DNA of 64,000 nt, from NCBI GenBank assembly GCA_009779925.1, contig WRAZ01000009.1:1-64000 (forward strand), given 5' to 3'. Made by a program: the position numbers and the translations under genes. Below, piece after piece: positions 1 to 64,000 of the stretch. Position 1 is the stretch's first letter. Every line of letters starts with the position of its first letter. Origin of the DNA: Chitinivibrionia bacterium. GTDB lineage: Bacteria > Fibrobacterota > Chitinivibrionia > Chitinivibrionales > Chitinivibrionaceae. The notes under the pieces were generated by a model. It was given only the letters and a program-made list of their open reading frames with translations, had not been told where the DNA came from and did no database searches.

Positions 1-2
1 AA

Positions 3-398
3 CCCAGAGCAATTACGGAAGGTATGGCAAGGCATTATAATATAAATGCTTCGCGGTTCCCGGAAATAATTCACAACGGAGAGCCGAGAGGCGTGGCATT
101 TGTAGTTGAGCCGTCGGTGGCTATCGACAGTGATACCACTAAACACAGCGGTAGCGTGAGAATTTTTGACCAAGTGGGTAATGCGGTAAGCGACGAATTT
201 GAGATGCAATTTATGGAACTTGAAAGAGGCATTATGGCAGGCGTTGCGGTTTGGGATGTCCATAATCAGTCAGGTCGTGTGGTAGCGCCTAAGGCATACG
301 TTGCAATAATCAATATAAGACTTGTTCTTGAAGACGGCAGTTTGTTGGAAATGAAAGACATTCGCAGAACGGTAAACATAAGCCAGAACGAGAGATAG
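3..398 (+). CDS. C-terminal end of a secreted surface protein (5' truncated by window edge)
   Basis: The reading frame is open from base 3 with no stop, so the ATG at 24 is probably internal and this is the tail of a longer protein. The last ~90 residues hold IFDQVGN, then VWDVHNQSGRVVAP and AYVAIINI, followed by an acidic/basic end. The same order (IFDATGN, VWNLSNKSGRMVAN, TYLIVVQV) closes the giant protein that ends at 50846, so the two C-termini are homologous. This pattern resembles FlgD-type Ig-like domains, which often form the C-terminal end of exported surface proteins in the FCB group. It is followed by a secreted protein, an OmpA-type protein and a lipoprotein. A role as a sorting or attachment domain is inference; nothing of the functional part is visible. 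Confidence 0.7.
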   Translation, partial: PRAITEGMARHYNINASRFPEIIHNGEPRGVAFVVEPSVAIDSDTTKHSGSVRIFDQVGNAVSDEFEMQFMELERGIMAGVAVWDVHNQSGRVVAPKAYVAIINIRLVLEDGSLLEMKDIRRTVNISQNER

Positions 399-408
399 TC
401 AGGTGATT

Positions 409-437
409 GTGTGGGCAGGTATAATGCCTGTCCACAC
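409..437. repeat. Perfect-armed palindrome downstream of the truncated gene
   Basis: GTGTGG and CCACAC arms continue through a G-U wobble into CAGG/CCTG, giving an 11-pair stem with a 7-base loop. The following bases are A-rich rather than T-rich, so it is not a classic terminator for the + strand. It resembles the other short palindromes of the window in size and placement at a gene end but lacks their GTAGGGG edge. It could stabilise the mRNA end or dampen readthrough. Confidence 0.55.
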
Positions 438-482
438 GTAAAAAATAAAAAACGAAACCAAAGAAAGAGGTAGTATAGTAAA

Positions 483-1274
483 ATGTTTGGGAAGCAAAAA
501 ATTATTTTAGGCGCGGTATTGTTTTTATCGCTTTTTGCGATAAGCGCACAGGCAAACCGTAATGCGTGGTTTGAGGTGATGATTGGTATTGGAAAGGAAT
601 TCGACGGCACAAGGGACGGAATGGATGTAAACGGTATGAGTGTCATTAGCGGTGAGCACATACGGATTTTTTCGGAAAATCCCGCTGGACCGGATGAGAA
701 TCCGATATGGCAACGCAGTATGGAAGAGGGAACGGATTTTGTGCTTGAGAGCATAGAATTTGACTCGCCTGACGCGGGCGTCCGAACAGCGACAATAACA
801 GTGCGCGCAACAGAGGGATCACACTTGGCGGATAGGCTTAATTTTAAGGAAGTTGAAGATTTCCCTGCGACAATTCGTCCTGCATCTGTGGTAATCAGCC
901 TTACAGTTCCAAATATAACAGAAGGACAAACACTTAATCTAGAAGATTTGGATATAACAATAGAACCTCTAAATCCAAATATTCCTGCCCAATCTATTCC
1001 TTCGGTATGGAGGGATCTCGACTGGAGGAGACAAAATATAGAAATACGTTGGGCGCAGGCGAATATGGATCAGCATAATCTCTGCCCTCCGGGAGTAGTA
1101 AGAGATGATTGCGATCCTCGTTTTATTCCTGCGTGGAGAAAAGACGCTCCGAGATGGAGAGGCGAATATCGCGCACAGGCGCGTTTGAGTGCGTCGCCTA
1201 CCGGAATGTCTAACTTTTCAGGTAATGTAAGCAGTGGATTGGCGCCGTTTACCATAAGGGAGGCTCAACAGTGA
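483..1274 (+). CDS. Secreted protein of unknown function in an OmpA operon
   Basis: A 263-residue protein. Residues 1-24 form a signal peptide (KQK, then a hydrophobic stretch ending SAQA), so it is exported. The rest looks beta-rich with Ig-like strand patterns (TATITVRA, VVISLTVPN) and a Trp/Arg-rich part near residues 175-230 containing two cysteines (CPPG, DDCDP) that could form a disulfide. No family was recognised. Its TGA stop overlaps the GTG start of the OmpA-type gene by four bases (GTGA), so the two are translationally coupled. It may be a periplasmic or surface accessory of the upstream surface protein; this rests on context only. Confidence 0.75.
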   Translation: MFGKQKIILGAVLFLSLFAISAQANRNAWFEVMIGIGKEFDGTRDGMDVNGMSVISGEHIRIFSENPAGPDENPIWQRSMEEGTDFVLESIEFDSPDAGVRTATITVRATEGSHLADRLNFKEVEDFPATIRPASVVISLTVPNITEGQTLNLEDLDITIEPLNPNIPAQSIPSVWRDLDWRRQNIEIRWAQANMDQHNLCPPGVVRDDCDPRFIPAWRKDAPRWRGEYRAQARLSASPTGMSNFSGNVSSGLAPFTIREAQQ

Positions 1275-3208
1275 TTTACAGCAAAAGAGTAATTTTGTAT
1301 TTATTTGTAGCGGCATTATTCAGCACAGGCTTTTTATTTTCGAGCTACGCAGACGCATCACAAGAAGAAGGGCATATAGTGGCTGTTGCTACTGTTAGCC
1401 AAGAAGAAGAGACTGCTGATAATGAAGCAGAAGCTCAACCCGAAGCACAAACTCAGGACGTCGTCGAAGAAGCCGCTTCCGCACCCGAAGAAACAAGGCA
1501 AACAACTGCTCGCGCCGGCAGAGGTGTAAGATACGGAATACAAGTTCCTGTCAGAGGCGAAGAAGCGTCGGCAGACACAACAAGCAGGCGTGAAAGAAGA
1601 CAAATCGAGCAAAGAGTAAGATTTGGTATGCATCTTGACCCTATCGAAAGGGTTGTTGAGGATGAAGACGAAGACGACGGAGTAATAAGACGTGTTTTAG
1701 ACATTAACAACGCGGCGGACAGAGCGATTATGGCTTTTCGCGACTCTGTATTTGCACCGCCTCCCACTCCCGAAGACACAGTTCTTGACTTTGCACACCT
1801 TACCGTATTGGTTGACGGAAGAATAGCGGGAGACATACGAGATTCCATAGCAGGGTCGCGTATTCCGAGAATGTACGGTTGGATAGGCAACGGCGTGTGG
1901 CACACAAGTCGTCCTTATAAGGACAATCTTGACCGTTTTAACGTCGGTTTCGGACTTTTGTTTCCTTTATGGCGGCATTTCGGTATCAGAGGGGAATTTT
2001 CTTATATGAATACCGAATTTGCAGACAGTGTAGTTGGTTATAGAGGCGAGAAATACGCTAAGTTGGACACAGCGGCGGCATTTACAGTGCCTATTTTGGC
2101 TAATTTAATGTTTCGCCCCGGAGTTTTTATGTTTGACGCATACACAGGGGCAAGTTTTTTCGGCAATAAAGAAATGGTTAATCTTACAATGGGAGCGGTT
2201 ATAGGTCGCAGATTAGGCAGAAACGGATATTTGTTCGGCGACGCGCGTTTCGGTTTTGGATATGGCGAAAGGTTCAGGTCTTTCGGAATTGGTTATGAAT
2301 ACGTTCCTGCTTTTGCGCGCTATGAAGGCGGCAGAAGACAGCACGCAATAGTAGCGCCCGCCGATACATTTACGATTAGCTTAAAAGTAAACGACGAGCG
2401 CGGTGGTTTAATAAGTCCCAGAGGCGAACAACGTATAAGAAGCAACCATACGTTTGGTTTTGCGGCAATGGCGAATTATCGTTGGACTTTGGATTCTCTT
2501 ATTGTAAACGACACAATTATGACGGGTGAAATCGGGACGCATACATTTAATCGTATAAGAAACGATATGCAGATTTTGGCGATGTTCACAGCTCCGCCCG
2601 AAACATTTAACATAAATATTTTGGTGCTTGACCCCGAAAGCGGAGATACAATACTGAGACAAAACTTCACAGTTCTTGCAGGAGAAGATAAAGAAATCAA
2701 TATTACTCCGCAAACGGGCTATGTTCTCAGCAATCTTATTATTAACGAAACGTCAATCGGCGCGCGCAACAGATATACCATACGTAATATCGACCGCGAC
2801 GTGGACGTAAAAGCGACGTTCAGTTATGTAAGACCTGTAGTAATCAAAGCCGAAGCAACTGTTCAGGACGGTATAAACTTCGACGTTGGTACAGCGGAAT
2901 TGACGGAAGATTCGCGAAGAACTCTTGCGGGTATTCACTACACAATGGTAGATAATCCCGAAATGGTAGTCGAGATTATGGGACACACGGATAACACAGG
3001 TCGCAGAGACGCAAATATGACCTTATCGCAGGCAAGAGCGCAGGCGGTAGTAGATTATCTTGTAGAAATGGGAATTGACAGCAACCGTTTGGTAGCGACA
3101 GGCTTTGGTCCCGACAGACCGATTGCAAGCAATACAACTCCTCAGGGCAGAGGGTTGAACCGTCGTGTGGAAATTCGCTCAATCAGAAGAACAGAAGGAG
3201 GAAACTGA
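1271..3208 (+). CDS. OmpA-family outer-membrane protein with barrel and C-terminal peptidoglycan-binding domain
   Basis: 645 residues starting at GTG, which overlaps the previous stop. A signal peptide (to about residue 28) is followed by an acidic low-complexity linker (30-90) and two related stretches, VRYGIQVPV and VRFGMHLDP. Residues ~200-357 alternate aromatic and polar residues as in a transmembrane beta-barrel. Residues ~370-520 resemble InlB/Listeria-Bacteroides repeats (TPQTGYVLSNLIIN). Residues ~531-640 are a clear OmpA_C domain: GHTDNTG near 571, LSQARAQAVVDYL, GFGPDRP and GRGLNRRVEI. The known role of that domain is non-covalent binding of peptidoglycan, tethering the outer membrane. 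The neighbours suggest it anchors or serves the surface protein encoded upstream. Much longer than classical OmpA (about 350 residues). Confidence 0.9.
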   Translation: MIYSKRVILYLFVAALFSTGFLFSSYADASQEEGHIVAVATVSQEEETADNEAEAQPEAQTQDVVEEAASAPEETRQTTARAGRGVRYGIQVPVRGEEASADTTSRRERRQIEQRVRFGMHLDPIERVVEDEDEDDGVIRRVLDINNAADRAIMAFRDSVFAPPPTPEDTVLDFAHLTVLVDGRIAGDIRDSIAGSRIPRMYGWIGNGVWHTSRPYKDNLDRFNVGFGLLFPLWRHFGIRGEFSYMNTEFADSVVGYRGEKYAKLDTAAAFTVPILANLMFRPGVFMFDAYTGASFFGNKEMVNLTMGAVIGRRLGRNGYLFGDARFGFGYGERFRSFGIGYEYVPAFARYEGGRRQHAIVAPADTFTISLKVNDERGGLISPRGEQRIRSNHTFGFAAMANYRWTLDSLIVNDTIMTGEIGTHTFNRIRNDMQILAMFTAPPETFNINILVLDPESGDTILRQNFTVLAGEDKEINITPQTGYVLSNLIINETSIGARNRYTIRNIDRDVDVKATFSYVRPVVIKAEATVQDGINFDVGTAELTEDSRRTLAGIHYTMVDNPEMVVEIMGHTDNTGRRDANMTLSQARAQAVVDYLVEMGIDSNRLVATGFGPDRPIASNTTPQGRGLNRRVEIRSIRRTEGGN

Positions 3209-3211
3209 TTT

Positions 3212-4219
3212 ATGAAAACATTTGAAAAATATTTGGTAGCGATTTTTGCGGTTTTGGCGTTAATTACGCTTGCTTCTTGCAAATTCGGAACTTACGAGTG
3301 GCCCACCGAAGCGCCTTTCAGGGCGCACACTCCGAAAGTAGAGCCGGCTTTCGGCACAAACCCTCAAACGGGAGAAAATGTAGCGGGACTTAGAGTATGG
3401 TGGGATGCCTTGCCAAACGTTCGCGGCTATGAAATCGACAGAAGATGCGCGGCAGGATTGGAGACAAGAAATTTCGCCGTTGTTTCATATCCCGATACGG
3501 TTTTCTTTGACGCGAGAGCGCCGCGCGGTACGGCTTTCAGTTATCGAGTGCGCGCTTTTAACGGAGCGGACACAGGCGTTTCAAGTGAATGGACGGCTCT
3601 CAGATTTGCTTTTCCTGCCGTAATCACAGGATTGACGGCAACGGCGGTAAGCCCTCTTCATATAAATCGTGATGAGGTTTCTCGGATAGATTTGCTTTGG
3701 GAACCTGTGGAGGCTACTCAGTTTTATGTTTACAGAAGCACAACCAACAATCCTAATACGCTTACAACGGCGCAAAATCGAATAGCTACGATAAGCGGCG
3801 CCGCACGGAGAGATTATCAAGACATCGGATTATCTCCGAACACTACGTATTTTTATTGGGTCAAAGCAGTGATGAATGATACATTAGTGAGCGAGTTTTC
3901 AAATATGGCTTCGGCAAGAACGTTGCTTGCACCTCCGAGAAATGTTCAGGTAGAAATCATCGCAAATGATGATGTCAGAATAACTTGGGATGAAGGTATT
4001 AACGGCGGCGCAGTCGGTTATGAAGTCTTCTTTGAAACAAGCCGTCTTCAGCCGACCCACTCTTGGCTTATAGCAGATGGCAGTTTGAGCGGGCGCACTG
4101 TAATCGATACCGGTTTTGTTGATATTTCTGTTGGAGCAACAATCATTTACGCTGTTCGCGCAATAGCAGAAGATGGCACCAAAGGCGATTTTGCGACAGG
4201 CGAAGCAATCAAGCGATAA
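3212..4219 (+). CDS. Lipoprotein with tandem fibronectin type III domains
   Basis: 335 residues, preceded by a strong GGAGG site that overlaps the end of the OmpA-type gene three bases upstream. The N-terminus is a lipoprotein signal: a hydrophobic core, then LASC, with Cys23 as the predicted lipidated residue. Three FN3-like modules follow (about 45-130, 135-235 and 238-330), each with the typical Trp (VWWDAL, LLWEPV, ITWDEG), a Tyr corner (GYEIDR, FYVYRS, GYEVFF) and ends such as YRVRAF, YWVKAV and YAVRAI. FN3 modules bind proteins or glycans or act as spacers. It is the last gene before a terminator, so it closes the operon with the OmpA-type and secreted proteins. Ligand unknown. Confidence 0.85.
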   Translation: MKTFEKYLVAIFAVLALITLASCKFGTYEWPTEAPFRAHTPKVEPAFGTNPQTGENVAGLRVWWDALPNVRGYEIDRRCAAGLETRNFAVVSYPDTVFFDARAPRGTAFSYRVRAFNGADTGVSSEWTALRFAFPAVITGLTATAVSPLHINRDEVSRIDLLWEPVEATQFYVYRSTTNNPNTLTTAQNRIATISGAARRDYQDIGLSPNTTYFYWVKAVMNDTLVSEFSNMASARTLLAPPRNVQVEIIANDDVRITWDEGINGGAVGYEVFFETSRLQPTHSWLIADGSLSGRTVIDTGFVDISVGATIIYAVRAIAEDGTKGDFATGEAIKR

Positions 4220-4243
4220 AAACGGCAGATTTGCCATACAAAT

Positions 4244-4272
4244 AAAAAAGGCGGGATTTCTCGCCTTTTTTT
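4244..4272 (+). terminator. Intrinsic terminator of the OmpA/lipoprotein operon
   Basis: AGGCGGG pairs with CTCGCCT (one G-U pair) around an ATTT loop, preceded by six A and followed by seven T. It lies 25 bases after the FN3 lipoprotein stop codon and upstream of a separate promoter-like element, so it marks the operon end. Confidence 0.85.
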
Positions 4273-4277
4273 GTTTA

Positions 4278-4294
4278 GGCAAATAGTATTTTAT
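4278..4294 (+). promoter_or_regulatory. Recurrent promoter-like motif
   Basis: GGCAAATAGTATTTTAT, 38 bases upstream of the next start codon and just after a terminator. It is one of about sixteen copies of the same element found upstream of genes in this window; no conventional TTGACA box is visible upstream. Confidence 0.6.
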
Positions 4295-4332
4295 ATGGAT
4301 AATGTAAACAAAGACAAAAATATAGGGAAACC

Positions 4333-5901
4333 ATGAAAAAAAGAAAATTACCGATTGGCGGAATTCAGACGTTCAGCATACTTCGTAAAGAATACGATAT
4401 GTATGTCGATAAAACGCAGCATATTTATAATATAGCGTCAAGATACAAAACCGTATTTTTGTCGCGCCCTCGCAGGTTCGGGAAATCGCTTTTATGTTCG
4501 ACTATAAAATCCGTTTTCAGCGGCGAAAAAGAGCTTTTTAACGGCTTGGCAATATCCAAAACCGATTGGGCGTGGAAAGAACACCCGATTATTCACCTTG
4601 ATTTATCCTTAGGGGATTTTACTAAGGAAAACGGCAATGAGGCGCTTCAGGCAAACATAAGAAGCCAGTTGTCGATTTGTGCGAAAGAGTATGAGACTGA
4701 TATAAGCGATAACGCAGATATTTCTATAGTTTTCAGGGAACTGATAGTAGAACTTTCCCAAAAAATAAACAGCGTGGTTGTCATTATTGACGAATATGAC
4801 AATCCGCTGTTAAATACTGTAAATCAAACTGAGCTAAATGTAAAATTGCGAGAAACATTAAAGGGCTTTTACGGTATTCTTAAAGGCTCTGACCAATATT
4901 TGCGTTTCACTTTTATTACGGGAATAACAAAATTTGCTCAGATAACCTTGTTTTCCGGAATGAACCAGCCAAAAGACATTTCTATGGATACCGAATATTG
5001 TGATATTTGCGGAATAACGCAGCGGGAACTGGAAGAAAATTTTGTACCGGAAATAAATGAGTACTCAAAAAAATACGGCGGCAAAGAGAATTATTTAAGA
5101 GAGTTGAGAGATTTTTACAACGGGTATTTTTTTACGGAAAAGAAATTGTCCGTGTATAACCCTTACGGAATACTCAATCATTTTGATAGCGACGCAAAGT
5201 TTACGCCGTATTGGAGTTTAAGCGGAACGCCGTCGTTTGTGTTGAAATATCTCGAAATGAAAGGGATAAACGTATTAGAAATAGAAAATGCCCGAATGGA
5301 AGCTAATATGTTTGCCGACTACAAAGACAATACTATCTCTATTTTTCCGCTTTTATACCAAGCGGGATATTTGACGATCTCGGATTACGACGAAAGAACC
5401 GGTTTTTACAGATTAAATTATCCCAACATTGAAGTCCGTAAAACATTTGCCGAGTTTTTGGCAAACAATTATTCCCAAGCGCAAAGTATTTTGGCAAAAT
5501 CTATTTCCATTGAGTTTGTGGACGCTATTCTTGACGGCAATGTGGACGAATTTATGAATTTACTGAAATGGTATCTTCACACGGTTGATTATTCGTTAAG
5601 CAGTAAAATTACAGAGTCTTACGTAGAATTTGCCGTCTCCAACATAATAAATATGCTTGGTCTTGTTTGTGTAAACGAAGCGCACACTGCCAACGGAAGT
5701 ATGGACAGCGTAATTTTCACGAAAGATCGCATTTACATATTTGAATTCAAGGTTGATAAACCCGTAGAAAATGCGCTGAGGCAGATAAAAAAGAAAGATT
5801 ATGCCCTCTTTTACGCAAAAGACGGAAGAAAAATAGTAAAAGTGGGAGTTGTTTTCAGCAGAGAATTACGAAATATTGTCGAGTGGAAAACGGATGAGTA
5901 A
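4333..5901 (+). CDS. AAA-ATPase-like / PD-(D/E)XK nuclease family protein
   Basis: 522 residues. The N-terminal part matches the AAA-ATPase-like family: YVDKT near residue 24, a P-loop variant SRPRRFGKSLL near 44-54, a Walker B-like VVVIIDEYDNP near 148-158, and the family's FITGITKFAQ and LYQAGYLT segments. The C-terminal ~90 residues fit the PDDEXK_9 domain, with MDSVIF and IFEFK supplying the acidic and lysine positions of a PD-(D/E)XK core, then a QIKKKDYA helix. Such proteins are very numerous in gut Bacteroidota, Fibrobacterota and Clostridia; their role is unsettled (defence, mobile-element maintenance or regulation have been proposed). It stands alone between a terminator and an exported helical-repeat gene, with its own promoter-like motif. 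Start chosen at the first ATG after the motif. Confidence 0.9.
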   Translation: MKKRKLPIGGIQTFSILRKEYDMYVDKTQHIYNIASRYKTVFLSRPRRFGKSLLCSTIKSVFSGEKELFNGLAISKTDWAWKEHPIIHLDLSLGDFTKENGNEALQANIRSQLSICAKEYETDISDNADISIVFRELIVELSQKINSVVVIIDEYDNPLLNTVNQTELNVKLRETLKGFYGILKGSDQYLRFTFITGITKFAQITLFSGMNQPKDISMDTEYCDICGITQRELEENFVPEINEYSKKYGGKENYLRELRDFYNGYFFTEKKLSVYNPYGILNHFDSDAKFTPYWSLSGTPSFVLKYLEMKGINVLEIENARMEANMFADYKDNTISIFPLLYQAGYLTISDYDERTGFYRLNYPNIEVRKTFAEFLANNYSQAQSILAKSISIEFVDAILDGNVDEFMNLLKWYLHTVDYSLSSKITESYVEFAVSNIINMLGLVCVNEAHTANGSMDSVIFTKDRIYIFEFKVDKPVENALRQIKKKDYALFYAKDGRKIVKVGVVFSRELRNIVEWKTDE

Positions 5902-5952
5902 TCAAACAAGGGAGTTATAAGGTTATCTTGTATCTGTTCCCGAAGGAGCGCC

Positions 5953-6930
5953 ATGAAAAAAATTTACACTTTGATTTTTATTGCAATATCTTTGGTTTTT
6001 GCACAGGACTTGAACGTTAATTCAATTATTCTTTCACAAAATTACGAAAAAATACCCGTCTCGCAGAACAGAGCGGACAGTGCGTTCTTCGCAACGCAGA
6101 TTGCATTTTCTCGCTTAGTGGATTATGAGGCGTACGAAACATTTTTGGGCAGGGAAGTTTTAGCGAATATAGACGCCGCGCTCAGAATAAACCGCTTCGA
6201 TACAAACGGAACACTTCAGCTTTACAGAAGAGCGATTTTGGAGGGAATGGCAGGAAGCATTCACCTCAAACGAAATTCGTTTGTGCGCGGTATCTCGCGA
6301 ACTAATGAGTCGCAAAGATTGTGGGCGCAGCTTTTGGGCAGTGAATTTGACAATGAGGCGAATTTTGCGCTTGCTCTCGACGAATATTATAGAATTACTC
6401 TTTTTAGCCGCTCGCCGAGAAGAGACCGGTTGAATGCTGTGCTTGAAAGAATGCGGACTGCGATTTTACCCGATAACAAAACCTCGTTATACCTATCACT
6501 TTCCTACATCTGGGTATTGCAAGAACAACGCCTTTGGGATGAAGCGCAAAAAACATACGAACGCTTCTTCGCAAAATTTCCCAACAACACTATGATGCTT
6601 CGCGCCGCCCAAACAATAGCCGTCGATAAAGAAAACACAGCCGAAATCAAACGCTTCGCAACGCAACTAAACGAAATCTCAATAAAGCGAACACCAATAA
6701 ATTACTCCGACCTACTCTCCGCAAGGCGAGCCTTGATTTTCACCTCCGAATTACCCCCGCAGCCCCACGTAGGGGCGGGTTTGAAACCCGCCCTTACAAG
6801 AGCGGAAGCCTGCGAACTGGCAAGAGAAACAGTTGTACTTTCGCAAAATATTGACAGTGAAACACAAAGAATTACGTGGGTCAGAAGACATTTAGACGCG
6901 ATAAGAAGATTTGCGGCAGGGTGCCGGTAA
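5953..6930 (+). CDS. Exported helical-repeat (TPR-like) protein carrying an in-frame palindrome
   Basis: 325 residues with an AAGGAG site before the ATG. Residues 1-17 are a signal peptide ending VFA. The mature part is almost entirely helical with TPR-like spacing (LSYIWVLQEQRLWDEAQKTY, FFAKFPNN), suggesting a periplasmic scaffold or assembly factor. Around residues 273-281 the peptide VGAGLKPAL is encoded by a 29-base palindrome (6769-6797) belonging to the dispersed family of this window, so the gene has accepted a repeat insertion without losing its frame. The bases downstream of the stop hold another, longer element. No specific family was recognised. Confidence 0.75.
   Translation: MKKIYTLIFIAISLVFAQDLNVNSIILSQNYEKIPVSQNRADSAFFATQIAFSRLVDYEAYETFLGREVLANIDAALRINRFDTNGTLQLYRRAILEGMAGSIHLKRNSFVRGISRTNESQRLWAQLLGSEFDNEANFALALDEYYRITLFSRSPRRDRLNAVLERMRTAILPDNKTSLYLSLSYIWVLQEQRLWDEAQKTYERFFAKFPNNTMMLRAAQTIAVDKENTAEIKRFATQLNEISIKRTPINYSDLLSARRALIFTSELPPQPHVGAGLKPALTRAEACELARETVVLSQNIDSETQRITWVRRHLDAIRRFAAGCR
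6769..6797. repeat. Short dispersed palindrome inside a coding region
   Basis: GTAGGGGCGGGTTT is followed by its near-exact inverse (one mismatch) ending CCCGCCCTTAC. It is the short form of the GTAGGGG family and is read in frame as Val-Gly-Ala-Gly-Leu-Lys-Pro-Ala within the TPR-like protein. Confidence 0.85.
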
Positions 6931-6933
6931 TTC

Positions 6934-7024
6934 GTAGGGGCGTATTGCATACGCCCAAATCGCCGACATTGTTCATTGTTGTACGTTCGTCCGGCATTGC
7001 AGGGCGTATGCAATACGCCCCTAC
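6934..7024. repeat. Long dispersed element with paired palindromic ends
   Basis: A 91-base element with 23-base perfect inverted repeats (6934-6956 and 7002-7024; left arm GTAGGGGCGTATTGCATACG plus CCC) around a 45-base core. Each arm is itself palindromic (GGGCGTAT/ATACGCCC), so the single strand can fold into two hairpins or one long stem. It sits between the convergent TPR-like and ABC exporter genes. It has the form of a miniature inverted-repeat or REP/BIME-like element. Related copies lie at 13686 and 53635. Confidence 0.9.
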
Positions 7025-7041
7025 GGAAAATCATTTAAACA

Positions 7042-8892
7042 TCACCGGTCGGTGAGCGAAGTCGAACCGCTCTTCCCAAACTGAATGGAATACAAATGCT
7101 CATATCGTCCGCCTTTTGCCAACAGTTCGTCGTGAGTTCCGCTCTCTATTATTTTGCCTTTTTCCAAAACCAAGATTTTGTCTGCCGAGCGGATTGTCGA
7201 AAGTCGGTGCGCGGCAACGAAGGTGGTTTTTCCTTGCATAAGTCGCGATAGTGCAACTTGTACCAACTGCTCGCTTTCGGTGTCGAGCGCGGATGTCGCT
7301 TCGTCTAAAATGAGGATTTGGCTGTTTCGCAGAATTGCGCGGGCAATGGCTATTCTTTGGCGCTGACCGCCCGAAAGTGCAACTCCGCGCTCGCCGATAA
7401 TCGTATCGAAGCCGTTTACCATTTTAGATACAAAGTCAAATGCGTTTGCGGCTTTGGCGGCGGCGTAAATTTCTTCGTCGCTACAGCCAATTCTGCCGTA
7501 GGCGATGTTTTCGCGAATGCTTGTGTTAAATAAAATGGTATCTTGCGAGACTATGCCGAAAAGTTCGCGGTAGGCAGTCAAGTCGAATTGCGAGATGTTT
7601 TTGCCGTCAAGAAGAATTTCGCCGCCGGTTATATCGTAAAATCGGGGGAGAATGTCTAACATTGTCGATTTTCCCGCGCCGCTTCCGCCGACGAGAGCAA
7701 TAGTTTCGCCTTTTTTTATAGAGAAATTCATATTGTCCAAAACTATGGAATTGGGCGCGGTTTCGTAGAAAAACGACACATCTTTGAATGTTATATTGTC
7801 TGAGAAATTCGGTGTTTTGCTCTTATCCAAATCGCTTATGGCTTCTGCGGGAGTGTCAAAAACCGCAAAAACACGGGTTGCCGCCGCCGCCGCCGCCTGT
7901 ATTCCCGCATTTACATTTCCCAGAGTTTTGAGAGGCTGATACGAAGAAAACAAAAACACCAAAAAGCGCGTGAAGTCTTCTGCGGTAAAACTGCCGTCGC
8001 CTGTTATGATTTGAGTGCCGCCTATAAGCAAAAGACCGACTATCAGATAAAAAGCGAGCGTTTCGGTGAAAGGAGAAAGCGTATCGCTGATAACTTTTTG
8101 CTTAAACTGATTTTTGCGCAAACGGTTGCTTATCGCGGAGAATTTGCTGTTTTCCAGCATTGTCATATTGAACATTTTCACCGCTCGAACGCCGCCGATT
8201 ACTTCGGTTATGCGAGAAACCATTTCATCGAAACTCGTAAGGCTTTTTCGCGAGCGTTGTTTTACGTATTTTCCGATTTTTGCCATAATAAAAATTAAAA
8301 TCGGATAAATCACAAAAATTACAAGGGTAAGTTCGGCGTTTATTATGAGCATCATTGCTACAAATCCGATTAGTTTCAGCGGCTCCATAAGAAGCGAGCC
8401 GAGCGAGCCCGCAACGGTTTGGTTTATTACGCTGAGGTCGTTTACCATTAACGCTACGAGATTGCCGCTTTTGTTTTGGTCGTAAAATTTTGTAGGCAGT
8501 TTAAGAATATGGCGATACAAATTGTTGCGCATATCGCGGGCGGTCGAAAAATTAAGCATACCGATACTGACGTGATTTATATACAAAAATATGTTTTTTA
8601 TGGTGAACGCCACCGCCAAAAGCAAAGTTATAATGAAAAGCGGGTGCGAAAACCCGTCAATCAAGAAAATTTTATTACCTTGGTATTTCAGCCATTCGTT
8701 AATGGTTGCAAGCGAAAGGATGGGAGTTTCAAGCGGGGCGGTTATTTCGTCGGGCGCAAAAAGAACTTGCGGCAAAGACCCCAAAAACCAAGCCGATGCT
8801 CCCTGAAGAAGCACAGCCACAAACGCCGACAAAACGGAAAGAACAACAAGCCACCAATAGGGCTTCATATAGGATAAAACGCGACGGTACAT
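7042..8892 (-). CDS. MsbA-type ABC exporter (fused membrane and ATPase domains)
   Basis: 616 residues, the usual length for a half-transporter that works as a homodimer. Residues ~1-330 hold six membrane segments of the ABC exporter domain. The ATPase domain carries Walker A (GGSGAGKST, about 400), the Q-loop (IVSQDTILFNTSIRENIAYG), the signature LSGGQRQR (about 507), Walker B (ILILDEATS, about 528) and the H-loop AAHRLSTI. The closest relatives by pattern are lipid A/lipid flippases of the MsbA group and multidrug exporters; the substrate cannot be read from sequence. The start has an AGAGGAA site, and an A/T motif lies 24 bases upstream. It diverges from the Wzz-like gene, which would suit a role in envelope lipid or glycan export. 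Confidence 0.92.
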   Translation of the reverse strand: MYRRVLSYMKPYWWLVVLSVLSAFVAVLLQGASAWFLGSLPQVLFAPDEITAPLETPILSLATINEWLKYQGNKIFLIDGFSHPLFIITLLLAVAFTIKNIFLYINHVSIGMLNFSTARDMRNNLYRHILKLPTKFYDQNKSGNLVALMVNDLSVINQTVAGSLGSLLMEPLKLIGFVAMMLIINAELTLVIFVIYPILIFIMAKIGKYVKQRSRKSLTSFDEMVSRITEVIGGVRAVKMFNMTMLENSKFSAISNRLRKNQFKQKVISDTLSPFTETLAFYLIVGLLLIGGTQIITGDGSFTAEDFTRFLVFLFSSYQPLKTLGNVNAGIQAAAAAATRVFAVFDTPAEAISDLDKSKTPNFSDNITFKDVSFFYETAPNSIVLDNMNFSIKKGETIALVGGSGAGKSTMLDILPRFYDITGGEILLDGKNISQFDLTAYRELFGIVSQDTILFNTSIRENIAYGRIGCSDEEIYAAAKAANAFDFVSKMVNGFDTIIGERGVALSGGQRQRIAIARAILRNSQILILDEATSALDTESEQLVQVALSRLMQGKTTFVAAHRLSTIRSADKILVLEKGKIIESGTHDELLAKGGRYEHLYSIQFGKSGSTSLTDR

Positions 8893-8915
8893 AATAAAAA
8901 TTCCTCTTTTTTAAC

Positions 8916-8938
8916 TGTAAAATAATATTTTTACAACT
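8916..8938 (-). promoter_or_regulatory. Promoter-like motif of the ABC exporter
   Basis: On the minus strand this reads AAATATTATTTTACA, the variant of the recurrent element also seen at 28754. The core TGTAAAA...TTTTACA is also an inverted repeat, so an operator is possible as well. Confidence 0.5.
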
Positions 8939-8944
8939 CCGATA

Positions 8945-8963
8945 TGCCCAAATAGTATTTTTA
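8945..8963 (+). promoter_or_regulatory. Promoter-like motif of the Wzz/kinase operon
   Basis: TGCCCAAATAGTATTTTTA, 37 bases upstream of the Wzz-like start codon. It is one of the best matches to the recurrent element, directed away from the exporter's own copy. Confidence 0.6.
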
Positions 8964-9000
8964 CGCAAAAATAAATGTAAAAACTGAAAGGCGAAGAAAA

Positions 9001-10071
9001 ATGTCTGACGAAAATGTATCAAACGAATGGTCTGAGAAAGACGACGAAATCGACATCAGAGAATTAGTGTTGGTTTTGTTTAGAAACTGGATTATAATTG
9101 TTGCGGCGACAATAGTTGTTGCTGTGGGTGTTGCGGTTTACGCGAATTTGCTTCCCGACCAATATGTCGCAAAAACTGTCGCCGTATCGGGCGGTGGCGG
9201 CGGCGGCAATAACCAAATGGCGGGGCTTGCGGCTTTGGCTGGAATAAGTATGCCTGTTGCGGGTGGCGGCGGCATAAACCTTATGAATTTTGTTGACCTT
9301 CTTGTGGAGAATACGGCGTTTAATCAAAGCATAATAGACCAAAAATGGGTTATCCGCAGATTGCAGACAAGAGAGGAGCAAATAGCTCGCGCGCCTTTTA
9401 TTTATGATACAATGACTCTTGCGCAGTTTTGGACGGAAACGAGATTTTGGAAACTTACCGAGCCCGATACAACTGTTCCCGACTGGCAAATCAGGTGGAA
9501 TATGGCGCAAGTAAACACATTGCGAAGTAATCGTTTTATCACGATTGACAGAGACCAAAGAACAGGAATATTGGAGATAAGAACTCGCTTTGAAAATCCG
9601 TCGTTGTCCTACGCCGTTCATCAGTTTTTGTTGGAATATTTGATGGAAGTTATTCAGGAAGACCGCCTTAACCGCGGCAAAGAAAGTCGGGAGTTTATTG
9701 AAGAGCGTGTAGCGGAAGTGCGCGACAACCTGCACAGAGCAGAGGCGCGACTTGTTCATTTTCGCGAAAGAAATCTGAGCGTGCAAAGTCCGACCGTAAT
9801 GCTTGAGGGCGAGCGTCTTGGGCGCGAAGTAGCGCTTCACGCGGGGCTTTACGCAGAACTTGTTAGACAGCTTGAAATCGCGAGAATTGACGAAAGAAGA
9901 GAATCGCCTGCGTTTGAAATAATAAGAGAAGCGGATTTTCCTTTAGGTCCAAGCGAGCCGAACAGACGACTGCTTTATATTATAGGTCTTGCGGGCGGCT
10001 TTTTTGCGGGAATATTTTCAGTTTTTGCAAAAGAATGGATTTTGTCCATAATAAAACATAAAAATGCTTAA
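9001..10071 (+). CDS. Wzz-like polysaccharide chain-length / co-polymerase protein
   Basis: 356 residues. After an acidic N-terminus (IDIRELVLVLFRNW) comes one membrane segment (about 30-52), a large periplasmic part with coiled-coil character (EERVAEVRDNLHRAEARLVHF, about 235-260), and a second membrane segment near the end (about 325-347). This is the topology of Wzz/PCP proteins, which set the length of O-antigen, capsule or exopolysaccharide chains in the inner membrane. No C-terminal tyrosine kinase is present. Two glycine runs (SGGGGGGNN and AGGGGIN) after the first membrane segment are unusual. The stop overlaps the following kinase gene by 8 bases, so signalling and polymer-length control are co-expressed. 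Confidence 0.85.
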   Translation: MSDENVSNEWSEKDDEIDIRELVLVLFRNWIIIVAATIVVAVGVAVYANLLPDQYVAKTVAVSGGGGGGNNQMAGLAALAGISMPVAGGGGINLMNFVDLLVENTAFNQSIIDQKWVIRRLQTREEQIARAPFIYDTMTLAQFWTETRFWKLTEPDTTVPDWQIRWNMAQVNTLRSNRFITIDRDQRTGILEIRTRFENPSLSYAVHQFLLEYLMEVIQEDRLNRGKESREFIEERVAEVRDNLHRAEARLVHFRERNLSVQSPTVMLEGERLGREVALHAGLYAELVRQLEIARIDERRESPAFEIIREADFPLGPSEPNRRLLYIIGLAGGFFAGIFSVFAKEWILSIIKHKNA

Positions 10072-11854
10072 ACAATATTTTTTAGTTTTCGCTTTGATTA
10101 TTTTCTGCGCCGCACAGACATTTGCGGCGCTTCGTTTTTCTCCGTCCGAAAGCGATTTGACCGACATTGTTCAGTGGCGCGTAAATTTTTCGGACAGCGC
10201 GCATTTCTCCAATCCCAAATACGACGACAGGCATTGGGACACAGCCTCGATTGTAGGGCTTTGGAAGTTGGACGAACAAGGCGCCGACGGCATTCGCTGG
10301 TATCGCGCGCGAATTTTTGTTTCGGAGTATATTCCGTCAACCGAAAATTTGGCGATATTCGTTCCTATGGTGATTTCTGCTTACGAAGTTTTTTGGAACG
10401 GCGTTAAAATCGGTGAAAGCGGACGTGTTGCAGACAACATTTACGACGAAATAATAGGGCGCTCTGCGGGAATTTTCACCATTCCGCACGATTATTCCCA
10501 AATAGGCGAGCATATTTTGGCGCTTAGGATTTCCAATTTCAGCACAATTTCGGGATTTGTTTCCGAAAGTCCGCAAATCGGCTTTATGTCGAATATTTTT
10601 ACAAGTTCTCTGCAAACGCTTTCCGTTTCATTTTTGATTGTCGGAATTTTGCTTATAACAGCGCTTTTCAACTTTGTTTTTATCGCAAAATCGCTTAACA
10701 TAAAGGCGCATATCTGCTTTGCGGTGCTTTCGCTTTGTTGCACAGGCTACATTTTAATTCCGGTTTTTTCGAGCGTTTTTCCTTTTAATCTGAGCCATTA
10801 TTATTCGCTTGTGCTTTGGGGCGACATCTTTTGGTTCGGAATTTTGTCGCTTCTTCCGATTTACCTTTATTTGGTTTTTGAAGACGAGTATTGGAAAATA
10901 AAATCGATTGTAATTTTTTCGGTTTGCGTTGTTTTGGTTGTCTTTCCTCGTCTTGCTTTTTACGACATCGTGCCGATTTCCACAATTTGGGTTTGGGATT
11001 TTGCAAATCAGATTTTTGCAATTATTTCGGTTATTGTTTCTATAGTGATTGCGTTTCGGGCGGCAATTCAACGCAAAAAAGGCGCTAAAATGTTGCTTGT
11101 CGGACTTGTGGTTTTTGCAATAGGCGTTTTTTTCTCATTTGCGTTTCGCCAAATAAGCACTTGGGCGACATCTTTTGCGGTATTGTCGGTTTTTATGACG
11201 GTCGTAATGGGCAGGTTTTTCTGGGCGGAAATGCGCGAAAAATCGGCATTGGAAGTAAGAAGCGCGCGCTTGGAATTAGAACTTTTAAAAGGGCATATAA
11301 GTCCGCACTTTCTCTTAAATTCGCTTAATTCCATAATTGCGTGGATAGAAGAAGACCCCAAAAACGCCACAAAACTTGTAAGCGAACTGTCGAAAGAACT
11401 TCGGCTTTTAATGGCTTTTGCCGAAAGAAAAACCGTTTCGCTTTCGGAGGAAATTTTACTTTGCCGCGCTCACATACAGGTTATGAACTTACGCAAAGAA
11501 AAAGAAATTTCACTTAAAGTCCACGGAAATATCGACAACATTACCGTTCCGCCGCTTATTTTACATACCGCCTTAGAAAACGGGATTACGCACGGATTTG
11601 TCAAAAAAGACAAAGGGATTTTTAATTTAAGCGTTGAAAATACACCGAAAAAAATCCGCATTATCTTAAAAAATGACGGCGACAATAAAGTTTCGCAAAA
11701 CAAAACGGATTTGTCGGGGACGGGCAACAAATATATTGTAAAACGACTGAATGAACTTTACGAAAATGATTTTTCATTTAACTCGACACCGAGCCCCGAC
11801 GGTTGGCAAGTTGTTTTTGAAATCCCGAATGATGAAAAAAAGCCTTTGTCTTAA
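10064..11854 (+). CDS. LytS-type membrane sensor histidine kinase with carbohydrate-binding-like sensor domain
   Basis: 596 residues. A signal peptide (1-22) is followed by a ~150-residue beta-sandwich resembling the N-terminal galactose-binding-like domain of family 2 glycosidases (KYDDRHWDTASI, GIRWYRARIFV, YEVFWNGVKIGESG, LALRISNF). Then come seven or eight membrane segments (about 190-390), a 7TMR-DISM-like arrangement. The cytoplasmic part is a His_kinase domain: PHFLLNSLNSI with the phospho-acceptor His near 415, an N-box ALENGITHG near 503, DGDN and a divergent G-box SGTGNKYIVKRL. The partner is the LytTR regulator at 12644, now separated by a toxin-antitoxin pair. The overlap with the Wzz-like gene suggests control of polysaccharide production; the ligand is inference. 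Confidence 0.88.
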   Translation: MLKQYFLVFALIIFCAAQTFAALRFSPSESDLTDIVQWRVNFSDSAHFSNPKYDDRHWDTASIVGLWKLDEQGADGIRWYRARIFVSEYIPSTENLAIFVPMVISAYEVFWNGVKIGESGRVADNIYDEIIGRSAGIFTIPHDYSQIGEHILALRISNFSTISGFVSESPQIGFMSNIFTSSLQTLSVSFLIVGILLITALFNFVFIAKSLNIKAHICFAVLSLCCTGYILIPVFSSVFPFNLSHYYSLVLWGDIFWFGILSLLPIYLYLVFEDEYWKIKSIVIFSVCVVLVVFPRLAFYDIVPISTIWVWDFANQIFAIISVIVSIVIAFRAAIQRKKGAKMLLVGLVVFAIGVFFSFAFRQISTWATSFAVLSVFMTVVMGRFFWAEMREKSALEVRSARLELELLKGHISPHFLLNSLNSIIAWIEEDPKNATKLVSELSKELRLLMAFAERKTVSLSEEILLCRAHIQVMNLRKEKEISLKVHGNIDNITVPPLILHTALENGITHGFVKKDKGIFNLSVENTPKKIRIILKNDGDNKVSQNKTDLSGTGNKYIVKRLNELYENDFSFNSTPSPDGWQVVFEIPNDEKKPLS

Positions 11855-11891
11855 ACTAAAAACCTTTTTTTTAAACTTGACTTTTTGCGTT

Positions 11892-11911
11892 GGCGAAGCG
11901 TATTTTATTAC
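11892..11911 (+). promoter_or_regulatory. Promoter-like motif of the first toxin-antitoxin pair
   Basis: GGCGAAGCGTATTTTATTAC, 16 bases before the antitoxin ATG, matching the 3' half of the recurrent element. It gives the pair its own transcription independent of the kinase. Confidence 0.45.
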
Positions 11912-11927
11912 AAAAAAGGAGTATAGT

Positions 11928-12176
11928 ATGCAAACTATGACAATGACAGCGGCAAAAAGAAACTTTAACAAAGTTTTTGAAAATATCCAAAACAATTACG
12001 AGCCGATATTTGTTATCGGTAAAGAAAAGGCAATGGTTATGATTTCAGCGGAATATTGGAGTAATTTTGAAGAAACCGCATACTTGTCGCAACACTCTAA
12101 AATGAGAAAAAAAATAATTAACGGGCTCAAAACACCGATTTCGGAATGTATTCCTGAAAGCGAGATAAATTTTTGA
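11928..12176 (+). CDS. Phd/YefM-type antitoxin
   Basis: 82 residues from the ATG preceded by AAAAAAGGAG. The N-terminus MQTMTMTAAKRNFNKVFENI and the following PIFVIGKEKAMVMISAEYW match the Phd/YefM fold, which dimerises, binds its own promoter and neutralises a RelE/YoeB-type toxin with its C-terminal tail (here LKTPISECIPESEINF). The stop overlaps the TTG start of the toxin by four bases (TTGA), as in many such modules. An upstream in-frame extension to 11751 would overlap the kinase and lacks a ribosome site, so it was not used. Expected to repress its own operon. Confidence 0.85.
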   Translation: MQTMTMTAAKRNFNKVFENIQNNYEPIFVIGKEKAMVMISAEYWSNFEETAYLSQHSKMRKKIINGLKTPISECIPESEINF

Positions 12177-12436
12177 CTTATCAACTATTTTTTACAAAAG
12201 ATGCTGCAAAAGATGCCGAAACCATAAAAAAATCACCTTTTTACCTAAAAGCAAAAGAACTTTTAGATATAATACGCGAGAACCCGTTTCAAATACCGCC
12301 GAAATATGAAAAACTTGTCGGAAATTACAAAGGCGCATATTCAAGAAGAATAAATATTCAACACCGCATTGTTTATGAAGTAATTGAAAGCGAAAAAATT
12401 GTTAAAATCATAAGTATGTGGAAGCATTACGAATAA
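12173..12436 (+). CDS. YoeB/Txe-type toxin (mRNA interferase)
   Basis: 87 residues from a TTG start inside the antitoxin stop. The core RRINIQHRIVYEV followed by KIISMWKHYE matches the YoeB/Txe family, which binds the ribosome and cuts mRNA; the C-terminal His-Tyr pair and the Arg/Glu positions used by the family are kept, so it looks intact. Family length is about 85 residues. The module sits between a sensor kinase and its regulator, which points to an insertion into a formerly contiguous operon. Confidence 0.88.
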   Translation: MTYQLFFTKDAAKDAETIKKSPFYLKAKELLDIIRENPFQIPPKYEKLVGNYKGAYSRRINIQHRIVYEVIESEKIVKIISMWKHYE

Positions 12437-12586
12437 ATACTATTTTTCGTTTGACATTTTCGTTTTACCCTAAAACTAAACAGTGTTTAAAGCAGTGCTT
12501 GACTAATATATTATCCAATATTTTTGCCGAACAGAAATGAGATAAGATAAAAAAACTACAAAAAACCACCAAATCACCATTCCGCT
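12437..12586. other. Intergenic stretch between toxin and response regulator
   Basis: A/T-rich and without a plausible gene. It begins with AATACTATTTTTCG (12433-12449), another match to the promoter-like motif, then contains TTGACA (12451-12456) and a direct repeat of CAGTG around AAAGC. Whether it carries an operator for the toxin-antitoxin complex cannot be told. Confidence 0.4.
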
Positions 12587-12608
12587 CCAAAATAAATAGT
12601 ATTTTATC
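12587..12608 (+). promoter_or_regulatory. Promoter-like motif of the response regulator/comEC operon
   Basis: CCAAAATAAATAGTATTTTA, 36 bases before the regulator's ATG at 12644. It supports independent transcription of the regulator after separation from the kinase. Confidence 0.55.
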
Positions 12609-12643
12609 AAATAAAAATGCGTTTTTTTATGGAGCGGCGAACA

Positions 12644-13339
12644 ATGAAAATATTTATTGTGGAAGACGAAAAAGTGGCGCTCAGACGGCTTGTTAGGCAC
12701 GTTGAAGAAACTTTGCCCGGAAACGAAATTTCGACTTTTTGCGAGATTGAAGAAGCGCTTTCTGTTTTTGAAACGCAAACGCCCGATTTACTCATTTTAG
12801 ACCTGAATCTTAATGGACAAGACGGCTTTAATATCCTGAAAAAAATAGAGAAAAAGAAGTTTGAGACTATCGTTGTTTCAGCAAACGGAGAGAGGGCGCT
12901 GGAGGGCTTTGACTTAGAAATAGTAGATTTTGTACTGAAGCCCTACGAAGTAGAGCGTTTTGCCAAGGCATTGCAAAAATTTATGGGTCGCAGAAGCCGC
13001 CTTAAAGAAAAGACGGGCGCGGAAATTCTCATAAAAGACGGTTCAAGGCGTTTTGCAATATCCGCCTCCGACATTTTGTATGTTTCGGGCGCGGGCGATT
13101 ATCGGGAAATCCATTGTTTAGACGGCAAAGTGTATCTTGACGGTCGCACGCTCGAAAAATTCAACAACCTTTTAACCGACAATTTTGTGCGTATTCACAA
13201 TTCGTATTTGGTCGATAAAAACAGCGTTGTTCAGACGGTTGTTTTGGGCGGCGGAAAATACACGGCGATTTTGTCCGACGGCAAGGAATTGCCTGTAAGC
13301 CGCGCAAAATACAAAGAGTTGTTCGGTGAAACGGATTGA
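12644..13339 (+). CDS. LytTR-family response regulator
   Basis: 231 residues from the ATG preceded by GGAG at nine bases; two earlier in-frame ATGs (12617, 12629) lack a ribosome site. Residues 1-115 form a receiver domain (FIVEDEK; phospho-acceptor Asp53 in LLILDLNLNG; Lys of FVLKPYE near 105). Residues ~130-231 are a LytTR DNA-binding domain (DILYVSGAGDYREIHC, RIHNSYLVDKNSV, LPVSRAKYKEL). LytTR regulators bind direct repeats upstream of targets, often polysaccharide, autolysis or competence genes. The stop overlaps the GTG start of comEC by 14 bases, so DNA uptake is a plausible output alongside the Wzz-like gene. Confidence 0.9.
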   Translation: MKIFIVEDEKVALRRLVRHVEETLPGNEISTFCEIEEALSVFETQTPDLLILDLNLNGQDGFNILKKIEKKKFETIVVSANGERALEGFDLEIVDFVLKPYEVERFAKALQKFMGRRSRLKEKTGAEILIKDGSRRFAISASDILYVSGAGDYREIHCLDGKVYLDGRTLEKFNNLLTDNFVRIHNSYLVDKNSVVQTVVLGGGKYTAILSDGKELPVSRAKYKELFGETD

Positions 13340-15290
13340 TGGTTTTCTGCATTCTACCCCTGCTGTTTTTCTTGCGTTCGGCTTATTTTTCGGAATAATT
13401 CTCGGCTCAAATTTGCAGATTTTTAATTTCTCGCTAAATTTAGCGACGGTTTTAATAATTGTAATTGCACTTATTTTCACTAACCGTTATTCAAAAATTC
13501 TGTCGGCTGTTATTGCCGTATGCGTCGGCGTTATTTTTCAAAATTCGTGGCAAGCGAGTATGGAACAGGGCGAAAAATTCTTTTCGGATGGTGATAAAAT
13601 TAAGATTTCGGTAGATTTTTATTCTCCGCCGACTTTTCAGAGCGAGAAAGAAATGACACAGTTGGCGACTATTGTTCCTGTAAATGTAGGGGCGTATTGC
13701 ATACGCCCTGATATTCCCCTTAATAATTCACCAATCCCGTCCGAACGTCAGGGCGTATGCAATACGCCCCTACAATTTACCAAAGGTTATCGCATAAACC
13801 TAATTTTCCCTGCCGAATTAACAACCGAAATTCTAACCCCAGCCGAACGAGCAGAAATTACGGGAATTTTCCGTTGCTTCGATACCCAAAACACAGCCGC
13901 GCCTTGGGAATTCGACAACATTTTTCAGGCAAAAATTAAAAATACTATCGGTGAAATAGAGATAATTTCCATAGAAAAAGAAGAAAAAATACCGTTTGTT
14001 GCCGACATTTACAGGCATATTCGCCGAAATTTTGAAGGAAGCCGTTATAATTCGTTGTATATTTCGCTTTTTACGGGCGACCGCTCGAATTTGTCGCCGC
14101 ACATACGGGCGTTTTTTCGCGAAAGCGGACTTGTGCATTTCTTGGCGATTTCGGGATTGCATATCGCGATTTTAATTACTGCGCTATCGTTGCTTGTTTG
14201 GTTTTTACCTTTGCCCAAACTCGTGCGAAGGTGTATGATTGCGGCTTCAATCCTGTTTTTGCCGTTTTTGGTGGGATTTGGTCCGCCTACTTTACGGGCG
14301 GTAATTATGGGACTGCTTTTGACAATTTCGCAGATTTTTAACAGAAAAAGCAATCCTGTGAACTCACTTTTTGTGGCGGCGTTTTTTATTTTGGCGATTT
14401 ATCCTATGCACATTTTTCTGATTGGCTTTCAATATTCGTTTGTGGCGACTTTTGCGGTTTTGCTTTTCCCAAAAATGATAGGCGAGCGCAAATATAAGAA
14501 CGAAATAATATTTTTGATGTTGCCGATATTTCTTTTTATCGCTACAACGCCTATACAGATTTTTCATTTTGCAACGATTACTTGGGCGTCGATTATTGCG
14601 AATATAATTATGCTTCCCGTTTTGACGATAATTTGTCAGATTGCGCTTATTTCGGTTTTTGTGTCGGCTGTTCCGATTTTTGAATTTGTGGCGCGACTTA
14701 TGGTTTCTTTTTGCGACAAGGTGCTTGACATTCTCTTTTTTGCGATAAATCGATTTGTGCTTTTGAGCGGAATGGGGGAGAATTACACGCAAATTTCGCC
14801 TTTCATTTTTATATTGCTTACTTTGCTTATTATGATTTTGTGCTGTTTTCCAAAACGCGGGATTATTTATTCGATTTATTTGCTTTTGGCGTTTTTTACA
14901 GTTTGGGGAATTGTCAATTTGTTCAAATCCGATACTGTTTACACGGTATCATCGCAAAATTTAAGAATGAAAGTTTACTGTAGCGCACAACCTGCGGCAA
15001 TAATTATCGGCGGCGCTCAATCGCGACTGTATTATAATCCCCAAATTTTGCGTTGGTTGCATAACAGGCTTGACGGGCGACTTGCAACACCGCTTATTAT
15101 AACCGATAGCTCGTACATCCCGCCTGACGTTTTTGATGGCTATAATCATATAATCTTGCGAAACTCTACGGGAGAAATAAAATTTGATGTGGAATGCGAT
15201 GAGCATAAAACAGTTCCTGTAGCGATTGCCGAAACCCGTCGGCGCAGAACTCAGACCCCGAAAATTTTTGAAAGACAAAAAATTCGATAG
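13326..15290 (+). CDS. comEC: ComEC/Rec2 DNA-uptake channel lacking the metallo-beta-lactamase domain
   Basis: 654 residues from a GTG start that overlaps the regulator. The N-terminal membrane segments and OB-like region (about 1-210) are followed by the ComEC competence core (SLFTGDRSNLSPHIRAFFRE, then FLAISGLHIAIL, about 245-285) and many membrane helices to ~540. The protein transports single-stranded DNA across the inner membrane. The usual C-terminal metallo-beta-lactamase module (HxHxDH) is not seen; residues 540-654 are unassigned. Residues ~121-150 (VGAYCIRP ... GVCNTPLQ) are encoded by an 88-base dispersed element inserted in frame in the OB-like region. Whether the channel still works is unknown. 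Confidence 0.87.
   Translation: MKRIDGFLHSTPAVFLAFGLFFGIILGSNLQIFNFSLNLATVLIIVIALIFTNRYSKILSAVIAVCVGVIFQNSWQASMEQGEKFFSDGDKIKISVDFYSPPTFQSEKEMTQLATIVPVNVGAYCIRPDIPLNNSPIPSERQGVCNTPLQFTKGYRINLIFPAELTTEILTPAERAEITGIFRCFDTQNTAAPWEFDNIFQAKIKNTIGEIEIISIEKEEKIPFVADIYRHIRRNFEGSRYNSLYISLFTGDRSNLSPHIRAFFRESGLVHFLAISGLHIAILITALSLLVWFLPLPKLVRRCMIAASILFLPFLVGFGPPTLRAVIMGLLLTISQIFNRKSNPVNSLFVAAFFILAIYPMHIFLIGFQYSFVATFAVLLFPKMIGERKYKNEIIFLMLPIFLFIATTPIQIFHFATITWASIIANIIMLPVLTIICQIALISVFVSAVPIFEFVARLMVSFCDKVLDILFFAINRFVLLSGMGENYTQISPFIFILLTLLIMILCCFPKRGIIYSIYLLLAFFTVWGIVNLFKSDTVYTVSSQNLRMKVYCSAQPAAIIIGGAQSRLYYNPQILRWLHNRLDGRLATPLIITDSSYIPPDVFDGYNHIILRNSTGEIKFDVECDEHKTVPVAIAETRRRRTQTPKIFERQKIR
13686..13773. 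repeat. Long dispersed element inserted in frame in comEC
   Basis: The same 23-base palindromic arms as the element at 6934 (left arm GTAGGGGCGTATTGCATACG plus CCC; right arm its exact inverse) around a 42-base core of different sequence. It is fully open in the comEC frame. Confidence 0.9.
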
Positions 15291-15310
15291 TTTTTTTATT
15301 TTGCGCATTT

Positions 15311-15327
15311 CGCATAATGTATTTTTA
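15311..15327 (+). promoter_or_regulatory. Promoter-like motif of the HD-GYP gene
   Basis: CGCATAATGTATTTTTA, preceded by TTTTGCGCATTT. The same TTTTGCGCATAA...GTATTTT arrangement occurs upstream of tyrS, so the two genes may be similarly controlled. Confidence 0.5.
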
Positions 15328-15360
15328 TTGTGAAAAACAATATTTTCTTGGAGAAGGTGT

Positions 15361-16161
15361 ATGGGCTTACCCGATGAACTTTTTATATACAGGTTGATTA
15401 TACTGATACTGGTAGTTTCTTTTGCTGTTGCGTTAATTCTTATTTTGAAAGGGAAAAAAGACCAAAAAGCTTCTTTTACCGAACAGACCGACGAATTGAT
15501 ACGAAAAATGAAGTCTCAAAAAAATCTAAGCGGCAATATCGTATCCATTGTTGCAGAATTGATAGAACACCGCGACAAAGATACAGGCGGACATATCGAC
15601 AGAACTACTTCTTATGTTAGCGTATTGGTTTTGGCAATGAAGGACAGCGGAGTTTACGCGGACGAATTAAATAAATGGAACCTTAAAACCGCAATAGCGT
15701 CTTCCAGATTACACGATGTCGGAAAAATAGGCGTTTCGGATTTAATATTGAACAAGCCCGACAAGCTGACAAGTGAAGAATTCGAGAAAATGAAGAGCCA
15801 CGCGTCGCAAGGAGTGCAAATAATAGAGCAAATCATAGATAAAACAGGCGACGAAGAATTTTTGGCTTCCGCAAAACTTTTCGCCGAATCTCATCACGAG
15901 CGTTGGGACGGCGCGGGTTATCCAAAAGGCTTAAAGGGAGAAGAAATACCTCTTCAGAGCAGAATTATGGCGGTTGTTGACGTTTACGACGCGCTGACTT
16001 CAAAAAGACCTTACAAACCTGCTTTCCCACACGAAAAAGCGGTAGAAATAATAATGGAAGGCAAAGGTAAACAGTTCGACCCTGCAATCGTTGACGTATT
16101 CTTTACTATGCACGGACAATTCGACGACCTTAGAGAGATTTTCAGCTATACTCATCTTTAA
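15361..16161 (+). CDS. Membrane-anchored HD-GYP domain phosphodiesterase
   Basis: 266 residues. One N-terminal membrane helix (about 8-30, LIILILVVSFAVALILIL) is followed by a short linker and an HD-GYP domain: HRDKDTGGH, the metal-binding pair His118-Asp119 in LHDVGKIGV, MKSHASQG, ESHHERWDGAGYPKGL with the GYP signature near 186, and VVDVYDALTSKRPYK. All expected metal and signature residues are present. HD-GYP enzymes hydrolyse cyclic di-GMP (some cyclic GMP-AMP), lowering the signal that drives biofilm and polysaccharide production. No receiver or PAS domain is attached. Monocistronic by context, with its own promoter-like motif. Confidence 0.93.
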   Translation: MGLPDELFIYRLIILILVVSFAVALILILKGKKDQKASFTEQTDELIRKMKSQKNLSGNIVSIVAELIEHRDKDTGGHIDRTTSYVSVLVLAMKDSGVYADELNKWNLKTAIASSRLHDVGKIGVSDLILNKPDKLTSEEFEKMKSHASQGVQIIEQIIDKTGDEEFLASAKLFAESHHERWDGAGYPKGLKGEEIPLQSRIMAVVDVYDALTSKRPYKPAFPHEKAVEIIMEGKGKQFDPAIVDVFFTMHGQFDDLREIFSYTHL

Positions 16162-16187
16162 CGGTGGTTTTGGCAAGTTTCTATTTT

Positions 16188-16204
16188 GCGCATAACGTAT
16201 TTTC
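16188..16204 (+). promoter_or_regulatory. Promoter-like motif of tyrS
   Basis: GCGCATAACGTATTTTC, 32 bases upstream of the tyrS ATG and the sister of the element at 15311. Confidence 0.5.
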
Positions 16205-16236
16205 TTTGTGCGATATTATATTTATAGGAGAATTAT

Positions 16237-17511
16237 ATGAATTTTATAGAAGAATTATCTTGGCGGGGGATGATACAGGACTCCACGCCGGGAGCAGTGG
16301 ACGCGCTATCTGTCGGCGGCGTTTCGGGATACTGCGGATTTGACCCGTCGGCGAGCTCGCTTCAGGTGGGGAACTTGGCGGCAATAATGATGATGATGCA
16401 CTTTCAGCGCAGGGGAAACAAGCCGTTTGCTTTAATTGGCGGTGCAACGGGAATTATCGGCGACCCGTCCGGGAAATCGAGTGAGCGAAATTTGCTTACT
16501 CTCGACGCTGTAGAGCATAACCTTTCGCAGTTCAGAAAGCAACTTTCCAAGTTTTTGGATTTTTCGGAAGGCAAATTTAAGGCGGAAATAATAAATAATT
16601 ACGACTGGATTTCTCCGATAACATTTTTGGATTTTCTGCGGGATGTCGGCAAACACATAACTGTCGGGTATATGCTGGGCAAAGACGCGGTAAAAAATCG
16701 TTTGGACTCGGGAATTTCGTACACGGAATTTTCGTATCAACTTTTGCAGGCTTACGATTACTATCATTTGCACAAAACAAAAGGCATTTCTGTGCAGTTC
16801 GGCGGCAGCGACCAATGGGGCAACATAGTAGGCGGAACAGAACTCATAAGACGAATTGACGGAAGTTCTGCGCACGGAATTACTCAGCCGTTAGTGCTTC
16901 GCGCAGACGGAACAAAATTCGGCAAATCGGCGGACGGACAAAAGCTTTGGCTCGACCCGACAATGACCACGCCGTATCAGTTCTATCAATTCTGGCTTAA
17001 TTCCGAAGACAATATGTGCGAGCGCTACCTTAAAGTTTTCACGCTTTTATCGCAGGAAGAAGTTGTCGCGGTTATGGCGGAACACGAAAAAGCGCCGCAT
17101 TTGCGAGCGATGCAAAAAGCTTTGGCGCGCGAAGCGACAACTTTGGTGCATTCAAAAGAAGATTACGAAAGCGCGGTAAGAGCAAGTGAAATTCTTTTTG
17201 GAAATGCAACGGAAAACGATTTACGGGCATTGTCGGCGGACTTGTTCCTGTCTGTTTTTGAAGGAGTTCCGCAGAAAAAGGTGTCGATTGACGAGATAAA
17301 CGGCAAGTCAATCGTAGATGTCGCAGTATTTGCTGATACGCTTTTCCCGTCTAAAAGCGAAGTCCGTCGAAATATAAACGCAATAAGTGTGAATAAGAAC
17401 AAAACAGAAGACGAAAAATACATATTTTCGGAGAACGATTTGCTTCACGGAAAGTATATTCTGCTTCAAAAAGGCAAGAAAAATTATTTTATTATAGAAG
17501 CTGTAAGATAG
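16237..17511 (+). CDS. tyrS: Tyrosyl-tRNA synthetase
   Basis: 424 residues, normal length, with AGGAG before the ATG. The class I catalytic core shows [15 protein letters not shown] (about 33-47), [14 protein letters not shown], the tyrosine-pocket segment [27 protein letters not shown] and the KMSKS-loop variant KFGKS (about 227). The C-terminal ~70 residues form an S4 RNA-binding domain ([26 protein letters not shown]). In place of the usual HxGH/HxGN signature the sequence has QVGN, so the first histidine is replaced by glutamine. It charges tRNA-Tyr in the cytoplasm. folE follows after 10 bases, with its ribosome site overlapping the tyrS stop, so the two form an operon. Confidence 0.95.
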
Positions 17512-17521
17512 GAGGCGCTCA

Positions 17522-18067
17522 ATGCAGGACGAAATAAGAAGTTTATTAAAAAAACTCGGTGAAGACCCCGATCGCGAGGGGCTTGTTGATACTCCGAGAC
17601 GGTTTAAAGAGGCGTTTGGTTATATTTTGGGCGGCTATAAAATCGACCCCGACGAGATACTCAAAAAGGCGATTTTTACCGAGAATATCGACGAAATGAT
17701 AATCATAAAGGATATAGAAATTTATTCTATGTGCGAGCATCATCTTTTGCCGTTTTACGGGAAATGCCATATAGGCTATATTCCGCGCGGAAAAATTTAC
17801 GGCGTCAGCAAACTTGCCCGTGTGGTGGACGCATATTCGCGCCGTTTGCAGGTGCAGGAACGTCTTACTCAACAAATCGCGCAAACGATTATGGACCCGA
17901 TAGGCGCAAGCGGCGTGGGCGTAGTTATTGAGGCGAAACATTTGTGTATGATGATGCGCGGCGTGGAAAAGCAAAACAGCGTAATGACCACAAGCGCAAT
18001 GCTGGGAGTTTTCAGAAGCGATTCCAAAGCAAGGGAAGAATTTTTGAATTTGATTGCGAAGAAATAG
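17522..18067 (+). CDS. folE: GTP cyclohydrolase I
   Basis: 181 residues. Clear FolE motifs: [33 protein letters not shown] (Cys71 and His74 as zinc ligands), [16 protein letters not shown], and HLCMMMRGV with the third zinc ligand Cys142. It converts GTP to dihydroneopterin triphosphate, the entry to tetrahydrofolate and queuosine/pterin synthesis. The length is near the lower end for the family, with a short N-terminus. Translation uses AGGAGG at the tyrS stop codon, so expression is coupled to tyrS. Confidence 0.96.
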
Positions 18068-18119
18068 TCGCACGAAATAGCACACAAAATACGAAATGCC
18101 GACAATGCAAATTTTTTGC

Positions 18120-18145
18120 GGGCGACCGTCCTCGGTCGCCCCTAC
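18120..18145. repeat. Short dispersed palindrome between folE and ftsE
   Basis: GGGCGACCG and CGGTCGCCC arms separated by TCCT and followed by CTAC. It carries the family edge CCCCTAC, which on the minus strand reads GTAGGGG and provides the TAG stop of the ftsE-like gene. Confidence 0.85.
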
Positions 18146-18852
18146 AAGTATTTAAATTTACTTGGCTTTCCCTTGGTAATTTTGCCTTTAATAACCTTAC
18201 CTTTACTCAAAACTATTTCGCGATAAGAGGTTTTTTCTACAAATGACAAATCGTGCGTGGTCATCAGGATTGTTGTTCCCCAATTGTTTATTTCCTGAAG
18301 AAGCGAAAATATTTCGTCTGAAATTACGCGGTCTAAGTTTCCTGTCGGCTCGTCGGCAATCAGTATCAGCGGTTCGTTTACTATTGCTCTTGCTATTGCT
18401 ACACGCTGTTGCTCTCCGCCCGAAAGCTGGGGAGGGAAATTACAACTTTTATGAGCAAGTCCGACTACCGCAAGCGAATTGAAAACCCGCTTTTTTATGT
18501 TTTGCTCGCTTCCGCCGACTACACGAGCGGCAAAGGCGATATTATCGAAAACCGAATACGATTGCAAAAGCCGCATATCCTGAAATACAATTCCGATTTT
18601 TCGTCGAAGCAGTGGGGTGGTTTTTCGCAGTTTGCTCATCGGCATTGTGGATTGAGTTTGCATTCCGCATATATTTACGGTGCCGCTTGTGGGTATTTCT
18701 TCGCGGTAAATCAGTTTCAGCATTGTTGTTTTTCCTGCGCCGCTTTGCCCTGTTAAAAAGACAAATTCGCCTTTGTCAATAAAAAGCGACAAGTCCGAAA
18801 GCGCCTCTGTTTGGTCTTCGTATTTTTTTGTGGCGTGCGTAAATTCTATCAT
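18142..18852 (-). CDS. ftsE: FtsE-type ABC ATPase
   Basis: 236 residues. Walker [10 protein letters not shown] (about 35-43), Q-loop VFQDMRLL, signature [15 protein letters not shown], Walker [14 protein letters not shown] and switch TTHD are all present; TGNLD and the short single-domain length fit FtsE. With the membrane protein FtsX, FtsE activates peptidoglycan hydrolases at division. No ftsX gene lies next to it, so a LolD/MacB-like role cannot be excluded. The last codons run TAC-TTG-TAG into a dispersed palindrome, so its C-terminal end is set by the repeat. It follows the STAS gene by 21 bases in the same direction. Confidence 0.82.
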
Positions 18853-18873
18853 TTTTTTGCTCGATACCCTGAT

Positions 18874-19422
18874 TTATCCGCGGCGGTTGCCTTTTGTAGC
18901 AAGTCCCATAACGTTTCTGAAAACGTAATCTTCAAAAGAACTTTGCGTTCCGAAAATTTTAATCCTGTCCTCGACTTTGTGCGCTTGAACGTATTCTTCG
19001 ACGGGGTCGCTAGGGGATAGCAAAACTACTATTCTTCCTGTGGATTCGGCTATATTTTCTTTGAATTTTATAACAAATTCCATTGCCGCCTTATCGACTT
19101 CCAAAACGCTCTCGAGTTTTATTGCCACTAAGAAACCTGTCATACGTTCGGCTTCGTCGAGTGCGTCTTTTATGTTGTCTATGAATTGTTCTACCATCAT
19201 TCCCGAAAGGTCGAGGATGACGTGTTTGTGAAATTTGGAAGAGGTGATGTCCAAAAACGGCGCTACGGTTTTTTGTGATTCGTCGTCGCCTGTTTCGCCC
19301 TCGTGCTCAAATTTGTAAATTATACTTTTTATCATTTTGAGAGGGATATTCGTCATTAAAGAAATCTTTTGCGCTTCAACATCTTTTTTGTAAAGCCGAT
19401 AAATTTTGGAGTAAATGTTCAT
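18874..19422 (-). CDS. STAS-domain protein with N-terminal helix-turn-helix-like extension
   Basis: 182 residues. Residues ~85-180 follow the STAS/anti-sigma-factor-antagonist fold: HVILDLSG, VAIKLESVLEVDKAAMEFVI, GRIVVLLSPSDPVEEYVQ, KIFGTQSSFEDYV. At the place where SpoIIAA-type antagonists carry a phosphorylatable Ser, the sequence has Asp-Lys-Ala-Ala, so classical kinase switching looks unlikely. The first ~50 residues (KDVEAQKISLMTNIPLKMIK, then SIIYKF) have helix-turn-helix spacing. It may be a constitutive or differently controlled partner-switch protein. It is upstream of ftsE in the same transcription unit, which links it tentatively to envelope or division control. Confidence 0.6.
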   Translation of the reverse strand: MNIYSKIYRLYKKDVEAQKISLMTNIPLKMIKSIIYKFEHEGETGDDESQKTVAPFLDITSSKFHKHVILDLSGMMVEQFIDNIKDALDEAERMTGFLVAIKLESVLEVDKAAMEFVIKFKENIAESTGRIVVLLSPSDPVEEYVQAHKVEDRIKIFGTQSSFEDYVFRNVMGLATKGNRRG

Positions 19423-19441
19423 AAGTTCCCACCTTCTAACG

Positions 19442-19460
19442 TTCCAAATGTTATTTTACG
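19442..19460 (+). promoter_or_regulatory. Promoter-like motif between STAS and beta-propeller genes
   Basis: TTCCAAATGTTATTTTACG, 50 bases upstream of the propeller gene's ATG at 19511 and followed by TTGATAAAAAAGGA near that start. It lies in the divergent region, so it may equally affect the STAS gene. Confidence 0.4.
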
Positions 19461-19510
19461 TTCCGTAATATACGTTTTGCCGCAAAGAATTATTGATAAA
19501 AAAGGATTTT

Positions 19511-21874
19511 ATGATAAAAAATATCACAATTTTGTTGTTTTGCGCAGTTCTGTCATTTGCCTCGAACGTGCCGCTTAATATATTGAACTTTGCGCGGACA
19601 AACGGCGCTTTTGATGTCGTCAAGCAGAACGACACGCTTTGGGTTGCAACAAGCGGCGGTTTGGCGCAGTTTCAGAATTCAAGTACAAATTTTATTGCGC
19701 TTCACCACTCGCACGAGCATTTTCCCGATATTTCGCTTACCGCGCTTGCATTTGACGGCAGTTCGCTTTGGATAGGCTCTCAAAGCGGTTTTTTATACCG
19801 TCGTCAAAGGCGCGGACAGAGGGTATTTGACGATTTGGCAGGGGGTGCGTCAGGAATAAATACAATAAAATCACACGGAAACTATCTGCTTATCGGACAC
19901 GAGGGTGGCGTTTCGGTGTTTAATAAAAGGCGGGAGCATATAATTTCAACCAAGCGGAATTTTCCCGATTTCGGTATCGGCGCCGCTGTGGATTTAATCG
20001 AAATTAAAGACGACACGCTTTGGGTAGCGGCAAGAAGGGGTTCGGATGGCGGAGTTTTTCGGTTGAATGGTTTTTCGCGCATTATTTCCGACGCAAGATT
20101 TGGCGACGATTCTCCCTTGTCGGCGGGGGATGATTTTGAGTGGATACAGGAACTTTATCCGTTGCTTTCTTCGCCTGCTCGCGTGCTTTTTTATGACATT
20201 TATAACAACAGAATTCGGTATTCAGATAATTTTGAAAATATGGGTATTGACAAAGATCGCGCAAGATTCGGCGATGAAAACATAACCTTTGTTAAAAGAA
20301 TTGACAATCGGGCTTTTGTTGGGACTGAAGCAGATTATCTTTGGCGCTCGGACGACGACAGGCAGTTTGTAGTTCCGGGGCTTGTAAACAATAACCGCAT
20401 CAGAAAATTATTTGTGGACAGCGAGCAATCGCTTTGGATTTTACCTTTATTTGACAGCGAGGGACCGAGGCATTGGTCAAATGCGCTCAGCAGAATATCG
20501 AGAAGAGGTGATGTGGCATACTTCAACGAAAACACCCGCGGCTACGGCAGTTTGGCGGGAGTTAGCGACGAAGGTTTCAGTGGTGTAGCCCAAGTTGGAG
20601 ACAGAATATTTTTTGGGTATAGCGGCAGTCCGATGAGAGAGTATAATATCAGGACAAATTCTTGGAGAATAATGCTTCTTGACGCAATAAATTTTACGGG
20701 CAGTCCCGATTTTCCGATTTTTTATGAGACAATGCCTGAAAATTTTACGAGTTGGGCTGCTATAGCAGGCTGGAACCACGTGGACGTTCTGCTTACAGAC
20801 AAAAACGGAATTGTTTGGGGGACTTCGTGGAACCACGACCCTGTTGAAGCGCCTACTGTTTTTGCGTATGACCCTAATAATAACAGATTTCGCTTTTTAC
20901 TGAATTTTAATCGTAATGGTTGGAGAGCTCCTTTAAGTTTAGCGTTTACAGGCAGAGGCGATTTGCTTTTGGGCTTTGGAGGCATAATGGGCGAGACAGA
21001 CCATAGTGATTCTCTATGGGTTATTGACGCAAACAAAAATCCGTTTGACGAAAATATACCGTCTGCCGATTACAGAAAAAGCGTAATTCGCGTTGGAAGC
21101 AGGGCGACAGGATTGCATACAACCGGAGCGGGAAATGTTTTAATCGCAACTACGGGGGAGCCGAGGGTGTTCGGCTACAGCAGAACTTTGGGCGCCCGTG
21201 TCTTTCCTATAGGAAACCTTCCGCCGAGTTTATCGCTTAATATAAATGACATAGCCTTTGAGTATTCACACGAATTGTGGTCGCCCGGCGGAACTCGAAT
21301 AAGAAATGTCTTTTGGGTTTCGAGCAGAGACCTCGGCGCCAAACGAATTGAAATTGACGAAATTATAACGTCGGACGGTTTTTTGGATACTGTAATTTAT
21401 AACGTTCCACAGACGGCATTACAAACGGAATTTGTGCTGAATGCGGCAAGCGGCGGCATAAATTCCGCAACGTTTGCAGTTGCAGTCGATACCGTTCAAA
21501 ACTTTTTATGGGTCGGCGGCGACAGAGGAATTACGAGAATGCGTTTGCCCGAAAGAACTGTGGGCGCGTCGCAACAAAGGAACGATTTTATTTTTCCAAA
21601 TCCGTTTTCGTTGAGCAGGCACGAATTTATTACTATTCCGAGAGTTTCGCAGAGCTCTTTTGTGGACGTTTATACCGTTTCGGGCAAATTGGTGCAATCG
21701 TTTAATCAAAATTCCCCCGAATGGACGCAAACTGTTGACGGAACATTTTTTTACAGGTGGCGAATACCCTCAAATCTCGCTCCCGGAACATATATTATAG
21801 CAGTGAAAGAACTGGAAAGCGACAGAGTTGCAAGACGAAACACAAAAACCTATAAATTAGTGATAATACCGTGA
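19511..21874 (+). CDS. Secreted beta-propeller protein with C-terminal FlgD-like/type IX-like sorting domain
   Basis: 787 residues from the ATG preceded by AAAGGA; an earlier TTG at 19493 lacks a ribosome site. Residues 1-17 are a signal peptide. Most of the protein is made of propeller blades of the two-component-regulator type (DTLWVATSGGLAQF, SLWIGSQSGFLYR, DTLWVAARRG, NFLWVGGDRGITRM). The last ~95 residues form a FlgD/type A-like domain: FIFPNPFSLS, VDVYTVSGKLVQSF, WRIPSNLAPGTYIIAV and a short basic end (KTYKLVIIP). In FCB bacteria such C-terminal domains direct proteins to the cell surface through type IX secretion. It starts a run of glycan-synthesis genes and overlaps the first by four bases. 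Confidence 0.82.
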   Translation: MIKNITILLFCAVLSFASNVPLNILNFARTNGAFDVVKQNDTLWVATSGGLAQFQNSSTNFIALHHSHEHFPDISLTALAFDGSSLWIGSQSGFLYRRQRRGQRVFDDLAGGASGINTIKSHGNYLLIGHEGGVSVFNKRREHIISTKRNFPDFGIGAAVDLIEIKDDTLWVAARRGSDGGVFRLNGFSRIISDARFGDDSPLSAGDDFEWIQELYPLLSSPARVLFYDIYNNRIRYSDNFENMGIDKDRARFGDENITFVKRIDNRAFVGTEADYLWRSDDDRQFVVPGLVNNNRIRKLFVDSEQSLWILPLFDSEGPRHWSNALSRISRRGDVAYFNENTRGYGSLAGVSDEGFSGVAQVGDRIFFGYSGSPMREYNIRTNSWRIMLLDAINFTGSPDFPIFYETMPENFTSWAAIAGWNHVDVLLTDKNGIVWGTSWNHDPVEAPTVFAYDPNNNRFRFLLNFNRNGWRAPLSLAFTGRGDLLLGFGGIMGETDHSDSLWVIDANKNPFDENIPSADYRKSVIRVGSRATGLHTTGAGNVLIATTGEPRVFGYSRTLGARVFPIGNLPPSLSLNINDIAFEYSHELWSPGGTRIRNVFWVSSRDLGAKRIEIDEIITSDGFLDTVIYNVPQTALQTEFVLNAASGGINSATFAVAVDTVQNFLWVGGDRGITRMRLPERTVGASQQRNDFIFPNPFSLSRHEFITIPRVSQSSFVDVYTVSGKLVQSFNQNSPEWTQTVDGTFFYRWRIPSNLAPGTYIIAVKELESDRVARRNTKTYKLVIIP

Positions 21875-22629
21875 AGATAACGGCGGCAATATCAACCTAT
21901 AATCGGCTTGGTATGCTTAAAAAAGCGATAGTGTCGGTGGAAAATCAGACATTTTTGCCGTGTGAACTGATAATAGTCGATGATAATTCGAGCGACGGCA
22001 CAAAAGAATATTGCGAAAATTTATCGCTTGATTTTCCTGTTATTTATCTTAGAAACGATAAAAATTCGGGCGTGTCTTTCAGCAGAAACAGAGCGATTGA
22101 GCAGGCAAGCGGCGAATATATCGCGTTTTTGGACGACGACGACGAATGGCTGAGCGAAAAACTGCAAAAACAAAATGAATTTGCCGAAAATGGTTTTGAT
22201 TTAATTTACACGGCGCTGACTACGCAAAAAAACGATAAGATTTATTTTCACCGTCGCTTTCCGGTATTTCTCGGGTGTTTTGCAGGTTCTACTTCTACAA
22301 TGATGTTCAATTTGGCAACTTTGCGAAAAATCGGCGGTTTTGACCCGCGTATTGAGTCAATGGAAGAGTACGATTTGTTAATTCGACTTGTAAGAAACAG
22401 AGCGAAAATCAAGGGGATAAGGGTTGTTCTTGTAAAATATTTTATGGCGGACAGCGGCAAACTTTCGGGTTCTCTTAAAAAATACTTTTCCTCCGCAAAA
22501 ATTATAATGTCAAAAACGCCTTTTTTCTTAAAACCGTTGCAATTTATGGGTTTGTTTAGAATTTTTGCTCAAAAAACAGTGAAATTACGTGAGTTTCGTG
22601 AAGTGTTATTCAAAAAGCGGAAGGGATAA
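21871..22629 (+). CDS. Family 2 glycosyltransferase
   Basis: 252 residues starting at GTG within the previous stop (GTGA). GT-A fold features: ISTYNRLGMLKKAIVSVENQ, ELIIVDDNSSDGT, GVSFSRNRAIEQASGEYIAF, the metal-binding LDDDDEW and, further on, GSTSTMMFNLATLRKIGGFD, then MEEYDLLIRLVRN. Such cytoplasmic enzymes add sugars from nucleotide donors to lipid-linked glycans. First of four overlapping or adjoining + strand genes ending in a flippase and an unassigned transferase, so it belongs to a polysaccharide operon. Donor and acceptor unknown. Confidence 0.9.
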   Translation: MKITAAISTYNRLGMLKKAIVSVENQTFLPCELIIVDDNSSDGTKEYCENLSLDFPVIYLRNDKNSGVSFSRNRAIEQASGEYIAFLDDDDEWLSEKLQKQNEFAENGFDLIYTALTTQKNDKIYFHRRFPVFLGCFAGSTSTMMFNLATLRKIGGFDPRIESMEEYDLLIRLVRNRAKIKGIRVVLVKYFMADSGKLSGSLKKYFSSAKIIMSKTPFFLKPLQFMGLFRIFAQKTVKLREFREVLFKKRKG

Positions 22630-22632
22630 AAT

Positions 22633-24168
22633 TTGAATGCGTCTTCCCAAAACAGCAAAAAAATTGTAAAAAACACACTTGCGCTCTATTTTCGCCAAAT
22701 AATAACAATGCTTGTGATGTTATTTACTTCCCGAATAATTTTGCAAACGCTTGGCGTCACGGATTTCGGGATAAGTAATGTTGTAGGTAGTGTCGTTGCA
22801 ATGTTTGTTGTTTTCAGCAATACGCTGACGGTTATAACACAAAGATTTATAACCGTCGAACTTGGAAACGGCGGCAATTCCGTCAATCTGCAAAAAATAT
22901 TTTCTACAAGCATAATTCTGCAAATCGCTATCGCCATTATTGTAGTTATCCTTTCTCAAACGGTGGGATTGTGGTTTTTGAATAATAAATTGAATATTCC
23001 TGCCGAGAGACTTTTGGCGGCGAATTGGGTGTATCAATTTGCAGTGCTCAGTTTTTTACTGTCGTTGCTGAATTCCACATTTACGGCGCTCATAGTCTCC
23101 CACGAAGATATGCACATATACGGATTTGTCGGGATTTTTGACGCAGTTTTGCGGCTTGGCACTGTGTATTTGTTGGTAATTGCAGATGCCGACAAACTTA
23201 TTCTCTTTGGAATGTTGGGCTTTGCGGCAAGTTGCGCTATGTCGCTTTTTTATTTTGTTTATTGTCGTAAAAAATATTCGGACACCAAATTTTCGCTTGC
23301 CTTTGACAAATCACTTTTTAAAGAATTTGGCGGCTATGGAAAACACGTTTTTATTTCAAGCGTTTTTATGGTGCTCAATATTTATGGAATAGGTATTATG
23401 CTGAATATGTTTTTTGGACCTGCGATAAACGCCGCAAAAGGAATTGCAACAACCGTGAATACTGCGCTTTCGTCTTTGGGAAACAGTTTTAAACAATCGC
23501 TGAGCCCGCAACTTATGAAAGCGTATGCTCAAAAAAACTGTGAATATATGTGGGATTTGTCGGCGCGCGGAACAAGGTTTATGTTTTTTTTGTTCTTTGT
23601 TTTTTCTGTGCCGTTGCTCTTGGAAACCGAATTTTTGCTAAAACTTTGGCTTGGCGAAGTCCCTGAATACACGGCGATTTTTGCCAGATTGATAATAATA
23701 TTCTCTCTGCTCAACGTCCTGATTTATACTATGGACTCCATAAATCACGCAACGGGGAAAATTGGCGCGTATTCGAGCGTGGGATATGTCGGTTCTGCGC
23801 TTGAATTGTTGTTTGCGTATTTTTTTCTCAAAGCGGGATTTGCGCCGTATTTTGCCTTTGTTGCTCCGATTTTACTGTTTCCGATATGTATTACAGCGCA
23901 ATGTATGGTTATGAAAAAGCAGGTCGGTTTTTCAATTAAACATTTTACTCAAAAAGCGCTTATCCCTATATTTTTAGTTTCGATGCTGTCGTTTTTGCCT
24001 TTTTATTTTGTGAATAAACTATTTTTGCAATCGTTTTGGCAGTCTTGGATTGTTCTCTTGACAAGTGTGCTGTGGACAGGATTTGTGATTTTGTTTGTCG
24101 GACTAAAAAATGACGAGCGAGTTAAAATTTATGCGTTTGTAAAAAGAAAGGTTGGACAAGTGCTGTGA
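22633..24168 (+). CDS. Wzx-like polysaccharide flippase (MOP superfamily)
   Basis: 511 residues from a TTG start with GGAAGGG seven bases ahead; no in-frame ATG is nearby. About twelve to fourteen hydrophobic helices span the whole protein. The N-terminal pattern (KNTLALYFRQIITMLVMLFT, SRIILQTLGVTDFGISNVVG) is typical of the Wzx/RfbX group of oligosaccharide exporters, which move lipid-linked repeat units across the inner membrane. Flanked by glycosyltransferases and overlapping the next gene by four bases (GTGA). The Wzz-like gene lies 12 kb away and could act on the same polymer. No Wzy polymerase was recognised in the window. Confidence 0.88.
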   Translation: MNASSQNSKKIVKNTLALYFRQIITMLVMLFTSRIILQTLGVTDFGISNVVGSVVAMFVVFSNTLTVITQRFITVELGNGGNSVNLQKIFSTSIILQIAIAIIVVILSQTVGLWFLNNKLNIPAERLLAANWVYQFAVLSFLLSLLNSTFTALIVSHEDMHIYGFVGIFDAVLRLGTVYLLVIADADKLILFGMLGFAASCAMSLFYFVYCRKKYSDTKFSLAFDKSLFKEFGGYGKHVFISSVFMVLNIYGIGIMLNMFFGPAINAAKGIATTVNTALSSLGNSFKQSLSPQLMKAYAQKNCEYMWDLSARGTRFMFFLFFVFSVPLLLETEFLLKLWLGEVPEYTAIFARLIIIFSLLNVLIYTMDSINHATGKIGAYSSVGYVGSALELLFAYFFLKAGFAPYFAFVAPILLFPICITAQCMVMKKQVGFSIKHFTQKALIPIFLVSMLSFLPFYFVNKLFLQSFWQSWIVLLTSVLWTGFVILFVGLKNDERVKIYAFVKRKVGQVL

Positions 24169-25223
24169 AAATGAAAACCACTACCATAATTTATATGGCG
24201 GACGATGTAAGACCAAAAGGGGGAATTGCCGATAGATTTCGCGCAATAATTACCTTGTATAAAATATCTAAAGATTGTGGCTTTCAATTTAAGATAAATT
24301 ACACGCAACCTTTTGATTTATCTGATTTTTTGCTACCTAATATTGTAGATTGGAAAATTTCAGAAAAAGAAATATCGCAAATAAAAAACAACAGCCGAAG
24401 TGTAAGTATATTCAATTTTGGAGGATGTATATATGCGCCATCGCTGTATTCGGACGTTTCTATACAATCTACAAGCGGAGATTTACAAAAAGACGTGCCG
24501 ATTATTAAAGAAGCGGCAAAAAATAACGACTATATTTTATTCTATACAAACGCATATTTTTACGGCGACAATTACTCGACTTTATTTAATGAATTGTTTG
24601 TTTTGACGCCAATATTACAAAGCGCAGTTGATTTACATCGAAAAAATATGAATGACAATTATTTATCTGCAACGTTTCGTTTTCAGCAGTTGCTTGGCGA
24701 TTTTGACGAACACGACGACGGTTTTCTGACATTGCCCGAAGAATTGCAAGAACCGTTCTTACAAAAAAACATTAAACACTTGATAAACATACATAAACGG
24801 AACAAAAAAGAAAAAATATTACTGTGTTCGGATAGCGAAAAATTTAGAAATGCTGCTGCAAAATATGATTTTGTTTATACGATAGACGGAAAAAGGCAGC
24901 ATTTGAATATTCCAAAAATGGACAAAAAATACGCATTGATTTCGTTTGTTGATTATTTCTTAATTTCATATTCAAAAAAATCGTTTCTTGTTGTCGATGA
25001 GATTAAAGGCGAAAAAGAAAAATACGAGATGTATAGAAGTGGCTTCCCGCTCTGGGCTTCGCGGCAAAGAAATGTTAAGTTTGTAATAAAAGACTATCGC
25101 GCTTCTTCAATAAAAATAACCATTAAAAACGTGATACCGCGATGGATAAAACATACGAGATTTTTTATGGCATTAACAAAAAAATGGGTGAAAATTAAGC
25201 AACAGTTAAAAAGTCTCTTTTAG
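24165..25223 (+). CDS. Possible glycosyltransferase of a polysaccharide cluster (fucosyltransferase-like N-terminus)
   Basis: 352 residues starting at GTG inside the flippase stop (or ATG two codons on). The N-terminus reads DDVRPKGGIADRFRAIITLY, then QFKINYTQPFDLSDFLLPN, a layout reminiscent of GT-B enzymes with a GGLADR-type loop such as NodZ/O-fucosyltransferases. Later segments KILLCSDSEKFRNAAAKYDF and ALISFVDYFLISYSKKSFLV also fit a donor-binding half. The C-terminus is strongly basic. Family assignment is tentative; the operon context supports glycan synthesis. The last 18 bases overlap the end of the convergent gene. Confidence 0.5.
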   Translation: MKMKTTTIIYMADDVRPKGGIADRFRAIITLYKISKDCGFQFKINYTQPFDLSDFLLPNIVDWKISEKEISQIKNNSRSVSIFNFGGCIYAPSLYSDVSIQSTSGDLQKDVPIIKEAAKNNDYILFYTNAYFYGDNYSTLFNELFVLTPILQSAVDLHRKNMNDNYLSATFRFQQLLGDFDEHDDGFLTLPEELQEPFLQKNIKHLINIHKRNKKEKILLCSDSEKFRNAAAKYDFVYTIDGKRQHLNIPKMDKKYALISFVDYFLISYSKKSFLVVDEIKGEKEKYEMYRSGFPLWASRQRNVKFVIKDYRASSIKITIKNVIPRWIKHTRFFMALTKKWVKIKQQLKSLF

Positions 25224-26228
25224 CACCGAACTGATTTTCTGTGAAGAATTATGCTTGGCGACGTATTCAAAGCATTTCTTTCCGACAGCATTGAGTTCGT
25301 TGAAGTCTCCGCTAAATCTGTCGTAAACTTCTTTAATTTGCTTTTTCAGAACGTCTTTATGTTCGTCGTTTTTATATTCGTACGCCCAAAATAAGCCTTT
25401 GTCTTCGATGTCGGACAATGTTCCGTTTAGGGTGCAAATTACGGATTTTGCGTAAGAAAACGCCAATATCGCACTTCCCGAATTTAGCGAGCAGATTGAG
25501 TCGTAGGGGAGAGCAAGCAAATGATGCTTTGAAATCAATTCTGCTATTTCGTCGTCGGGGATAAATCTGAAGTCCGTTGTTATTTTAGCGTTTCCGTTTA
25601 TTTTTTCGAGCAGGCATTTTTGCAGGTTTTTGTCGCAGGCGCCGCTTATAAACAATTCCAAATTCGGCAGATTTAATTCGCTCACCGCCTCTATCAGCAA
25701 ATCGACGTTTTTGTAGGGTCTTATAAGTCCGATGTGCAATAATTTTAGTTTGTCGCTTGGTAAATTTGTATGTTTTATGTCGCCGTAAACGCCTATATAA
25801 TTGGGGTGTGGTATATGTATTATTTTTTCGAGGATTTTTTCTGATGAATTTATTGCCTTTATTTCGTCGATGCTGATTTTTGAGTGAATTATGATTTTGT
25901 CGCAAAGCGCTATCTGAAGTTTCACGAAACGCATTGAGTTTTTACGATTCTTTTTTACGACTTGTTGCTTGTCGTGCATAGTCCAAATAATTTTTTTTCC
26001 GAAAAGTTTTAATAAAATCAGCACGAGTGCTCTTGCGAGAAGTTTTGACGTATATATTGAGTTTTCATAAAAATTCAGCGCAATAAATTCGCATTCTATT
26101 AAATTTTTCAGATTAAATTTGCATACCGAAAACCCGCTGTTTTCGTAAGCTGTTTTCATTAACGATATGTATTGATTAACCTGATAGTGATATGGTCGAA
26201 GCACAAGTTTGCGCAGTTTTTTTTTCAT
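25206..26228 (-). CDS. Family 4-like glycosyltransferase
   Basis: 340 residues. GT-B fold: an N-terminal half with KIIWTMHDKQQ and ALCDKIIIHSKIS, the linker IPHPNYIGVYG, and a C-terminal donor-binding half with LKLLHIGLIRPYKNVDLLIE, FRFIPDDEIAELISKHHLLA, LPYDS and LNSGSAILAFSYAKSVICT. The usual E-x7-E donor motif is loose (SGSAILAFSYAKS), so it belongs to a divergent branch. It probably adds a sugar in surface-glycan synthesis. Transcribed from its own motif at 26261, opposite to the flippase operon, with an 18-base 3' overlap of the convergent gene. Confidence 0.8.
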   Translation of the reverse strand: MKKKLRKLVLRPYHYQVNQYISLMKTAYENSGFSVCKFNLKNLIECEFIALNFYENSIYTSKLLARALVLILLKLFGKKIIWTMHDKQQVVKKNRKNSMRFVKLQIALCDKIIIHSKISIDEIKAINSSEKILEKIIHIPHPNYIGVYGDIKHTNLPSDKLKLLHIGLIRPYKNVDLLIEAVSELNLPNLELFISGACDKNLQKCLLEKINGNAKITTDFRFIPDDEIAELISKHHLLALPYDSICSLNSGSAILAFSYAKSVICTLNGTLSDIEDKGLFWAYEYKNDEHKDVLKKQIKEVYDRFSGDFNELNAVGKKCFEYVAKHNSSQKISSVLKETF

Positions 26229-26260
26229 AAATTAGTTCCTCTTCAGAGATATTGTCGGAA

Positions 26261-26277
26261 TAAAATACTATATTGCC
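26261..26277 (-). promoter_or_regulatory. Promoter-like motif of the minus-strand glycosyltransferase
   Basis: The minus strand reads GGCAATATAGTATTTTA, 32 bases before the start codon at 26228. Together with the + strand copy at 26334 it makes a divergent promoter region. Confidence 0.6.
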
Positions 26278-26333
26278 GCGAGAAAAGTTTGAAAATTATT
26301 GCGGTTTTTATTTTTCGTGTTCCTATTTTTGAA

Positions 26334-26351
26334 TGGCATATAGTATTTTTG
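26334..26351 (+). promoter_or_regulatory. Promoter-like motif of the family 2 glycosyltransferase
   Basis: TGGCATATAGTATTTTTG, 44 bases before the ATG at 26396; a strong match to the recurrent element. Confidence 0.6.
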
Positions 26352-26395
26352 ATAAAAAAACGAACGAAAAACAGTAATCCGAAAGATTGTGTTGA

Positions 26396-27142
26396 ATGGA
26401 TTGTCCGAAAATTTCGATAATTACGCCTGTTTTTAACGGCGCAAAAACTATTTCAGATACATTAGCATCTGTTTCAATGCAGTCATATAAAAACATTGAA
26501 CATATAATTGTCGATGGATTAAGCACAGATAAAACAATTGACATTGTAAAAAAGTATGAAAATAAAAATATGAAAATTATTTCGGAACCCGACAGCGGAG
26601 TGTATGATGCTCTGAATAAAGGCGTTAAACTTGCTTCGGGCGACATTATCGGTATCCTGCATTCGGACGATTTGTATGCCGATAAAGATGTCGTATCTAA
26701 AATATCCGAGCATTTTTCGGATATTTCTACAGACGGAGTTTATACCGATTTGGTTTATGTTCAAAAAAAAGATACAAATAAAATTTTCAGGCATTGGGAA
26801 AGTTGTGATTTTTGTCCCGACTTATTGAAAAAGGGATGGATGCCGCCTCACCCGACTGTGTTTTTGCGAAAATCAATATACGAAAAGCTCGGAGATTTTG
26901 ATACTTCCTATAAAATAGCGGCAGATTATGATTTTATGTTGCGAATATTTTCTACCGGCGCCAATCTTAAATATTTACATTTTATTTCTTATAAAATGCG
27001 AGCGGGCGGAATGACAAATCGAAGCATTTCTAATATTATTTGCAAAAGCAGAGAGAATTTAAGAACGTTCAAAAAATACAATATCGGAAGTTTCAGCGCA
27101 TTGTTTTATAAAAATTTCTCAAAAGTTGAGCAGTTTTTTTGA
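26396..27142 (+). CDS. Family 2 glycosyltransferase
   Basis: 248 residues, no signal peptide. Typical GT2 sequence: KISIITPVFNGAKTISDTLA, SVSMQSYKNIEHIIVDGLST, ISEPDSGVYDALNKGVKLAS, GDIIGILHSDD (metal-binding HSDD), HPTVFLRKSIYEKLGDFD and KIAADYDFMLRIF. This subgroup (GVYDALNKG) is common in capsule and O-antigen clusters. It forms a single-gene unit with its own promoter-like motif and ends 19 bases from the convergent GT4 gene. Sugar specificity unknown. Confidence 0.92.
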   Translation: MDCPKISIITPVFNGAKTISDTLASVSMQSYKNIEHIIVDGLSTDKTIDIVKKYENKNMKIISEPDSGVYDALNKGVKLASGDIIGILHSDDLYADKDVVSKISEHFSDISTDGVYTDLVYVQKKDTNKIFRHWESCDFCPDLLKKGWMPPHPTVFLRKSIYEKLGDFDTSYKIAADYDFMLRIFSTGANLKYLHFISYKMRAGGMTNRSISNIICKSRENLRTFKKYNIGSFSALFYKNFSKVEQFF

Positions 27143-27161
27143 GGAAATGCGAGCGGTTATC

Positions 27162-28205
27162 TTACAAATATTTCCTGTAAATTTCGCTGTATTTCTCGGC
27201 GACTTTTTCCCATAAAAAGTTATTCAGAATAAATTCTTTCATCTTTTTTTGCTCGTTGCCGTTGCGGTTTAGCGCGGTTGTTATTCCGTCGGCAATGGAA
27301 TTTACGGAATATGGGTCTATGTAAATTGCATTTTCGCAAAAATAATCTTTGGTGCCGCCTACGGCTGTTGTTATGACTTCGGCGCCCGCCAAAGCCGCTT
27401 CCATACTTGCAAGTCCGGGTGTTTCGAGCCACGAGGGGAGCGCAAAAACCTTTGCCGCCGCGTATGCGCTTGCAAGCATCGGGTCTTCGTGATCCATCAT
27501 TCCTATGTATTTTATCTGCGGATATTTCTCCAATTCGGTTTTGCACTGTTTTCCGTAATCGCTTTCGGTGTGAAACGAGCCGATAATATACGACGGATGG
27601 TCGATTTTTCCGAGCGCTTTTATGAGATTTAGTCCGTTTTTGCGTTCGGGTCCGAGCATTGTGACCGACAGAATTATGTTGTCGTCGCCGTATTTTTTCT
27701 TGAATAAATCGGGGGTTGCGCTTGCGAATTTTTTGTCCACGCCGTTTGGAACGACCGTTATTTTGTTGTCGGGGATTTTGAATAATTGCTGAATTTGTTG
27801 TAATTCTGCGCTTGTATTTGGCATTACCAAGTCGGCGTTTTTCATAATTGCGCAATCGTAATCGAAAACCGAATTTGTTCCTTTATCAAAACGCGAAATA
27901 AATTTTGTAATTGTGCGAATACCTGCAATTTTCCACGCAGGATGGCGGGTGTAAAAAATAGACGAAAGTAGCTGCGGAATATTTCTTTGGTAAAGCGTGC
28001 GCGAAAGGTCGAATAATTCAAAAGCCGACGAAAAAAGATGAAACGCCCCGACTTCTTGCGGTTTTAAAGTCTCCCAAGTGTTATATATTTCGACGGGCAA
28101 CCCGATTTCGCGGCAAGCCGACAGCGTCTTTTTAGCCTGCGTGGCAAGTCCCCCGCAAACAATCCCCGAAGAGTTGATATTAGCTAAATATATTTTTTTC
28201 GCCAT
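27162..28205 (-). CDS. Family 4 glycosyltransferase
   Basis: 347 residues. GT-B/GT4 features: an acceptor half starting KKIYLANINSSGIVCGGLAT, a linker VVPNGVDKKFA, and a donor half with ILSVTMLGPERKNGLNLIKA, YIGMMDHEDPMLASAYAAAK and the E-x7-E region ETPGLASMEAALAGAE followed by VGGTKDYF. The catalytic-side Glu residues are present. Probable cytoplasmic sugar transferase for surface glycans. It is the third gene of a minus-strand operon whose first two genes encode small membrane proteins; the gap to the previous stop is 9 bases and no clear ribosome site is seen, suggesting coupling. Confidence 0.9.
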   Translation of the reverse strand: MAKKIYLANINSSGIVCGGLATQAKKTLSACREIGLPVEIYNTWETLKPQEVGAFHLFSSAFELFDLSRTLYQRNIPQLLSSIFYTRHPAWKIAGIRTITKFISRFDKGTNSVFDYDCAIMKNADLVMPNTSAELQQIQQLFKIPDNKITVVPNGVDKKFASATPDLFKKKYGDDNIILSVTMLGPERKNGLNLIKALGKIDHPSYIIGSFHTESDYGKQCKTELEKYPQIKYIGMMDHEDPMLASAYAAAKVFALPSWLETPGLASMEAALAGAEVITTAVGGTKDYFCENAIYIDPYSVNSIADGITTALNRNGNEQKKMKEFILNNFLWEKVAEKYSEIYRKYL

Positions 28206-28214
28206 TTGATTTTT

Positions 28215-28391
28215 CTACGCTGTTTGCAGTCCGCCGCTGTTTGCTAAATGCTTTGCTTCGATAATTTTGTCAAGTTTAGGCGCTATCAGGATACCTAAAA
28301 ATCCCATAGTTGTAAGCACAATAAGAACAGCAAACGCCCCCGACCACATTCCCGTTGTCATAGACGCCCACATCTCCGAAAAAAATTCCAT
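28215..28391 (-). CDS. Small single-pass membrane protein
   Basis: 58 residues, preceded by a perfect AGGAGGT six bases before the ATG; the site is formed by the last two codons and stop of the previous small gene. Residues 1-14 are amphipathic (MEFFSEMWASMTTG), residues ~15-38 are one hydrophobic helix (FAVLIVLTTMGFLGILIAP), and the tail is charged. No family recognised. The strong ribosome site, tight spacing and shared direction with the next gene support a real gene. It may be a partner of the two-helix protein encoded just upstream. Confidence 0.65.
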   Translation of the reverse strand: MEFFSEMWASMTTGMWSGAFAVLIVLTTMGFLGILIAPKLDKIIEAKHLANSGGLQTA

Positions 28392-28394
28392 AAA

Positions 28395-28613
28395 TTACCT
28401 CCTGATTGAATTCGATAAAAATCTAAAAAATACACCCAAAACCGCAAAAAAAGCAAAGAAAATAATTCCGATGCGAAAATCTGCGTCTGAAATCGTGTAA
28501 TTAAACATACTGGGAAAAACCCTGCCTGCAATTACACCCGCGCCTATAAACCCTGTAGCACCATAAAAAAACAGCGCAAGGTCATTAAAAAACACACTGC
28601 TAAAACTCTTCAT
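28395..28613 (-). CDS. Small two-helix membrane protein
   Basis: 72 residues from the ATG at 28613 (an ATG three codons earlier is also possible; GGAG lies 12 or 3 bases ahead). Two hydrophobic helices: residues ~12-35 (ALFFYGATGFIGAGVIAGRV) and ~48-66 (IGIIFFAFFAVLGVFFRFL). A longer frame to 28733 would cover the promoter-like motif at 28660 and was not used. Its stop lies inside the next gene's ribosome site, so the two small proteins are made together. No family recognised. Confidence 0.55.
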   Translation of the reverse strand: MKSFSSVFFNDLALFFYGATGFIGAGVIAGRVFPSMFNYTISDADFRIGIIFFAFFAVLGVFFRFLSNSIRR

Positions 28614-28659
28614 ATAAATCATCTTCTCCGTTGTTTCCGTTATCAGTCCTCCCTGAAAC

Positions 28660-28679
28660 CATAAAATACCTTTTCTCCA
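28660..28679 (-). promoter_or_regulatory. Promoter-like motif of the small-membrane-protein operon
   Basis: The minus strand reads GGAGAAAAGGTATTTTATGG, 46 bases before the start at 28613. It keeps the GTATTTTA core but not the GGCAAA part. Confidence 0.4.
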
Positions 28680-28753
28680 AAATAAATAACGGAAAAAGAA
28701 TGTTTTTTTGCTAAAAAGCACTATAATCATCATTTCTTTAATCTTTACTTTTT

Positions 28754-28770
28754 CGCAAATATTATTTTAC
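28754..28770 (+). promoter_or_regulatory. Promoter-like motif of the second toxin-antitoxin pair
   Basis: CGCAAATATTATTTTAC, 9 bases before the AAGGAGG ribosome site of the antitoxin gene; a good match to the recurrent element. Confidence 0.55.
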
Positions 28771-28790
28771 TGTTTAAAAAGGAGGTGGTT

Positions 28791-29060
28791 TTGGTAGCAG
28801 TATTGGAAACAGAGAATAAAAATAACTTACAGCTTGTAATAAAAGTAGCAAGACAATTAGGCATAGTTGTCCGCCGTCAAAGAAAAAGACTTGCCGTAAA
28901 CTACAAAAACCCAAGTCCGAGTAATGACCCTTGGTGGGATATTCCCGAAAATTATTCGGAGGTCGTAAAAAGGGTTAATGCGTTGGAAAACGGAACTGCA
29001 AAACACGTACCTCTTGATGACAGCGAATTACAAGCGATTTTTGCAAGGTGCCGCGCATAA
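28791..29060 (+). CDS. Antitoxin of a YoeB-type module (type not assigned)
   Basis: 89 residues from a TTG five bases after AAGGAGG; an in-frame GTG at 28785 lies inside that site and is less likely. The N-terminal part (LQLVIKVARQLGIVVRRQRK) looks like a short beta strand and helix, and the C-terminal end KHVPLDDSELQAIFARCRA is typical of toxin-binding tails. The first antitoxin of the window (Phd-type) is not similar, so the two modules pair different antitoxins with related toxins. The stop and toxin ATG share one base (TAATG). Expected to repress its own operon and neutralise the toxin. Confidence 0.7.
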   Translation: MVAVLETENKNNLQLVIKVARQLGIVVRRQRKRLAVNYKNPSPSNDPWWDIPENYSEVVKRVNALENGTAKHVPLDDSELQAIFARCRA

Positions 29061-29332
29061 TGAAATACATTGTATTGCTTGACGAAAAAGCAAAAAAAGA
29101 TATTGCTGAACACGAAAGAAGCGGAAATAAAGCAATCGTAAGAAAAATAGAAAGTTTGTTATCGGAATTACAAATCCACCCCGAAAGCGGAACAGGAAAA
29201 CCGGAACGCTTGAAATTTAACAAATCCGGCTTGTGGTCTCGCAGGATAAGCGGAGAGCATCGGCTTATTTATGCTATTGAAGCAAATATAATAAGCATAA
29301 TAGTTGTTTCGGCAAAAGGGCATTACGAATAA
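29060..29332 (+). CDS. YoeB/Txe-type toxin
   Basis: 90 residues from the ATG that shares a base with the antitoxin stop. Clear family features: a basic N-terminal helix (DEKAKKDIAEHERSGNKAIV), ESGTGKPERLKF, GLWSRRISGEHRLIYAI and the terminal KGHYE. These include the Arg/Glu/His-Tyr positions used for ribosome-dependent mRNA cleavage, so it looks active. It is the last gene before the 320-base leader of the giant surface-protein gene. Confidence 0.9.
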   Translation: MKYIVLLDEKAKKDIAEHERSGNKAIVRKIESLLSELQIHPESGTGKPERLKFNKSGLWSRRISGEHRLIYAIEANIISIIVVSAKGHYE

Positions 29333-29535
29333 CATAAACAAAAAATCAACGCTTCTGTAGAAAATAATCCCCCAAAACCCCCACAAAACACTCCCCAAGA
29401 CGGACTTTCGTCGCCTCTTCCGCAAAAACCCGCGAAGTTTTACGCGCGCCCGTTCTTTTGGCAGGCAATAATTGCCGAAAACACGGAAAAAATTTCTTAA
29501 TTTCATTAAAAAATACTTAAAATCTTATTTTCCTC

Positions 29536-29563
29536 TTGATTTTTTCAGGATATAACCTATATT
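29536..29563 (+). promoter_or_regulatory. Sigma-70-like promoter of the giant gene
   Basis: TTGATT, a 16-base spacer and TATATT, about 92 bases upstream of the start codon. Unlike most genes in the window it does not use the GGCAAATAGTATTTT element, suggesting different regulation. Confidence 0.5.
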
Positions 29564-29594
29564 ATGTACGAGGGTTGACGGGGTTTTAAGAGGT

Positions 29595-29612
29595 TTTGCA
29601 GTTTTCTGCAAA
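29595..29612 (+). other. Leader hairpin before the giant gene
   Basis: TTTGCAG and CTGCAAA form a perfect 7-pair stem around TTTT, 42 bases before the ATG. It could affect mRNA stability or bind a regulator; no T-run follows, so it is not a terminator. Confidence 0.45.
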
Positions 29613-29654
29613 TGGTGTTTTGGCGGCTCTAACCTTAGGAAAGTGGGCATTGTA

Positions 29655-32600
29655 ATGAAAAAACTCGGTTTGAAATTACACACGTTCTTATTAACGCTTG
29701 TCATTTTGGCAGGTGTCTTTCCTGTATTCGGGCAGTTTCCAGCGGTTCCTGCCAATGCAGTTCCGTGGGGAACAGGTGCTAGTCCTTCTTCTTCCGCTCC
29801 TTGGATAATAATGACTGCAGACCAATTAAATCAAGTGCGAAATCATACAAGTGGGCATTTTGTGCTTGGGGCTAACATAAATCTTGCTACTACTCATAAT
29901 CCTTGGACGCCAATTCCTACATTTACAGGTACGTTTAACGGCAACGGTCATATTGTCCATAATGTTAATATTATAGGTGATAGACAGATAGGCTTTTTTG
30001 GTATTTTAGGTAATGGTGGAAGAGTAGAAAATCTTGGGCTTAATAATGTTGCTGTTAGTGGGAATTCTGAGCTCGGTGGATTAGTTGGAGATGCTTTGGG
30101 TGGGGCTCATATTGTAGGATGTTTTATTACAAATGGAAATATAATAGGTAGTACTTGGGCTGGTGGATTGGTTGGGAATAACGCAGGCTCAATTAATAAT
30201 AGTTTTTTTGAGGGAGCAGTTAGAAGTATAGGTGGTGCGGGCGATTGGGTGTCGGGCATTGGCGGATTGGTAGGACAAAGTGCGGGACCAATTCTTAATA
30301 GTTACGCCAATGCAACGGTGACTTTAAGCCCCGGCTCAACTTTGCATGTAGGTGTAGGTGATATGGGCGGATTAATAGGAAATAGCGTTGGTGGTACAGT
30401 TACTCATAGTTATCATAATAGTGCCAATTTGGCTGGCGGGACTGGGGAATTTAGGGCAGATGCTGATATGCGAAACTTGCCTAACAGTAGTTTCCCTAAT
30501 TGGGATTTTGCTCTTGACAATCCAGATGCTTGGGCAAGAAATTCGGGAATAAATGATGGCTTTCCGTTTTTACAAATATTTGGAATAAGAGGAAATTTGC
30601 CTTGCGGACACGTTTGGGGAGAGTGGGGAGCTCCTGTGCATACTCCTGCTACTTGTACTGCTCCGGGGGGTAATGTCAGTGCGAGATATTGTACATTAGT
30701 AAATTGCGGAACAACTCCCAGGGGAAGGCAGACAGAAGTGGTTGGTGCGCCTCTTCTACAGCTTCCTCCGACATCTGTAGCCAGACCGACTTTTGCGGCA
30801 AATCAGACGTTTCCTTTTGGTAGCTCTCATACGGTGGAGATAACTCATAATCAGCCGAATTGGGAATATCATTATGCGGTAAGCGGAACTACAACCTCAA
30901 GTGCGGTGGGAGCTCATACTACTACAATTTCTTTGACCTCTCCTATGGCTGTCCCTGATTGTCGCCAGTGGGACGGTGGTGGAACAGGCGATATTACAAT
31001 TACTTGGGAAATAACGCGAGCAACAGGTTCGGGAACTGTCAGTGTTGCAGGTTGGACTTTTGGTGATGTGCTTGATAATATTCAAACTCGTCCGCAAGTA
31101 GCCGGAACGCCGCAGAGTTATACAGGAACTCCCGTAATTACATTCAGAAGAGTTGGGACTACCGAATGGTTGCCGTGGAATGCCACTAATATAAGTACTA
31201 CAACTGCCGCAGGTGATTATGAAGTTCGCGCGGTTTTTCCGCAAACTACAAATCATAACTCACACGAAGCGATGAATACCTTTACTATCGCCCGCAAAGA
31301 AATCGCTCCTCCGACGGCTAATACGGGACTTATTTTTAATAACGCTGTGCAAACGGGTGTTAATACAGGTACAGAATTTTCTCTTACAGGAAATACGGCA
31401 ACAAATGCAGGTAATCATAGCGCTACAGCTACTTTGGACGCTAACCATCAGTGGAACAGTGGCGATAATCGTACGCAGGCGCGGAACATACCGTGGAGCA
31501 TTGCGACGCGAGAACTTACGGTTACGGCGAGTAGCCATAACATACAATTCGGTGCGGCTCTTCCTAATAATTTCACTGTTGAAATTACGGGATTTGCAAC
31601 GGGGCATAATATTGACAATATAGGTCTGACAGGACACCCTTTGTTGCAGACGGTGTTTACTACTGCAAATACTGTTGGTGGCTTGGCGTATTCAGCGGGT
31701 AGTCCAGTGGGAACTTATAATATAACTCCGAATGTATCAGACTTGGCGGCTACTAACTATAGGTTTACTCCCGCAAACGGAACGTTGACGGTTTCCGCCA
31801 GACCTATAAACGACGCTTCTGTGGCCATTGCCATAAATGTTTCAAGTACGCATACTTACACAGGCGTTGCTCTAACGCCGACTTATACCGTTACGGCAAC
31901 CATAGACGGAACGCAGAGAACGTTGGAGCGGAATACGGATTTTACTTCGGCTTATACTAATAATACAGCTGCGGGAAATGCAACCATAACAATTACGGGA
32001 ATTGGGAATTATGCAGGCGGAGAAAGAACTCAAACATTTAATATTGCTCGACGTCCTTTGACTATCAGCGGTTTTAATATTACCAAGCAATTTGACGGAT
32101 TAAACACGATTGTAGGAGGATTTGGTACGCTTGTATTTACAGTCGGAGGTGAAAACGGGCTTCAAAACAGTGAAACGGCAAATGTCGCTTCTACAGTGGT
32201 TACAGCAACATACGGCGGAAATCTTGTTAACCCTGCACATCCGATTACTTTCAGCGGCAATTTTACAATGACGGGTGGTACTGCAAATTCAGCAAACTAT
32301 ATAATTACACAACCGACGGGTATAACGGGAGCGATTACTCTTTTTGCGCCGAATGCGCCACCTGTGCCAAGACATAGCTCGAGCAGTACGCCGCACCATA
32401 TTTCCGATAATCCCAATTCAATTACGATTATTGTGCCGTTAAACGCGCCCCACACAGCAACGCCTATGTCGCTTGTTCTTGAATACGGTATTAGCAATTC
32501 TGCTGCTACTCCTCCGACAAGTTGGCAAGACGGATTGACTTTTGACGGCTTAGCGCCTAATACCGAATATTTCTTCTTTGCGCGATATAAAGCGAACACT

Positions 32601-35600
32601 GAAAAAAACTCTGTGTCGTTGGCTTCTACGGCGTTGTCGGTACGGACGGCAGACCTCGGTATTACTATAAATCCGCAACCTGCTTCTGCTACACCGGTTA
32701 TTTTTGGAGCTATAACAAGCAGTTTGACTGTAGGGGCGACGGCTAATGGTGCCGCTGATTTAACTTACCAGTGGTTCAGAAATACAACGAACAGCAATAC
32801 GGGCGGTACACCGATTTTGGATGCGACGGGAACAACGCTTAACATACCGACAAATCTTATCGCAGGGCAACACTATTTTTATGTTGTTGTTACGGCGACA
32901 TCTACTGTAGGAACGCGTGTTGTAACCCTTGCTTCTAATGTGGCTACGGTTACTGTTGCAAAAGCGGTAGTGACAAGACCGACCATTGCTACAGGGCAAA
33001 CATTTACATTCACGGGTTTGTCGCAAACGGTTATTTTGGCAAATACTGAACATTCTGCGCGTTACAGCTTGACTACCCAAACTCAGACAAATGCCGGCAA
33101 TCACACTGTTACGGCAACATTAAACGATCCTGCTAACTTTGAATGGGCGGGTGGTACAACAGATTTGGTTGGCGGAAATGTTGTATTGTCGTGGACTATT
33201 GAGCGTGCGCCGCTTACAATAACCGCTCCAAGCGAAACAATAACTTTCGGCGATCCCGTGCCGACTTGGACTGTGGAGAATTTGACATTCAGCAGTTTTG
33301 TGAATAACGAAACTCGGGCTGTTTTGGGCGGCACTGCAAATATTGCTACAACTTATCAAAGAGGCGACAATGTGGGCACCCCCTCAATTACTGTTTCCGG
33401 GTTAACCTCTACTAATTATAATATTACGTTTGTTCCCGGAACATTGACTGTAAATCGCAGAGATATTTCAGGAGCGACGGTATCTACTACTTTTAATCCG
33501 ACTTTTAACGGCTCTGCTCATACGATTGCGCCAACAAATATTACGGTGACCCTTGACCCGCTTGTTAGCGGTTTTGAGTTTAATCCGTTATTGGCGGCAA
33601 CTCCACGACCATTCAGTGTTACTGCGCATACTGATAATACTAATGCTTCTAACCCTCCCGCGTCTTTGGCGGGTTTCACTGTTGAGGGAACAGGAAACTT
33701 TACGGGAACGGCGTCCGGAACGTTTACAATTAACCCGGCAGATCCGACGACCGTAACTTTCCCTACAGGTTTATCGCTGACTTACGGAGAAACGCTCGGC
33801 AGTATTTCACTTGCGGGCGGCTCGGCTTTGGTTGCGGGAGAATTTGAATTTGTTGATCCTACGACTTTACCGACGGTTGCGCAAAGCAATAGCCATGATT
33901 TTCCGATAAGATTTGTTCCGACAAGTTCAAATTACGCAACAGTAAACAGCAATGTTAAGATAACGGTAGATCGCGCTGTGCTTACTATTACTGCCGCCGA
34001 CAACAGCGTTGTTTTCGGTGCGGCAAATCCCAATCCGATTACTACTTGGTCGGCAAGCGGCTTTATTAACGATAATCAAGCATACAAAGATGGCGCGCTT
34101 ACGGGTACTCCGTTAATAACTACCACTCGTACATCTGCAAGCAATGTCGGCGGTTATACTATTACTATTGGAGCAGGCAGTCTTTCGGCTGCAAATTATA
34201 GCTTTGAATTTGAAAACGCAACGCTTACGGTAAATCCTGCTATTATAAATCCAGCAGTCGATGTTACCACTCCTGCGGTTGCGGTGGCGCGTGGTACTGC
34301 AACGCCGACAGGTGCCGATGCAAGCAATTTCAGTGTAACCACAGAAACTTGGAACCCGAACCATAATCCGTTCCAAGGCGGTCAAACTTACTCCGTTACC
34401 GTTGTGCTTACACGGGCGGGGACAAATCACACATTTACAGGCTTAACCACAGCAACGATTAACGAGCATAATGCGACTGTTTCCGCCAATACAGGCAACA
34501 CCGTTACGCTTTCGTATAATTTTACTACACCAACAGGCGAGGCTACTCTTGCAAGCATTGCCGTTCACGCACAACCGGCAAGATTGACTTACACCCACGG
34601 CGATGAACTTGCTCTTACGGGACTTATAGCAAGGCTTACTTACAACGACGGCACAACTCGAAATGTCGCACTTTCCGCTTTTGCCGCGGACAACATAACT
34701 ACAGATATTGAGAACGGCACTCCGCTTATTCGCGCGCATCCGGCGGCGAACGCGCACCACGATAAGCCGATTACTCTTAGTGTGCCGAATCCCGGTAATG
34801 CAGGGCAATTTTTTACTGCAATTACGAATAATTTGACAGTAAGTCAAAAACAATTGACTTGGAATGTCGGAAGTGAAACAAATCGTGCAACAGCCAATCC
34901 GAAACCGTTTGACGGAAATACTACTGCTACCCACCTAAATTCGCCGTCTTTGTCGGAAATTGTTCTCAGCGATGCCGTAACCGTCAGAGTCGGAGAATTG
35001 AACTTTGCCGACTCAGCACCCGCAACTCACGCGATAACAGCGACAGGTTGGGGGATTGAAGGTGCTGCTGCAGGCAACTATTTGCCGCCAAACAACGGTA
35101 CAGGCACGGAAAATACTCAGCCATTCTTTGCAAATGCGGAAATTACTCAGGCATCAATAGGCACACCCACAATTTTGGGAACAGTGCGTATAGGCGAGAC
35201 ATTAACGGCAAATATGGCTACCCATACGGGAACTACGTTTACTTTTGAATGGTTCCACGCAGACGTTTCGGGAGATCCGACGGGTACGGCTTTGGGCGCA
35301 GGTGCTACATACGTAATTAAAGGCAGCGATGTCGAAAAACAAATAGTGGTAATAGCCACAGCAGTTGAGGGAGGGAATCACAGCGGCTCTGCAAATTCGA
35401 CTCCGACAGGTGCTGTTCCGTTTACCATAAGATTGGAGAGAACGGGCAACATAGAAACCGATGACGTTTTCTTCGAGACAACGGGAAATATGAACAATTG
35501 GGCGGCACACGGCGCAACAGTCAATTTCAATTATGTATTGGCGAATCTCGGTACTTTGCATAATCGTATTACTTACACACCCGTGGAATTAGGAATCAGC

Positions 35601-38600
35601 CAAGTTTCTGCAGCGGGTTCGGGAATATCTCCTTATACTGTGGATCGGGCTCACGCGGATGCGGGAATAATAACCATTACGGCAACATTCTCTCACGAGC
35701 ACTCAGTAACTTGGCACTACGACGGCGGAACTCCTGCGCCGACGCAAGCCACGGTCGATCACAACGGCACAATAGCCGCACCTGCGAATATTACGAAAAC
35801 TGCCCATACACACGGTACTTACCGTTTTGACGGTTGGTTTGGTAATTCGGCGATGACAGGTACTGAGATAACATTCCCGATACAAAACGTAACTGCAGCA
35901 ACCAAGCTTTGGGCGAAGTGGACACGTCTTTACAACCTTACGGTGACAGCAGCGGGTTCAAACGGCACTGTCGGTGGTACGGCGGCGGGGGCTTATATTG
36001 CCGATTATTCTGTCAATATAACTGCGACACCGAATGCAAACTATAGATTTGTAAACTGGACTGTTACGGGAATAACACCACCTCTTGCGGAAGCAGCACT
36101 TACCGCAAGTCCGCTGACATTTGGTATGCCGACGAATGCAGTTGCCGTGACTGCGAATTTTGCTCTGAATAATCACACTATAACTTGGAATCATAACAAT
36201 GCAGCAACTTCGCCTGCAGTTATTACTACAACGACAGTTGAACACAACGGCAATATAGCAGCAGGTGAGACCGCGACAGCGAGAACGGGCTGTGAATTTG
36301 TCGCTTGGTTCAGCAATTCAGATTTAGCAAATGCGAACAGAGTAACATTCCCTGTAAACAATATTACTGCCCCGCGCGAATTCTGGGCAGGTTGGAGAGG
36401 AATTTCGCTTACGCAAACCACACAGACCTCGCTGCTTTCGCCTCACGATTTCGGTAAAGAGGATTTCAACTATGCTCCGATAACGCCGTTAAGCATAACA
36501 ATTACCAACTTGGGTAATTTGCCGACAGATGATTTGACGGTTGAATTGAGCGGCACAGGCGCAAGCAGTTTTACATTGTCTACTCTGACAATTTCGAGTA
36601 TTGCCGCCGACGGTACGCCAACATTTACGGTAGTTCCGAATCACGGACTTTCGGTGGGAAAATATACTGCGACAGTCACTGTCAGCAACACAACCAACAA
36701 TATTTCCGAGAAATTTGATGTTATTTTTGAGGTAGAGGCAATTGTTATTGACGACCCTGATGCTCTCACCGTTGCCGCTTTCGGCGCGTTTACCTTTAAC
36801 GGCGCGCTGCAAACACCACTGGGTGGAGCGGTAACTTTTGGTACTTCTCCTGCCTTGACTGTGCCGGGCTCTTGGAGTCCAGTTCGAAACGTCGGAGATT
36901 TGACTGAATTTACCCCTGCCCCCGACGGAAATTTCACGTTTGTATCCTCTACGGGAGTAACGCTTAGCAAAGATCCGAAAATGATCCAGCGGGATATTGC
37001 ACTTGCCGATATTGCCACAATATCTTCCGTAAGATATACAGGAGCGCAACATACGCCTGCGCCGACGGTAACCGATAATGTTGATGTAGGCGGAACGCTT
37101 ACCAATATTATTGCGTCAAGCGACTTCGATGTTTCTCACGGCGCTAACATAGTAGTGGGAACGGATATCGGAAGTGTTACCATTACAGCGACAACAACAG
37201 GAAATTACAGCGGTTCAAAAACAGCGAATTTCACTATAGAGAAAATGCAAGTAGGCGGCGGAAGTAATCCTAATGGAGACGATGTAATAGACATAAATAA
37301 TCCTACCCACCCAGCTAACGTGGTTTTGCGTTTCCCGACAGCGGGAGACATTACTTATCCGGCGGCGCTTGGTACGGCAGTGCTTTCGGGGGCAATCGGC
37401 GAAAATTACGGAGACTTTGCTTGGGTGCGAAGCGATGCTGCTACCCATACACCTAATGTAGGCGATAATCAGTCGTTTGCGATGAGTTTTACACCAAATG
37501 CTTTGGGGGCGGCTAATATAAATTGGGCAGCTGGCGTTGCAGGTTGGAACGGTACGGCTGTCGTGCGGAATGTATCTGTAAATGTGAAACCTGCGCCAAT
37601 TACCGCGGTTGGCGTTACGGGCGTTGTGCCTCCTGTTGTTGCGGTTGCGCCGAGCAATGCGGCAAATCGCGTTGAAAATACTTATACCGTGACTTCGGCG
37701 GGAGCTACTTGGGATCCTGCTCACAATCCGTTCCAAGGCGGAGAAGCTTATACCGTGAGCGTTACGTTTCAAGCAAATGACAACCATATTTTTGCTTCAA
37801 GCGTTTCGGCGACAATAAACGGAGAAGCTGCGACGCCTGTTTCTCGTGATGACGTTGCCCGCACAATAACGTTTTCGTATAAATTCAGTACTACGGATTC
37901 TCGCACGCTTGCCGGTATTGCCATCACAACACCTCCGACTAAGATGAGCTATGTTCACGGCGAGTTCCTTGATCTTACCGATCTTTCAGCAACGCTCAGC
38001 TACGACGACGGCACCGCCGCTCTTGTTTCTCTTACAAATTTTGCCGACAGCAATATTACGTTAAGCATAAACGGAGCAAATGTAAATTTAGCAACTCCGG
38101 AGCGTTTGGTTCACTTGCTTCACGATGATTATCCTCTTGTAGTATCCATACCGCGTCCTTCGCCTGCAACGGGTAATTTTACGGCTTCAACAAGCGATTT
38201 GACGGTTGCTAAACGTGGACTTATACTGTACAGCGCCGCTCATACCCGTGAATTTGACGGCGGCAATACTATCGGCGCTACCAATGTAGTGTTTACGTTT
38301 GCGGATTATAACACTACAACAAATACCGGCGTAGTTTCGGGTGAAGTGGTAAATGTAGCAACTTATACCGCCGTTTATACCTCCGTTGATGCTGCCACAA
38401 CCACAATAAATGTAAGCGCTATAACACTTGGCGGAACCGCAGAGGGCAACTATACCATAGGTCAGACTTGGAATAATTTCTCTCTTATTTCTCCGACAAC
38501 GGGCGGTTCGATTGGTATTACTCCCCGCGTAATTACAAGTGTGGCAATAAGCGGAATTACTCAACCTGTAAGAGACGCAACCCCCGTAGCTGCCGCGCCT

Positions 38601-41600
38601 ACAGCAACGGGAACGGTTACCGGCGGTACTATAAATATTCCTGCAAGCGCAATTACTTGGTCGCCTGCGCATACTTCGTTCTTGTCGAATACGTCTTATA
38701 CAGCAGGAAGCATAACGCTTACGGCAGATAACAACCACGTATTTGCAAGCGATGTTGCAATAACACACGCGGATTTGTCGGGAGTTGCTACAAACGGAGC
38801 TTCGATTACCCCGTCGGGAACGCCGTTGTTGCGAACCGCCACGGTTGCGATAGAATTTGTACAGACAGCGGGTGCGGTTATATCGATAGAAACACATCCT
38901 ACATCTCGTCAGCTTACTTACGGAGGTATAACAGCGACAGACACTTTGGGAGTTGTTGCAACGGTTGACGGCGGCGCAGAGCGCAGTTATCAATGGTTTT
39001 GGAACACAACTGCAAGTAGTGTCGGCGGAACAGCGATTTTGGGCGCGACATCAGCAACATTTGCAATTCCCGATACGCTCGAAGTTAATTTGGACGGAAC
39101 ACCCGGTACGCATTTCTTCTTTGTAGAAGTCCGCGCTACTTTGGGGGCGACTGCACAGCGTTCAAATCCTGCAACTATAACCATAAATCCGAGACCGCTT
39201 ACGGTTGCGGGAACTACGGTAACGCAGTCAAAAACCTATGACGGAAACGATGCTGCGGTAATAACGGTACACGGAGACATCAGCGCCGAATTGAGATTAG
39301 GCGACGTTCAATATACCGACCAAGCGACCGTGGCGGCAGACGTAGTCGGCGTTCGACTTACGGCGACGGCGACCTTTGCTTCGCCTGACGTGAACAATGT
39401 GCTTGACGCAAATACGATAACCATTACTTATGCTATTGCTGGAAGTCGTGCGCATAATTATACTGCGCCTGCGTCCACTAATAATACTTCGGGAAATATT
39501 ACTCGTCGTCCGGTAACTATTACGCCGCACGCGGCAACTAAAGTGTACGGCGAAGCGGATCCGTTGCCTTTTGCATTTACTCCGAGCGAAACCATTATTG
39601 CGGGTAATACCCAAACGGGTGGTCTCAATCGTTATGACAATACCAATAATGACGTTGGTGCGTATCCTTTTATTAGGGATAATTTGTCTTGGGGAACTAA
39701 TTACGATCTCACATTGGCGACGGGGACAGATGTTCCTGTGTTTACAATTACTGCGGCGCCGATTACATCTGTTGCAGTTATTGACGTTGTTGAACCGGAA
39801 GTTGCTCAGGCTCCGCAGAGCACGGCTAATGCGGTTGGAAGCACTTACGGTGTGACACCTGCAGGAGCGACTTGGAGTCCCACTCACAACCCGTTCAGAG
39901 CCGGCGAAACTTATACCGTGAGTGTTACGCTTTCGGCTAATAAAAATCATATTTTCCCTGCGTTGCCGACGGTTATTACGGGAACGATTAACGGTGAAAC
40001 TGCAACGGTTGCTCGCACCGGCGACGGCACTATAAAGCTTGCGCGTGCAATTGCCGCTACAGGTACAGCTACCGTTACGAGTATTACCGTTGAAACGCAA
40101 CCGAATTTATCTTACACTCACGGCGATAAACTTAATTTGTCGGAGCTTAAAGCGGAACTTCATTACGACGACGGCACAAGCAGAGTTGTTGCTTTTGCCG
40201 ATTTTGGCGCTAATAATATAACAACAGATGTTGCAGACGATATTCAACTCATACGCCATACGCATAATAACACTTCAATTGCAGTGATATTTGATAACAG
40301 CGCGACAATCAGAGTAAATACAAATAATTTGACTATCGCCGCAAAAAATATTGCAATAACGGCAACGGCAAGCAATAAAGAATACGACGGAAATACAAAT
40401 GCTACGATTACACTGAGCGCAACTCCGAACTTTATTTCTACTCCCGCGCCGACAATTACTCACACTTCGGCGACTTTTGACAACGCGAGTGTCGGTACAG
40501 GTAAAACCGTAACGGTCAGCGGGCTTTCGTTAATAGCTCCCTCTGATGCAAATGCGGCGATAGCAAATAACTATTCAATAACAAACGCTTCTGCGACTGC
40601 GACAACCACAGCAAACATTACCGCGCGGGAACTTACAATCCAGTCAGTTCGCCATACCAAAGTATTCGATGGAAGCACCACCGCAACAGGAGTGGAGATA
40701 ATCTTTGACGGTATATTGGGAACAGATGAAGTCAGTGCAACCGCAACCACTGCGAACTATACAAGTCGAAACGCGGGTACCGTTGCAATGAATCTTACGG
40801 GTATCACTCTAACCGGCGCGCAAGCAGGAAATTACAGCATTGCGGGTACTTGGAGCGGAAACGTAGGTGTTCCGACCCCGGTGGCAATAACTACAGCAGG
40901 TATCACAGCAAAACCTATAAGCATTACCTCTGTTCGCCATACCAAAGTGTATGACGGCGGAGTTGACGCGGTCGGCGTAGAAATAACTCTCGACGGCGTG
41001 GTAAGTCCCGACGATGTCAGTGCAACCGCCACCGCAGTTTACACAAGCAGAAATGCGGGAACAACCACAATAAATATCAGCGCGGTATCACTCAGCGGTA
41101 CGGGGTCTGTAAATTACAGCATTGAACAAGTTTGGGACGGTCTAACCGTCGGTATTCCGACTCCGGTGGCAATAACTACAGCAGGTATCACTAAAAAACC
41201 GATAACGATAACCCCCGATGCAAATCAAGGTAAAGAGTTCGGAACTGCGACAGATCCTGCAATAACATTTACTGTTTCTCCTGCGTTAATTTCTCCCGAT
41301 GCGTTTGAGACCGGAACAGCATTAACTCGCGCGCCGGGTACCGCTGTTAATCGCTACAATATTGATATAGGCACGCTTGCAATAAACGACGGCAACAACG
41401 GCGACAACTATGATATAACCTTGGCGGAGGAAGTCTTTACTATTACTCCGACGGCAATAAATCCGGTAAGAGTTATAGGCGTTGTCGCGCCGATGAGCGA
41501 TTCTATCCGCAGTCAGACGGCAGACGTGCCGAGCGGCATTACTAATTATTCGGTGCATTCAGTTTCGTGGTCGCCTGTTCCTGCAGGCAATATATTCTCT

Positions 41601-44600
41601 CGCGGCGGCGTTTATACCGTGCAAGTTGTATTGGAAGCGGCATCGGATTTCGTATTTGTAAACGACGCTTCGTTTGTGTGGGAAATAAACGGACAAACGG
41701 CAATTCCTTCCGATTTTACAACAATGGCTTCTCCTGTAATCGGAAACGCCGGCAACAGAGTTACGCTTTCGTTTACTTTCCCGGCTACGCTTACATACGG
41801 AATGACGGTTGCGCCTGCTTTGCTTGATTTCGGCGAGCGTCCTTTCGGTTATACTTCGGCAACAGTGCCGCAAGCGCAGCTTATTACGGTAACAAACACC
41901 GGAACGGGAGCGACAGGTAATTTGGATATAACCGTATTGCCCGCAGATTTGTTTGTAATAACGCCCGCTCCTGGAACTCCGGCAACATTCTCGGTAGCGG
42001 CAGGCGCTGGTCAATCCGGCACTATAAGCGTTCAACCGGCTATGGCTTTGGGGTATGGAACCCATATCGCAACAATAACGATTTCGGGCGGTTCGCACGA
42101 CATTGCGGCTCAGACCGTAGAGGCGACTTTTGTGGTTGGTAAAGCAGACCCGGAAGTAGTTTTCCCCACTGATTTAACAGCAGTTTACTTGCAAAACCTC
42201 TCTAACGTTTCGCTTCCCGGCAACGGTACAAGCGTTGCTCCCGGAACATTTGTTTGGGTGGTGCCGGAAAATCCCAATGCTACGCCGATTGTGTGGATAA
42301 CAGCTGATGCAAACGCAACAGCGGTTGGCGAAGTTGGACAGCAAACGCATACTTTAAGATTTGTGCCGGACGACCTTGTCAATTTCAGTTCGCCGACGTC
42401 TCCTGTAAACGTGCAAGTAAGCCCTGCTCCGATAACTTTGGCGCGGATAATGGCAAGCATAAATGTTGAAAATTCCGCAACTAATGCAACTGTTCCTTTA
42501 GTTGGCGACAAAGCGTCTAACGCGGCAACAATAGACGGCATAACTCCTGCGAACAGTTTTGTTTTCAGCGGCGTGTCTGTTGCAACTCCTATAGTGTGGA
42601 CACCCGAATTAAGTCCGACGAATATGTTCAGAGGCGGCGTTATATATACTGCTACCGTTACGCTTACCGCGGGCGCTAATTTTACATTTAATGCTACAAC
42701 TAACACACAGATTAACGGCAGTGCGGCAGGTATTACATATATTTCGGGAACTGTTGCAGGCGATGCCGGCAACAGCATTACCATATCGCGCACATTTACT
42801 GAGACCGGTGCCCGCACAGCCACAGACGGCGAAAGTAAGATTGAAATAGTCTCGCTTCCGACAATTATGTCTTACGACCACGGCGACGAACTCGACCTCG
42901 CAGGATTTACGGCGCGCATAACTTTCAACGACGGGACGTATATCACCGATATTGTTCCTGCGAATTTTGCCGCCAATAATATAACGATAGCAAACATCGG
43001 CGGCGAAAGTGTTTATGACGGAATGTCGCTTATAAAAACCATACACGACGATCAACCGCTTGTGCTTAACTGGCACACGCACACGGCAAATTCCAACGAT
43101 CCCGACGATTTGAGAGCTCCCACAACTCCCGCGACTTTAACGGTGGACGAAATAGATGTCGGCGATGAAATAGAAGTGGCTTGGCTCGGTGCGCCGTTTA
43201 TATTTAACAGCGAACCGCACCGCCCAACGTTTACAGTTAAACTTGATGGCGAAGAATTAACAGGAACAGCCGCTTCGCCGACAGCGACGGTTGCGGATAC
43301 CTACGACTTTAGTTTTGAGTTCTCGAACAATATAAACGCTGCTTTGGCAACCGCTACAACAGCGCCAACGCTTACTATAACGCTGCGCAACAATTTCAGC
43401 GGCACGCGAGTAGTGAAATTCACAATTGAGCCGCTACCTGTGGTGATAACTCCCGCGAGCAATCAAGAAAAAATATTCGGGCAGGCAGATCCGACGTTTA
43501 CGTTTGCGTCCGATATTCCAAACACGCCCGCAGGACTTTCCGGCAATTTTACTGCGGCAATCGGCAACACAGTGCCGTTTAGTCGTGAAACGGGCGAAAA
43601 CGTAAGAGCTGCAAACTATCGCTTTGTCAATATTCAAAGTTCGGCGGCAGGAAGCAACTACACGCTTAGCTTGCATACAACGCCCGTTACTTTTGAAATC
43701 AAACCGCTTCCTGTGACAATAACGCCTAAAGCGGGACTGAACAAAACTTACGGCGAAACCGAACCGACATTTGGAACTGTCGATGATCATTTCACAGCGG
43801 ACTGGTCTTCTACTCTGAATATTACTCAAACTATAGCAATGACTTTTACAGGCGGAATTGCGCGCGAAGCGGGTGAAAACGTAAGAGCCGCGAACTATTT
43901 GTTTACAGGACTTGGAACTGCTCCGAACGGCTTGTCCGCAGGTGATAATTTTGCGCTTAATTTTGCAAATCCGAGCAATATTGTGTTTGAAATAAAGCCT
44001 GCAGTAATTACAATCAGCGGCTTTAACATCAGTAAGCCGTTCGACGGAACTAATGCGGTTTTGGCGACCTGCTTAAGCAATCTTACGTTTACAGGTCTTG
44101 TGAACGGCGAAACTGCAAATGTAAATGTTGCAGGTGTTACGGCGACGTATAATAACGCAGAGGTTGGAACGGATAAGGCGATTACTTTCAGCGGTGCATT
44201 CGGAATGACGCCCGGCACAACAAATCCCGCAACTCCGGGCAATTACACAATAACTCAGCCGACGAATATAAGAGGTATTATCACAGCGGGCTTTTCTCCA
44301 ATCAAGGGACCGCTTGAGGCGCCTGCTCCTTGGCATTACAGCATAACAGAACCGAATGCGAACGGCTGGATAAATACCGATTTTGTGATTACTGCGAGAA
44401 CAGGTTATCAACTCAGTTTGACAAATACTGCCGATAATACCGCTTGGTCTAATACCTTAACTCGTAGCGCAGAAACCCACAACGGCAGTATATCGTTCTT
44501 TGTAAGAAGAACTTCAGACGGCGCGATTTCCGCTGAGGCGACCGAGACTTACAAAATAGACAAAACTGACCCGAGCGCTACTATTACAATAGATGCAACG

Positions 44601-47600
44601 GATATTACCTATACAGACGGTGAATTTAAGTATTTCTTAAAAAATACGGCTACCGCAACCATAAACGCAACGGATAATCTTGCTCCGTTGGGAACAAACG
44701 CTTCGGGTGTGGCAAAAATTGAGTTCCACACATCCGAAACACAAATAACTTTGGGTTGGAATGCACTTACTTGGACAGATGGAACAAGCGTTAATTTGTC
44801 CGCTAATTGGAAAGGTTTCATATACGCCAGAATTACGGATGTTGCAGGAAACGTTAGCATTATCGGCTCTGACGGAATTGTCGTTTATACGGACGCTGCG
44901 CCTCCTGCTACCGCAAACATAAGACACGTAAGAGGCGCGACTACTCCCGACAGTGAAAGAAGCGTTGCGATAACATTGAACGGCAACACGGTTGCAGGAA
45001 TTGCGAACGACGCAACTTCATTGACATCGGCGCAATTCTCTGTAAATGCGAGCGGCGTAATTACGTTTACCGCAGATTATCTGAATACTTTGGCGACAGG
45101 AACGCACACTTTAACCGTATCGTATAATCCGTTCGGCGAGACATTTGTAATGGACGGCATTAACGTCGCTCCGGCAACGTCCGCTATTACGCTGACCATT
45201 GTACAGCCTATAACCATTATGGGCGACGATATAACATACAGCGGCAAAGTTTTCGACGGTAATACAAATGTGGTCGGAATAGTGCTCATAACGCCTGATA
45301 TTCCTGTGCAGTGGAAAAATGCCGCTCATATTGTTACTGTCAGTTTCAACAGCGCCAATCCGCCTTCGTCATTCAATAATGCTGATGCAGGTTCAAGAAC
45401 AGTTACATTTGCGGGACTTGCGCTTGGCGGTACACACGCAAGTTATTATGAGCTTACCTCGACAACTGCGACTAAAACAGGCGTTGAAATAATTCCTGAT
45501 ACTATCCGTCTTGCAAAAATTACGGTGACTGCACCTGCAACAGGCGTAGCGCCGAGCGATGCCTATACTATTGAAAATAGCGAAAGCGACGAATATGACG
45601 GCGACGAGCATTTCACCGTAGCAAGCGTAAGTTGGACTCCGGCGGATAATCCGTTTGTCGGCGGCGAAGAATATACTGTAAGTGTTGTGCTTCAAAGATT
45701 AAATGCAAACTTTACGTTTGAAAACGGCTTAGATGGTATTGTAGAAATTAACGGAGAAACCGCAACAAGTATAAGTATAGCCCCGGACGGCTTTACCGCG
45801 ACATTGACATACAAGTTTGGCGCGACTACAGCTCCGGAAATTACTATCGGCACGCAACCGGTAAACAGAACGGTTACGTATGGAGATACTCACCCTGCCA
45901 ATCTTTTGAGCGTTGCGGCGACAGTCAATAATACGGCGGCAACAATAAGTTATCAGTGGTATCGCTCCGAAAACATCTACCGAACAGGTACGCAAACTCC
46001 TGTCGGTACTAATTCTGCAAATTTTATCATACCGCCAAACACTGTGGTCGGGACATATTTCTATTACGTTGTTGTCAGCGCAGGTTTGGGAGCGGCTCCC
46101 AAAACTTCCGACGTGGCTACAATTACGGTTAATCAAAGACCGCTTACAATAACAGGTGTGAATGCAATTAATCGTAATTATGATGGTACGGATGTTGTTG
46201 CTCTAACAGGCGGTACACTGCAAGGTCTTGTCAATCCTACGTTCTATGTCGGCAACATTGCGGACTTCATCGGTTTCACGCCCGGCAACGGAACTGTGTC
46301 AAACAAAAATGTAGGAGACAATAAAGCCGTAACAACAAATATTACACTTACGGGAAGTAGCGCCGGCAATTACATATTAACTCAACCTACAGGTATTACG
46401 GTTAATATTACCGCAAGACCGCTGACTGTCGAATTTACTGCGGACGAGAAAATTTATGACGGCAACACATCTGCGACGATATTGACCCGCAGTGTTTTTT
46501 TGGGCTTGGTGGCGGGCGACGAAAATGATGTAGAAGTAGTCGGCGGCACGGCGACATTTGACAACAGAAACGTCGGCACAGCAAAAACCGTGACAGCTAC
46601 AGGGTTTACGCTTTCTGGAACCGCGTCGGGCAATTACACGATACAAACAATAAACACAACTACCGCAAATATTACCGCTCGTCCGATAATAATAACTCCT
46701 GATGCGTTAATAAGTAAGATTTTCGGCGAAACCGACCCTGTGCTAACATATACGTATGAAGTCGGCGCTCCGCTTTCCGCCCAAACCCCTGTTCCGCCTG
46801 CTTTGGTCGGCGGCGATGCGTTTACGGGTGCTTTGAGCCGTGTCCTCGGTGAGACTGTTGGTGATTCACCTTATAATATTTTGCGAGGCGACCTTGAAAT
46901 CAACGATGGCAACAGCGGTAATAATTATAACATAACGATTACTACGGGAATAACGTTTGCTATAACCCGCAAGTCAATCTATGTTCCCGTCGCCATAACA
47001 GGTTTAACTTATAACAGCACCCCGCAAGTAGGTATAACAACAGTAAACGGCGGAGTAGGTTATACCGAAGCAGGTCAAAGTGCCAATGCTCACACCAACG
47101 GCACCGCTACTGCCGCAGGTACACATACTATCCGCGTAACAGTTGACGGAAATCACTACTGGAATGCGGGCGCTTCGTTGGTATTGTATAGAGATATCGA
47201 CTTTACTATTGAGAAAGCGGTACCGCAAGAAGGCGACCAATTTACGATACCGACAGGCTTGACAGCAGTTTTCCACGATCAGTTGTCAGTAATTACTTTC
47301 ACCGGTTCTTATGACGGATGGGAATGGGTGATACCTACAGACCTTGTAGGCAATGTCGGCAATCGTGAACACGAAGCGACATTTATACACCCAAGCGGAA
47401 ATTACAGCGCAATTATCAAAACTTTAACTGTAAATGTTATTCCTTTTGAAATAGTGATAACTCCCGACGCGGGACAACACAAAGAATTTGGCGACCCTGA
47501 GCCTTCAGAGTTTACGTTTGACCACGCTCCTGCTTTGTTTGGTGCGGACGAAACCGATTTTAAAACCAATGCTCGTTTGGCTCGCATTGCAGGCGAAACA

Positions 47601-50600
47601 GTGGGAACTCACGCATTTGCTTTGGGTAATTTGCAAGATGTAGCAGGTGATAATTATAAAATCGTAATGGTCGGCAATCCTGAAACATTTGAAATTCGCG
47701 GCTTGGATATAAATGACCCGAATATAATTGTTGAACCTATTGCCGACGAAACATTTACGGGCTTGGCGATAGAGCCTACTGTAGTTATCAGCCGAAACGG
47801 TACGCCTCTTGTTAAAGATGTTGATTTCACAGTAAGCTTCAGCGCAAATGTGGACGTCGGCACAGTAACGATAACGATAAGCGGTGCAGGTAATGTCGGC
47901 GGTGTTGTCGGTTTCAGTGGAACGAGAACAACTACATTTGAAATTGTTCCGTTGGTGATAACAATAACCCCCGACGCAGACCAATATAAAGTTCTTGGCG
48001 ACGCAGAGCCTGCTGTGTTTACATTTACACACAACCCTGCCTTAATTGGTGCCGACGAAACCAATTTTGTTGATTACGCTTACTTGGATCGTGAGAGCGG
48101 TGAAACAATCGGTACTTATGAATTCACATTGAATAATTTGCAAAGTATTGCAGGTTCCAATTATGAAATCGTAATGTATGCCAATGCCGAAACTTTTGAA
48201 ATCAAAGGCTTGGATATTGGCGACGGAAGCATAGTGATTGCTTCTATTGATGACCAACCGTTTACGAGCTTGCCGATAACTCCGATATTAGAGCTCAGTC
48301 GAAACGGCACTGCTCTTGTTGAAGGTTTGGACTTTACCGTAAGTTTCAGTGCTGATAACGTGAATGTCGGTATTGTAATTATAACGATAAACGGTATAAA
48401 CGGTTTCAGCGGAACAACTACTACAACATTTAAAATAGTTCCGTTGGATATAGTAATAACTCCTGACGCGGGTCAAGAGAAATTGTTTGGCGACGATGAC
48501 CCGACAGAGTTTACATTTGCGCACGCTCCGATTTTGTTTGGCGCAGACGTAACCAATTTTACGGCAAATGCTCGTTTGGCTCGTGTTGCAGGCGAAACAG
48601 TGGGCACACACGCGTTTATCTTGGGTAATTTGCAAGTAATTGCTGGCGATAACTATAATATTGTAATGGTTGCCGCTCCTGCCACCTTTGCAATTAACGG
48701 TTTGGATATTTCCGACGCGAGCATAGAGATTGAAGACATTGCCGACCAAGTGTTTACGGGTTTGGCGATAACCCCGACGGTTGAAATAAGCCGCAAGGGT
48801 CTCTCTCTTGAAGAAGGTGTTGATTTCAGCGTAAGTTTCGGTGCAAACGTAAATGTCGGCATTGTCTCGGTAATGATAACGGGTATCGGCGGTTTCAGCG
48901 GTGATACGACTATAACATTTAATATAGTTCCGTTGGAAATCGTAATCACTCCTGACGTTGACCAAAGCAAAGTTCTTGGCGATGCAGACCCTGCAGTGTT
49001 TACCTTTACGCACGCTCCGATTTTGCGCGGTAATGGTGGCGCAGACGAAACCGATTTTGCGACAAACGCTCGCTTGGAACGCGCAACAGGCGAAACAGTC
49101 GGCACTTACGCATTTACTTTGGGCAATTTGCAGGCGACCGCAGGCAACAATTATGCAATCGTTATGGTTGACAATCCCGCCACCTTTGCAATTACAGGTT
49201 TGGATATTTCCGACGGAAGTATAATTGTAGCAGATATTGCCGCCCACGTGTTTACGGGCTTGGCGATAACTCCGACTATAGAACTCAGCCGAAACGGTAC
49301 GGCTCTTGTCGAAGGCGTTGATTTCACCGTTGCATTCAGCCCCAACATAAATGTCGGCACCGTAGAGATAACTATAACGGGCATTGGCGGTTTCAGCGGC
49401 ACTACAACTACAAGCTTTGAAATCGTTCCGTTTGAGATAGTAATTACCCCCGACGCAGACCAAAACAAATTGTTTGGTGATGAAGACCCGATATTTACCT
49501 TTACGCACAATCCGACTTTGGTTGTTGCGGCAGACGAAATCAATTTTGCGGCAAACGCTCGGTTGGGTCGCGCAGATGGTGAAACTGTCGGTATTTATGC
49601 GTTCACTTTGGGTAATTTGCAGGCTGTTGCGGGTGCGAATTATACAATCGTTATGGTTAACGACCCCGAAACTTTTGAAATCAAAGGTTTGGATATTTCC
49701 GACGGAAGCATAGAGATTGCCGATATTGCCGCCCACGTGTTTACAGGCTTGGCGATAACTCCGACGGTTGAAGTAAGCCGCAAGGGGCTGTCTCTCGTTG
49801 AAGGTGTAGATTTTGCAGTTGCCTTCAGCGCTAATGTAAATGTCGGCACCGTAGAGATAACTATAACGGGCATTGGCGGCTTCAGCGGTGATACAACCAT
49901 AACATTTGAAATACTTCCGTTGCAAATAACGATTACTCCCGACGCAGACCAAAGCAAAGAATTTGGCGAGGACGACCCGATATTTACCTTTACGCACAGT
50001 CCTGCTTTAATCGGAAATGACACATTTACGGGCGCGCTCGAACGTGTTGAAGGCGAGGCGATAGGAGATTACGAATTTGTGCTCGGTACATTAAGCGCGG
50101 GAAGCAACTACGAACTTGTATTGGCGGACGATGCCGCTACATTTGAAATAATAGATACTGCGCCGTGCATTCACGTTTGGGGCGATTGGAGCGATTGGGA
50201 CATCATAACTCCTGCAAGTTGCGACGCTCCCGGAATGATGACAAGGGCAAGAGTGTGCGTTCATTGCGCTATCGTTAACGAATCTACCCGTTTAATAGCG
50301 CAACTCAACGGCGATAATTGCTACAACCTGCCGTGTATTCACGTTTGGAGCGATTGGAGTGATTGGTCTGTAATTAAACCTGCAACTTGCGAACTTCCGG
50401 GGATGATGGAAAGAGTAAGACTTTGTACTCTTTGCAGTGTCGTAAATGAGGTAGTCCGTTTAATAGCGCAACTCAATGGCAATAATTGCTACGATCCATC
50501 GCAAAATCGCGACGCTCGCGAAGCCTGCGACGGCGAAAGATACGGCATAGTGCTTGAAAACGCGGTAGTCAGAGATTCGGCGATTATAAGAGTTATTGTT

Positions 50601-50846
50601 CCCGAAGTCTCAAAGGCAAGGATTGGAATTTTTGACGCAACGGGTAATCTTTTGTTTGACAGCTCCAAGAAGTCGAGCAAAAAACCTGTATTCGGCGACG
50701 AGCATTATGAAATTAAGACTGTTTGGAATTTGTCCAACAAGTCAGGAAGAATGGTTGCAAACGGCACATATTTAATTGTGGTTCAGGTACGTGGCGAAAG
50801 CGGCAAAATACATCAGTATTCGGCAAGAATAGGAGTTAGAAGATAA
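29655..50846 (+). CDS. Giant repeat-rich surface protein (7,063 residues; GLUG, MBG/YDG, InlB-like and FlgD-like domains)
   Basis: One uninterrupted 21.2 kb frame. Start chosen at ATG 29655 (AGGAAAG 12 bases ahead) over GTG 29643. A signal peptide (1-27) is followed by GLUG-type repeats (about 50-270, e.g. GFFGILGNGGRVENLG), one Cys/His/Trp module (317-352), and a very long array of Ig-like MBG/YDG domains (about 372-5930) with about eleven KxYDGN-type motifs. Within it lie InlB-like repeats (about 2016-2250) and ASH-like domains (about 2259-2362 and 4043-4162). Five and a half near-identical ~164-residue units follow (5931-6832), then two Cys/His/Trp modules (6838-6947) and a FlgD-like C-terminal domain. 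The architecture is that of a fibrous adhesin on the cell surface; binding partner unknown. Its stop shares a base with the next gene's ATG. Confidence 0.9.
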   Translation: MKKLGLKLHTFLLTLVILAGVFPVFGQFPAVPANAVPWGTGASPSSSAPWIIMTADQLNQVRNHTSGHFVLGANINLATTHNPWTPIPTFTGTFNGNGHIVHNVNIIGDRQIGFFGILGNGGRVENLGLNNVAVSGNSELGGLVGDALGGAHIVGCFITNGNIIGSTWAGGLVGNNAGSINNSFFEGAVRSIGGAGDWVSGIGGLVGQSAGPILNSYANATVTLSPGSTLHVGVGDMGGLIGNSVGGTVTHSYHNSANLAGGTGEFRADADMRNLPNSSFPNWDFALDNPDAWARNSGINDGFPFLQIFGIRGNLPCGHVWGEWGAPVHTPATCTAPGGNVSARYCTLVNCGTTPRGRQTEVVGAPLLQLPPTSVARPTFAANQTFPFGSSHTVEITHNQPNWEYHYAVSGTTTSSAVGAHTTTISLTSPMAVPDCRQWDGGGTGDITITWEITRATGSGTVSVAGWTFGDVLDNIQTRPQVAGTPQSYTGTPVITFRRVGTTEWLPWNATNISTTTAAGDYEVRAVFPQTTNHNSHEAMNTFTIARKEIAPPTANTGLIFNNAVQTGVNTGTEFSLTGNTATNAGNHSATATLDANHQWNSGDNRTQARNIPWSIATRELTVTASSHNIQFGAALPNNFTVEITGFATGHNIDNIGLTGHPLLQTVFTTANTVGGLAYSAGSPVGTYNITPNVSDLAATNYRFTPANGTLTVSARPINDASVAIAINVSSTHTYTGVALTPTYTVTATIDGTQRTLERNTDFTSAYTNNTAAGNATITITGIGNYAGGERTQTFNIARRPLTISGFNITKQFDGLNTIVGGFGTLVFTVGGENGLQNSETANVASTVVTATYGGNLVNPAHPITFSGNFTMTGGTANSANYIITQPTGITGAITLFAPNAPPVPRHSSSSTPHHISDNPNSITIIVPLNAPHTATPMSLVLEYGISNSAATPPTSWQDGLTFDGLAPNTEYFFFARYKANTEKNSVSLASTALSVRTADLGITINPQPASATPVIFGAITSSLTVGATANGAADLTYQWFRNTTNSNTGGTPILDATGTTLNIPTNLIAGQHYFYVVVTATSTVGTRVVTLASNVATVTVAKAVVTRPTIATGQTFTFTGLSQTVILANTEHSARYSLTTQTQTNAGNHTVTATLNDPANFEWAGGTTDLVGGNVVLSWTIERAPLTITAPSETITFGDPVPTWTVENLTFSSFVNNETRAVLGGTANIATTYQRGDNVGTPSITVSGLTSTNYNITFVPGTLTVNRRDISGATVSTTFNPTFNGSAHTIAPTNITVTLDPLVSGFEFNPLLAATPRPFSVTAHTDNTNASNPPASLAGFTVEGTGNFTGTASGTFTINPADPTTVTFPTGLSLTYGETLGSISLAGGSALVAGEFEFVDPTTLPTVAQSNSHDFPIRFVPTSSNYATVNSNVKITVDRAVLTITAADNSVVFGAANPNPITTWSASGFINDNQAYKDGALTGTPLITTTRTSASNVGGYTITIGAGSLSAANYSFEFENATLTVNPAIINPAVDVTTPAVAVARGTATPTGADASNFSVTTETWNPNHNPFQGGQTYSVTVVLTRAGTNHTFTGLTTATINEHNATVSANTGNTVTLSYNFTTPTGEATLASIAVHAQPARLTYTHGDELALTGLIARLTYNDGTTRNVALSAFAADNITTDIENGTPLIRAHPAANAHHDKPITLSVPNPGNAGQFFTAITNNLTVSQKQLTWNVGSETNRATANPKPFDGNTTATHLNSPSLSEIVLSDAVTVRVGELNFADSAPATHAITATGWGIEGAAAGNYLPPNNGTGTENTQPFFANAEITQASIGTPTILGTVRIGETLTANMATHTGTTFTFEWFHADVSGDPTGTALGAGATYVIKGSDVEKQIVVIATAVEGGNHSGSANSTPTGAVPFTIRLERTGNIETDDVFFETTGNMNNWAAHGATVNFNYVLANLGTLHNRITYTPVELGISQVSAAGSGISPYTVDRAHADAGIITITATFSHEHSVTWHYDGGTPAPTQATVDHNGTIAAPANITKTAHTHGTYRFDGWFGNSAMTGTEITFPIQNVTAATKLWAKWTRLYNLTVTAAGSNGTVGGTAAGAYIADYSVNITATPNANYRFVNWTVTGITPPLAEAALTASPLTFGMPTNAVAVTANFALNNHTITWNHNNAATSPAVITTTTVEHNGNIAAGETATARTGCEFVAWFSNSDLANANRVTFPVNNITAPREFWAGWRGISLTQTTQTSLLSPHDFGKEDFNYAPITPLSITITNLGNLPTDDLTVELSGTGASSFTLSTLTISSIAADGTPTFTVVPNHGLSVGKYTATVTVSNTTNNISEKFDVIFEVEAIVIDDPDALTVAAFGAFTFNGALQTPLGGAVTFGTSPALTVPGSWSPVRNVGDLTEFTPAPDGNFTFVSSTGVTLSKDPKMIQRDIALADIATISSVRYTGAQHTPAPTVTDNVDVGGTLTNIIASSDFDVSHGANIVVGTDIGSVTITATTTGNYSGSKTANFTIEKMQVGGGSNPNGDDVIDINNPTHPANVVLRFPTAGDITYPAALGTAVLSGAIGENYGDFAWVRSDAATHTPNVGDNQSFAMSFTPNALGAANINWAAGVAGWNGTAVVRNVSVNVKPAPITAVGVTGVVPPVVAVAPSNAANRVENTYTVTSAGATWDPAHNPFQGGEAYTVSVTFQANDNHIFASSVSATINGEAATPVSRDDVARTITFSYKFSTTDSRTLAGIAITTPPTKMSYVHGEFLDLTDLSATLSYDDGTAALVSLTNFADSNITLSINGANVNLATPERLVHLLHDDYPLVVSIPRPSPATGNFTASTSDLTVAKRGLILYSAAHTREFDGGNTIGATNVVFTFADYNTTTNTGVVSGEVVNVATYTAVYTSVDAATTTINVSAITLGGTAEGNYTIGQTWNNFSLISPTTGGSIGITPRVITSVAISGITQPVRDATPVAAAPTATGTVTGGTINIPASAITWSPAHTSFLSNTSYTAGSITLTADNNHVFASDVAITHADLSGVATNGASITPSGTPLLRTATVAIEFVQTAGAVISIETHPTSRQLTYGGITATDTLGVVATVDGGAERSYQWFWNTTASSVGGTAILGATSATFAIPDTLEVNLDGTPGTHFFFVEVRATLGATAQRSNPATITINPRPLTVAGTTVTQSKTYDGNDAAVITVHGDISAELRLGDVQYTDQATVAADVVGVRLTATATFASPDVNNVLDANTITITYAIAGSRAHNYTAPASTNNTSGNITRRPVTITPHAATKVYGEADPLPFAFTPSETIIAGNTQTGGLNRYDNTNNDVGAYPFIRDNLSWGTNYDLTLATGTDVPVFTITAAPITSVAVIDVVEPEVAQAPQSTANAVGSTYGVTPAGATWSPTHNPFRAGETYTVSVTLSANKNHIFPALPTVITGTINGETATVARTGDGTIKLARAIAATGTATVTSITVETQPNLSYTHGDKLNLSELKAELHYDDGTSRVVAFADFGANNITTDVADDIQLIRHTHNNTSIAVIFDNSATIRVNTNNLTIAAKNIAITATASNKEYDGNTNATITLSATPNFISTPAPTITHTSATFDNASVGTGKTVTVSGLSLIAPSDANAAIANNYSITNASATATTTANITARELTIQSVRHTKVFDGSTTATGVEIIFDGILGTDEVSATATTANYTSRNAGTVAMNLTGITLTGAQAGNYSIAGTWSGNVGVPTPVAITTAGITAKPISITSVRHTKVYDGGVDAVGVEITLDGVVSPDDVSATATAVYTSRNAGTTTINISAVSLSGTGSVNYSIEQVWDGLTVGIPTPVAITTAGITKKPITITPDANQGKEFGTATDPAITFTVSPALISPDAFETGTALTRAPGTAVNRYNIDIGTLAINDGNNGDNYDITLAEEVFTITPTAINPVRVIGVVAPMSDSIRSQTADVPSGITNYSVHSVSWSPVPAGNIFSRGGVYTVQVVLEAASDFVFVNDASFVWEINGQTAIPSDFTTMASPVIGNAGNRVTLSFTFPATLTYGMTVAPALLDFGERPFGYTSATVPQAQLITVTNTGTGATGNLDITVLPADLFVITPAPGTPATFSVAAGAGQSGTISVQPAMALGYGTHIATITISGGSHDIAAQTVEATFVVGKADPEVVFPTDLTAVYLQNLSNVSLPGNGTSVAPGTFVWVVPENPNATPIVWITADANATAVGEVGQQTHTLRFVPDDLVNFSSPTSPVNVQVSPAPITLARIMASINVENSATNATVPLVGDKASNAATIDGITPANSFVFSGVSVATPIVWTPELSPTNMFRGGVIYTATVTLTAGANFTFNATTNTQINGSAAGITYISGTVAGDAGNSITISRTFTETGARTATDGESKIEIVSLPTIMSYDHGDELDLAGFTARITFNDGTYITDIVPANFAANNITIANIGGESVYDGMSLIKTIHDDQPLVLNWHTHTANSNDPDDLRAPTTPATLTVDEIDVGDEIEVAWLGAPFIFNSEPHRPTFTVKLDGEELTGTAASPTATVADTYDFSFEFSNNINAALATATTAPTLTITLRNNFSGTRVVKFTIEPLPVVITPASNQEKIFGQADPTFTFASDIPNTPAGLSGNFTAAIGNTVPFSRETGENVRAANYRFVNIQSSAAGSNYTLSLHTTPVTFEIKPLPVTITPKAGLNKTYGETEPTFGTVDDHFTADWSSTLNITQTIAMTFTGGIAREAGENVRAANYLFTGLGTAPNGLSAGDNFALNFANPSNIVFEIKPAVITISGFNISKPFDGTNAVLATCLSNLTFTGLVNGETANVNVAGVTATYNNAEVGTDKAITFSGAFGMTPGTTNPATPGNYTITQPTNIRGIITAGFSPIKGPLEAPAPWHYSITEPNANGWINTDFVITARTGYQLSLTNTADNTAWSNTLTRSAETHNGSISFFVRRTSDGAISAEATETYKIDKTDPSATITIDATDITYTDGEFKYFLKNTATATINATDNLAPLGTNASGVAKIEFHTSETQITLGWNALTWTDGTSVNLSANWKGFIYARITDVAGNVSIIGSDGIVVYTDAAPPATANIRHVRGATTPDSERSVAITLNGNTVAGIANDATSLTSAQFSVNASGVITFTADYLNTLATGTHTLTVSYNPFGETFVMDGINVAPATSAITLTIVQPITIMGDDITYSGKVFDGNTNVVGIVLITPDIPVQWKNAAHIVTVSFNSANPPSSFNNADAGSRTVTFAGLALGGTHASYYELTSTTATKTGVEIIPDTIRLAKITVTAPATGVAPSDAYTIENSESDEYDGDEHFTVASVSWTPADNPFVGGEEYTVSVVLQRLNANFTFENGLDGIVEINGETATSISIAPDGFTATLTYKFGATTAPEITIGTQPVNRTVTYGDTHPANLLSVAATVNNTAATISYQWYRSENIYRTGTQTPVGTNSANFIIPPNTVVGTYFYYVVVSAGLGAAPKTSDVATITVNQRPLTITGVNAINRNYDGTDVVALTGGTLQGLVNPTFYVGNIADFIGFTPGNGTVSNKNVGDNKAVTTNITLTGSSAGNYILTQPTGITVNITARPLTVEFTADEKIYDGNTSATILTRSVFLGLVAGDENDVEVVGGTATFDNRNVGTAKTVTATGFTLSGTASGNYTIQTINTTTANITARPIIITPDALISKIFGETDPVLTYTYEVGAPLSAQTPVPPALVGGDAFTGALSRVLGETVGDSPYNILRGDLEINDGNSGNNYNITITTGITFAITRKSIYVPVAITGLTYNSTPQVGITTVNGGVGYTEAGQSANAHTNGTATAAGTHTIRVTVDGNHYWNAGASLVLYRDIDFTIEKAVPQEGDQFTIPTGLTAVFHDQLSVITFTGSYDGWEWVIPTDLVGNVGNREHEATFIHPSGNYSAIIKTLTVNVIPFEIVITPDAGQHKEFGDPEPSEFTFDHAPALFGADETDFKTNARLARIAGETVGTHAFALGNLQDVAGDNYKIVMVGNPETFEIRGLDINDPNIIVEPIADETFTGLAIEPTVVISRNGTPLVKDVDFTVSFSANVDVGTVTITISGAGNVGGVVGFSGTRTTTFEIVPLVITITPDADQYKVLGDAEPAVFTFTHNPALIGADETNFVDYAYLDRESGETIGTYEFTLNNLQSIAGSNYEIVMYANAETFEIKGLDIGDGSIVIASIDDQPFTSLPITPILELSRNGTALVEGLDFTVSFSADNVNVGIVIITINGINGFSGTTTTTFKIVPLDIVITPDAGQEKLFGDDDPTEFTFAHAPILFGADVTNFTANARLARVAGETVGTHAFILGNLQVIAGDNYNIVMVAAPATFAINGLDISDASIEIEDIADQVFTGLAITPTVEISRKGLSLEEGVDFSVSFGANVNVGIVSVMITGIGGFSGDTTITFNIVPLEIVITPDVDQSKVLGDADPAVFTFTHAPILRGNGGADETDFATNARLERATGETVGTYAFTLGNLQATAGNNYAIVMVDNPATFAITGLDISDGSIIVADIAAHVFTGLAITPTIELSRNGTALVEGVDFTVAFSPNINVGTVEITITGIGGFSGTTTTSFEIVPFEIVITPDADQNKLFGDEDPIFTFTHNPTLVVAADEINFAANARLGRADGETVGIYAFTLGNLQAVAGANYTIVMVNDPETFEIKGLDISDGSIEIADIAAHVFTGLAITPTVEVSRKGLSLVEGVDFAVAFSANVNVGTVEITITGIGGFSGDTTITFEILPLQITITPDADQSKEFGEDDPIFTFTHSPALIGNDTFTGALERVEGEAIGDYEFVLGTLSAGSNYELVLADDAATFEIIDTAPCIHVWGDWSDWDIITPASCDAPGMMTRARVCVHCAIVNESTRLIAQLNGDNCYNLPCIHVWSDWSDWSVIKPATCELPGMMERVRLCTLCSVVNEVVRLIAQLNGNNCYDPSQNRDAREACDGERYGIVLENAVVRDSAIIRVIVPEVSKARIGIFDATGNLLFDSSKKSSKKPVFGDEHYEIKTVWNLSNKSGRMVANGTYLIVVQVRGESGKIHQYSARIGVRR
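30603..30710 (+). repeat. N-terminal copy of the Cys/His/Trp module in the giant protein
   Basis: Encodes CGHVWGEWG, a TPATCTAPGG stretch and ARYCTLVNCG. The C-H-W-W...TC..PG...R.C...C pattern recurs twice at 50166-50495, so these modules flank the MBG array. The Cys/His spacing would allow metal binding or disulfides. Confidence 0.7.
34230..43150 (+). repeat. Four spaced copies of a ~200-residue composite module in the giant protein
   Basis: Copies at about 34230-34850, 37600-38215, 39755-40340 and 42430-43110. Each has a first part ending in HNPF-x-GG-x-YTVSV-like sequence and TINGE-like turns, and a second part with YxHGDxLxL and ARLTYNDGT-like segments (MSYVHGEFLDL, LSYTHGDKLNL, MSYDHGDELDL). 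They are diverged and separated by YDG domains, indicating old block duplications. Confidence 0.7.
40625..41195 (+). repeat. Tandem duplication of a YDG domain in the giant protein
   Basis: Two consecutive ~280-base units, each encoding SVRHTKV(F/Y)DG, GVEI, DEVSATAT or DDVSATAT, YTSRNAGT and PTPVAITTAGIT. The near identity of the last segment at the DNA level suggests a recent duplication or gene conversion. Confidence 0.75.
47445..50150 (+). repeat. Tandem array of five and a half ~490-base units in the giant gene
   Basis: Units begin at 47445, 47952, 48444, 48933, 49431 and a half unit at 49920 (spacing 507, 492, 489, 498, 489). Each encodes ITPDADQ-like and FGDxDP starts, FTFTHxPxL, ARLxRxxGETVGTYAFTLGN-like, GLDISDGSI-like, LAITPTVExSR-like and GIGGFSGxTT-like segments. 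High similarity makes unequal recombination likely, so the copy number may vary between strains. Confidence 0.92.
50166..50495 (+). repeat. Two C-terminal Cys/His/Trp modules in the giant protein
   Basis: Two units 168 bases apart encode CIHVWGDWSDW or CIHVWSDWSDW, a PxSC/PATC turn with a PGMM motif, ARVCVHC or VRLCTLC, and RLIAQLNGDNCY or RLIAQLNGNNCY. Six cysteines and one or two histidines per unit keep the same places. They precede the FlgD-like C-terminal domain. Confidence 0.85.
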
Positions 50847-51865
50847 TGATTAAGATTATGAAAAATTTGCAGTGTTTGTGTTTTTTAATTGTTTGTTTTT
50901 TACCTCAGGCGGCTTTAGCGCAAAATAACCTTGTGTCGCAGGTTCCTGATGTTCGGACAGCAGTTTTTTCACAGCACGGACGTTTCGCCGTTCAACTTTT
51001 TTACGTTGACAGCCGTCATCTGGCACAGCATATAGTCGCAAGATTTCAGCAAGGTGGAAGCCCTGCTTATTATGTGTGGGTGCAAGACCCGCTCCCGACG
51101 AAAATCGGCACATTTTTTGCCATTCGCATAGGCGCCTTCGATTTAAGGTCTCAGGCGCAAAACTTCGGAAGAACCTATTTAACGCCGCTTGGTTATGAAT
51201 TTACGGTGGAAGAGCGTGAAGGCGAGCAACTTGTCGGTGAAGATGAGGTAGTGCAAGTCGATACAATCGTAAATGTTAGAGACACATTGCACTTAGCGAC
51301 ACGTCTTGTTGCGCCCACCCAACTTCAGCCTGATTTAGCCCCGCTTTTATTCTCGGTGCGTCCCGAATTTGTCGCGGGAACTTCGGTTATGGGCGCGGGA
51401 TTAACTTTTGAACTCGGCACACTCTACAATCACGGACTTTATTTTGCCGCCGAACTCAGCGGCGGCGGTGTGTATTACGGCGGAATGCTTAATTTAGGCA
51501 GACGAGTAATAGGATACGATAAAAATATGCGGCATATAGCGGGAATAAGCGGCGGTTATCTGAACGTGCGGTATTTGATAACTTTTACCGAAGACGGCAA
51601 TAAAATAGACAATCATCCCGTCCGAAACCGAACAATGGGCAATAATCGCGCATTCGGCGGCATTTTCTGGAAAATACTTTCGGGCGATGTAAGAAATTTT
51701 GACCTCACCAACAGAGTACTGTTCGGATTTAAGGAAAACCCTGTCTGGTACTATCGCGAACCATCGAGAGTTGAGTGGAAAAGAGAATTTAACGCCGTTT
51801 ACAGTGTCAGCATAGGATACACCTTTAAAAGAAGACGCAGTGCAAACGCGACGGGAGGGGAGTGA
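50846..51865 (+). CDS. Outer-membrane protein with N-terminal SPOR-like domain and C-terminal barrel
   Basis: 339 residues; its ATG shares a base with the giant gene's stop (TAATG), with GGAG 11 bases ahead. Signal peptide 1-25 (ending ALA). Residues ~45-120 resemble a SPOR domain (RFAVQLFYVDSRHLAQHIVA, FFAIRIGAFDLRSQAQNF), a fold that binds septal or denuded peptidoglycan. Residues ~165-335 alternate as in an outer-membrane beta-barrel (GLTFELGTLYNHGLYFAAEL, GGGVYYGGMLNLG) and end YSVSIGYTFKRR. It is the structural counterpart of the OmpA-type protein at 1271: both couple a barrel with a wall-binding domain next to a giant or FlgD-tailed protein. It likely anchors, exports or organises that protein; inference. 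Confidence 0.7.
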   Translation: MIKIMKNLQCLCFLIVCFLPQAALAQNNLVSQVPDVRTAVFSQHGRFAVQLFYVDSRHLAQHIVARFQQGGSPAYYVWVQDPLPTKIGTFFAIRIGAFDLRSQAQNFGRTYLTPLGYEFTVEEREGEQLVGEDEVVQVDTIVNVRDTLHLATRLVAPTQLQPDLAPLLFSVRPEFVAGTSVMGAGLTFELGTLYNHGLYFAAELSGGGVYYGGMLNLGRRVIGYDKNMRHIAGISGGYLNVRYLITFTEDGNKIDNHPVRNRTMGNNRAFGGIFWKILSGDVRNFDLTNRVLFGFKENPVWYYREPSRVEWKREFNAVYSVSIGYTFKRRRSANATGGE

Positions 51866-51867
51866 TT

Positions 51868-52260
51868 ATGAGACGAAATAAAAATATCGATGTTTTCAAA
51901 AAGTCATTTTTATTTGCTTTGTTGTTTTGTATCTTTCTTATGATACCCGCCTGCGACTTTATCGTAGGAAAAATCGAACTCGGCGGATTTGACGACAGTC
52001 CTCTTATTTTTACTGTTCATTTTACTGTCAACGAAGACTTTAATTGTAGCACTTGTGATGAAATACGTGGCGAAAAAGGAACTGTCATAATCTTGCCTAC
52101 TCCGACTCCTGTAGTAGAGGGTTATTTTTTTGACGGATGGTGGAGCGAAGGCGAACTAAATTACCATTTTTACGGTTGTGGCGGTGAAGCGTTTACAATA
52201 GATGGTGATGTAGTAATGGTTCCGCAAAAAGGTAATATGCCAATTCAATGCGTTAATTGA
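51868..52260 (+). CDS. Small lipoprotein with an InlB-like repeat
   Basis: 130 residues from the ATG five to six bases after GGGAGGGGAG; a GTG at 51862 overlapping the previous stop is an alternative. The N-terminus is a lipoprotein signal (KKSFLFALLFCIFLMIPAC, lipidated Cys29 by position). Residues ~50-115 look like one Listeria-Bacteroides/InlB B-type repeat: FTVHFTVNEDF, EKGTVIILPTPTPVVEGYFF and DGWW, like the repeats inside the giant protein. Two extra CxxC-like cysteines (CSTC) are present. Third gene of the giant-protein operon; probably an outer-membrane-tethered partner. Confidence 0.75.
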   Translation: MRRNKNIDVFKKSFLFALLFCIFLMIPACDFIVGKIELGGFDDSPLIFTVHFTVNEDFNCSTCDEIRGEKGTVIILPTPTPVVEGYFFDGWWSEGELNYHFYGCGGEAFTIDGDVVMVPQKGNMPIQCVN

Positions 52261-53630
52261 TAACCGTGCAAAAAATACACCAAAATAAAGTAAGAACTCG
52301 CGACTTCGTAAAGGAAATGCTTCCTCTTGCAATTCCTGTAGCTGCCCACGAATTTCTTATGTCAATGGTTCACATAGTCGATACAATAATGGTCGGCACA
52401 ATAAACGATACGGCGATAGCGGCGGTAAGTCTTGCAAATCAATTTTTCTTCGTTTTTATACTTATGATGATTGGAATTTGCTCGGGAAGCGCAATTTTCA
52501 TAGCCCAATATTTTGGCGATAAAGACACCAAGGGAATACACCGCACAATCGGCTTTACGCTACTTTTAACCGTTTTGTCGGGCACGGCTTTTGCAGTTGC
52601 GGCGGTGAATTTTGCCGAGCCTATTATCTCATTTTACACAAGCGACCCCGCCGTAATCGAATCGGGCGTTGCGTATCTTCAAATCACGGGTTTTACATAC
52701 CCTTTAATCGCGCTTTTAATTGCTTACGGCACGGTTTTGCGAACTATTCACAAGGCAAAAATCCCGCTTGTCGTCTCAATTTTCGCGCTCAGCATAAGCA
52801 CGGGACTTAACTTTGTTTTTATATTCGGACATTTGGGATTTCCTGCAATGGGAGTGGAAGGCGCCGCTTTGGCAACCCTTTTCGCGCGACTTTTTGAGCT
52901 CGCCTTGCTGTTTGCAATTATGCGCGCCCGAAAATCTATCGCCCTTGCGCCGATAAAAAACCTTTTTGCTTTTCCGCACGGGTTCATCAAAAAATTCGCA
53001 ATTACCAATTATCCCGTTCTGCTCAACGAAATGGGTTGGGTTTTGGGAACGACGCTTTTCAACAAGATTTACGCTTCAATTTGCACGCAAGGCTTTACTT
53101 CGCTCGTTGTGGCAAACACGATTTTCAGCGTCTTTTTCGTGATTTTCTTCGGAACTTCTTCGGCAACCGCCATAATGATAGGCAACAAAATCGGCGAAAA
53201 CAAGCTCGCCCTTGCAAGCGAATACGCAAGAATTGTGCATAAACTCGTAATTATCTCCTCCGTGGTTTTGGGAATACTTATGGCTTTAGGCAGTTCCGTT
53301 TTCCCGATGATTTACGGACTTCACGGCGAAACCTTACGCACGGCGACAATAATTCTGATAATTTATGCAATCGCCTTGCCTTTCCGCTCGTTTAACCTGC
53401 ACACGGTAAACGGAATTCTGCGTAGCGGCGGCGACACAAAATTCGGAATGGCAATGGATTTGGTAGGCGTTTGGCTAATAGGGCTTCCAATGGCGCTTTT
53501 TGCCAATCAGGTCTTGGGTTTGCCTCTGATATGGGTTTTGATTTTCGCCCTATCCGAAGAACCGATAAAAGCCGCGGTAGGTTTTTGGCGGGTAAGAAAA
53601 GGCAAATGGATAAATCGAGTGATTGGATAA
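52257..53630 (+). CDS. MATE-family multidrug/cation exporter
   Basis: 457 residues, about twelve membrane helices in two halves. The start is a TTG overlapping the previous stop (TTGA) or a GTG three codons later; no better site is visible. MATE features: LAIPVAAHEFLMSMVHIVDT, IMVGTINDTAIAAVSLANQF, GIHRTIGFTLLLTVLSGTAF in the first half and SVFFVIFFGTSSATAIMIGN in the second, where both halves keep the family's symmetrical pattern. MATE proteins export drugs or metabolites driven by Na+ or H+. It ends just before a dispersed element whose first hairpin works as a terminator. Connection to the surface genes may be only transcriptional. Confidence 0.92.
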   Translation: MITVQKIHQNKVRTRDFVKEMLPLAIPVAAHEFLMSMVHIVDTIMVGTINDTAIAAVSLANQFFFVFILMMIGICSGSAIFIAQYFGDKDTKGIHRTIGFTLLLTVLSGTAFAVAAVNFAEPIISFYTSDPAVIESGVAYLQITGFTYPLIALLIAYGTVLRTIHKAKIPLVVSIFALSISTGLNFVFIFGHLGFPAMGVEGAALATLFARLFELALLFAIMRARKSIALAPIKNLFAFPHGFIKKFAITNYPVLLNEMGWVLGTTLFNKIYASICTQGFTSLVVANTIFSVFFVIFFGTSSATAIMIGNKIGENKLALASEYARIVHKLVIISSVVLGILMALGSSVFPMIYGLHGETLRTATIILIIYAIALPFRSFNLHTVNGILRSGGDTKFGMAMDLVGVWLIGLPMALFANQVLGLPLIWVLIFALSEEPIKAAVGFWRVRKGKWINRVIG

Positions 53631-53634
53631 TGTC

Positions 53635-53719
53635 GTAGGGGCGTATTGCATACGCCCTTTTTTTTGTTTTGGTAAATCTGCAAATTATGACTAATTGGGC
53701 GTATGCAATACGCCCCTAC
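53635..53719. repeat. Long dispersed element between MATE and OppD-like genes
   Basis: An 85-base element with the same 23-base palindromic arms as those at 6934 and 13686, around a 39-base core that starts with T8. The right arm gives the TAG stop codon of the convergent OppD-like gene. Confidence 0.9.
53639..53665 (+). terminator. Terminator formed by the left arm of a dispersed element
   Basis: GGGCGTAT and ATACGCCC pair around TGC and are followed by eight T. It lies nine bases after the MATE stop codon and would end the giant-protein operon. Confidence 0.75.
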
Positions 53720-54669
53720 AAGAAACATCTAACGCAATGTCCGTTCGTTTCTTTTATCCGCGGCTTTTCGCTCTTGCAGATTTCCATTTTCTTCGTACAT
53801 CTCGGCTCAAATGCGCATATTTCAAAATCGCTTGTTGCGTCGGGCAAATTGCCGTCTATCGGTGTTAATTTTTCGCCTTTTTTACCGAGTTTTGGGATTG
53901 CACCCAAAAGCCCCGTGGTGTATGGGTGCTTGGGAGACTTGAAAATATCGTCGGCAGTTCCGCTTTCTACGAGTTCGCCTGCGTAAAGTACCGAGATTTT
54001 GTCGGCGATTTTTCGGACAACGCCCAAATCGTGAGTGATAAAAAGCATTGCCATCCCCATTTCTTTTTGCAAATCCGAGAGCAGGTTAAGGATTTCTTTT
54101 TGCACGGTGACATCAAGCGCGGTGGTCGGCTCGTCGGCTATAAGGAGTTTGGGCTTGCAGATAATCGCGGCGGCTATCATTATTCGCTGACGAAGCCCGC
54201 CCGAAAGTTCGTGAGGGTATTGCATTAAACGTTTCTGCGCCATCGGCACTTTTACCAAGTCAAGCATTCTTGCGGCTTCGGCAAGCGCCTCTTTTTTTGA
54301 AATATCCGTGTGATTTGTAAGGGTTTCGGCTATTTGGTCGCCGCAACGGTAAACGGGATTAAGCGAGGTCATCGGGTCTTGAAAAATCATCGAAATGTCT
54401 TTGCCGCGGATTTTGCGAAACTCGTCTTCGGTGGTTTTTCGCAGGTCGCGCCCGTCAAACAAAATTTGCCCGCCGACAATTTTCGCATTGCTGTCGAGCA
54501 AATTCATAACCGCAAACGACGATACCGATTTTCCACAGCCCGACTCTCCGACAACGCAATGAGTTTGTCCCTTATCGACCAAAAGCGAAACGTCCCGAAC
54601 TGCGTGAACGGTAGCACCACGCCTCATTTCAAAATCAACGGCAAGATTTCGTATTTCTAACAGCGCCAT
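53716..54669 (-). CDS. OppD/DppD-type ABC transporter ATPase
   Basis: 317 residues with AGAAGG before the ATG. Walker A GESGCGKSV (about 42-50), IFQDPMTSLNPVY, signature LSGGLRQRIMIAAAI, Walker B LLIADEPTTALD and FITHDLGVV are all present. The C-terminal oligopeptide/dipeptide transporter extension carries the usual cysteines (ICAFEPRCTKKMEIC and HCVRC), which in some relatives hold an iron-sulfur cluster. Such ATPases power peptide or nickel import, but no permease, OppF or binding protein is nearby, so its partner genes must lie elsewhere. The TAG stop comes from the adjacent dispersed element. Third gene of the operon begun by the acidic protein (18-base gap to the YdcF-like gene). Confidence 0.9.
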   Translation of the reverse strand: MALLEIRNLAVDFEMRRGATVHAVRDVSLLVDKGQTHCVVGESGCGKSVSSFAVMNLLDSNAKIVGGQILFDGRDLRKTTEDEFRKIRGKDISMIFQDPMTSLNPVYRCGDQIAETLTNHTDISKKEALAEAARMLDLVKVPMAQKRLMQYPHELSGGLRQRIMIAAAIICKPKLLIADEPTTALDVTVQKEILNLLSDLQKEMGMAMLFITHDLGVVRKIADKISVLYAGELVESGTADDIFKSPKHPYTTGLLGAIPKLGKKGEKLTPIDGNLPDATSDFEICAFEPRCTKKMEICKSEKPRIKETNGHCVRCFL

Positions 54670-54687
54670 TTTTCCTTCTCTATAAAA

Positions 54688-55446
54688 CTATCTTCTGAAA
54701 ATTTCCCAAAACAAACCCAAATGCTCGTGAATTGCTCTGTTTGAAATTACAACTCTTTCCGCACTCGGGAAAAAATGGTGTATGTTTTTTACAGCATTAG
54801 GAAATGTGTTGTAATCGGTTGCTATCGGGATAACGTAAACGCCTTCTCTTTCAAAGTTTTTTACCGCTCGCTTTAGGTGCGCCGCCGAAGAAACCAAGAA
54901 AATCGTGTCGCCGCGAACAAATTCAGCCGTGTACATCGCTTCTTGGCGAGTGTTTACGGCGTTATCTATGGTGATAATTTGGTGTTCTTCCACTCCTAAA
55001 TCTATTGCAACTTGCGCCATTAAAGCGGCAATAGAGCCATAATTGCGGTCTTTCCCCGTTAAAATTAAATTTTGTGCGCCCGTTTTCCTTAAAACACTTA
55101 CACCCTCAACCAGCCTTGTTGTTGATATTTTTCCCAATGTTGCAGTCGGAGACCTGCCACTATCGGGTTGTCTGCCGCCGCCCAAAACTACGACTGTATT
55201 AACGTGCGGAAAATCCAAAGGGTTTACTGTTTTGACGGAATTTTCGAGCGGGCGCAGTAAAAGATTTGTTCCGAAGTCGTAAGAAAAAAATACAAATATG
55301 GCAAAAGCGACCGCAAAAAGTGTGCGCGCCGCTATTTTTTTATGAAAAAGCCAAAGTCCAAGCCCAACAAGAACCGCTACAAAAATAATCGACATCGGCA
55401 TTAAAAGCGCCTGAATGAAGATTACAAGATTTGTCCAAAAAATCAT
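54688..55446 (-). CDS. YdcF/ElyC-like DUF218 membrane protein
   Basis: 252 residues. Two N-terminal membrane helices (about 7-30 and 38-57) are followed by a DUF218 domain: NTVVVLGGGRQPDSGR, TTRLVEGVSVLRKTGAQNLI, NTRQEAMYTAE, VSSAAHLKRAVKNFEREG and the final ISNRAIHEHLGLFWEI. ElyC/SanA/YdcF proteins are linked to envelope integrity and to undecaprenyl-lipid or cell-wall metabolism, though the reaction is not established. Middle gene of a three-gene minus-strand operon, 12 bases after the acidic protein. Confidence 0.88.
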   Translation of the reverse strand: MIFWTNLVIFIQALLMPMSIIFVAVLVGLGLWLFHKKIAARTLFAVAFAIFVFFSYDFGTNLLLRPLENSVKTVNPLDFPHVNTVVVLGGGRQPDSGRSPTATLGKISTTRLVEGVSVLRKTGAQNLILTGKDRNYGSIAALMAQVAIDLGVEEHQIITIDNAVNTRQEAMYTAEFVRGDTIFLVSSAAHLKRAVKNFEREGVYVIPIATDYNTFPNAVKNIHHFFPSAERVVISNRAIHEHLGLFWEIFRR

Positions 55447-55458
55447 ATATGTTTATTC

Positions 55459-55713
55459 CTATTCGTCGTCGCTTACGTAAAATCCGCTACCCCACGGAGA
55501 GCGTTTGCTTCTGCCGCCTAAGCCGTCTTCATCAAAATCATCGAAGTCGTCTTCATCGCCTTCGTCCTCTTCTTCGTCGTCTAATCCGAAGAACGGCGCG
55601 TCGTCCTCATCGTCGAATTCGTCCATGTCTTCATCATCATCTTCGTCGTAAGAAAAGTCGTTATCAAATGCTTCTTCTTCGTCGAAATCTCTGTCTTCAT
55701 CGAAATTTCCCAT
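55459..55713 (-). CDS. Highly acidic small protein
   Basis: 84 residues from the ATG preceded by GGGAGGAA; an upstream in-frame extension to 55818 would lack a ribosome site. More than half of the first 65 residues are Asp or Glu (e.g. FDDEDDAPFFGLDDEEEDEG), with scattered Phe, and the end is neutral to basic (GGRSKRSPWGSGFYVSDDE). Likely disordered and cytoplasmic (no signal or membrane segment). Comparable acidic tails bind basic proteins, nucleic-acid-binding proteins or metals; no family was recognised. First gene of the operon with the YdcF-like and OppD-like genes. Confidence 0.75.
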   Translation of the reverse strand: MGNFDEDRDFDEEEAFDNDFSYDEDDDEDMDEFDDEDDAPFFGLDDEEEDEGDEDDFDDFDEDGLGGRSKRSPWGSGFYVSDDE

Positions 55714-55749
55714 AAATTCCTCCCGGTTTTTTGGTTTTTTACATATTAA

Positions 55750-55776
55750 ATAACACATAATATAATATTTTATGAC
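55750..55776 (-). promoter_or_regulatory. A/T-rich promoter candidate for the acidic-protein operon
   Basis: The minus strand reads CATAAAATATTATATTATG, an imperfect inverted repeat that contains the AAATATTAT variant of the recurrent motif, 37 bases before the start at 55713. Confidence 0.3.
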
Positions 55777-55785
55777 ATCTTGCAA

Positions 55786-55805
55786 GCAGAAAAAAGTATT
55801 TTCAG
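55786..55805 (+). promoter_or_regulatory. Promoter-like motif of the PorV-like gene
   Basis: GCAGAAAAAAGTATTTTCAG, 22 bases before the GTG start. It keeps the AGTATTTT core. Confidence 0.45.
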
Positions 55806-55827
55806 TTAAATTTAGCAAAGGAATTTT

Positions 55828-56841
55828 GTGAAAGCACTTGTTATTATATTGTTTTTGACCTCTGTTTGCGTTTTTGCGGAAAGGTCGGTTTACGGAAACG
55901 AGAACAGATTTATGTTTGCCTCGCCTCGTTCGTTCGCGCTTGGGGAAGCGAGCAATGCAATTTCGGATGAGCCTATTCCCGCAAATAATCCTGCGTCTGT
56001 AATTTTAAGCGAAAGAACAAATTTCTTTTTGGGCTACACAAGCTTTTACAACAATATTTTATGGGTCGGAAACACTTACGCCACTATTTTAATAGACTCC
56101 TTAAACGCGGCAAGCATTTTTGTGGGATATTTGAGCATCCCCGACATAGATTCCGTGCGCGCTATTATCGGCACCAACCCAAACGACACCCTCGGCTACG
56201 AAATTTCTATGGTATCGAGCAGTGAATTGTCCGTAAATTTTAATTTTGCGCGAAAAATCATAAACACCCCACGCATAAATTTAAGTGTAGGCGCCGCGCT
56301 GAATATGATGCGTCGCCGCCTTATAAATTGGACGGGCTACGGAATTGGTGCAGATTTGGGCTTTTTGCTTACGACCGACCGCGGAAATCACGTCGGACTG
56401 CAAATCGACAATATTACGACCCACTACACGCATTGGAGTCCCGAATATCACGAGAACACGCTTCCGCAGTGCTTTTTGTCATACGGCTTTTCCCGCGACT
56501 TAAACGAGAATTTGCGTATGAATTTAGTCTATCGCTCTCCCGACCTCTTCGGAAATTCGGGCGTTGCGGCAAGTACCCTCGGCGAAAGCAATCAGTTTGA
56601 AGACAACATAAGAAGCGGCTCGATTTTCGATAATCCGCAAAATATATTCACCGCCGCAGGATACGGCGCAGAATTTGTCATAAAGCAGTTAGTCTCCTTG
56701 CGCGTCGGTCTAACAGACTCTCATAAACTGACTTTTGGCGGCGGTGTTCGTCTTTTTGAACGCGCAGACATCGACTTCGGTTATTTCTATTCCTCCGCTT
56801 TAGACGGAACATATAGTATTTCTTTTAGATTTTATTTGTAA
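55828..56841 (+). CDS. PorV/UPF0164-like outer-membrane barrel protein
   Basis: 337 residues from a GTG with AAAGGA ahead. Signal peptide 1-17 (ending VFA). The mature start follows the PorV/PorQ/UPF0164 pattern: MFASPRSFALGEASNAISDE then NNPASVI, followed by alternating strands to the end (FSRDLNENLRMNLVYRS, VGLTDSHKLTFGGGVRLF, TYSISFRFYL). These FadL-like barrels include PorV, the partner of type IX secretion that carries cargo to the surface attachment step. With FlgD-tailed proteins in the same window, a role in their export is plausible but unproven; other barrels of the family have unknown roles. Confidence 0.72.
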   Translation: MKALVIILFLTSVCVFAERSVYGNENRFMFASPRSFALGEASNAISDEPIPANNPASVILSERTNFFLGYTSFYNNILWVGNTYATILIDSLNAASIFVGYLSIPDIDSVRAIIGTNPNDTLGYEISMVSSSELSVNFNFARKIINTPRINLSVGAALNMMRRRLINWTGYGIGADLGFLLTTDRGNHVGLQIDNITTHYTHWSPEYHENTLPQCFLSYGFSRDLNENLRMNLVYRSPDLFGNSGVAASTLGESNQFEDNIRSGSIFDNPQNIFTAAGYGAEFVIKQLVSLRVGLTDSHKLTFGGGVRLFERADIDFGYFYSSALDGTYSISFRFYL

Positions 56842-56868
56842 TAAATTTGTTTTTTTCGCAGTTTTATC

Positions 56869-56889
56869 CACCCATTTAGTATTTTTATG
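56869..56889 (+). promoter_or_regulatory. Promoter-like motif of the SpmAB-fusion gene
   Basis: CACCCATTTAGTATTTTTA (then TG), 40 bases before the ATG at 56930. Confidence 0.5.
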
Positions 56890-56929
56890 CCGTAAAATTG
56901 GAGATTTTTCAAGAAACGGCAAAATAAGT

Positions 56930-58249
56930 ATGTCAAATATAACAGAAAAAAAGCGACCTGCGGCAATCAACGTAATTTGGTTGTATATGATAGTCATAAG
57001 CATAATTGTGGCGGCATATACGGGACGAATGCAGGCAATAAGCGAGGCTTCCTTTATGGCGGCGCGCGCGGCGGTAACACTTGCAATAACCTTAATCGGC
57101 GGAATGGCGCTGTGGCTCGGGCTTATGAAAATCGCCGAAGCGGCAGGGCTTATGAATACAATCAGCAAGGCAATCAGCCCCGTTATGAAATGGCTTTTCC
57201 CCGAAATCCCGCAAAATCACCCCGCAATGCACGCGATAATAATGAATATGTCGGCAAATATGTTAGGGCTCGGAAGCGCGGCAACGCCGATGGGACTGAA
57301 AGCAATGGCGGAACTCGATAAGTTAAATCCCAACAAAGGAACTGCCACCAATGCAATGTGTTTGTTTTTGGCGATAAATACGTCGAGTGTGACAATCTTG
57401 CCTCTCGGAGTAATAACAATTCGCGCGGCGGCGGGTGCAACAAGTCCGGGCGCAATAATAATCCCGGGACTTTTGGCGACTTTATGTTCTACCATTGCCG
57501 CTATTTTTATGGCAAAATTCTTGGCTTCTCGAAACAAAGAAGAGGCTTTTGTCGGCGCGGAGAAAAATTCAACCGAAGTAATCGAAAATCCGATAGCGGA
57601 AGTCGAGAAAAATCCACCGTCAACAATAGGGAAAATCGTTGCTTGGGCGGCGATTGCGGCGGTGTTTATTGCAATTCCGTATTCCATAATTACAGGTGGC
57701 GGTATGCCCGTAAACTTCATTGACGGAGTAGCGGCGTCAAGCGTTTGGCTTATTCCGCTTCTTATGGGCGCGCTTCTGATGGGCGGCTATTTGTGCGGCG
57801 TAAACGTTTACGAAACCGCAACCCAAGGCGCAAAAGAGGGCTTTGATACGGCTGTTAGAATTATCCCATTCTTGGTGGCGATTTTTGTAGGAATAGGTAT
57901 GCTTCGCGCAAGCGGCGCGCTCGAATTATTTACAGGTTTGGTAGGACCGTTCACGGCACAAATCGGTTTGCCGCCCGAAGTCATTCCTCACGCGCTTTTA
58001 CGTCCTTTGTCGGGAACAGGCGCTTTCGGGGTAATGTCCGAGATAGTAAATAACGCGCCCGACTCTTTGGCGGCGTTTATATCGTCAATATTACAAGGTT
58101 CAACCGATACTACTTTTTACATTATCGCGGTGTATTTCGGCTCGGTCAGCATTCGTCGCACTCGTTATGCGTTGCTTGCAGGGCTTACATCTGATTTTGT
58201 GGGAATAGGCGCGGCGATTTTCTTCGGGAATTTGTTCTTTGGGGGGTAA
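56930..58249 (+). CDS. SpmA-SpmB fusion (nucleoside-recognition/Gate domain membrane protein)
   Basis: 439 residues with two Gate domains. The SpmA-like half (1-215) has ARAAVTLAITLIGGMALWLG, FPEIPQNHPAMHAIIMNMSA and TPMGLKAMAELDKLNPNKGT; the SpmB-like half (235-439) has ASSVWLIPLLMGALLMGGYL, KEGFDTAVRIIPFLVAIFVG, ALLRPLSGTGAFGVMSEI and GSTDTTFYIIAVYFGSVSIR. SpmA and SpmB are separate spore-maturation proteins in Bacillus; fused forms are common in non-spore-forming Gram-negatives, where the transported or sensed molecule is unknown. The sequence shows only a membrane protein of transporter-like fold. Single-gene unit. Confidence 0.9.
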   Translation: MSNITEKKRPAAINVIWLYMIVISIIVAAYTGRMQAISEASFMAARAAVTLAITLIGGMALWLGLMKIAEAAGLMNTISKAISPVMKWLFPEIPQNHPAMHAIIMNMSANMLGLGSAATPMGLKAMAELDKLNPNKGTATNAMCLFLAINTSSVTILPLGVITIRAAAGATSPGAIIIPGLLATLCSTIAAIFMAKFLASRNKEEAFVGAEKNSTEVIENPIAEVEKNPPSTIGKIVAWAAIAAVFIAIPYSIITGGGMPVNFIDGVAASSVWLIPLLMGALLMGGYLCGVNVYETATQGAKEGFDTAVRIIPFLVAIFVGIGMLRASGALELFTGLVGPFTAQIGLPPEVIPHALLRPLSGTGAFGVMSEIVNNAPDSLAAFISSILQGSTDTTFYIIAVYFGSVSIRRTRYALLAGLTSDFVGIGAAIFFGNLFFGG

Positions 58250-58262
58250 TAATTGGGAGAAG

Positions 58263-58286
58263 GAGACGCAAGCATTGCGTCTCTAC
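58263..58286. repeat. Short GAGACGCAA palindrome
   Basis: GAGACGCAA and TTGCGTCTC arms around GCA, followed by CTAC at the edge. A sub-family of the dispersed palindromes, also found at 59129. Confidence 0.8.
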
Positions 58287-58303
58287 ATAATAAACGCAAT
58301 AAT

Positions 58304-58328
58304 GTAGGGGCAGGTTTCAAACCTGCCC
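58304..58328. repeat. Short GTAGGGGCAGG palindrome
   Basis: GTAGGGGCAGGTTTC with inverse arm AAACCTGCCC, close in sequence to the copy at 6769. It lies between the convergent SpmAB-fusion and nadE genes, seven bases from the nadE stop. Confidence 0.8.
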
Positions 58329-58334
58329 TTCTTG

Positions 58335-59078
58335 TTATTCGAAAAATAACGGTAAAATTCTTTTGTGTTCGCTTGTTTTGTGATATCTTTGTATTATCGT
58401 CAAATCTTTTTCGTTTGCTTCGCCTGTCAGCAAAAAATTATCTATGTTTGCGTAGCTGATACCCATTTCGGTTTCGTCGGTTTGACCGTCGAAAAGTCCT
58501 GCGGAGGGGGCTTTTTCTATGATTTGTTCAGGCGCGCCTAAAAAGCGCAGTAATTCGTAAACCTCGCCTACGGTAAGGTCGGCAATCGGATTAAAATCGC
58601 ATCCGCCGTCGCCCCATTTTGTGAAATAGCCCATATATCGCTCGCTTTTATTGCTTGTGCCTGCGACAAGCAAATTTTCGCTTGCGGCAATCGCGTAAAG
58701 CGTGGTCATTCTGAGCCGCGGCGCAATATTTGAAAGTGCGGCAGGGGAGACCTGCGTCGTTTTTTGCACTGCCTCTGAAATTTCGTCTCTGGTTTTCGAT
58801 AAATCAACCGTTCGCGTTTCTATGTCAAATTTTTCGGCGACGGTTTCTGCGTCTGTTTTGTCTGCTTCGTAATTGCGAATGGATTTGCAAGGCATAATTA
58901 CGCCGATGGTGTTTTTACACGCCATTTTGCAGAGAATTCCGACAAGCGCGCAATCTTTTCCGCCGCTGTTGCCGAAGACTATGCCGTTTACCCCTGCGGA
59001 TTTTACGGCGTTTCTGATGAATTCAACGCGCTTTTGTATGGTTGCTTCTATGCTTTTTTCGTCTTTGAAATATTGCAT
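58335..59078 (-). CDS. nadE: Ammonia-dependent NAD+ synthetase
   Basis: 247 residues from the ATG preceded by AGGAGAACAA; a longer frame to 59111 would start upstream of that site, inside the promoter-like motif. The PP-loop reads NSGGKDC (37-43) where the family usually has SGGxDS. Later VAGTSNKSERYMGYFTKWGD, FNPIADLTVGEVYELLRFLG and APSAGLFDGQTDETEMGISY are canonical. It amidates NaAD to NAD+ with ATP and ammonia, the last step of NAD synthesis; no glutaminase domain is fused. Single-gene unit between palindromes. Confidence 0.95.
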   Translation of the reverse strand: MQYFKDEKSIEATIQKRVEFIRNAVKSAGVNGIVFGNSGGKDCALVGILCKMACKNTIGVIMPCKSIRNYEADKTDAETVAEKFDIETRTVDLSKTRDEISEAVQKTTQVSPAALSNIAPRLRMTTLYAIAASENLLVAGTSNKSERYMGYFTKWGDGGCDFNPIADLTVGEVYELLRFLGAPEQIIEKAPSAGLFDGQTDETEMGISYANIDNFLLTGEANEKDLTIIQRYHKTSEHKRILPLFFE

Positions 59079-59099
59079 TTTTGTTCTCCTTTTTTTGTG

Positions 59100-59116
59100 T
59101 AAAAATATCATTTGCC
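59100..59116 (-). promoter_or_regulatory. Promoter-like motif of nadE
   Basis: The minus strand reads GGCAAATGATATTTTTA, 21 bases before the nadE ATG; it supports the shorter nadE start. Confidence 0.6.
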
Positions 59117-59128
59117 GTGAATGAAAAG

Positions 59129-59153
59129 GAGGCGCAAGGCATTACGTCTCTAC
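59129..59153. repeat. Short GAGGCGCAA palindrome at a gene end
   Basis: GAGGCGCAA and ATTACGTCTC arms (imperfect) with the CTAC edge, related to the copy at 58263. On the minus strand it reads GTAGAGACG and supplies the TAG stop of the zinc-ribbon gene. Confidence 0.75.
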
Positions 59154-59647
59154 AAAAAATTCATTTTCAATGCGAAAAAATCGCTTATTTCCACAAAACC
59201 TCGATAATATTTGCCTTTCGCCGACACAAAATCGTCGAACTCGTCGGAATAGCCGAATGCGAGCAGTTTCTCGGTCTCGGTTTCGTTGAATTTTCGTCCG
59301 TAAAGCGTTTGTGTAAGGACAAAATCGCAGTCGTTGCCGCTACATCGCCATTTTGTGCCGTCTTTATAGATTGCAGATTTGCATTTTGGGCATTTTGCCG
59401 AGAGCGTTTTTGCCTCGAAAGCGAGCGTGTTTTCTTGCAAAATAAGCCGTCCGTCAAGCGTTCCTTTTGCGTCTTTTTTGTCCCATCCGCTACGCCAATT
59501 TGTTTTTTTTGCCGTGTACAGCTCTTCGATTTCTTTTTCGCTTATTCTTCTTCCGCGATAAGTAAAAGGCATTGCAAATCCGCAAGTCTTGCAGATGTGC
59601 GATAATTCGCGTTTTTGCATTGGGGCTTTGCAATTTGGGCAGTTCAT
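59150..59647 (-). CDS. Zinc-ribbon protein with topoisomerase C-terminal-like repeats
   Basis: 165 residues from the ATG that overlaps the previous stop by four bases (ATGA); an earlier frame to 59770 runs through a palindrome and is not needed. Two zinc-ribbon-like Cys clusters (CPNCKAPM...CKTCG and CPKCKSAIYKDG...CSGNDC) alternate with segments resembling the Toprim_Crpt repeat of topoisomerases (YRGRRISEKEIEELYTAKKT, LYGRKFNETETEKLLAFGYS). A free-standing version suggests nucleic-acid binding. Its last codons (Asn-Phe-Leu-TAG) end in a dispersed palindrome. Last gene of the nifS-led operon. Confidence 0.75.
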   Translation of the reverse strand: MNCPNCKAPMQKRELSHICKTCGFAMPFTYRGRRISEKEIEELYTAKKTNWRSGWDKKDAKGTLDGRLILQENTLAFEAKTLSAKCPKCKSAIYKDGTKWRCSGNDCDFVLTQTLYGRKFNETETEKLLAFGYSDEFDDFVSAKGKYYRGFVEISDFFALKMNFL

Positions 59648-60459
59648 AAATGATGTGGTTTGTTTTTTTGTAGGGGCGGGGTTTGCCCTCCCAAATTGTC
59701 GGAAATTGTTTTTGCAGGGCGGGCAGATCCCACCCCTACGTTTGCGATTTTTTTTGTTATTTCGTTGCACAGTTCTTCAAAAAAGGAAGCGTTCATCGGC
59801 GTAAAATTCGTCCATTGCGAAAACTGAAAATTCGGCGACAGTTTACGCAGTTTTTCGGGATCCATTCCTCGCTTTTTCCATTTTACGAAATCTTCTTTTG
59901 AGAACGACAAATTTGGCGTTGATTTCGGTATTTCTATTCCTGCCAACTCATTGGCAAGCAAAAATATTGCGGCTTCGTTTCGCCAGAATTGGCTTAGATT
60001 TTCAAAATGTTCGCCTGTCTTTTTTTGTGCGCAATCGGTGTTTTGCCAATAAATAATTTCAGCGGAAAAATCAGTCGGAAGTTTGCTTTTGTAGTCTTTT
60101 ATCGCTTTTTGTATCGACGATGTAAAAATATCGGACGATGTAATAAAAAATATTTTTTTTGCACCTGCACTGCTCAGCGAACAAACGCAATCCGAAATTA
60201 TCGCACGAAAGCGATTTTTGTGCAAACCAATATCGGCAACAGGCTTAAACGGGGTAATAATTCCCTGTAAAATTGGCGATGTTTGATAAATACCTGTTTT
60301 TTCGCTGATTTTTTCGGCGATTTTTTTTGTTATGATTTCGCATATATTAAGCGACAGATTTTGCACAGGTTCAGGCGCGCAAATCGGACAAATTACCCGT
60401 TTGCTTTCGGCAAGTAAATTATTTGCTTCCGTCAATGAAAAATCGCCTAAACTTTTCAT
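59644..60459 (-). CDS. Creatininase-fold-like protein without the catalytic residues
   Basis: 271 residues. The order MKSLGDFSLTEANNLLAESK, VICPICAPEPVQ, then a helix, IYQTSPILQGIIT, RFRAIISDCVCSLSSAGAKK and IFFITSSD follows the creatinine amidohydrolase layout (PLGSxEQHG, then xxYGxSxEH, then SLxxxGxxxIxxxNGHGGN), but the Glu, His and Asn-Gly-His positions are replaced. If the match is right it is inactive as an amidohydrolase. The last ~31 residues (VGVGSARP ... TPPLQ) are encoded by a dispersed element read in frame (59670-59739). It shares bases with both operon neighbours. Moderate confidence in the gene, low in the family. Confidence 0.55.
   Translation of the reverse strand: MKSLGDFSLTEANNLLAESKRVICPICAPEPVQNLSLNICEIITKKIAEKISEKTGIYQTSPILQGIITPFKPVADIGLHKNRFRAIISDCVCSLSSAGAKKIFFITSSDIFTSSIQKAIKDYKSKLPTDFSAEIIYWQNTDCAQKKTGEHFENLSQFWRNEAAIFLLANELAGIEIPKSTPNLSFSKEDFVKWKKRGMDPEKLRKLSPNFQFSQWTNFTPMNASFFEELCNEITKKIANVGVGSARPAKTISDNLGGQTPPLQKNKPHHL
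59670..59739. repeat. Dispersed element in the 3' part of the creatininase-like gene
   Basis: A 70-base element with imperfect inverted ends: GTAGGGGCGGGGTTTGCC...CCC on the left and GGGCGGGCAGATCCCACCCC plus TAC on the right. It is open in the minus-strand frame and encodes the C-terminal end of the gene. Confidence 0.75.
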
Positions 60460-61322
60460 TACGCTTTTTCCTTTCTTGTTCCGTGGATTGCATCAACTTT
60501 GTTTAGACTTCTTACGGTCATAATAAGCGCCGCAACCAAAGCAATATCTGTCGCAAACCATACGCCGTCCGCCGCAAAAATCGAAAGCGGAGTAATTATA
60601 AAATACGGCGTAGCGGTCAATAAAAGCAGTCTGAACCTTGCCGCCGCATTTAATCTTTTTCCGAAAAACAGCATATAAAAGAAAAGCGCGAGCCAAATTT
60701 GAATTATGCCGAAAAACATTCTGCCGACAAGCATTACGCTTTGCAGAAAAAACATCGTTGTTGCGTTGACAGGTTGTAAAAACAGTTTTTTGTAAAAATC
60801 GGCGTTATCTATTCTTAAATTTGGGTCGGGTAATATGCGCGACCATTCTATAACCTGCATTTCGTCGCCAAAAATAAAGGTAGTCATATTGGTTGAAAAT
60901 GCGGATTTTCCCAAATGCATAAAGTTGTCGTCTGTATTTGGAATACTGTCGCCGCCGACAGTAAGCGAAAACGGCTGATTTGCTTCTGTGGGTATTCTGA
61001 CACCTGTGATAAGGGCGCTGAATTCTCTCAGCCTCCACGCTTCAACTTGCTTTATGGTATCGGGCGAGACAAGCATGTTGTTTTCAAATCGAAGTTCTCC
61101 GACAGAAGAAAAAATGGCGTTCGGCGCGTTTCGATTTACCGAAATTGTACGCGAAATCCCCGAAACACCGACCGATATTGCAAATAAAATAAAGAAAAAC
61201 AAAAGCGTCTGCTTGACGGTTGAATACAAAACCTCGTCGGCAAGGTAGTCGCGGTTGAATATCGACAAGTGTATTTTTCTGAAAAATTCGATAGCCGCGC
61301 TCTCTTTTTCGATATTTTCCAT
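60459..61322 (-). CDS. Integral membrane protein (DUF1189-like topology)
   Basis: 287 residues. One membrane helix near 40-60 (TVKQTLLFFFILFAISVGVS), a ~130-residue extracytoplasmic part with many polar turns (about 65-190), and three or four helices in the C-terminal third (VMLVGRMFFGIIQIWLALFF, LLLLTATPYFIITPLSIFAA, WFATDIALVAALIMTV). The arrangement resembles DUF1189/Yip1-like proteins; no catalytic motif is visible. It follows nifS by 11 bases and its stop shares a base with the next start (TAATG). Confidence 0.65.
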   Translation of the reverse strand: MENIEKESAAIEFFRKIHLSIFNRDYLADEVLYSTVKQTLLFFFILFAISVGVSGISRTISVNRNAPNAIFSSVGELRFENNMLVSPDTIKQVEAWRLREFSALITGVRIPTEANQPFSLTVGGDSIPNTDDNFMHLGKSAFSTNMTTFIFGDEMQVIEWSRILPDPNLRIDNADFYKKLFLQPVNATTMFFLQSVMLVGRMFFGIIQIWLALFFYMLFFGKRLNAAARFRLLLLTATPYFIITPLSIFAADGVWFATDIALVAALIMTVRSLNKVDAIHGTRKEKA

Positions 61323-61333
61323 AAATCGTTGCC

Positions 61334-62503
61334 TTATTTGCCGCTCGTAAATGGAGAAATCGCCCTGAGTTTATCGATAATTGCGGGCATTACTTCTATA
61401 ACTTTGTCAATATCGCGCTCGGTATTGTATTTGCTTACGGAAAACCGAATTGACGAATGTGCCAATACGTAAGGCAGTCCCATTGCGCGCATTACGTGCG
61501 ACGGGTCGAGCGAACCGGTTGTGCAAGCCGAGCCGCTTGACGCCGCAATGCCGTTTTCGTCCAAGTGAAGCAAAATCGCCTCGCCCTCTACAAATTCAAA
61601 CGATATGTTAAGCGTGTTCGGAAGTCGGTTTTCGACGTCGCCGTTTATTATTGCGCCTTTGCATTTAGCCAAAAGTGCCGCCTGCAATTTGTCGCGCAGG
61701 CGTTTTATCTCGGTTTTCTCGTTATAAAGTCCTGCTTTTGCCAATTCGCAAGCTTTTGCAAGCCCTATAATGTAAGGAACGTTTTCGGTGCCCGCGCGAA
61801 ATCCGCGTTCTTGGTGTCCGCCGTGAATAAGCGGGTCAAGTTTTACTCCTTCGCGAATGAAAATCGCTCCAATTCCCTTTGGTGCGTGGATTTTATGACC
61901 GGAAAAATTAAGCATATCCACGCGCGTTTTTTGCAGGTCTATGTCTATTTTACCGACTGCCTGCACTGCGTCGGTGTAAACCAATGCGCCGCTTTTTTGC
62001 GCTTTTTCGCAAATTTGGTCTATCGGAAAAATTGTGCCTGTTTCGTTGTTTGCCCACATTGCCGCAACAATCGAATTTTCTCCCAGATTTTCGCAAAGTT
62101 TGTCCACATTTATGCGACCTTTGCCGTCAACGCCGACTTCGCGAGTAAATACTCCCTTTGACGAAAGGTAGCGCACTGTTTCCAAGACTGCGGGGTGTTC
62201 TACTGCCGTAGTAGATATGTGCGATTTTTCGTAGCCGCGGTTTGCGCAGAAACCTTTCAGCGCCATATTGCTTCCTTCTGAGCCGCTTGCAATAAAAAAG
62301 ATTTCGGAAGACTTGCAATTCAAGAAATCGGCGATTGTTTCACGCGCATTTGCAACGTCTTTTGCAACGCTTCCGCCAAATCTGTGAACGCTTGAGGGAT
62401 TTCCCCATTTTTGACTGAAATACGGCGCCATTGCCTCAATTACTTCGTCGGCGACTTGCGTGGTGGCGTTGTTGTCTAAATATATGTTTGTGCATTTTTC
62501 CAT
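61334..62503 (-). CDS. nifS: Cysteine desulfurase (NifS/IscS family)
   Basis: 389 residues, normal length, with CGGAG ahead of the ATG. PLP-dependent class V features: YLDNNATTQVADEVIEAM, ASGSEGSNMALKG, TTAVEHPAVL, MWANNETGTIFPIDQI, YTDAVQAVGKIDIDL, SGHKIHAPKG with the PLP-binding lysine (about 204), QERGFRAGTENV and the catalytic-cysteine loop SGSACTTGSLDPSHVMRAMG (about 324-331). It removes sulfur from cysteine for iron-sulfur cluster and tRNA thiolation. No iscU follows; the downstream genes encode a membrane protein, a creatininase-like and a zinc-ribbon protein. Own promoter-like motif at 62526. Confidence 0.95.
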   Translation of the reverse strand: MEKCTNIYLDNNATTQVADEVIEAMAPYFSQKWGNPSSVHRFGGSVAKDVANARETIADFLNCKSSEIFFIASGSEGSNMALKGFCANRGYEKSHISTTAVEHPAVLETVRYLSSKGVFTREVGVDGKGRINVDKLCENLGENSIVAAMWANNETGTIFPIDQICEKAQKSGALVYTDAVQAVGKIDIDLQKTRVDMLNFSGHKIHAPKGIGAIFIREGVKLDPLIHGGHQERGFRAGTENVPYIIGLAKACELAKAGLYNEKTEIKRLRDKLQAALLAKCKGAIINGDVENRLPNTLNISFEFVEGEAILLHLDENGIAASSGSACTTGSLDPSHVMRAMGLPYVLAHSSIRFSVSKYNTERDIDKVIEVMPAIIDKLRAISPFTSGK

Positions 62504-62525
62504 AAAAATACTCCGTTTTTGGAGA

Positions 62526-62542
62526 GAAAATAATATTTGGCG
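62526..62542 (-). promoter_or_regulatory. Promoter-like motif of the nifS operon
   Basis: The minus strand reads CGCCAAATATTATTTTC, 22 bases before the nifS ATG; the CTCC...GGAG pair between them (62511-62524) forms a small hairpin next to the ribosome site. Confidence 0.55.
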
Positions 62543-62594
62543 GGCATTGCTATGCGACCTTTTTTGTTTTTTTGTTTTTTATTACACTGCACGT

Positions 62595-64000
62595 CTATCT
62601 TCTTGCAAAAGAAAATCTTGCCAAAACTCTGTGTCTGTGGCTTTGTGTGCGTAATTCTTCTTGTCTCGGCATAACAATATTAAAGGTATAATCGTAATCC
62701 AAACTGAAATTTCTCGTAATTCTCAGCGAAACAAGCGTGTGCGAGCGGAAATTCGGATTTGAAAATCTGTCAAACGGCATAAAAAGTCGCAACTCGCCGT
62801 CCAAAGTCAAATATCGCGTAGCGAATAAAAAATAATTCAGTATAAATTCGGGACCTACCTCTAATCTTTCGCCGTTGTTTTGGGTTAATACAATTCTTTC
62901 GATGTTGGTATTGAAAATATCTTCGTAAATTGCGCTTGTACTGTCGAAAACAAGGGAATGTTCCGAAATTAAACGCCAAGAATCCCAACGTCTTTCGTGT
63001 TCCATCCCCAAACCGCTCAAAAATCGCAAATCCAAAAGGTGATTTTTCATAATTTGGATATTAGCGCCGCTTCCGATTTGAAGTTGAATAGGCGAAAAGG
63101 CGGGCGTGGTAGTAAAAGAAGTGGATGTGCTGTCAATTCTTTGCGACGTTTGGTCTGATACGGTGTCGGGAATGTAGTTGTCGAAAATTATGAATGCGTG
63201 CCGTGCGTTTTCGCGTTCTCTTGTTTCTCGGCTGAAATCGATGCTTCTTCTGAAAAGCGAAGTCGAAAATTCACTGCGGAAATAAGGACCGAACCTATCA
63301 ACAAAACGATGCGTAAAGAGGGAATTTATGCGAAATTCGTCGTTTGTTATCCGCATTGTTTTTAAGTCTGCTTCCTCAACCGACATTCCTATGTCAAATC
63401 TTACTATGTTTTGGAAGTCTGCGCGGTTTCGTCGAAAATTCAGGCGGTCAAAAAGCAAAAGCGAGAAATATGTGATGTTTGCCAGCGAGTCGGTGGCTTG
63501 GTCTCTGTAATGGTTAAAATCTACGCTTCCGCCGATATTTACGGTGTGTCGCCAATCTCTTTGTCTTCTTGTGGGAGACATTATATCGCCGAAAACCGTT
63601 CCGCCGCCTACAATTCTTCTTGTGTCAGGGTCTTTGACTACCGTAAAACGGAGAAGTTCGCCGTTTCCGTATAAAGCGAATGTTAAAAAATTGTCTATGG
63701 CGTTAAGCGCGGAGCCGACCCCCAAAATTTTGTAATACCCCATAGGCAAAAACCATATCCGCAAATCCTCCGCCAAACTCAAATCGCGTCCGTATCCTCG
63801 TCCGATAAACATAAGCGGGTCAATAGAAGCCAAGTCGTATTCACTGCGAATAGGAATTCCCGAAGAACTTATAACCTCTATTCGTACGGCGCTCCAATTC
63901 GGTGTTATCGGCGTTATTTCGTCTTGGTAAATTACAAAATTCTGTTTTATTTCAAACGGTGTTCGGTCTATTATTCTGAGGGTATATTGCCCCGGCGGCA
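62595..64000 (-). CDS. Outer-membrane beta-barrel protein (N-terminus beyond window edge)
   Basis: The frame is open to the window edge, giving about 467 residues; a TTG at 63833 is internal. The visible start (PPGQYTLRIIDRTPFEIKQN, then ITPITPNWSAVRIEVI) looks like an Ig-like or carbohydrate-binding-like fold. The rest alternates aromatic and charged residues in ~10-residue strands (FGPYFRSEFSTSLF, LDGELRLFMPFDRF, VSLRITRNFSLDYDYTFNIV) and ends with a Phe-containing strand (HRVLARFSFARR), as expected for a barrel recognised by the BAM machinery. No specific family recognised; signal peptide not visible because truncated. Confidence 0.75.
   Translation of the reverse strand, partial: PPGQYTLRIIDRTPFEIKQNFVIYQDEITPITPNWSAVRIEVISSSGIPIRSEYDLASIDPLMFIGRGYGRDLSLAEDLRIWFLPMGYYKILGVGSALNAIDNFLTFALYGNGELLRFTVVKDPDTRRIVGGGTVFGDIMSPTRRQRDWRHTVNIGGSVDFNHYRDQATDSLANITYFSLLLFDRLNFRRNRADFQNIVRFDIGMSVEEADLKTMRITNDEFRINSLFTHRFVDRFGPYFRSEFSTSLFRRSIDFSRETRERENARHAFIIFDNYIPDTVSDQTSQRIDSTSTSFTTTPAFSPIQLQIGSGANIQIMKNHLLDLRFLSGLGMEHERRWDSWRLISEHSLVFDSTSAIYEDIFNTNIERIVLTQNNGERLEVGPEFILNYFLFATRYLTLDGELRLFMPFDRFSNPNFRSHTLVSLRITRNFSLDYDYTFNIVMPRQEELRTQSHRHRVLARFSFARR

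Follow-up and report, generated by a model that had tools for sequence, protein, structure and literature searches.

Adhesins of Bacteroidota with a type B C-terminal domain (CTD), such as SprB, are encoded directly upstream of a carrier barrel that they require for secretion and that presumably anchors them, and some have been proposed to be tied to the cell wall via PorE (PMC12618676, PMC9143113). The known carriers, PorP/SprF proteins, have 14 strands (PMC9143113). SprF/PorG is linked to GldK by a disulfide bond (PMC12635249), and the FGE fold can serve as a docking hub in PorK (PMC12421860).

The window, which is the whole stretch of DNA analysed here, covers bases 1-64,000 of contig 9 of a Chitinivibrionia genome (2.5 Mb, 97.6% complete), whose nearest named relatives are termite-gut Fibrobacterota MAGs (Chitinivibrionia, Chitinispirillia and Candidatus Fibrimonas termitidis). 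Genes were called as the longest open frame, and signal peptides and lipoproteins were assigned by motif and by eye. The locus encodes a giant secreted protein, an outer-membrane barrel protein and a lipoprotein (Table 1). The giant open reading frame (29643-50846, forward strand) gives 7067 aa from a GTG at 29643 or 7063 aa from an in-frame ATG at 29655. It starts with a putative Sec signal peptide, judged by eye only, MKKLGLKLHTFLLTLVILAGVFPVFG, contains MBG_2, YDG, CBM_X2 and Flg_new_2/Flg_new modules according to Pfam, and ends in YSARIGVRR, with basic final residues (GVRR). The three genes are joined without gaps, as originally described, the first junction being TAATG (50844-50848) and the second a stop/start overlap of 4 nt at 51862. 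A MatE transporter gene, which seems to have no relation to the three-gene set, overlaps the lipoprotein gene by 4 nt.

Table 1. Features of the giant-protein operon, of the start operon and of a downstream barrel gene, in window positions.
Feature	Position	Strand	Remarks
Giant secreted surface protein	29655..50846	+	signal peptide, GLUG-like start, many MBG/YDG-type Ig-like repeats, FlgD/T9SS-like CTD
Tandem repeats near giant C-terminus	47905..50002	+	4.3 similar copies of 489 bp (163 aa) each
CTD of giant	50538..50843	+	predicted Ig-like, structurally closest to CTD of T9SS PorU
Outer-membrane barrel protein, 339 aa	50846..51865	+	signal peptide, SPOR domain, linker, predicted eight-stranded barrel
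Probable SPOR (peptidoglycan-binding) domain of barrel protein	50975..51166	+	below Pfam cut-off; 45% identity to a SPOR protein
Barrel domain, family A1	51341..51844	+	8 predicted strands; 13 complete copies in genome
Lipoprotein, 132 aa	51862..52260	+	InlB/Flg_new-like repeat, lipobox PAC/DFI (cleavage at the slash), no FGE domain
C-terminal end of protein with diverged FlgD-like CTD	3..398	+	start operon; cut by contig end
Secreted protein of unknown family	483..1274	+	start operon
Different barrel, then InlB-like and OmpA domains	1271..3208	+	start operon
Lipoprotein with fibronectin III domains	3212..4219	+	start operon
PorV/PorQ-like barrel	55828..56841	+	42.7 bits to PorV2, below cut-off; about 4 kb downstream, outside operon

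The barrel domain, called A1, corresponds to residues 165-335 of the 339-aa protein and its sequence has no match in Pfam, NCBIfam or PDB. An AlphaFold2 model built from 13 aligned copies has eight strands (pLDDT 87.7), and its Foldseek neighbours are OmpW, Ail, OmpX and OmpA. The predicted strand number and the lack of a TIGR03519 match in the genome at E 0.1 argue against homology with PorP/SprF. No cysteine is conserved among 28 barrel proteins, so a disulfide link of the SprF/PorG-GldK type is unlikely here. The SPOR domain (PF05036) scores 19.6 bits, just under the 21-bit cut-off, and is probably real, since over this region it shares 45% identity with another protein encoded in the genome, one in which SPOR reaches 38.6 bits. 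The position of the wall-binding domain varies, being SPOR in front of the barrel in the window, OmpA after the barrel in L014 and OmpA before it in L129. Within the window genome the A1 barrel is joined to SPOR, OmpA, GLUG-like and unrecognised N-terminal parts, and many of the N-termini carry no recognised wall-binding domain. One further copy (L019 168-843, contig 38 of G000) lies in two overlapping frames, probably because the gene is broken or the sequence contains a frame error. A1 is not a broad family, as it is present in 9 of 168 Fibrobacterota genomes and a scan of species genomes gave Fibrobacterota only.

The lipobox of the 132-aa lipoprotein, IPAC/DFI, belongs to a type common among sibling lipoproteins, which share CDFI or C-S/G-D-F. 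Its Flg_new match in Pfam reaches 21.2 bits, under the 27-bit cut-off, and Pfam finds no FGE domain in it, unlike its counterparts in the cassettes of relatives, which have FGE domains and mostly also Flg_new. These FGE lipoproteins are not true GldK/PorK proteins, given that the best of them scores 87 bits against a TIGR03525 cut-off of 350. By analogy with PorK, FGE docking is a possible role for the lipoprotein in relatives; the window lipoprotein lacks this domain. Many proteins of the genome contain FGE-sulfatase domains (L011 9972-12917, L014 7415-8197 and others).

The proposal to look for the same adjacency in related genomes gave a strong positive result, as the order CTD giant, barrel, lipoprotein is found in five genomes of another family and in one of a third family. 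Outside the genus, a CTD protein (1182-2011 aa, one of them truncated at a contig end) lies directly upstream of 7/8 A1 barrels with upstream sequence, with a gap of at most 88 nt, and a lipoprotein lies directly downstream of 9/9. In family f4 these counts are 6/6 for the CTD protein (five genes complete at 1361-2011 aa, the sixth truncated at a contig end) and 7/7 for the lipoprotein, while family f8 has two loci, one with a full set in which OmpA is fused before the barrel and the other with barrel and lipoprotein only. Most of the upstream proteins have MBG/YDG repeats as in the giant; in one of them GLUG and Ig-like modules take the place of these repeats. Under a rough null that sets the per-gene probability of a CTD neighbour at about 1.3%, these non-genus associations have p values of about 6e-13 (CTD upstream) and 2e-11 (lipoprotein downstream), ignoring the relatedness of the loci, which are not independent of each other when they come from related genomes. 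Because the order is conserved in relatives, the association of the cassette exceeds chance.

Not every MBG/YDG giant has an A1 barrel. Several MBG/CTD proteins of relatives (L132, L135, L139-L141) have no adjacent barrel, and in G003 and G004 a lipoprotein comes next instead. A different lipoprotein lies directly after MBG/YDG giants in same-family genomes without an A1 barrel (L134 5112-6068, L147 2692-3672). The barrel tree, which is mostly unresolved, does not establish a single origin of the CTD association; it contains one supported group (96/95) of eight non-genus barrels, seven next to a CTD protein and one truncated at a contig end.

Neighbourhoods were collected locus by locus, and several loci end at contig ends. 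In the window genome a CTD protein is found directly upstream of 2 of the 13 A1 barrels, a third having one gene between, an association that is hardly above chance (p about 0.05, rough null). A lipoprotein directly follows 10 of the 13 (the null calculation used 11, including one that lies directly upstream). The sister genome keeps the lipoprotein at 3/6 barrels and shows a CTD protein at 0/6, some of its loci being cut at contig ends. The concern attached to the original prediction, that the barrels might lie mostly away from such surface proteins, thus has a divided outcome: relatives keep the adjacency, whereas 10 of the 13 copies in the window genome lack a CTD protein immediately before them and the start-operon barrel shows no conservation in such a setting. 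For this reason barrel and lipoprotein are the firmer unit within the genus, which the giant joins in a subset of loci. Three barrel-lipoprotein pairs follow one another at L018 423-9615, where GLUG-like stretches recur ahead of the barrels.

A second, unrelated barrel family (PF13568, OMP_b-brl_2), found in the same taxonomic order as the window genome, has a similar habit without the lipoprotein, and with SPOR once. In that case (G036) the genes after an MBG giant with CTD encode a GLUG/InlB protein and then a barrel combining SPOR and OMP_b-brl_2. The relatives of this barrel, too, tend to come after large secreted proteins. For three of them (L152, L153, L154) the protein directly upstream has a tail that passes the T9SS cut-off; one comes (L156) after a CTD protein recognised by the A3 profile and two (L159, L160) after tails below the cut-off; three more (L155, L157, L133) have the CTD protein one gene further upstream. 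Another four (L161, L163-L165) follow similar-looking tails, among which L164 gives a weak match and the others none. L158 and the L162 trio do not fit.

The start operon had been described as built like the giant operon and as sharing its C-terminal domain. The layout agrees (CTD protein, secreted protein, barrel with OmpA, lipoprotein), while its barrel is unrelated to A1 by sequence and the two C-termini are related only distantly (27.7 bits, E about 2.6e-7). Its first gene is incomplete because the window begins at base 1 of contig 9. The InlB-like and OmpA C-terminus of its barrel protein is 47% identical to the barrel protein of L014, a locus that encodes a 2093-aa CTD giant, an A1 barrel with an InlB/OmpA end and then a lipoprotein; by this resemblance, L014 links the start operon to the A1 cassette. 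The start-operon barrel has few relatives (two more places in the same genome and a weak one in the sister genome) and no conserved CTD neighbour was seen for it, so this operon was rejected as a second instance of the A1 cassette.

The giant CTD (last 100 residues) belongs to a family with about 68 members in the window genome, mostly without a barrel, and at least one member in each of the 40 relatives searched. Thirteen aligned tails of this family match T9SS models (PorZ, Por_Secre_tail, PorU) and FlgD weakly. In the model of the giant CTD (pLDDT 91.7) the best PDB match is the PorU CTD, with a TM score of 0.73 and 25% identity. In profile searches the giant tail scores 13.5 bits against the type A model TIGR04183, below its 23-bit cut-off, and does not match type B TIGR04131; TIGR04183 is matched by 10 of the 13 tails at E up to 1, and the CTD is nearer type A/PorU models than type B models. 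The genome encodes the T9SS translocon SprA (347 bits, cut-off 200), and the GldK model TIGR03525 gives 16 matches, all under cut-off. Given the PorU-like model of the CTD and a SprA over its cut-off, T9SS is the likely export route of the giant, though its own tail stays under the curated cut-off. The PorV/PorQ-like protein downstream is a possible general T9SS shuttle. Elsewhere in the window, a 793-aa secreted protein (19493-21874) has a T9SS type A sorting domain over the cut-off (25 vs 23 bits).

The favoured reading, to which we give a probability of about 0.55, is a three-gene cassette that carries and anchors a T9SS substrate, with a logic like that of SprB-SprF without being a member of that family. 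It builds on the observed gene order, its conservation, the predicted folds of barrel and CTD and the presence of SprA; from these we infer T9SS export, binding of the CTD by the barrel, wall tethering, a role of the lipoprotein and physical anchoring. The giant would be made with a Sec signal peptide, cross the outer membrane by T9SS using its FlgD/PorU-like CTD and remain on the cell surface as an adhesin. The neighbouring barrel in the outer membrane would hold or receive the CTD of the giant encoded beside it, and the tie between that giant and the cell wall would be made by the periplasmic SPOR domain of the barrel protein (in relatives, by OmpA or other domains), while the lipoprotein, with its InlB-like repeat (an FGE docking domain in most relatives), may complete the complex at the membrane. 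The recurrence of the three-gene set in distant relatives makes it probable that barrel and lipoprotein serve the giant. Against a carrier role, an eight-stranded barrel is small beside the 14-stranded PorP/SprF (PMC9143113).

The functional unit could instead be barrel and lipoprotein, as a general envelope or surface-lipoprotein module beside which the giant is an incidental co-transcribed neighbour that needs no barrel of its own. The window genome speaks for this, as most of its barrels are followed by a lipoprotein and only 3/13 have a CTD protein within two genes upstream, and so do the sister genome and the many CTD proteins that manage without a barrel. Nearly all non-genus copies do follow a CTD giant, however, and the second barrel family does much the same without a lipoprotein, which makes this reading rather unlikely. 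We consider it quite improbable that the barrel acts by itself as an OmpA-like tether to the wall, stabilising the envelope when giant adhesins exert drag and making no contact with the CTD, with the giant anchored by an ordinary PorV/PorU route; the SPOR and OmpA domains on the barrels, the nearby PorV/Q-like protein and the type A leaning of the CTD would agree with it, but it leaves unexplained why, in several families, only a few bases separate the barrel gene from the giant gene. Surface-protein genes often cluster and this genome is full of CTD and FGE-domain genes, so chance or loose clustering with no functional link might produce such a locus; the fixed order with near-zero gaps in three families, together with the p values given above, already disfavours this explanation and leaves it with very little probability. 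As to the modular display or anchoring system first proposed, a modular cassette is real, as indicated by the conserved order in relatives, the similar habit of a second barrel family and the varying wall-binding domains; the proposal is partly supported, and its simplest form is opposed by the barrels of the window genome that lie away from CTD proteins and by the start operon, which matches in layout only.

A broader idea, which we put forward tentatively at somewhat less than even odds, is that Fibrobacterota without PorP/SprF evolved, at least twice (in two barrel families unrelated to each other), small barrels that each serve one particular T9SS giant and are fused to interchangeable wall anchors, SPOR or OmpA, as a separate carrier-and-anchor solution. 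If true, the pairing of a secreted giant with its own outer-membrane barrel would be a general design independent of the PorP/SprF fold, and it would explain how termite-gut Fibrobacterota keep adhesins of very large size on the cell surface. One could then test carrier specificity and wall anchoring in a simpler part, a barrel of 165 residues with a fused wall-binding domain.

Among known systems, the pairs of type B CTD adhesins and PorP/SprF, such as SprB-SprF, share with the cassette a very large T9SS adhesin with an outer-membrane barrel gene directly downstream and several pairs per genome, with orphans, and some of their operons add a wall-binding PorE-like protein (PMC9143113, PMC12618676). 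The cassette differs in its eight-stranded barrel, which is not a 14-stranded FadL-family barrel and has no PorP/SprF homology, in a CTD nearer type A/PorU models, in a wall-binding domain fused to the barrel and in the lipoprotein gene that comes next. A barrel gene directly downstream of the CTD substrate, which is characteristic of PorP/SprF, is found in the window and in relatives, but not at most paralogues of the window genome. PorG with the PorK/GldK FGE lipoprotein also combines an eight-stranded outer-membrane barrel with an FGE-fold lipoprotein (PMC12635249, PMC12421860), whereas the cassette barrels have no conserved cysteine tail, the FGE lipoproteins are far under the GldK cut-off and there are several cassettes per genome instead of one core system. 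Barrels of the OmpA/OprF type have eight strands and an OmpA or SPOR domain as well, while the window protein has its SPOR domain before the barrel and is linked to a secreted giant, encoded upstream, and to a lipoprotein, encoded downstream.
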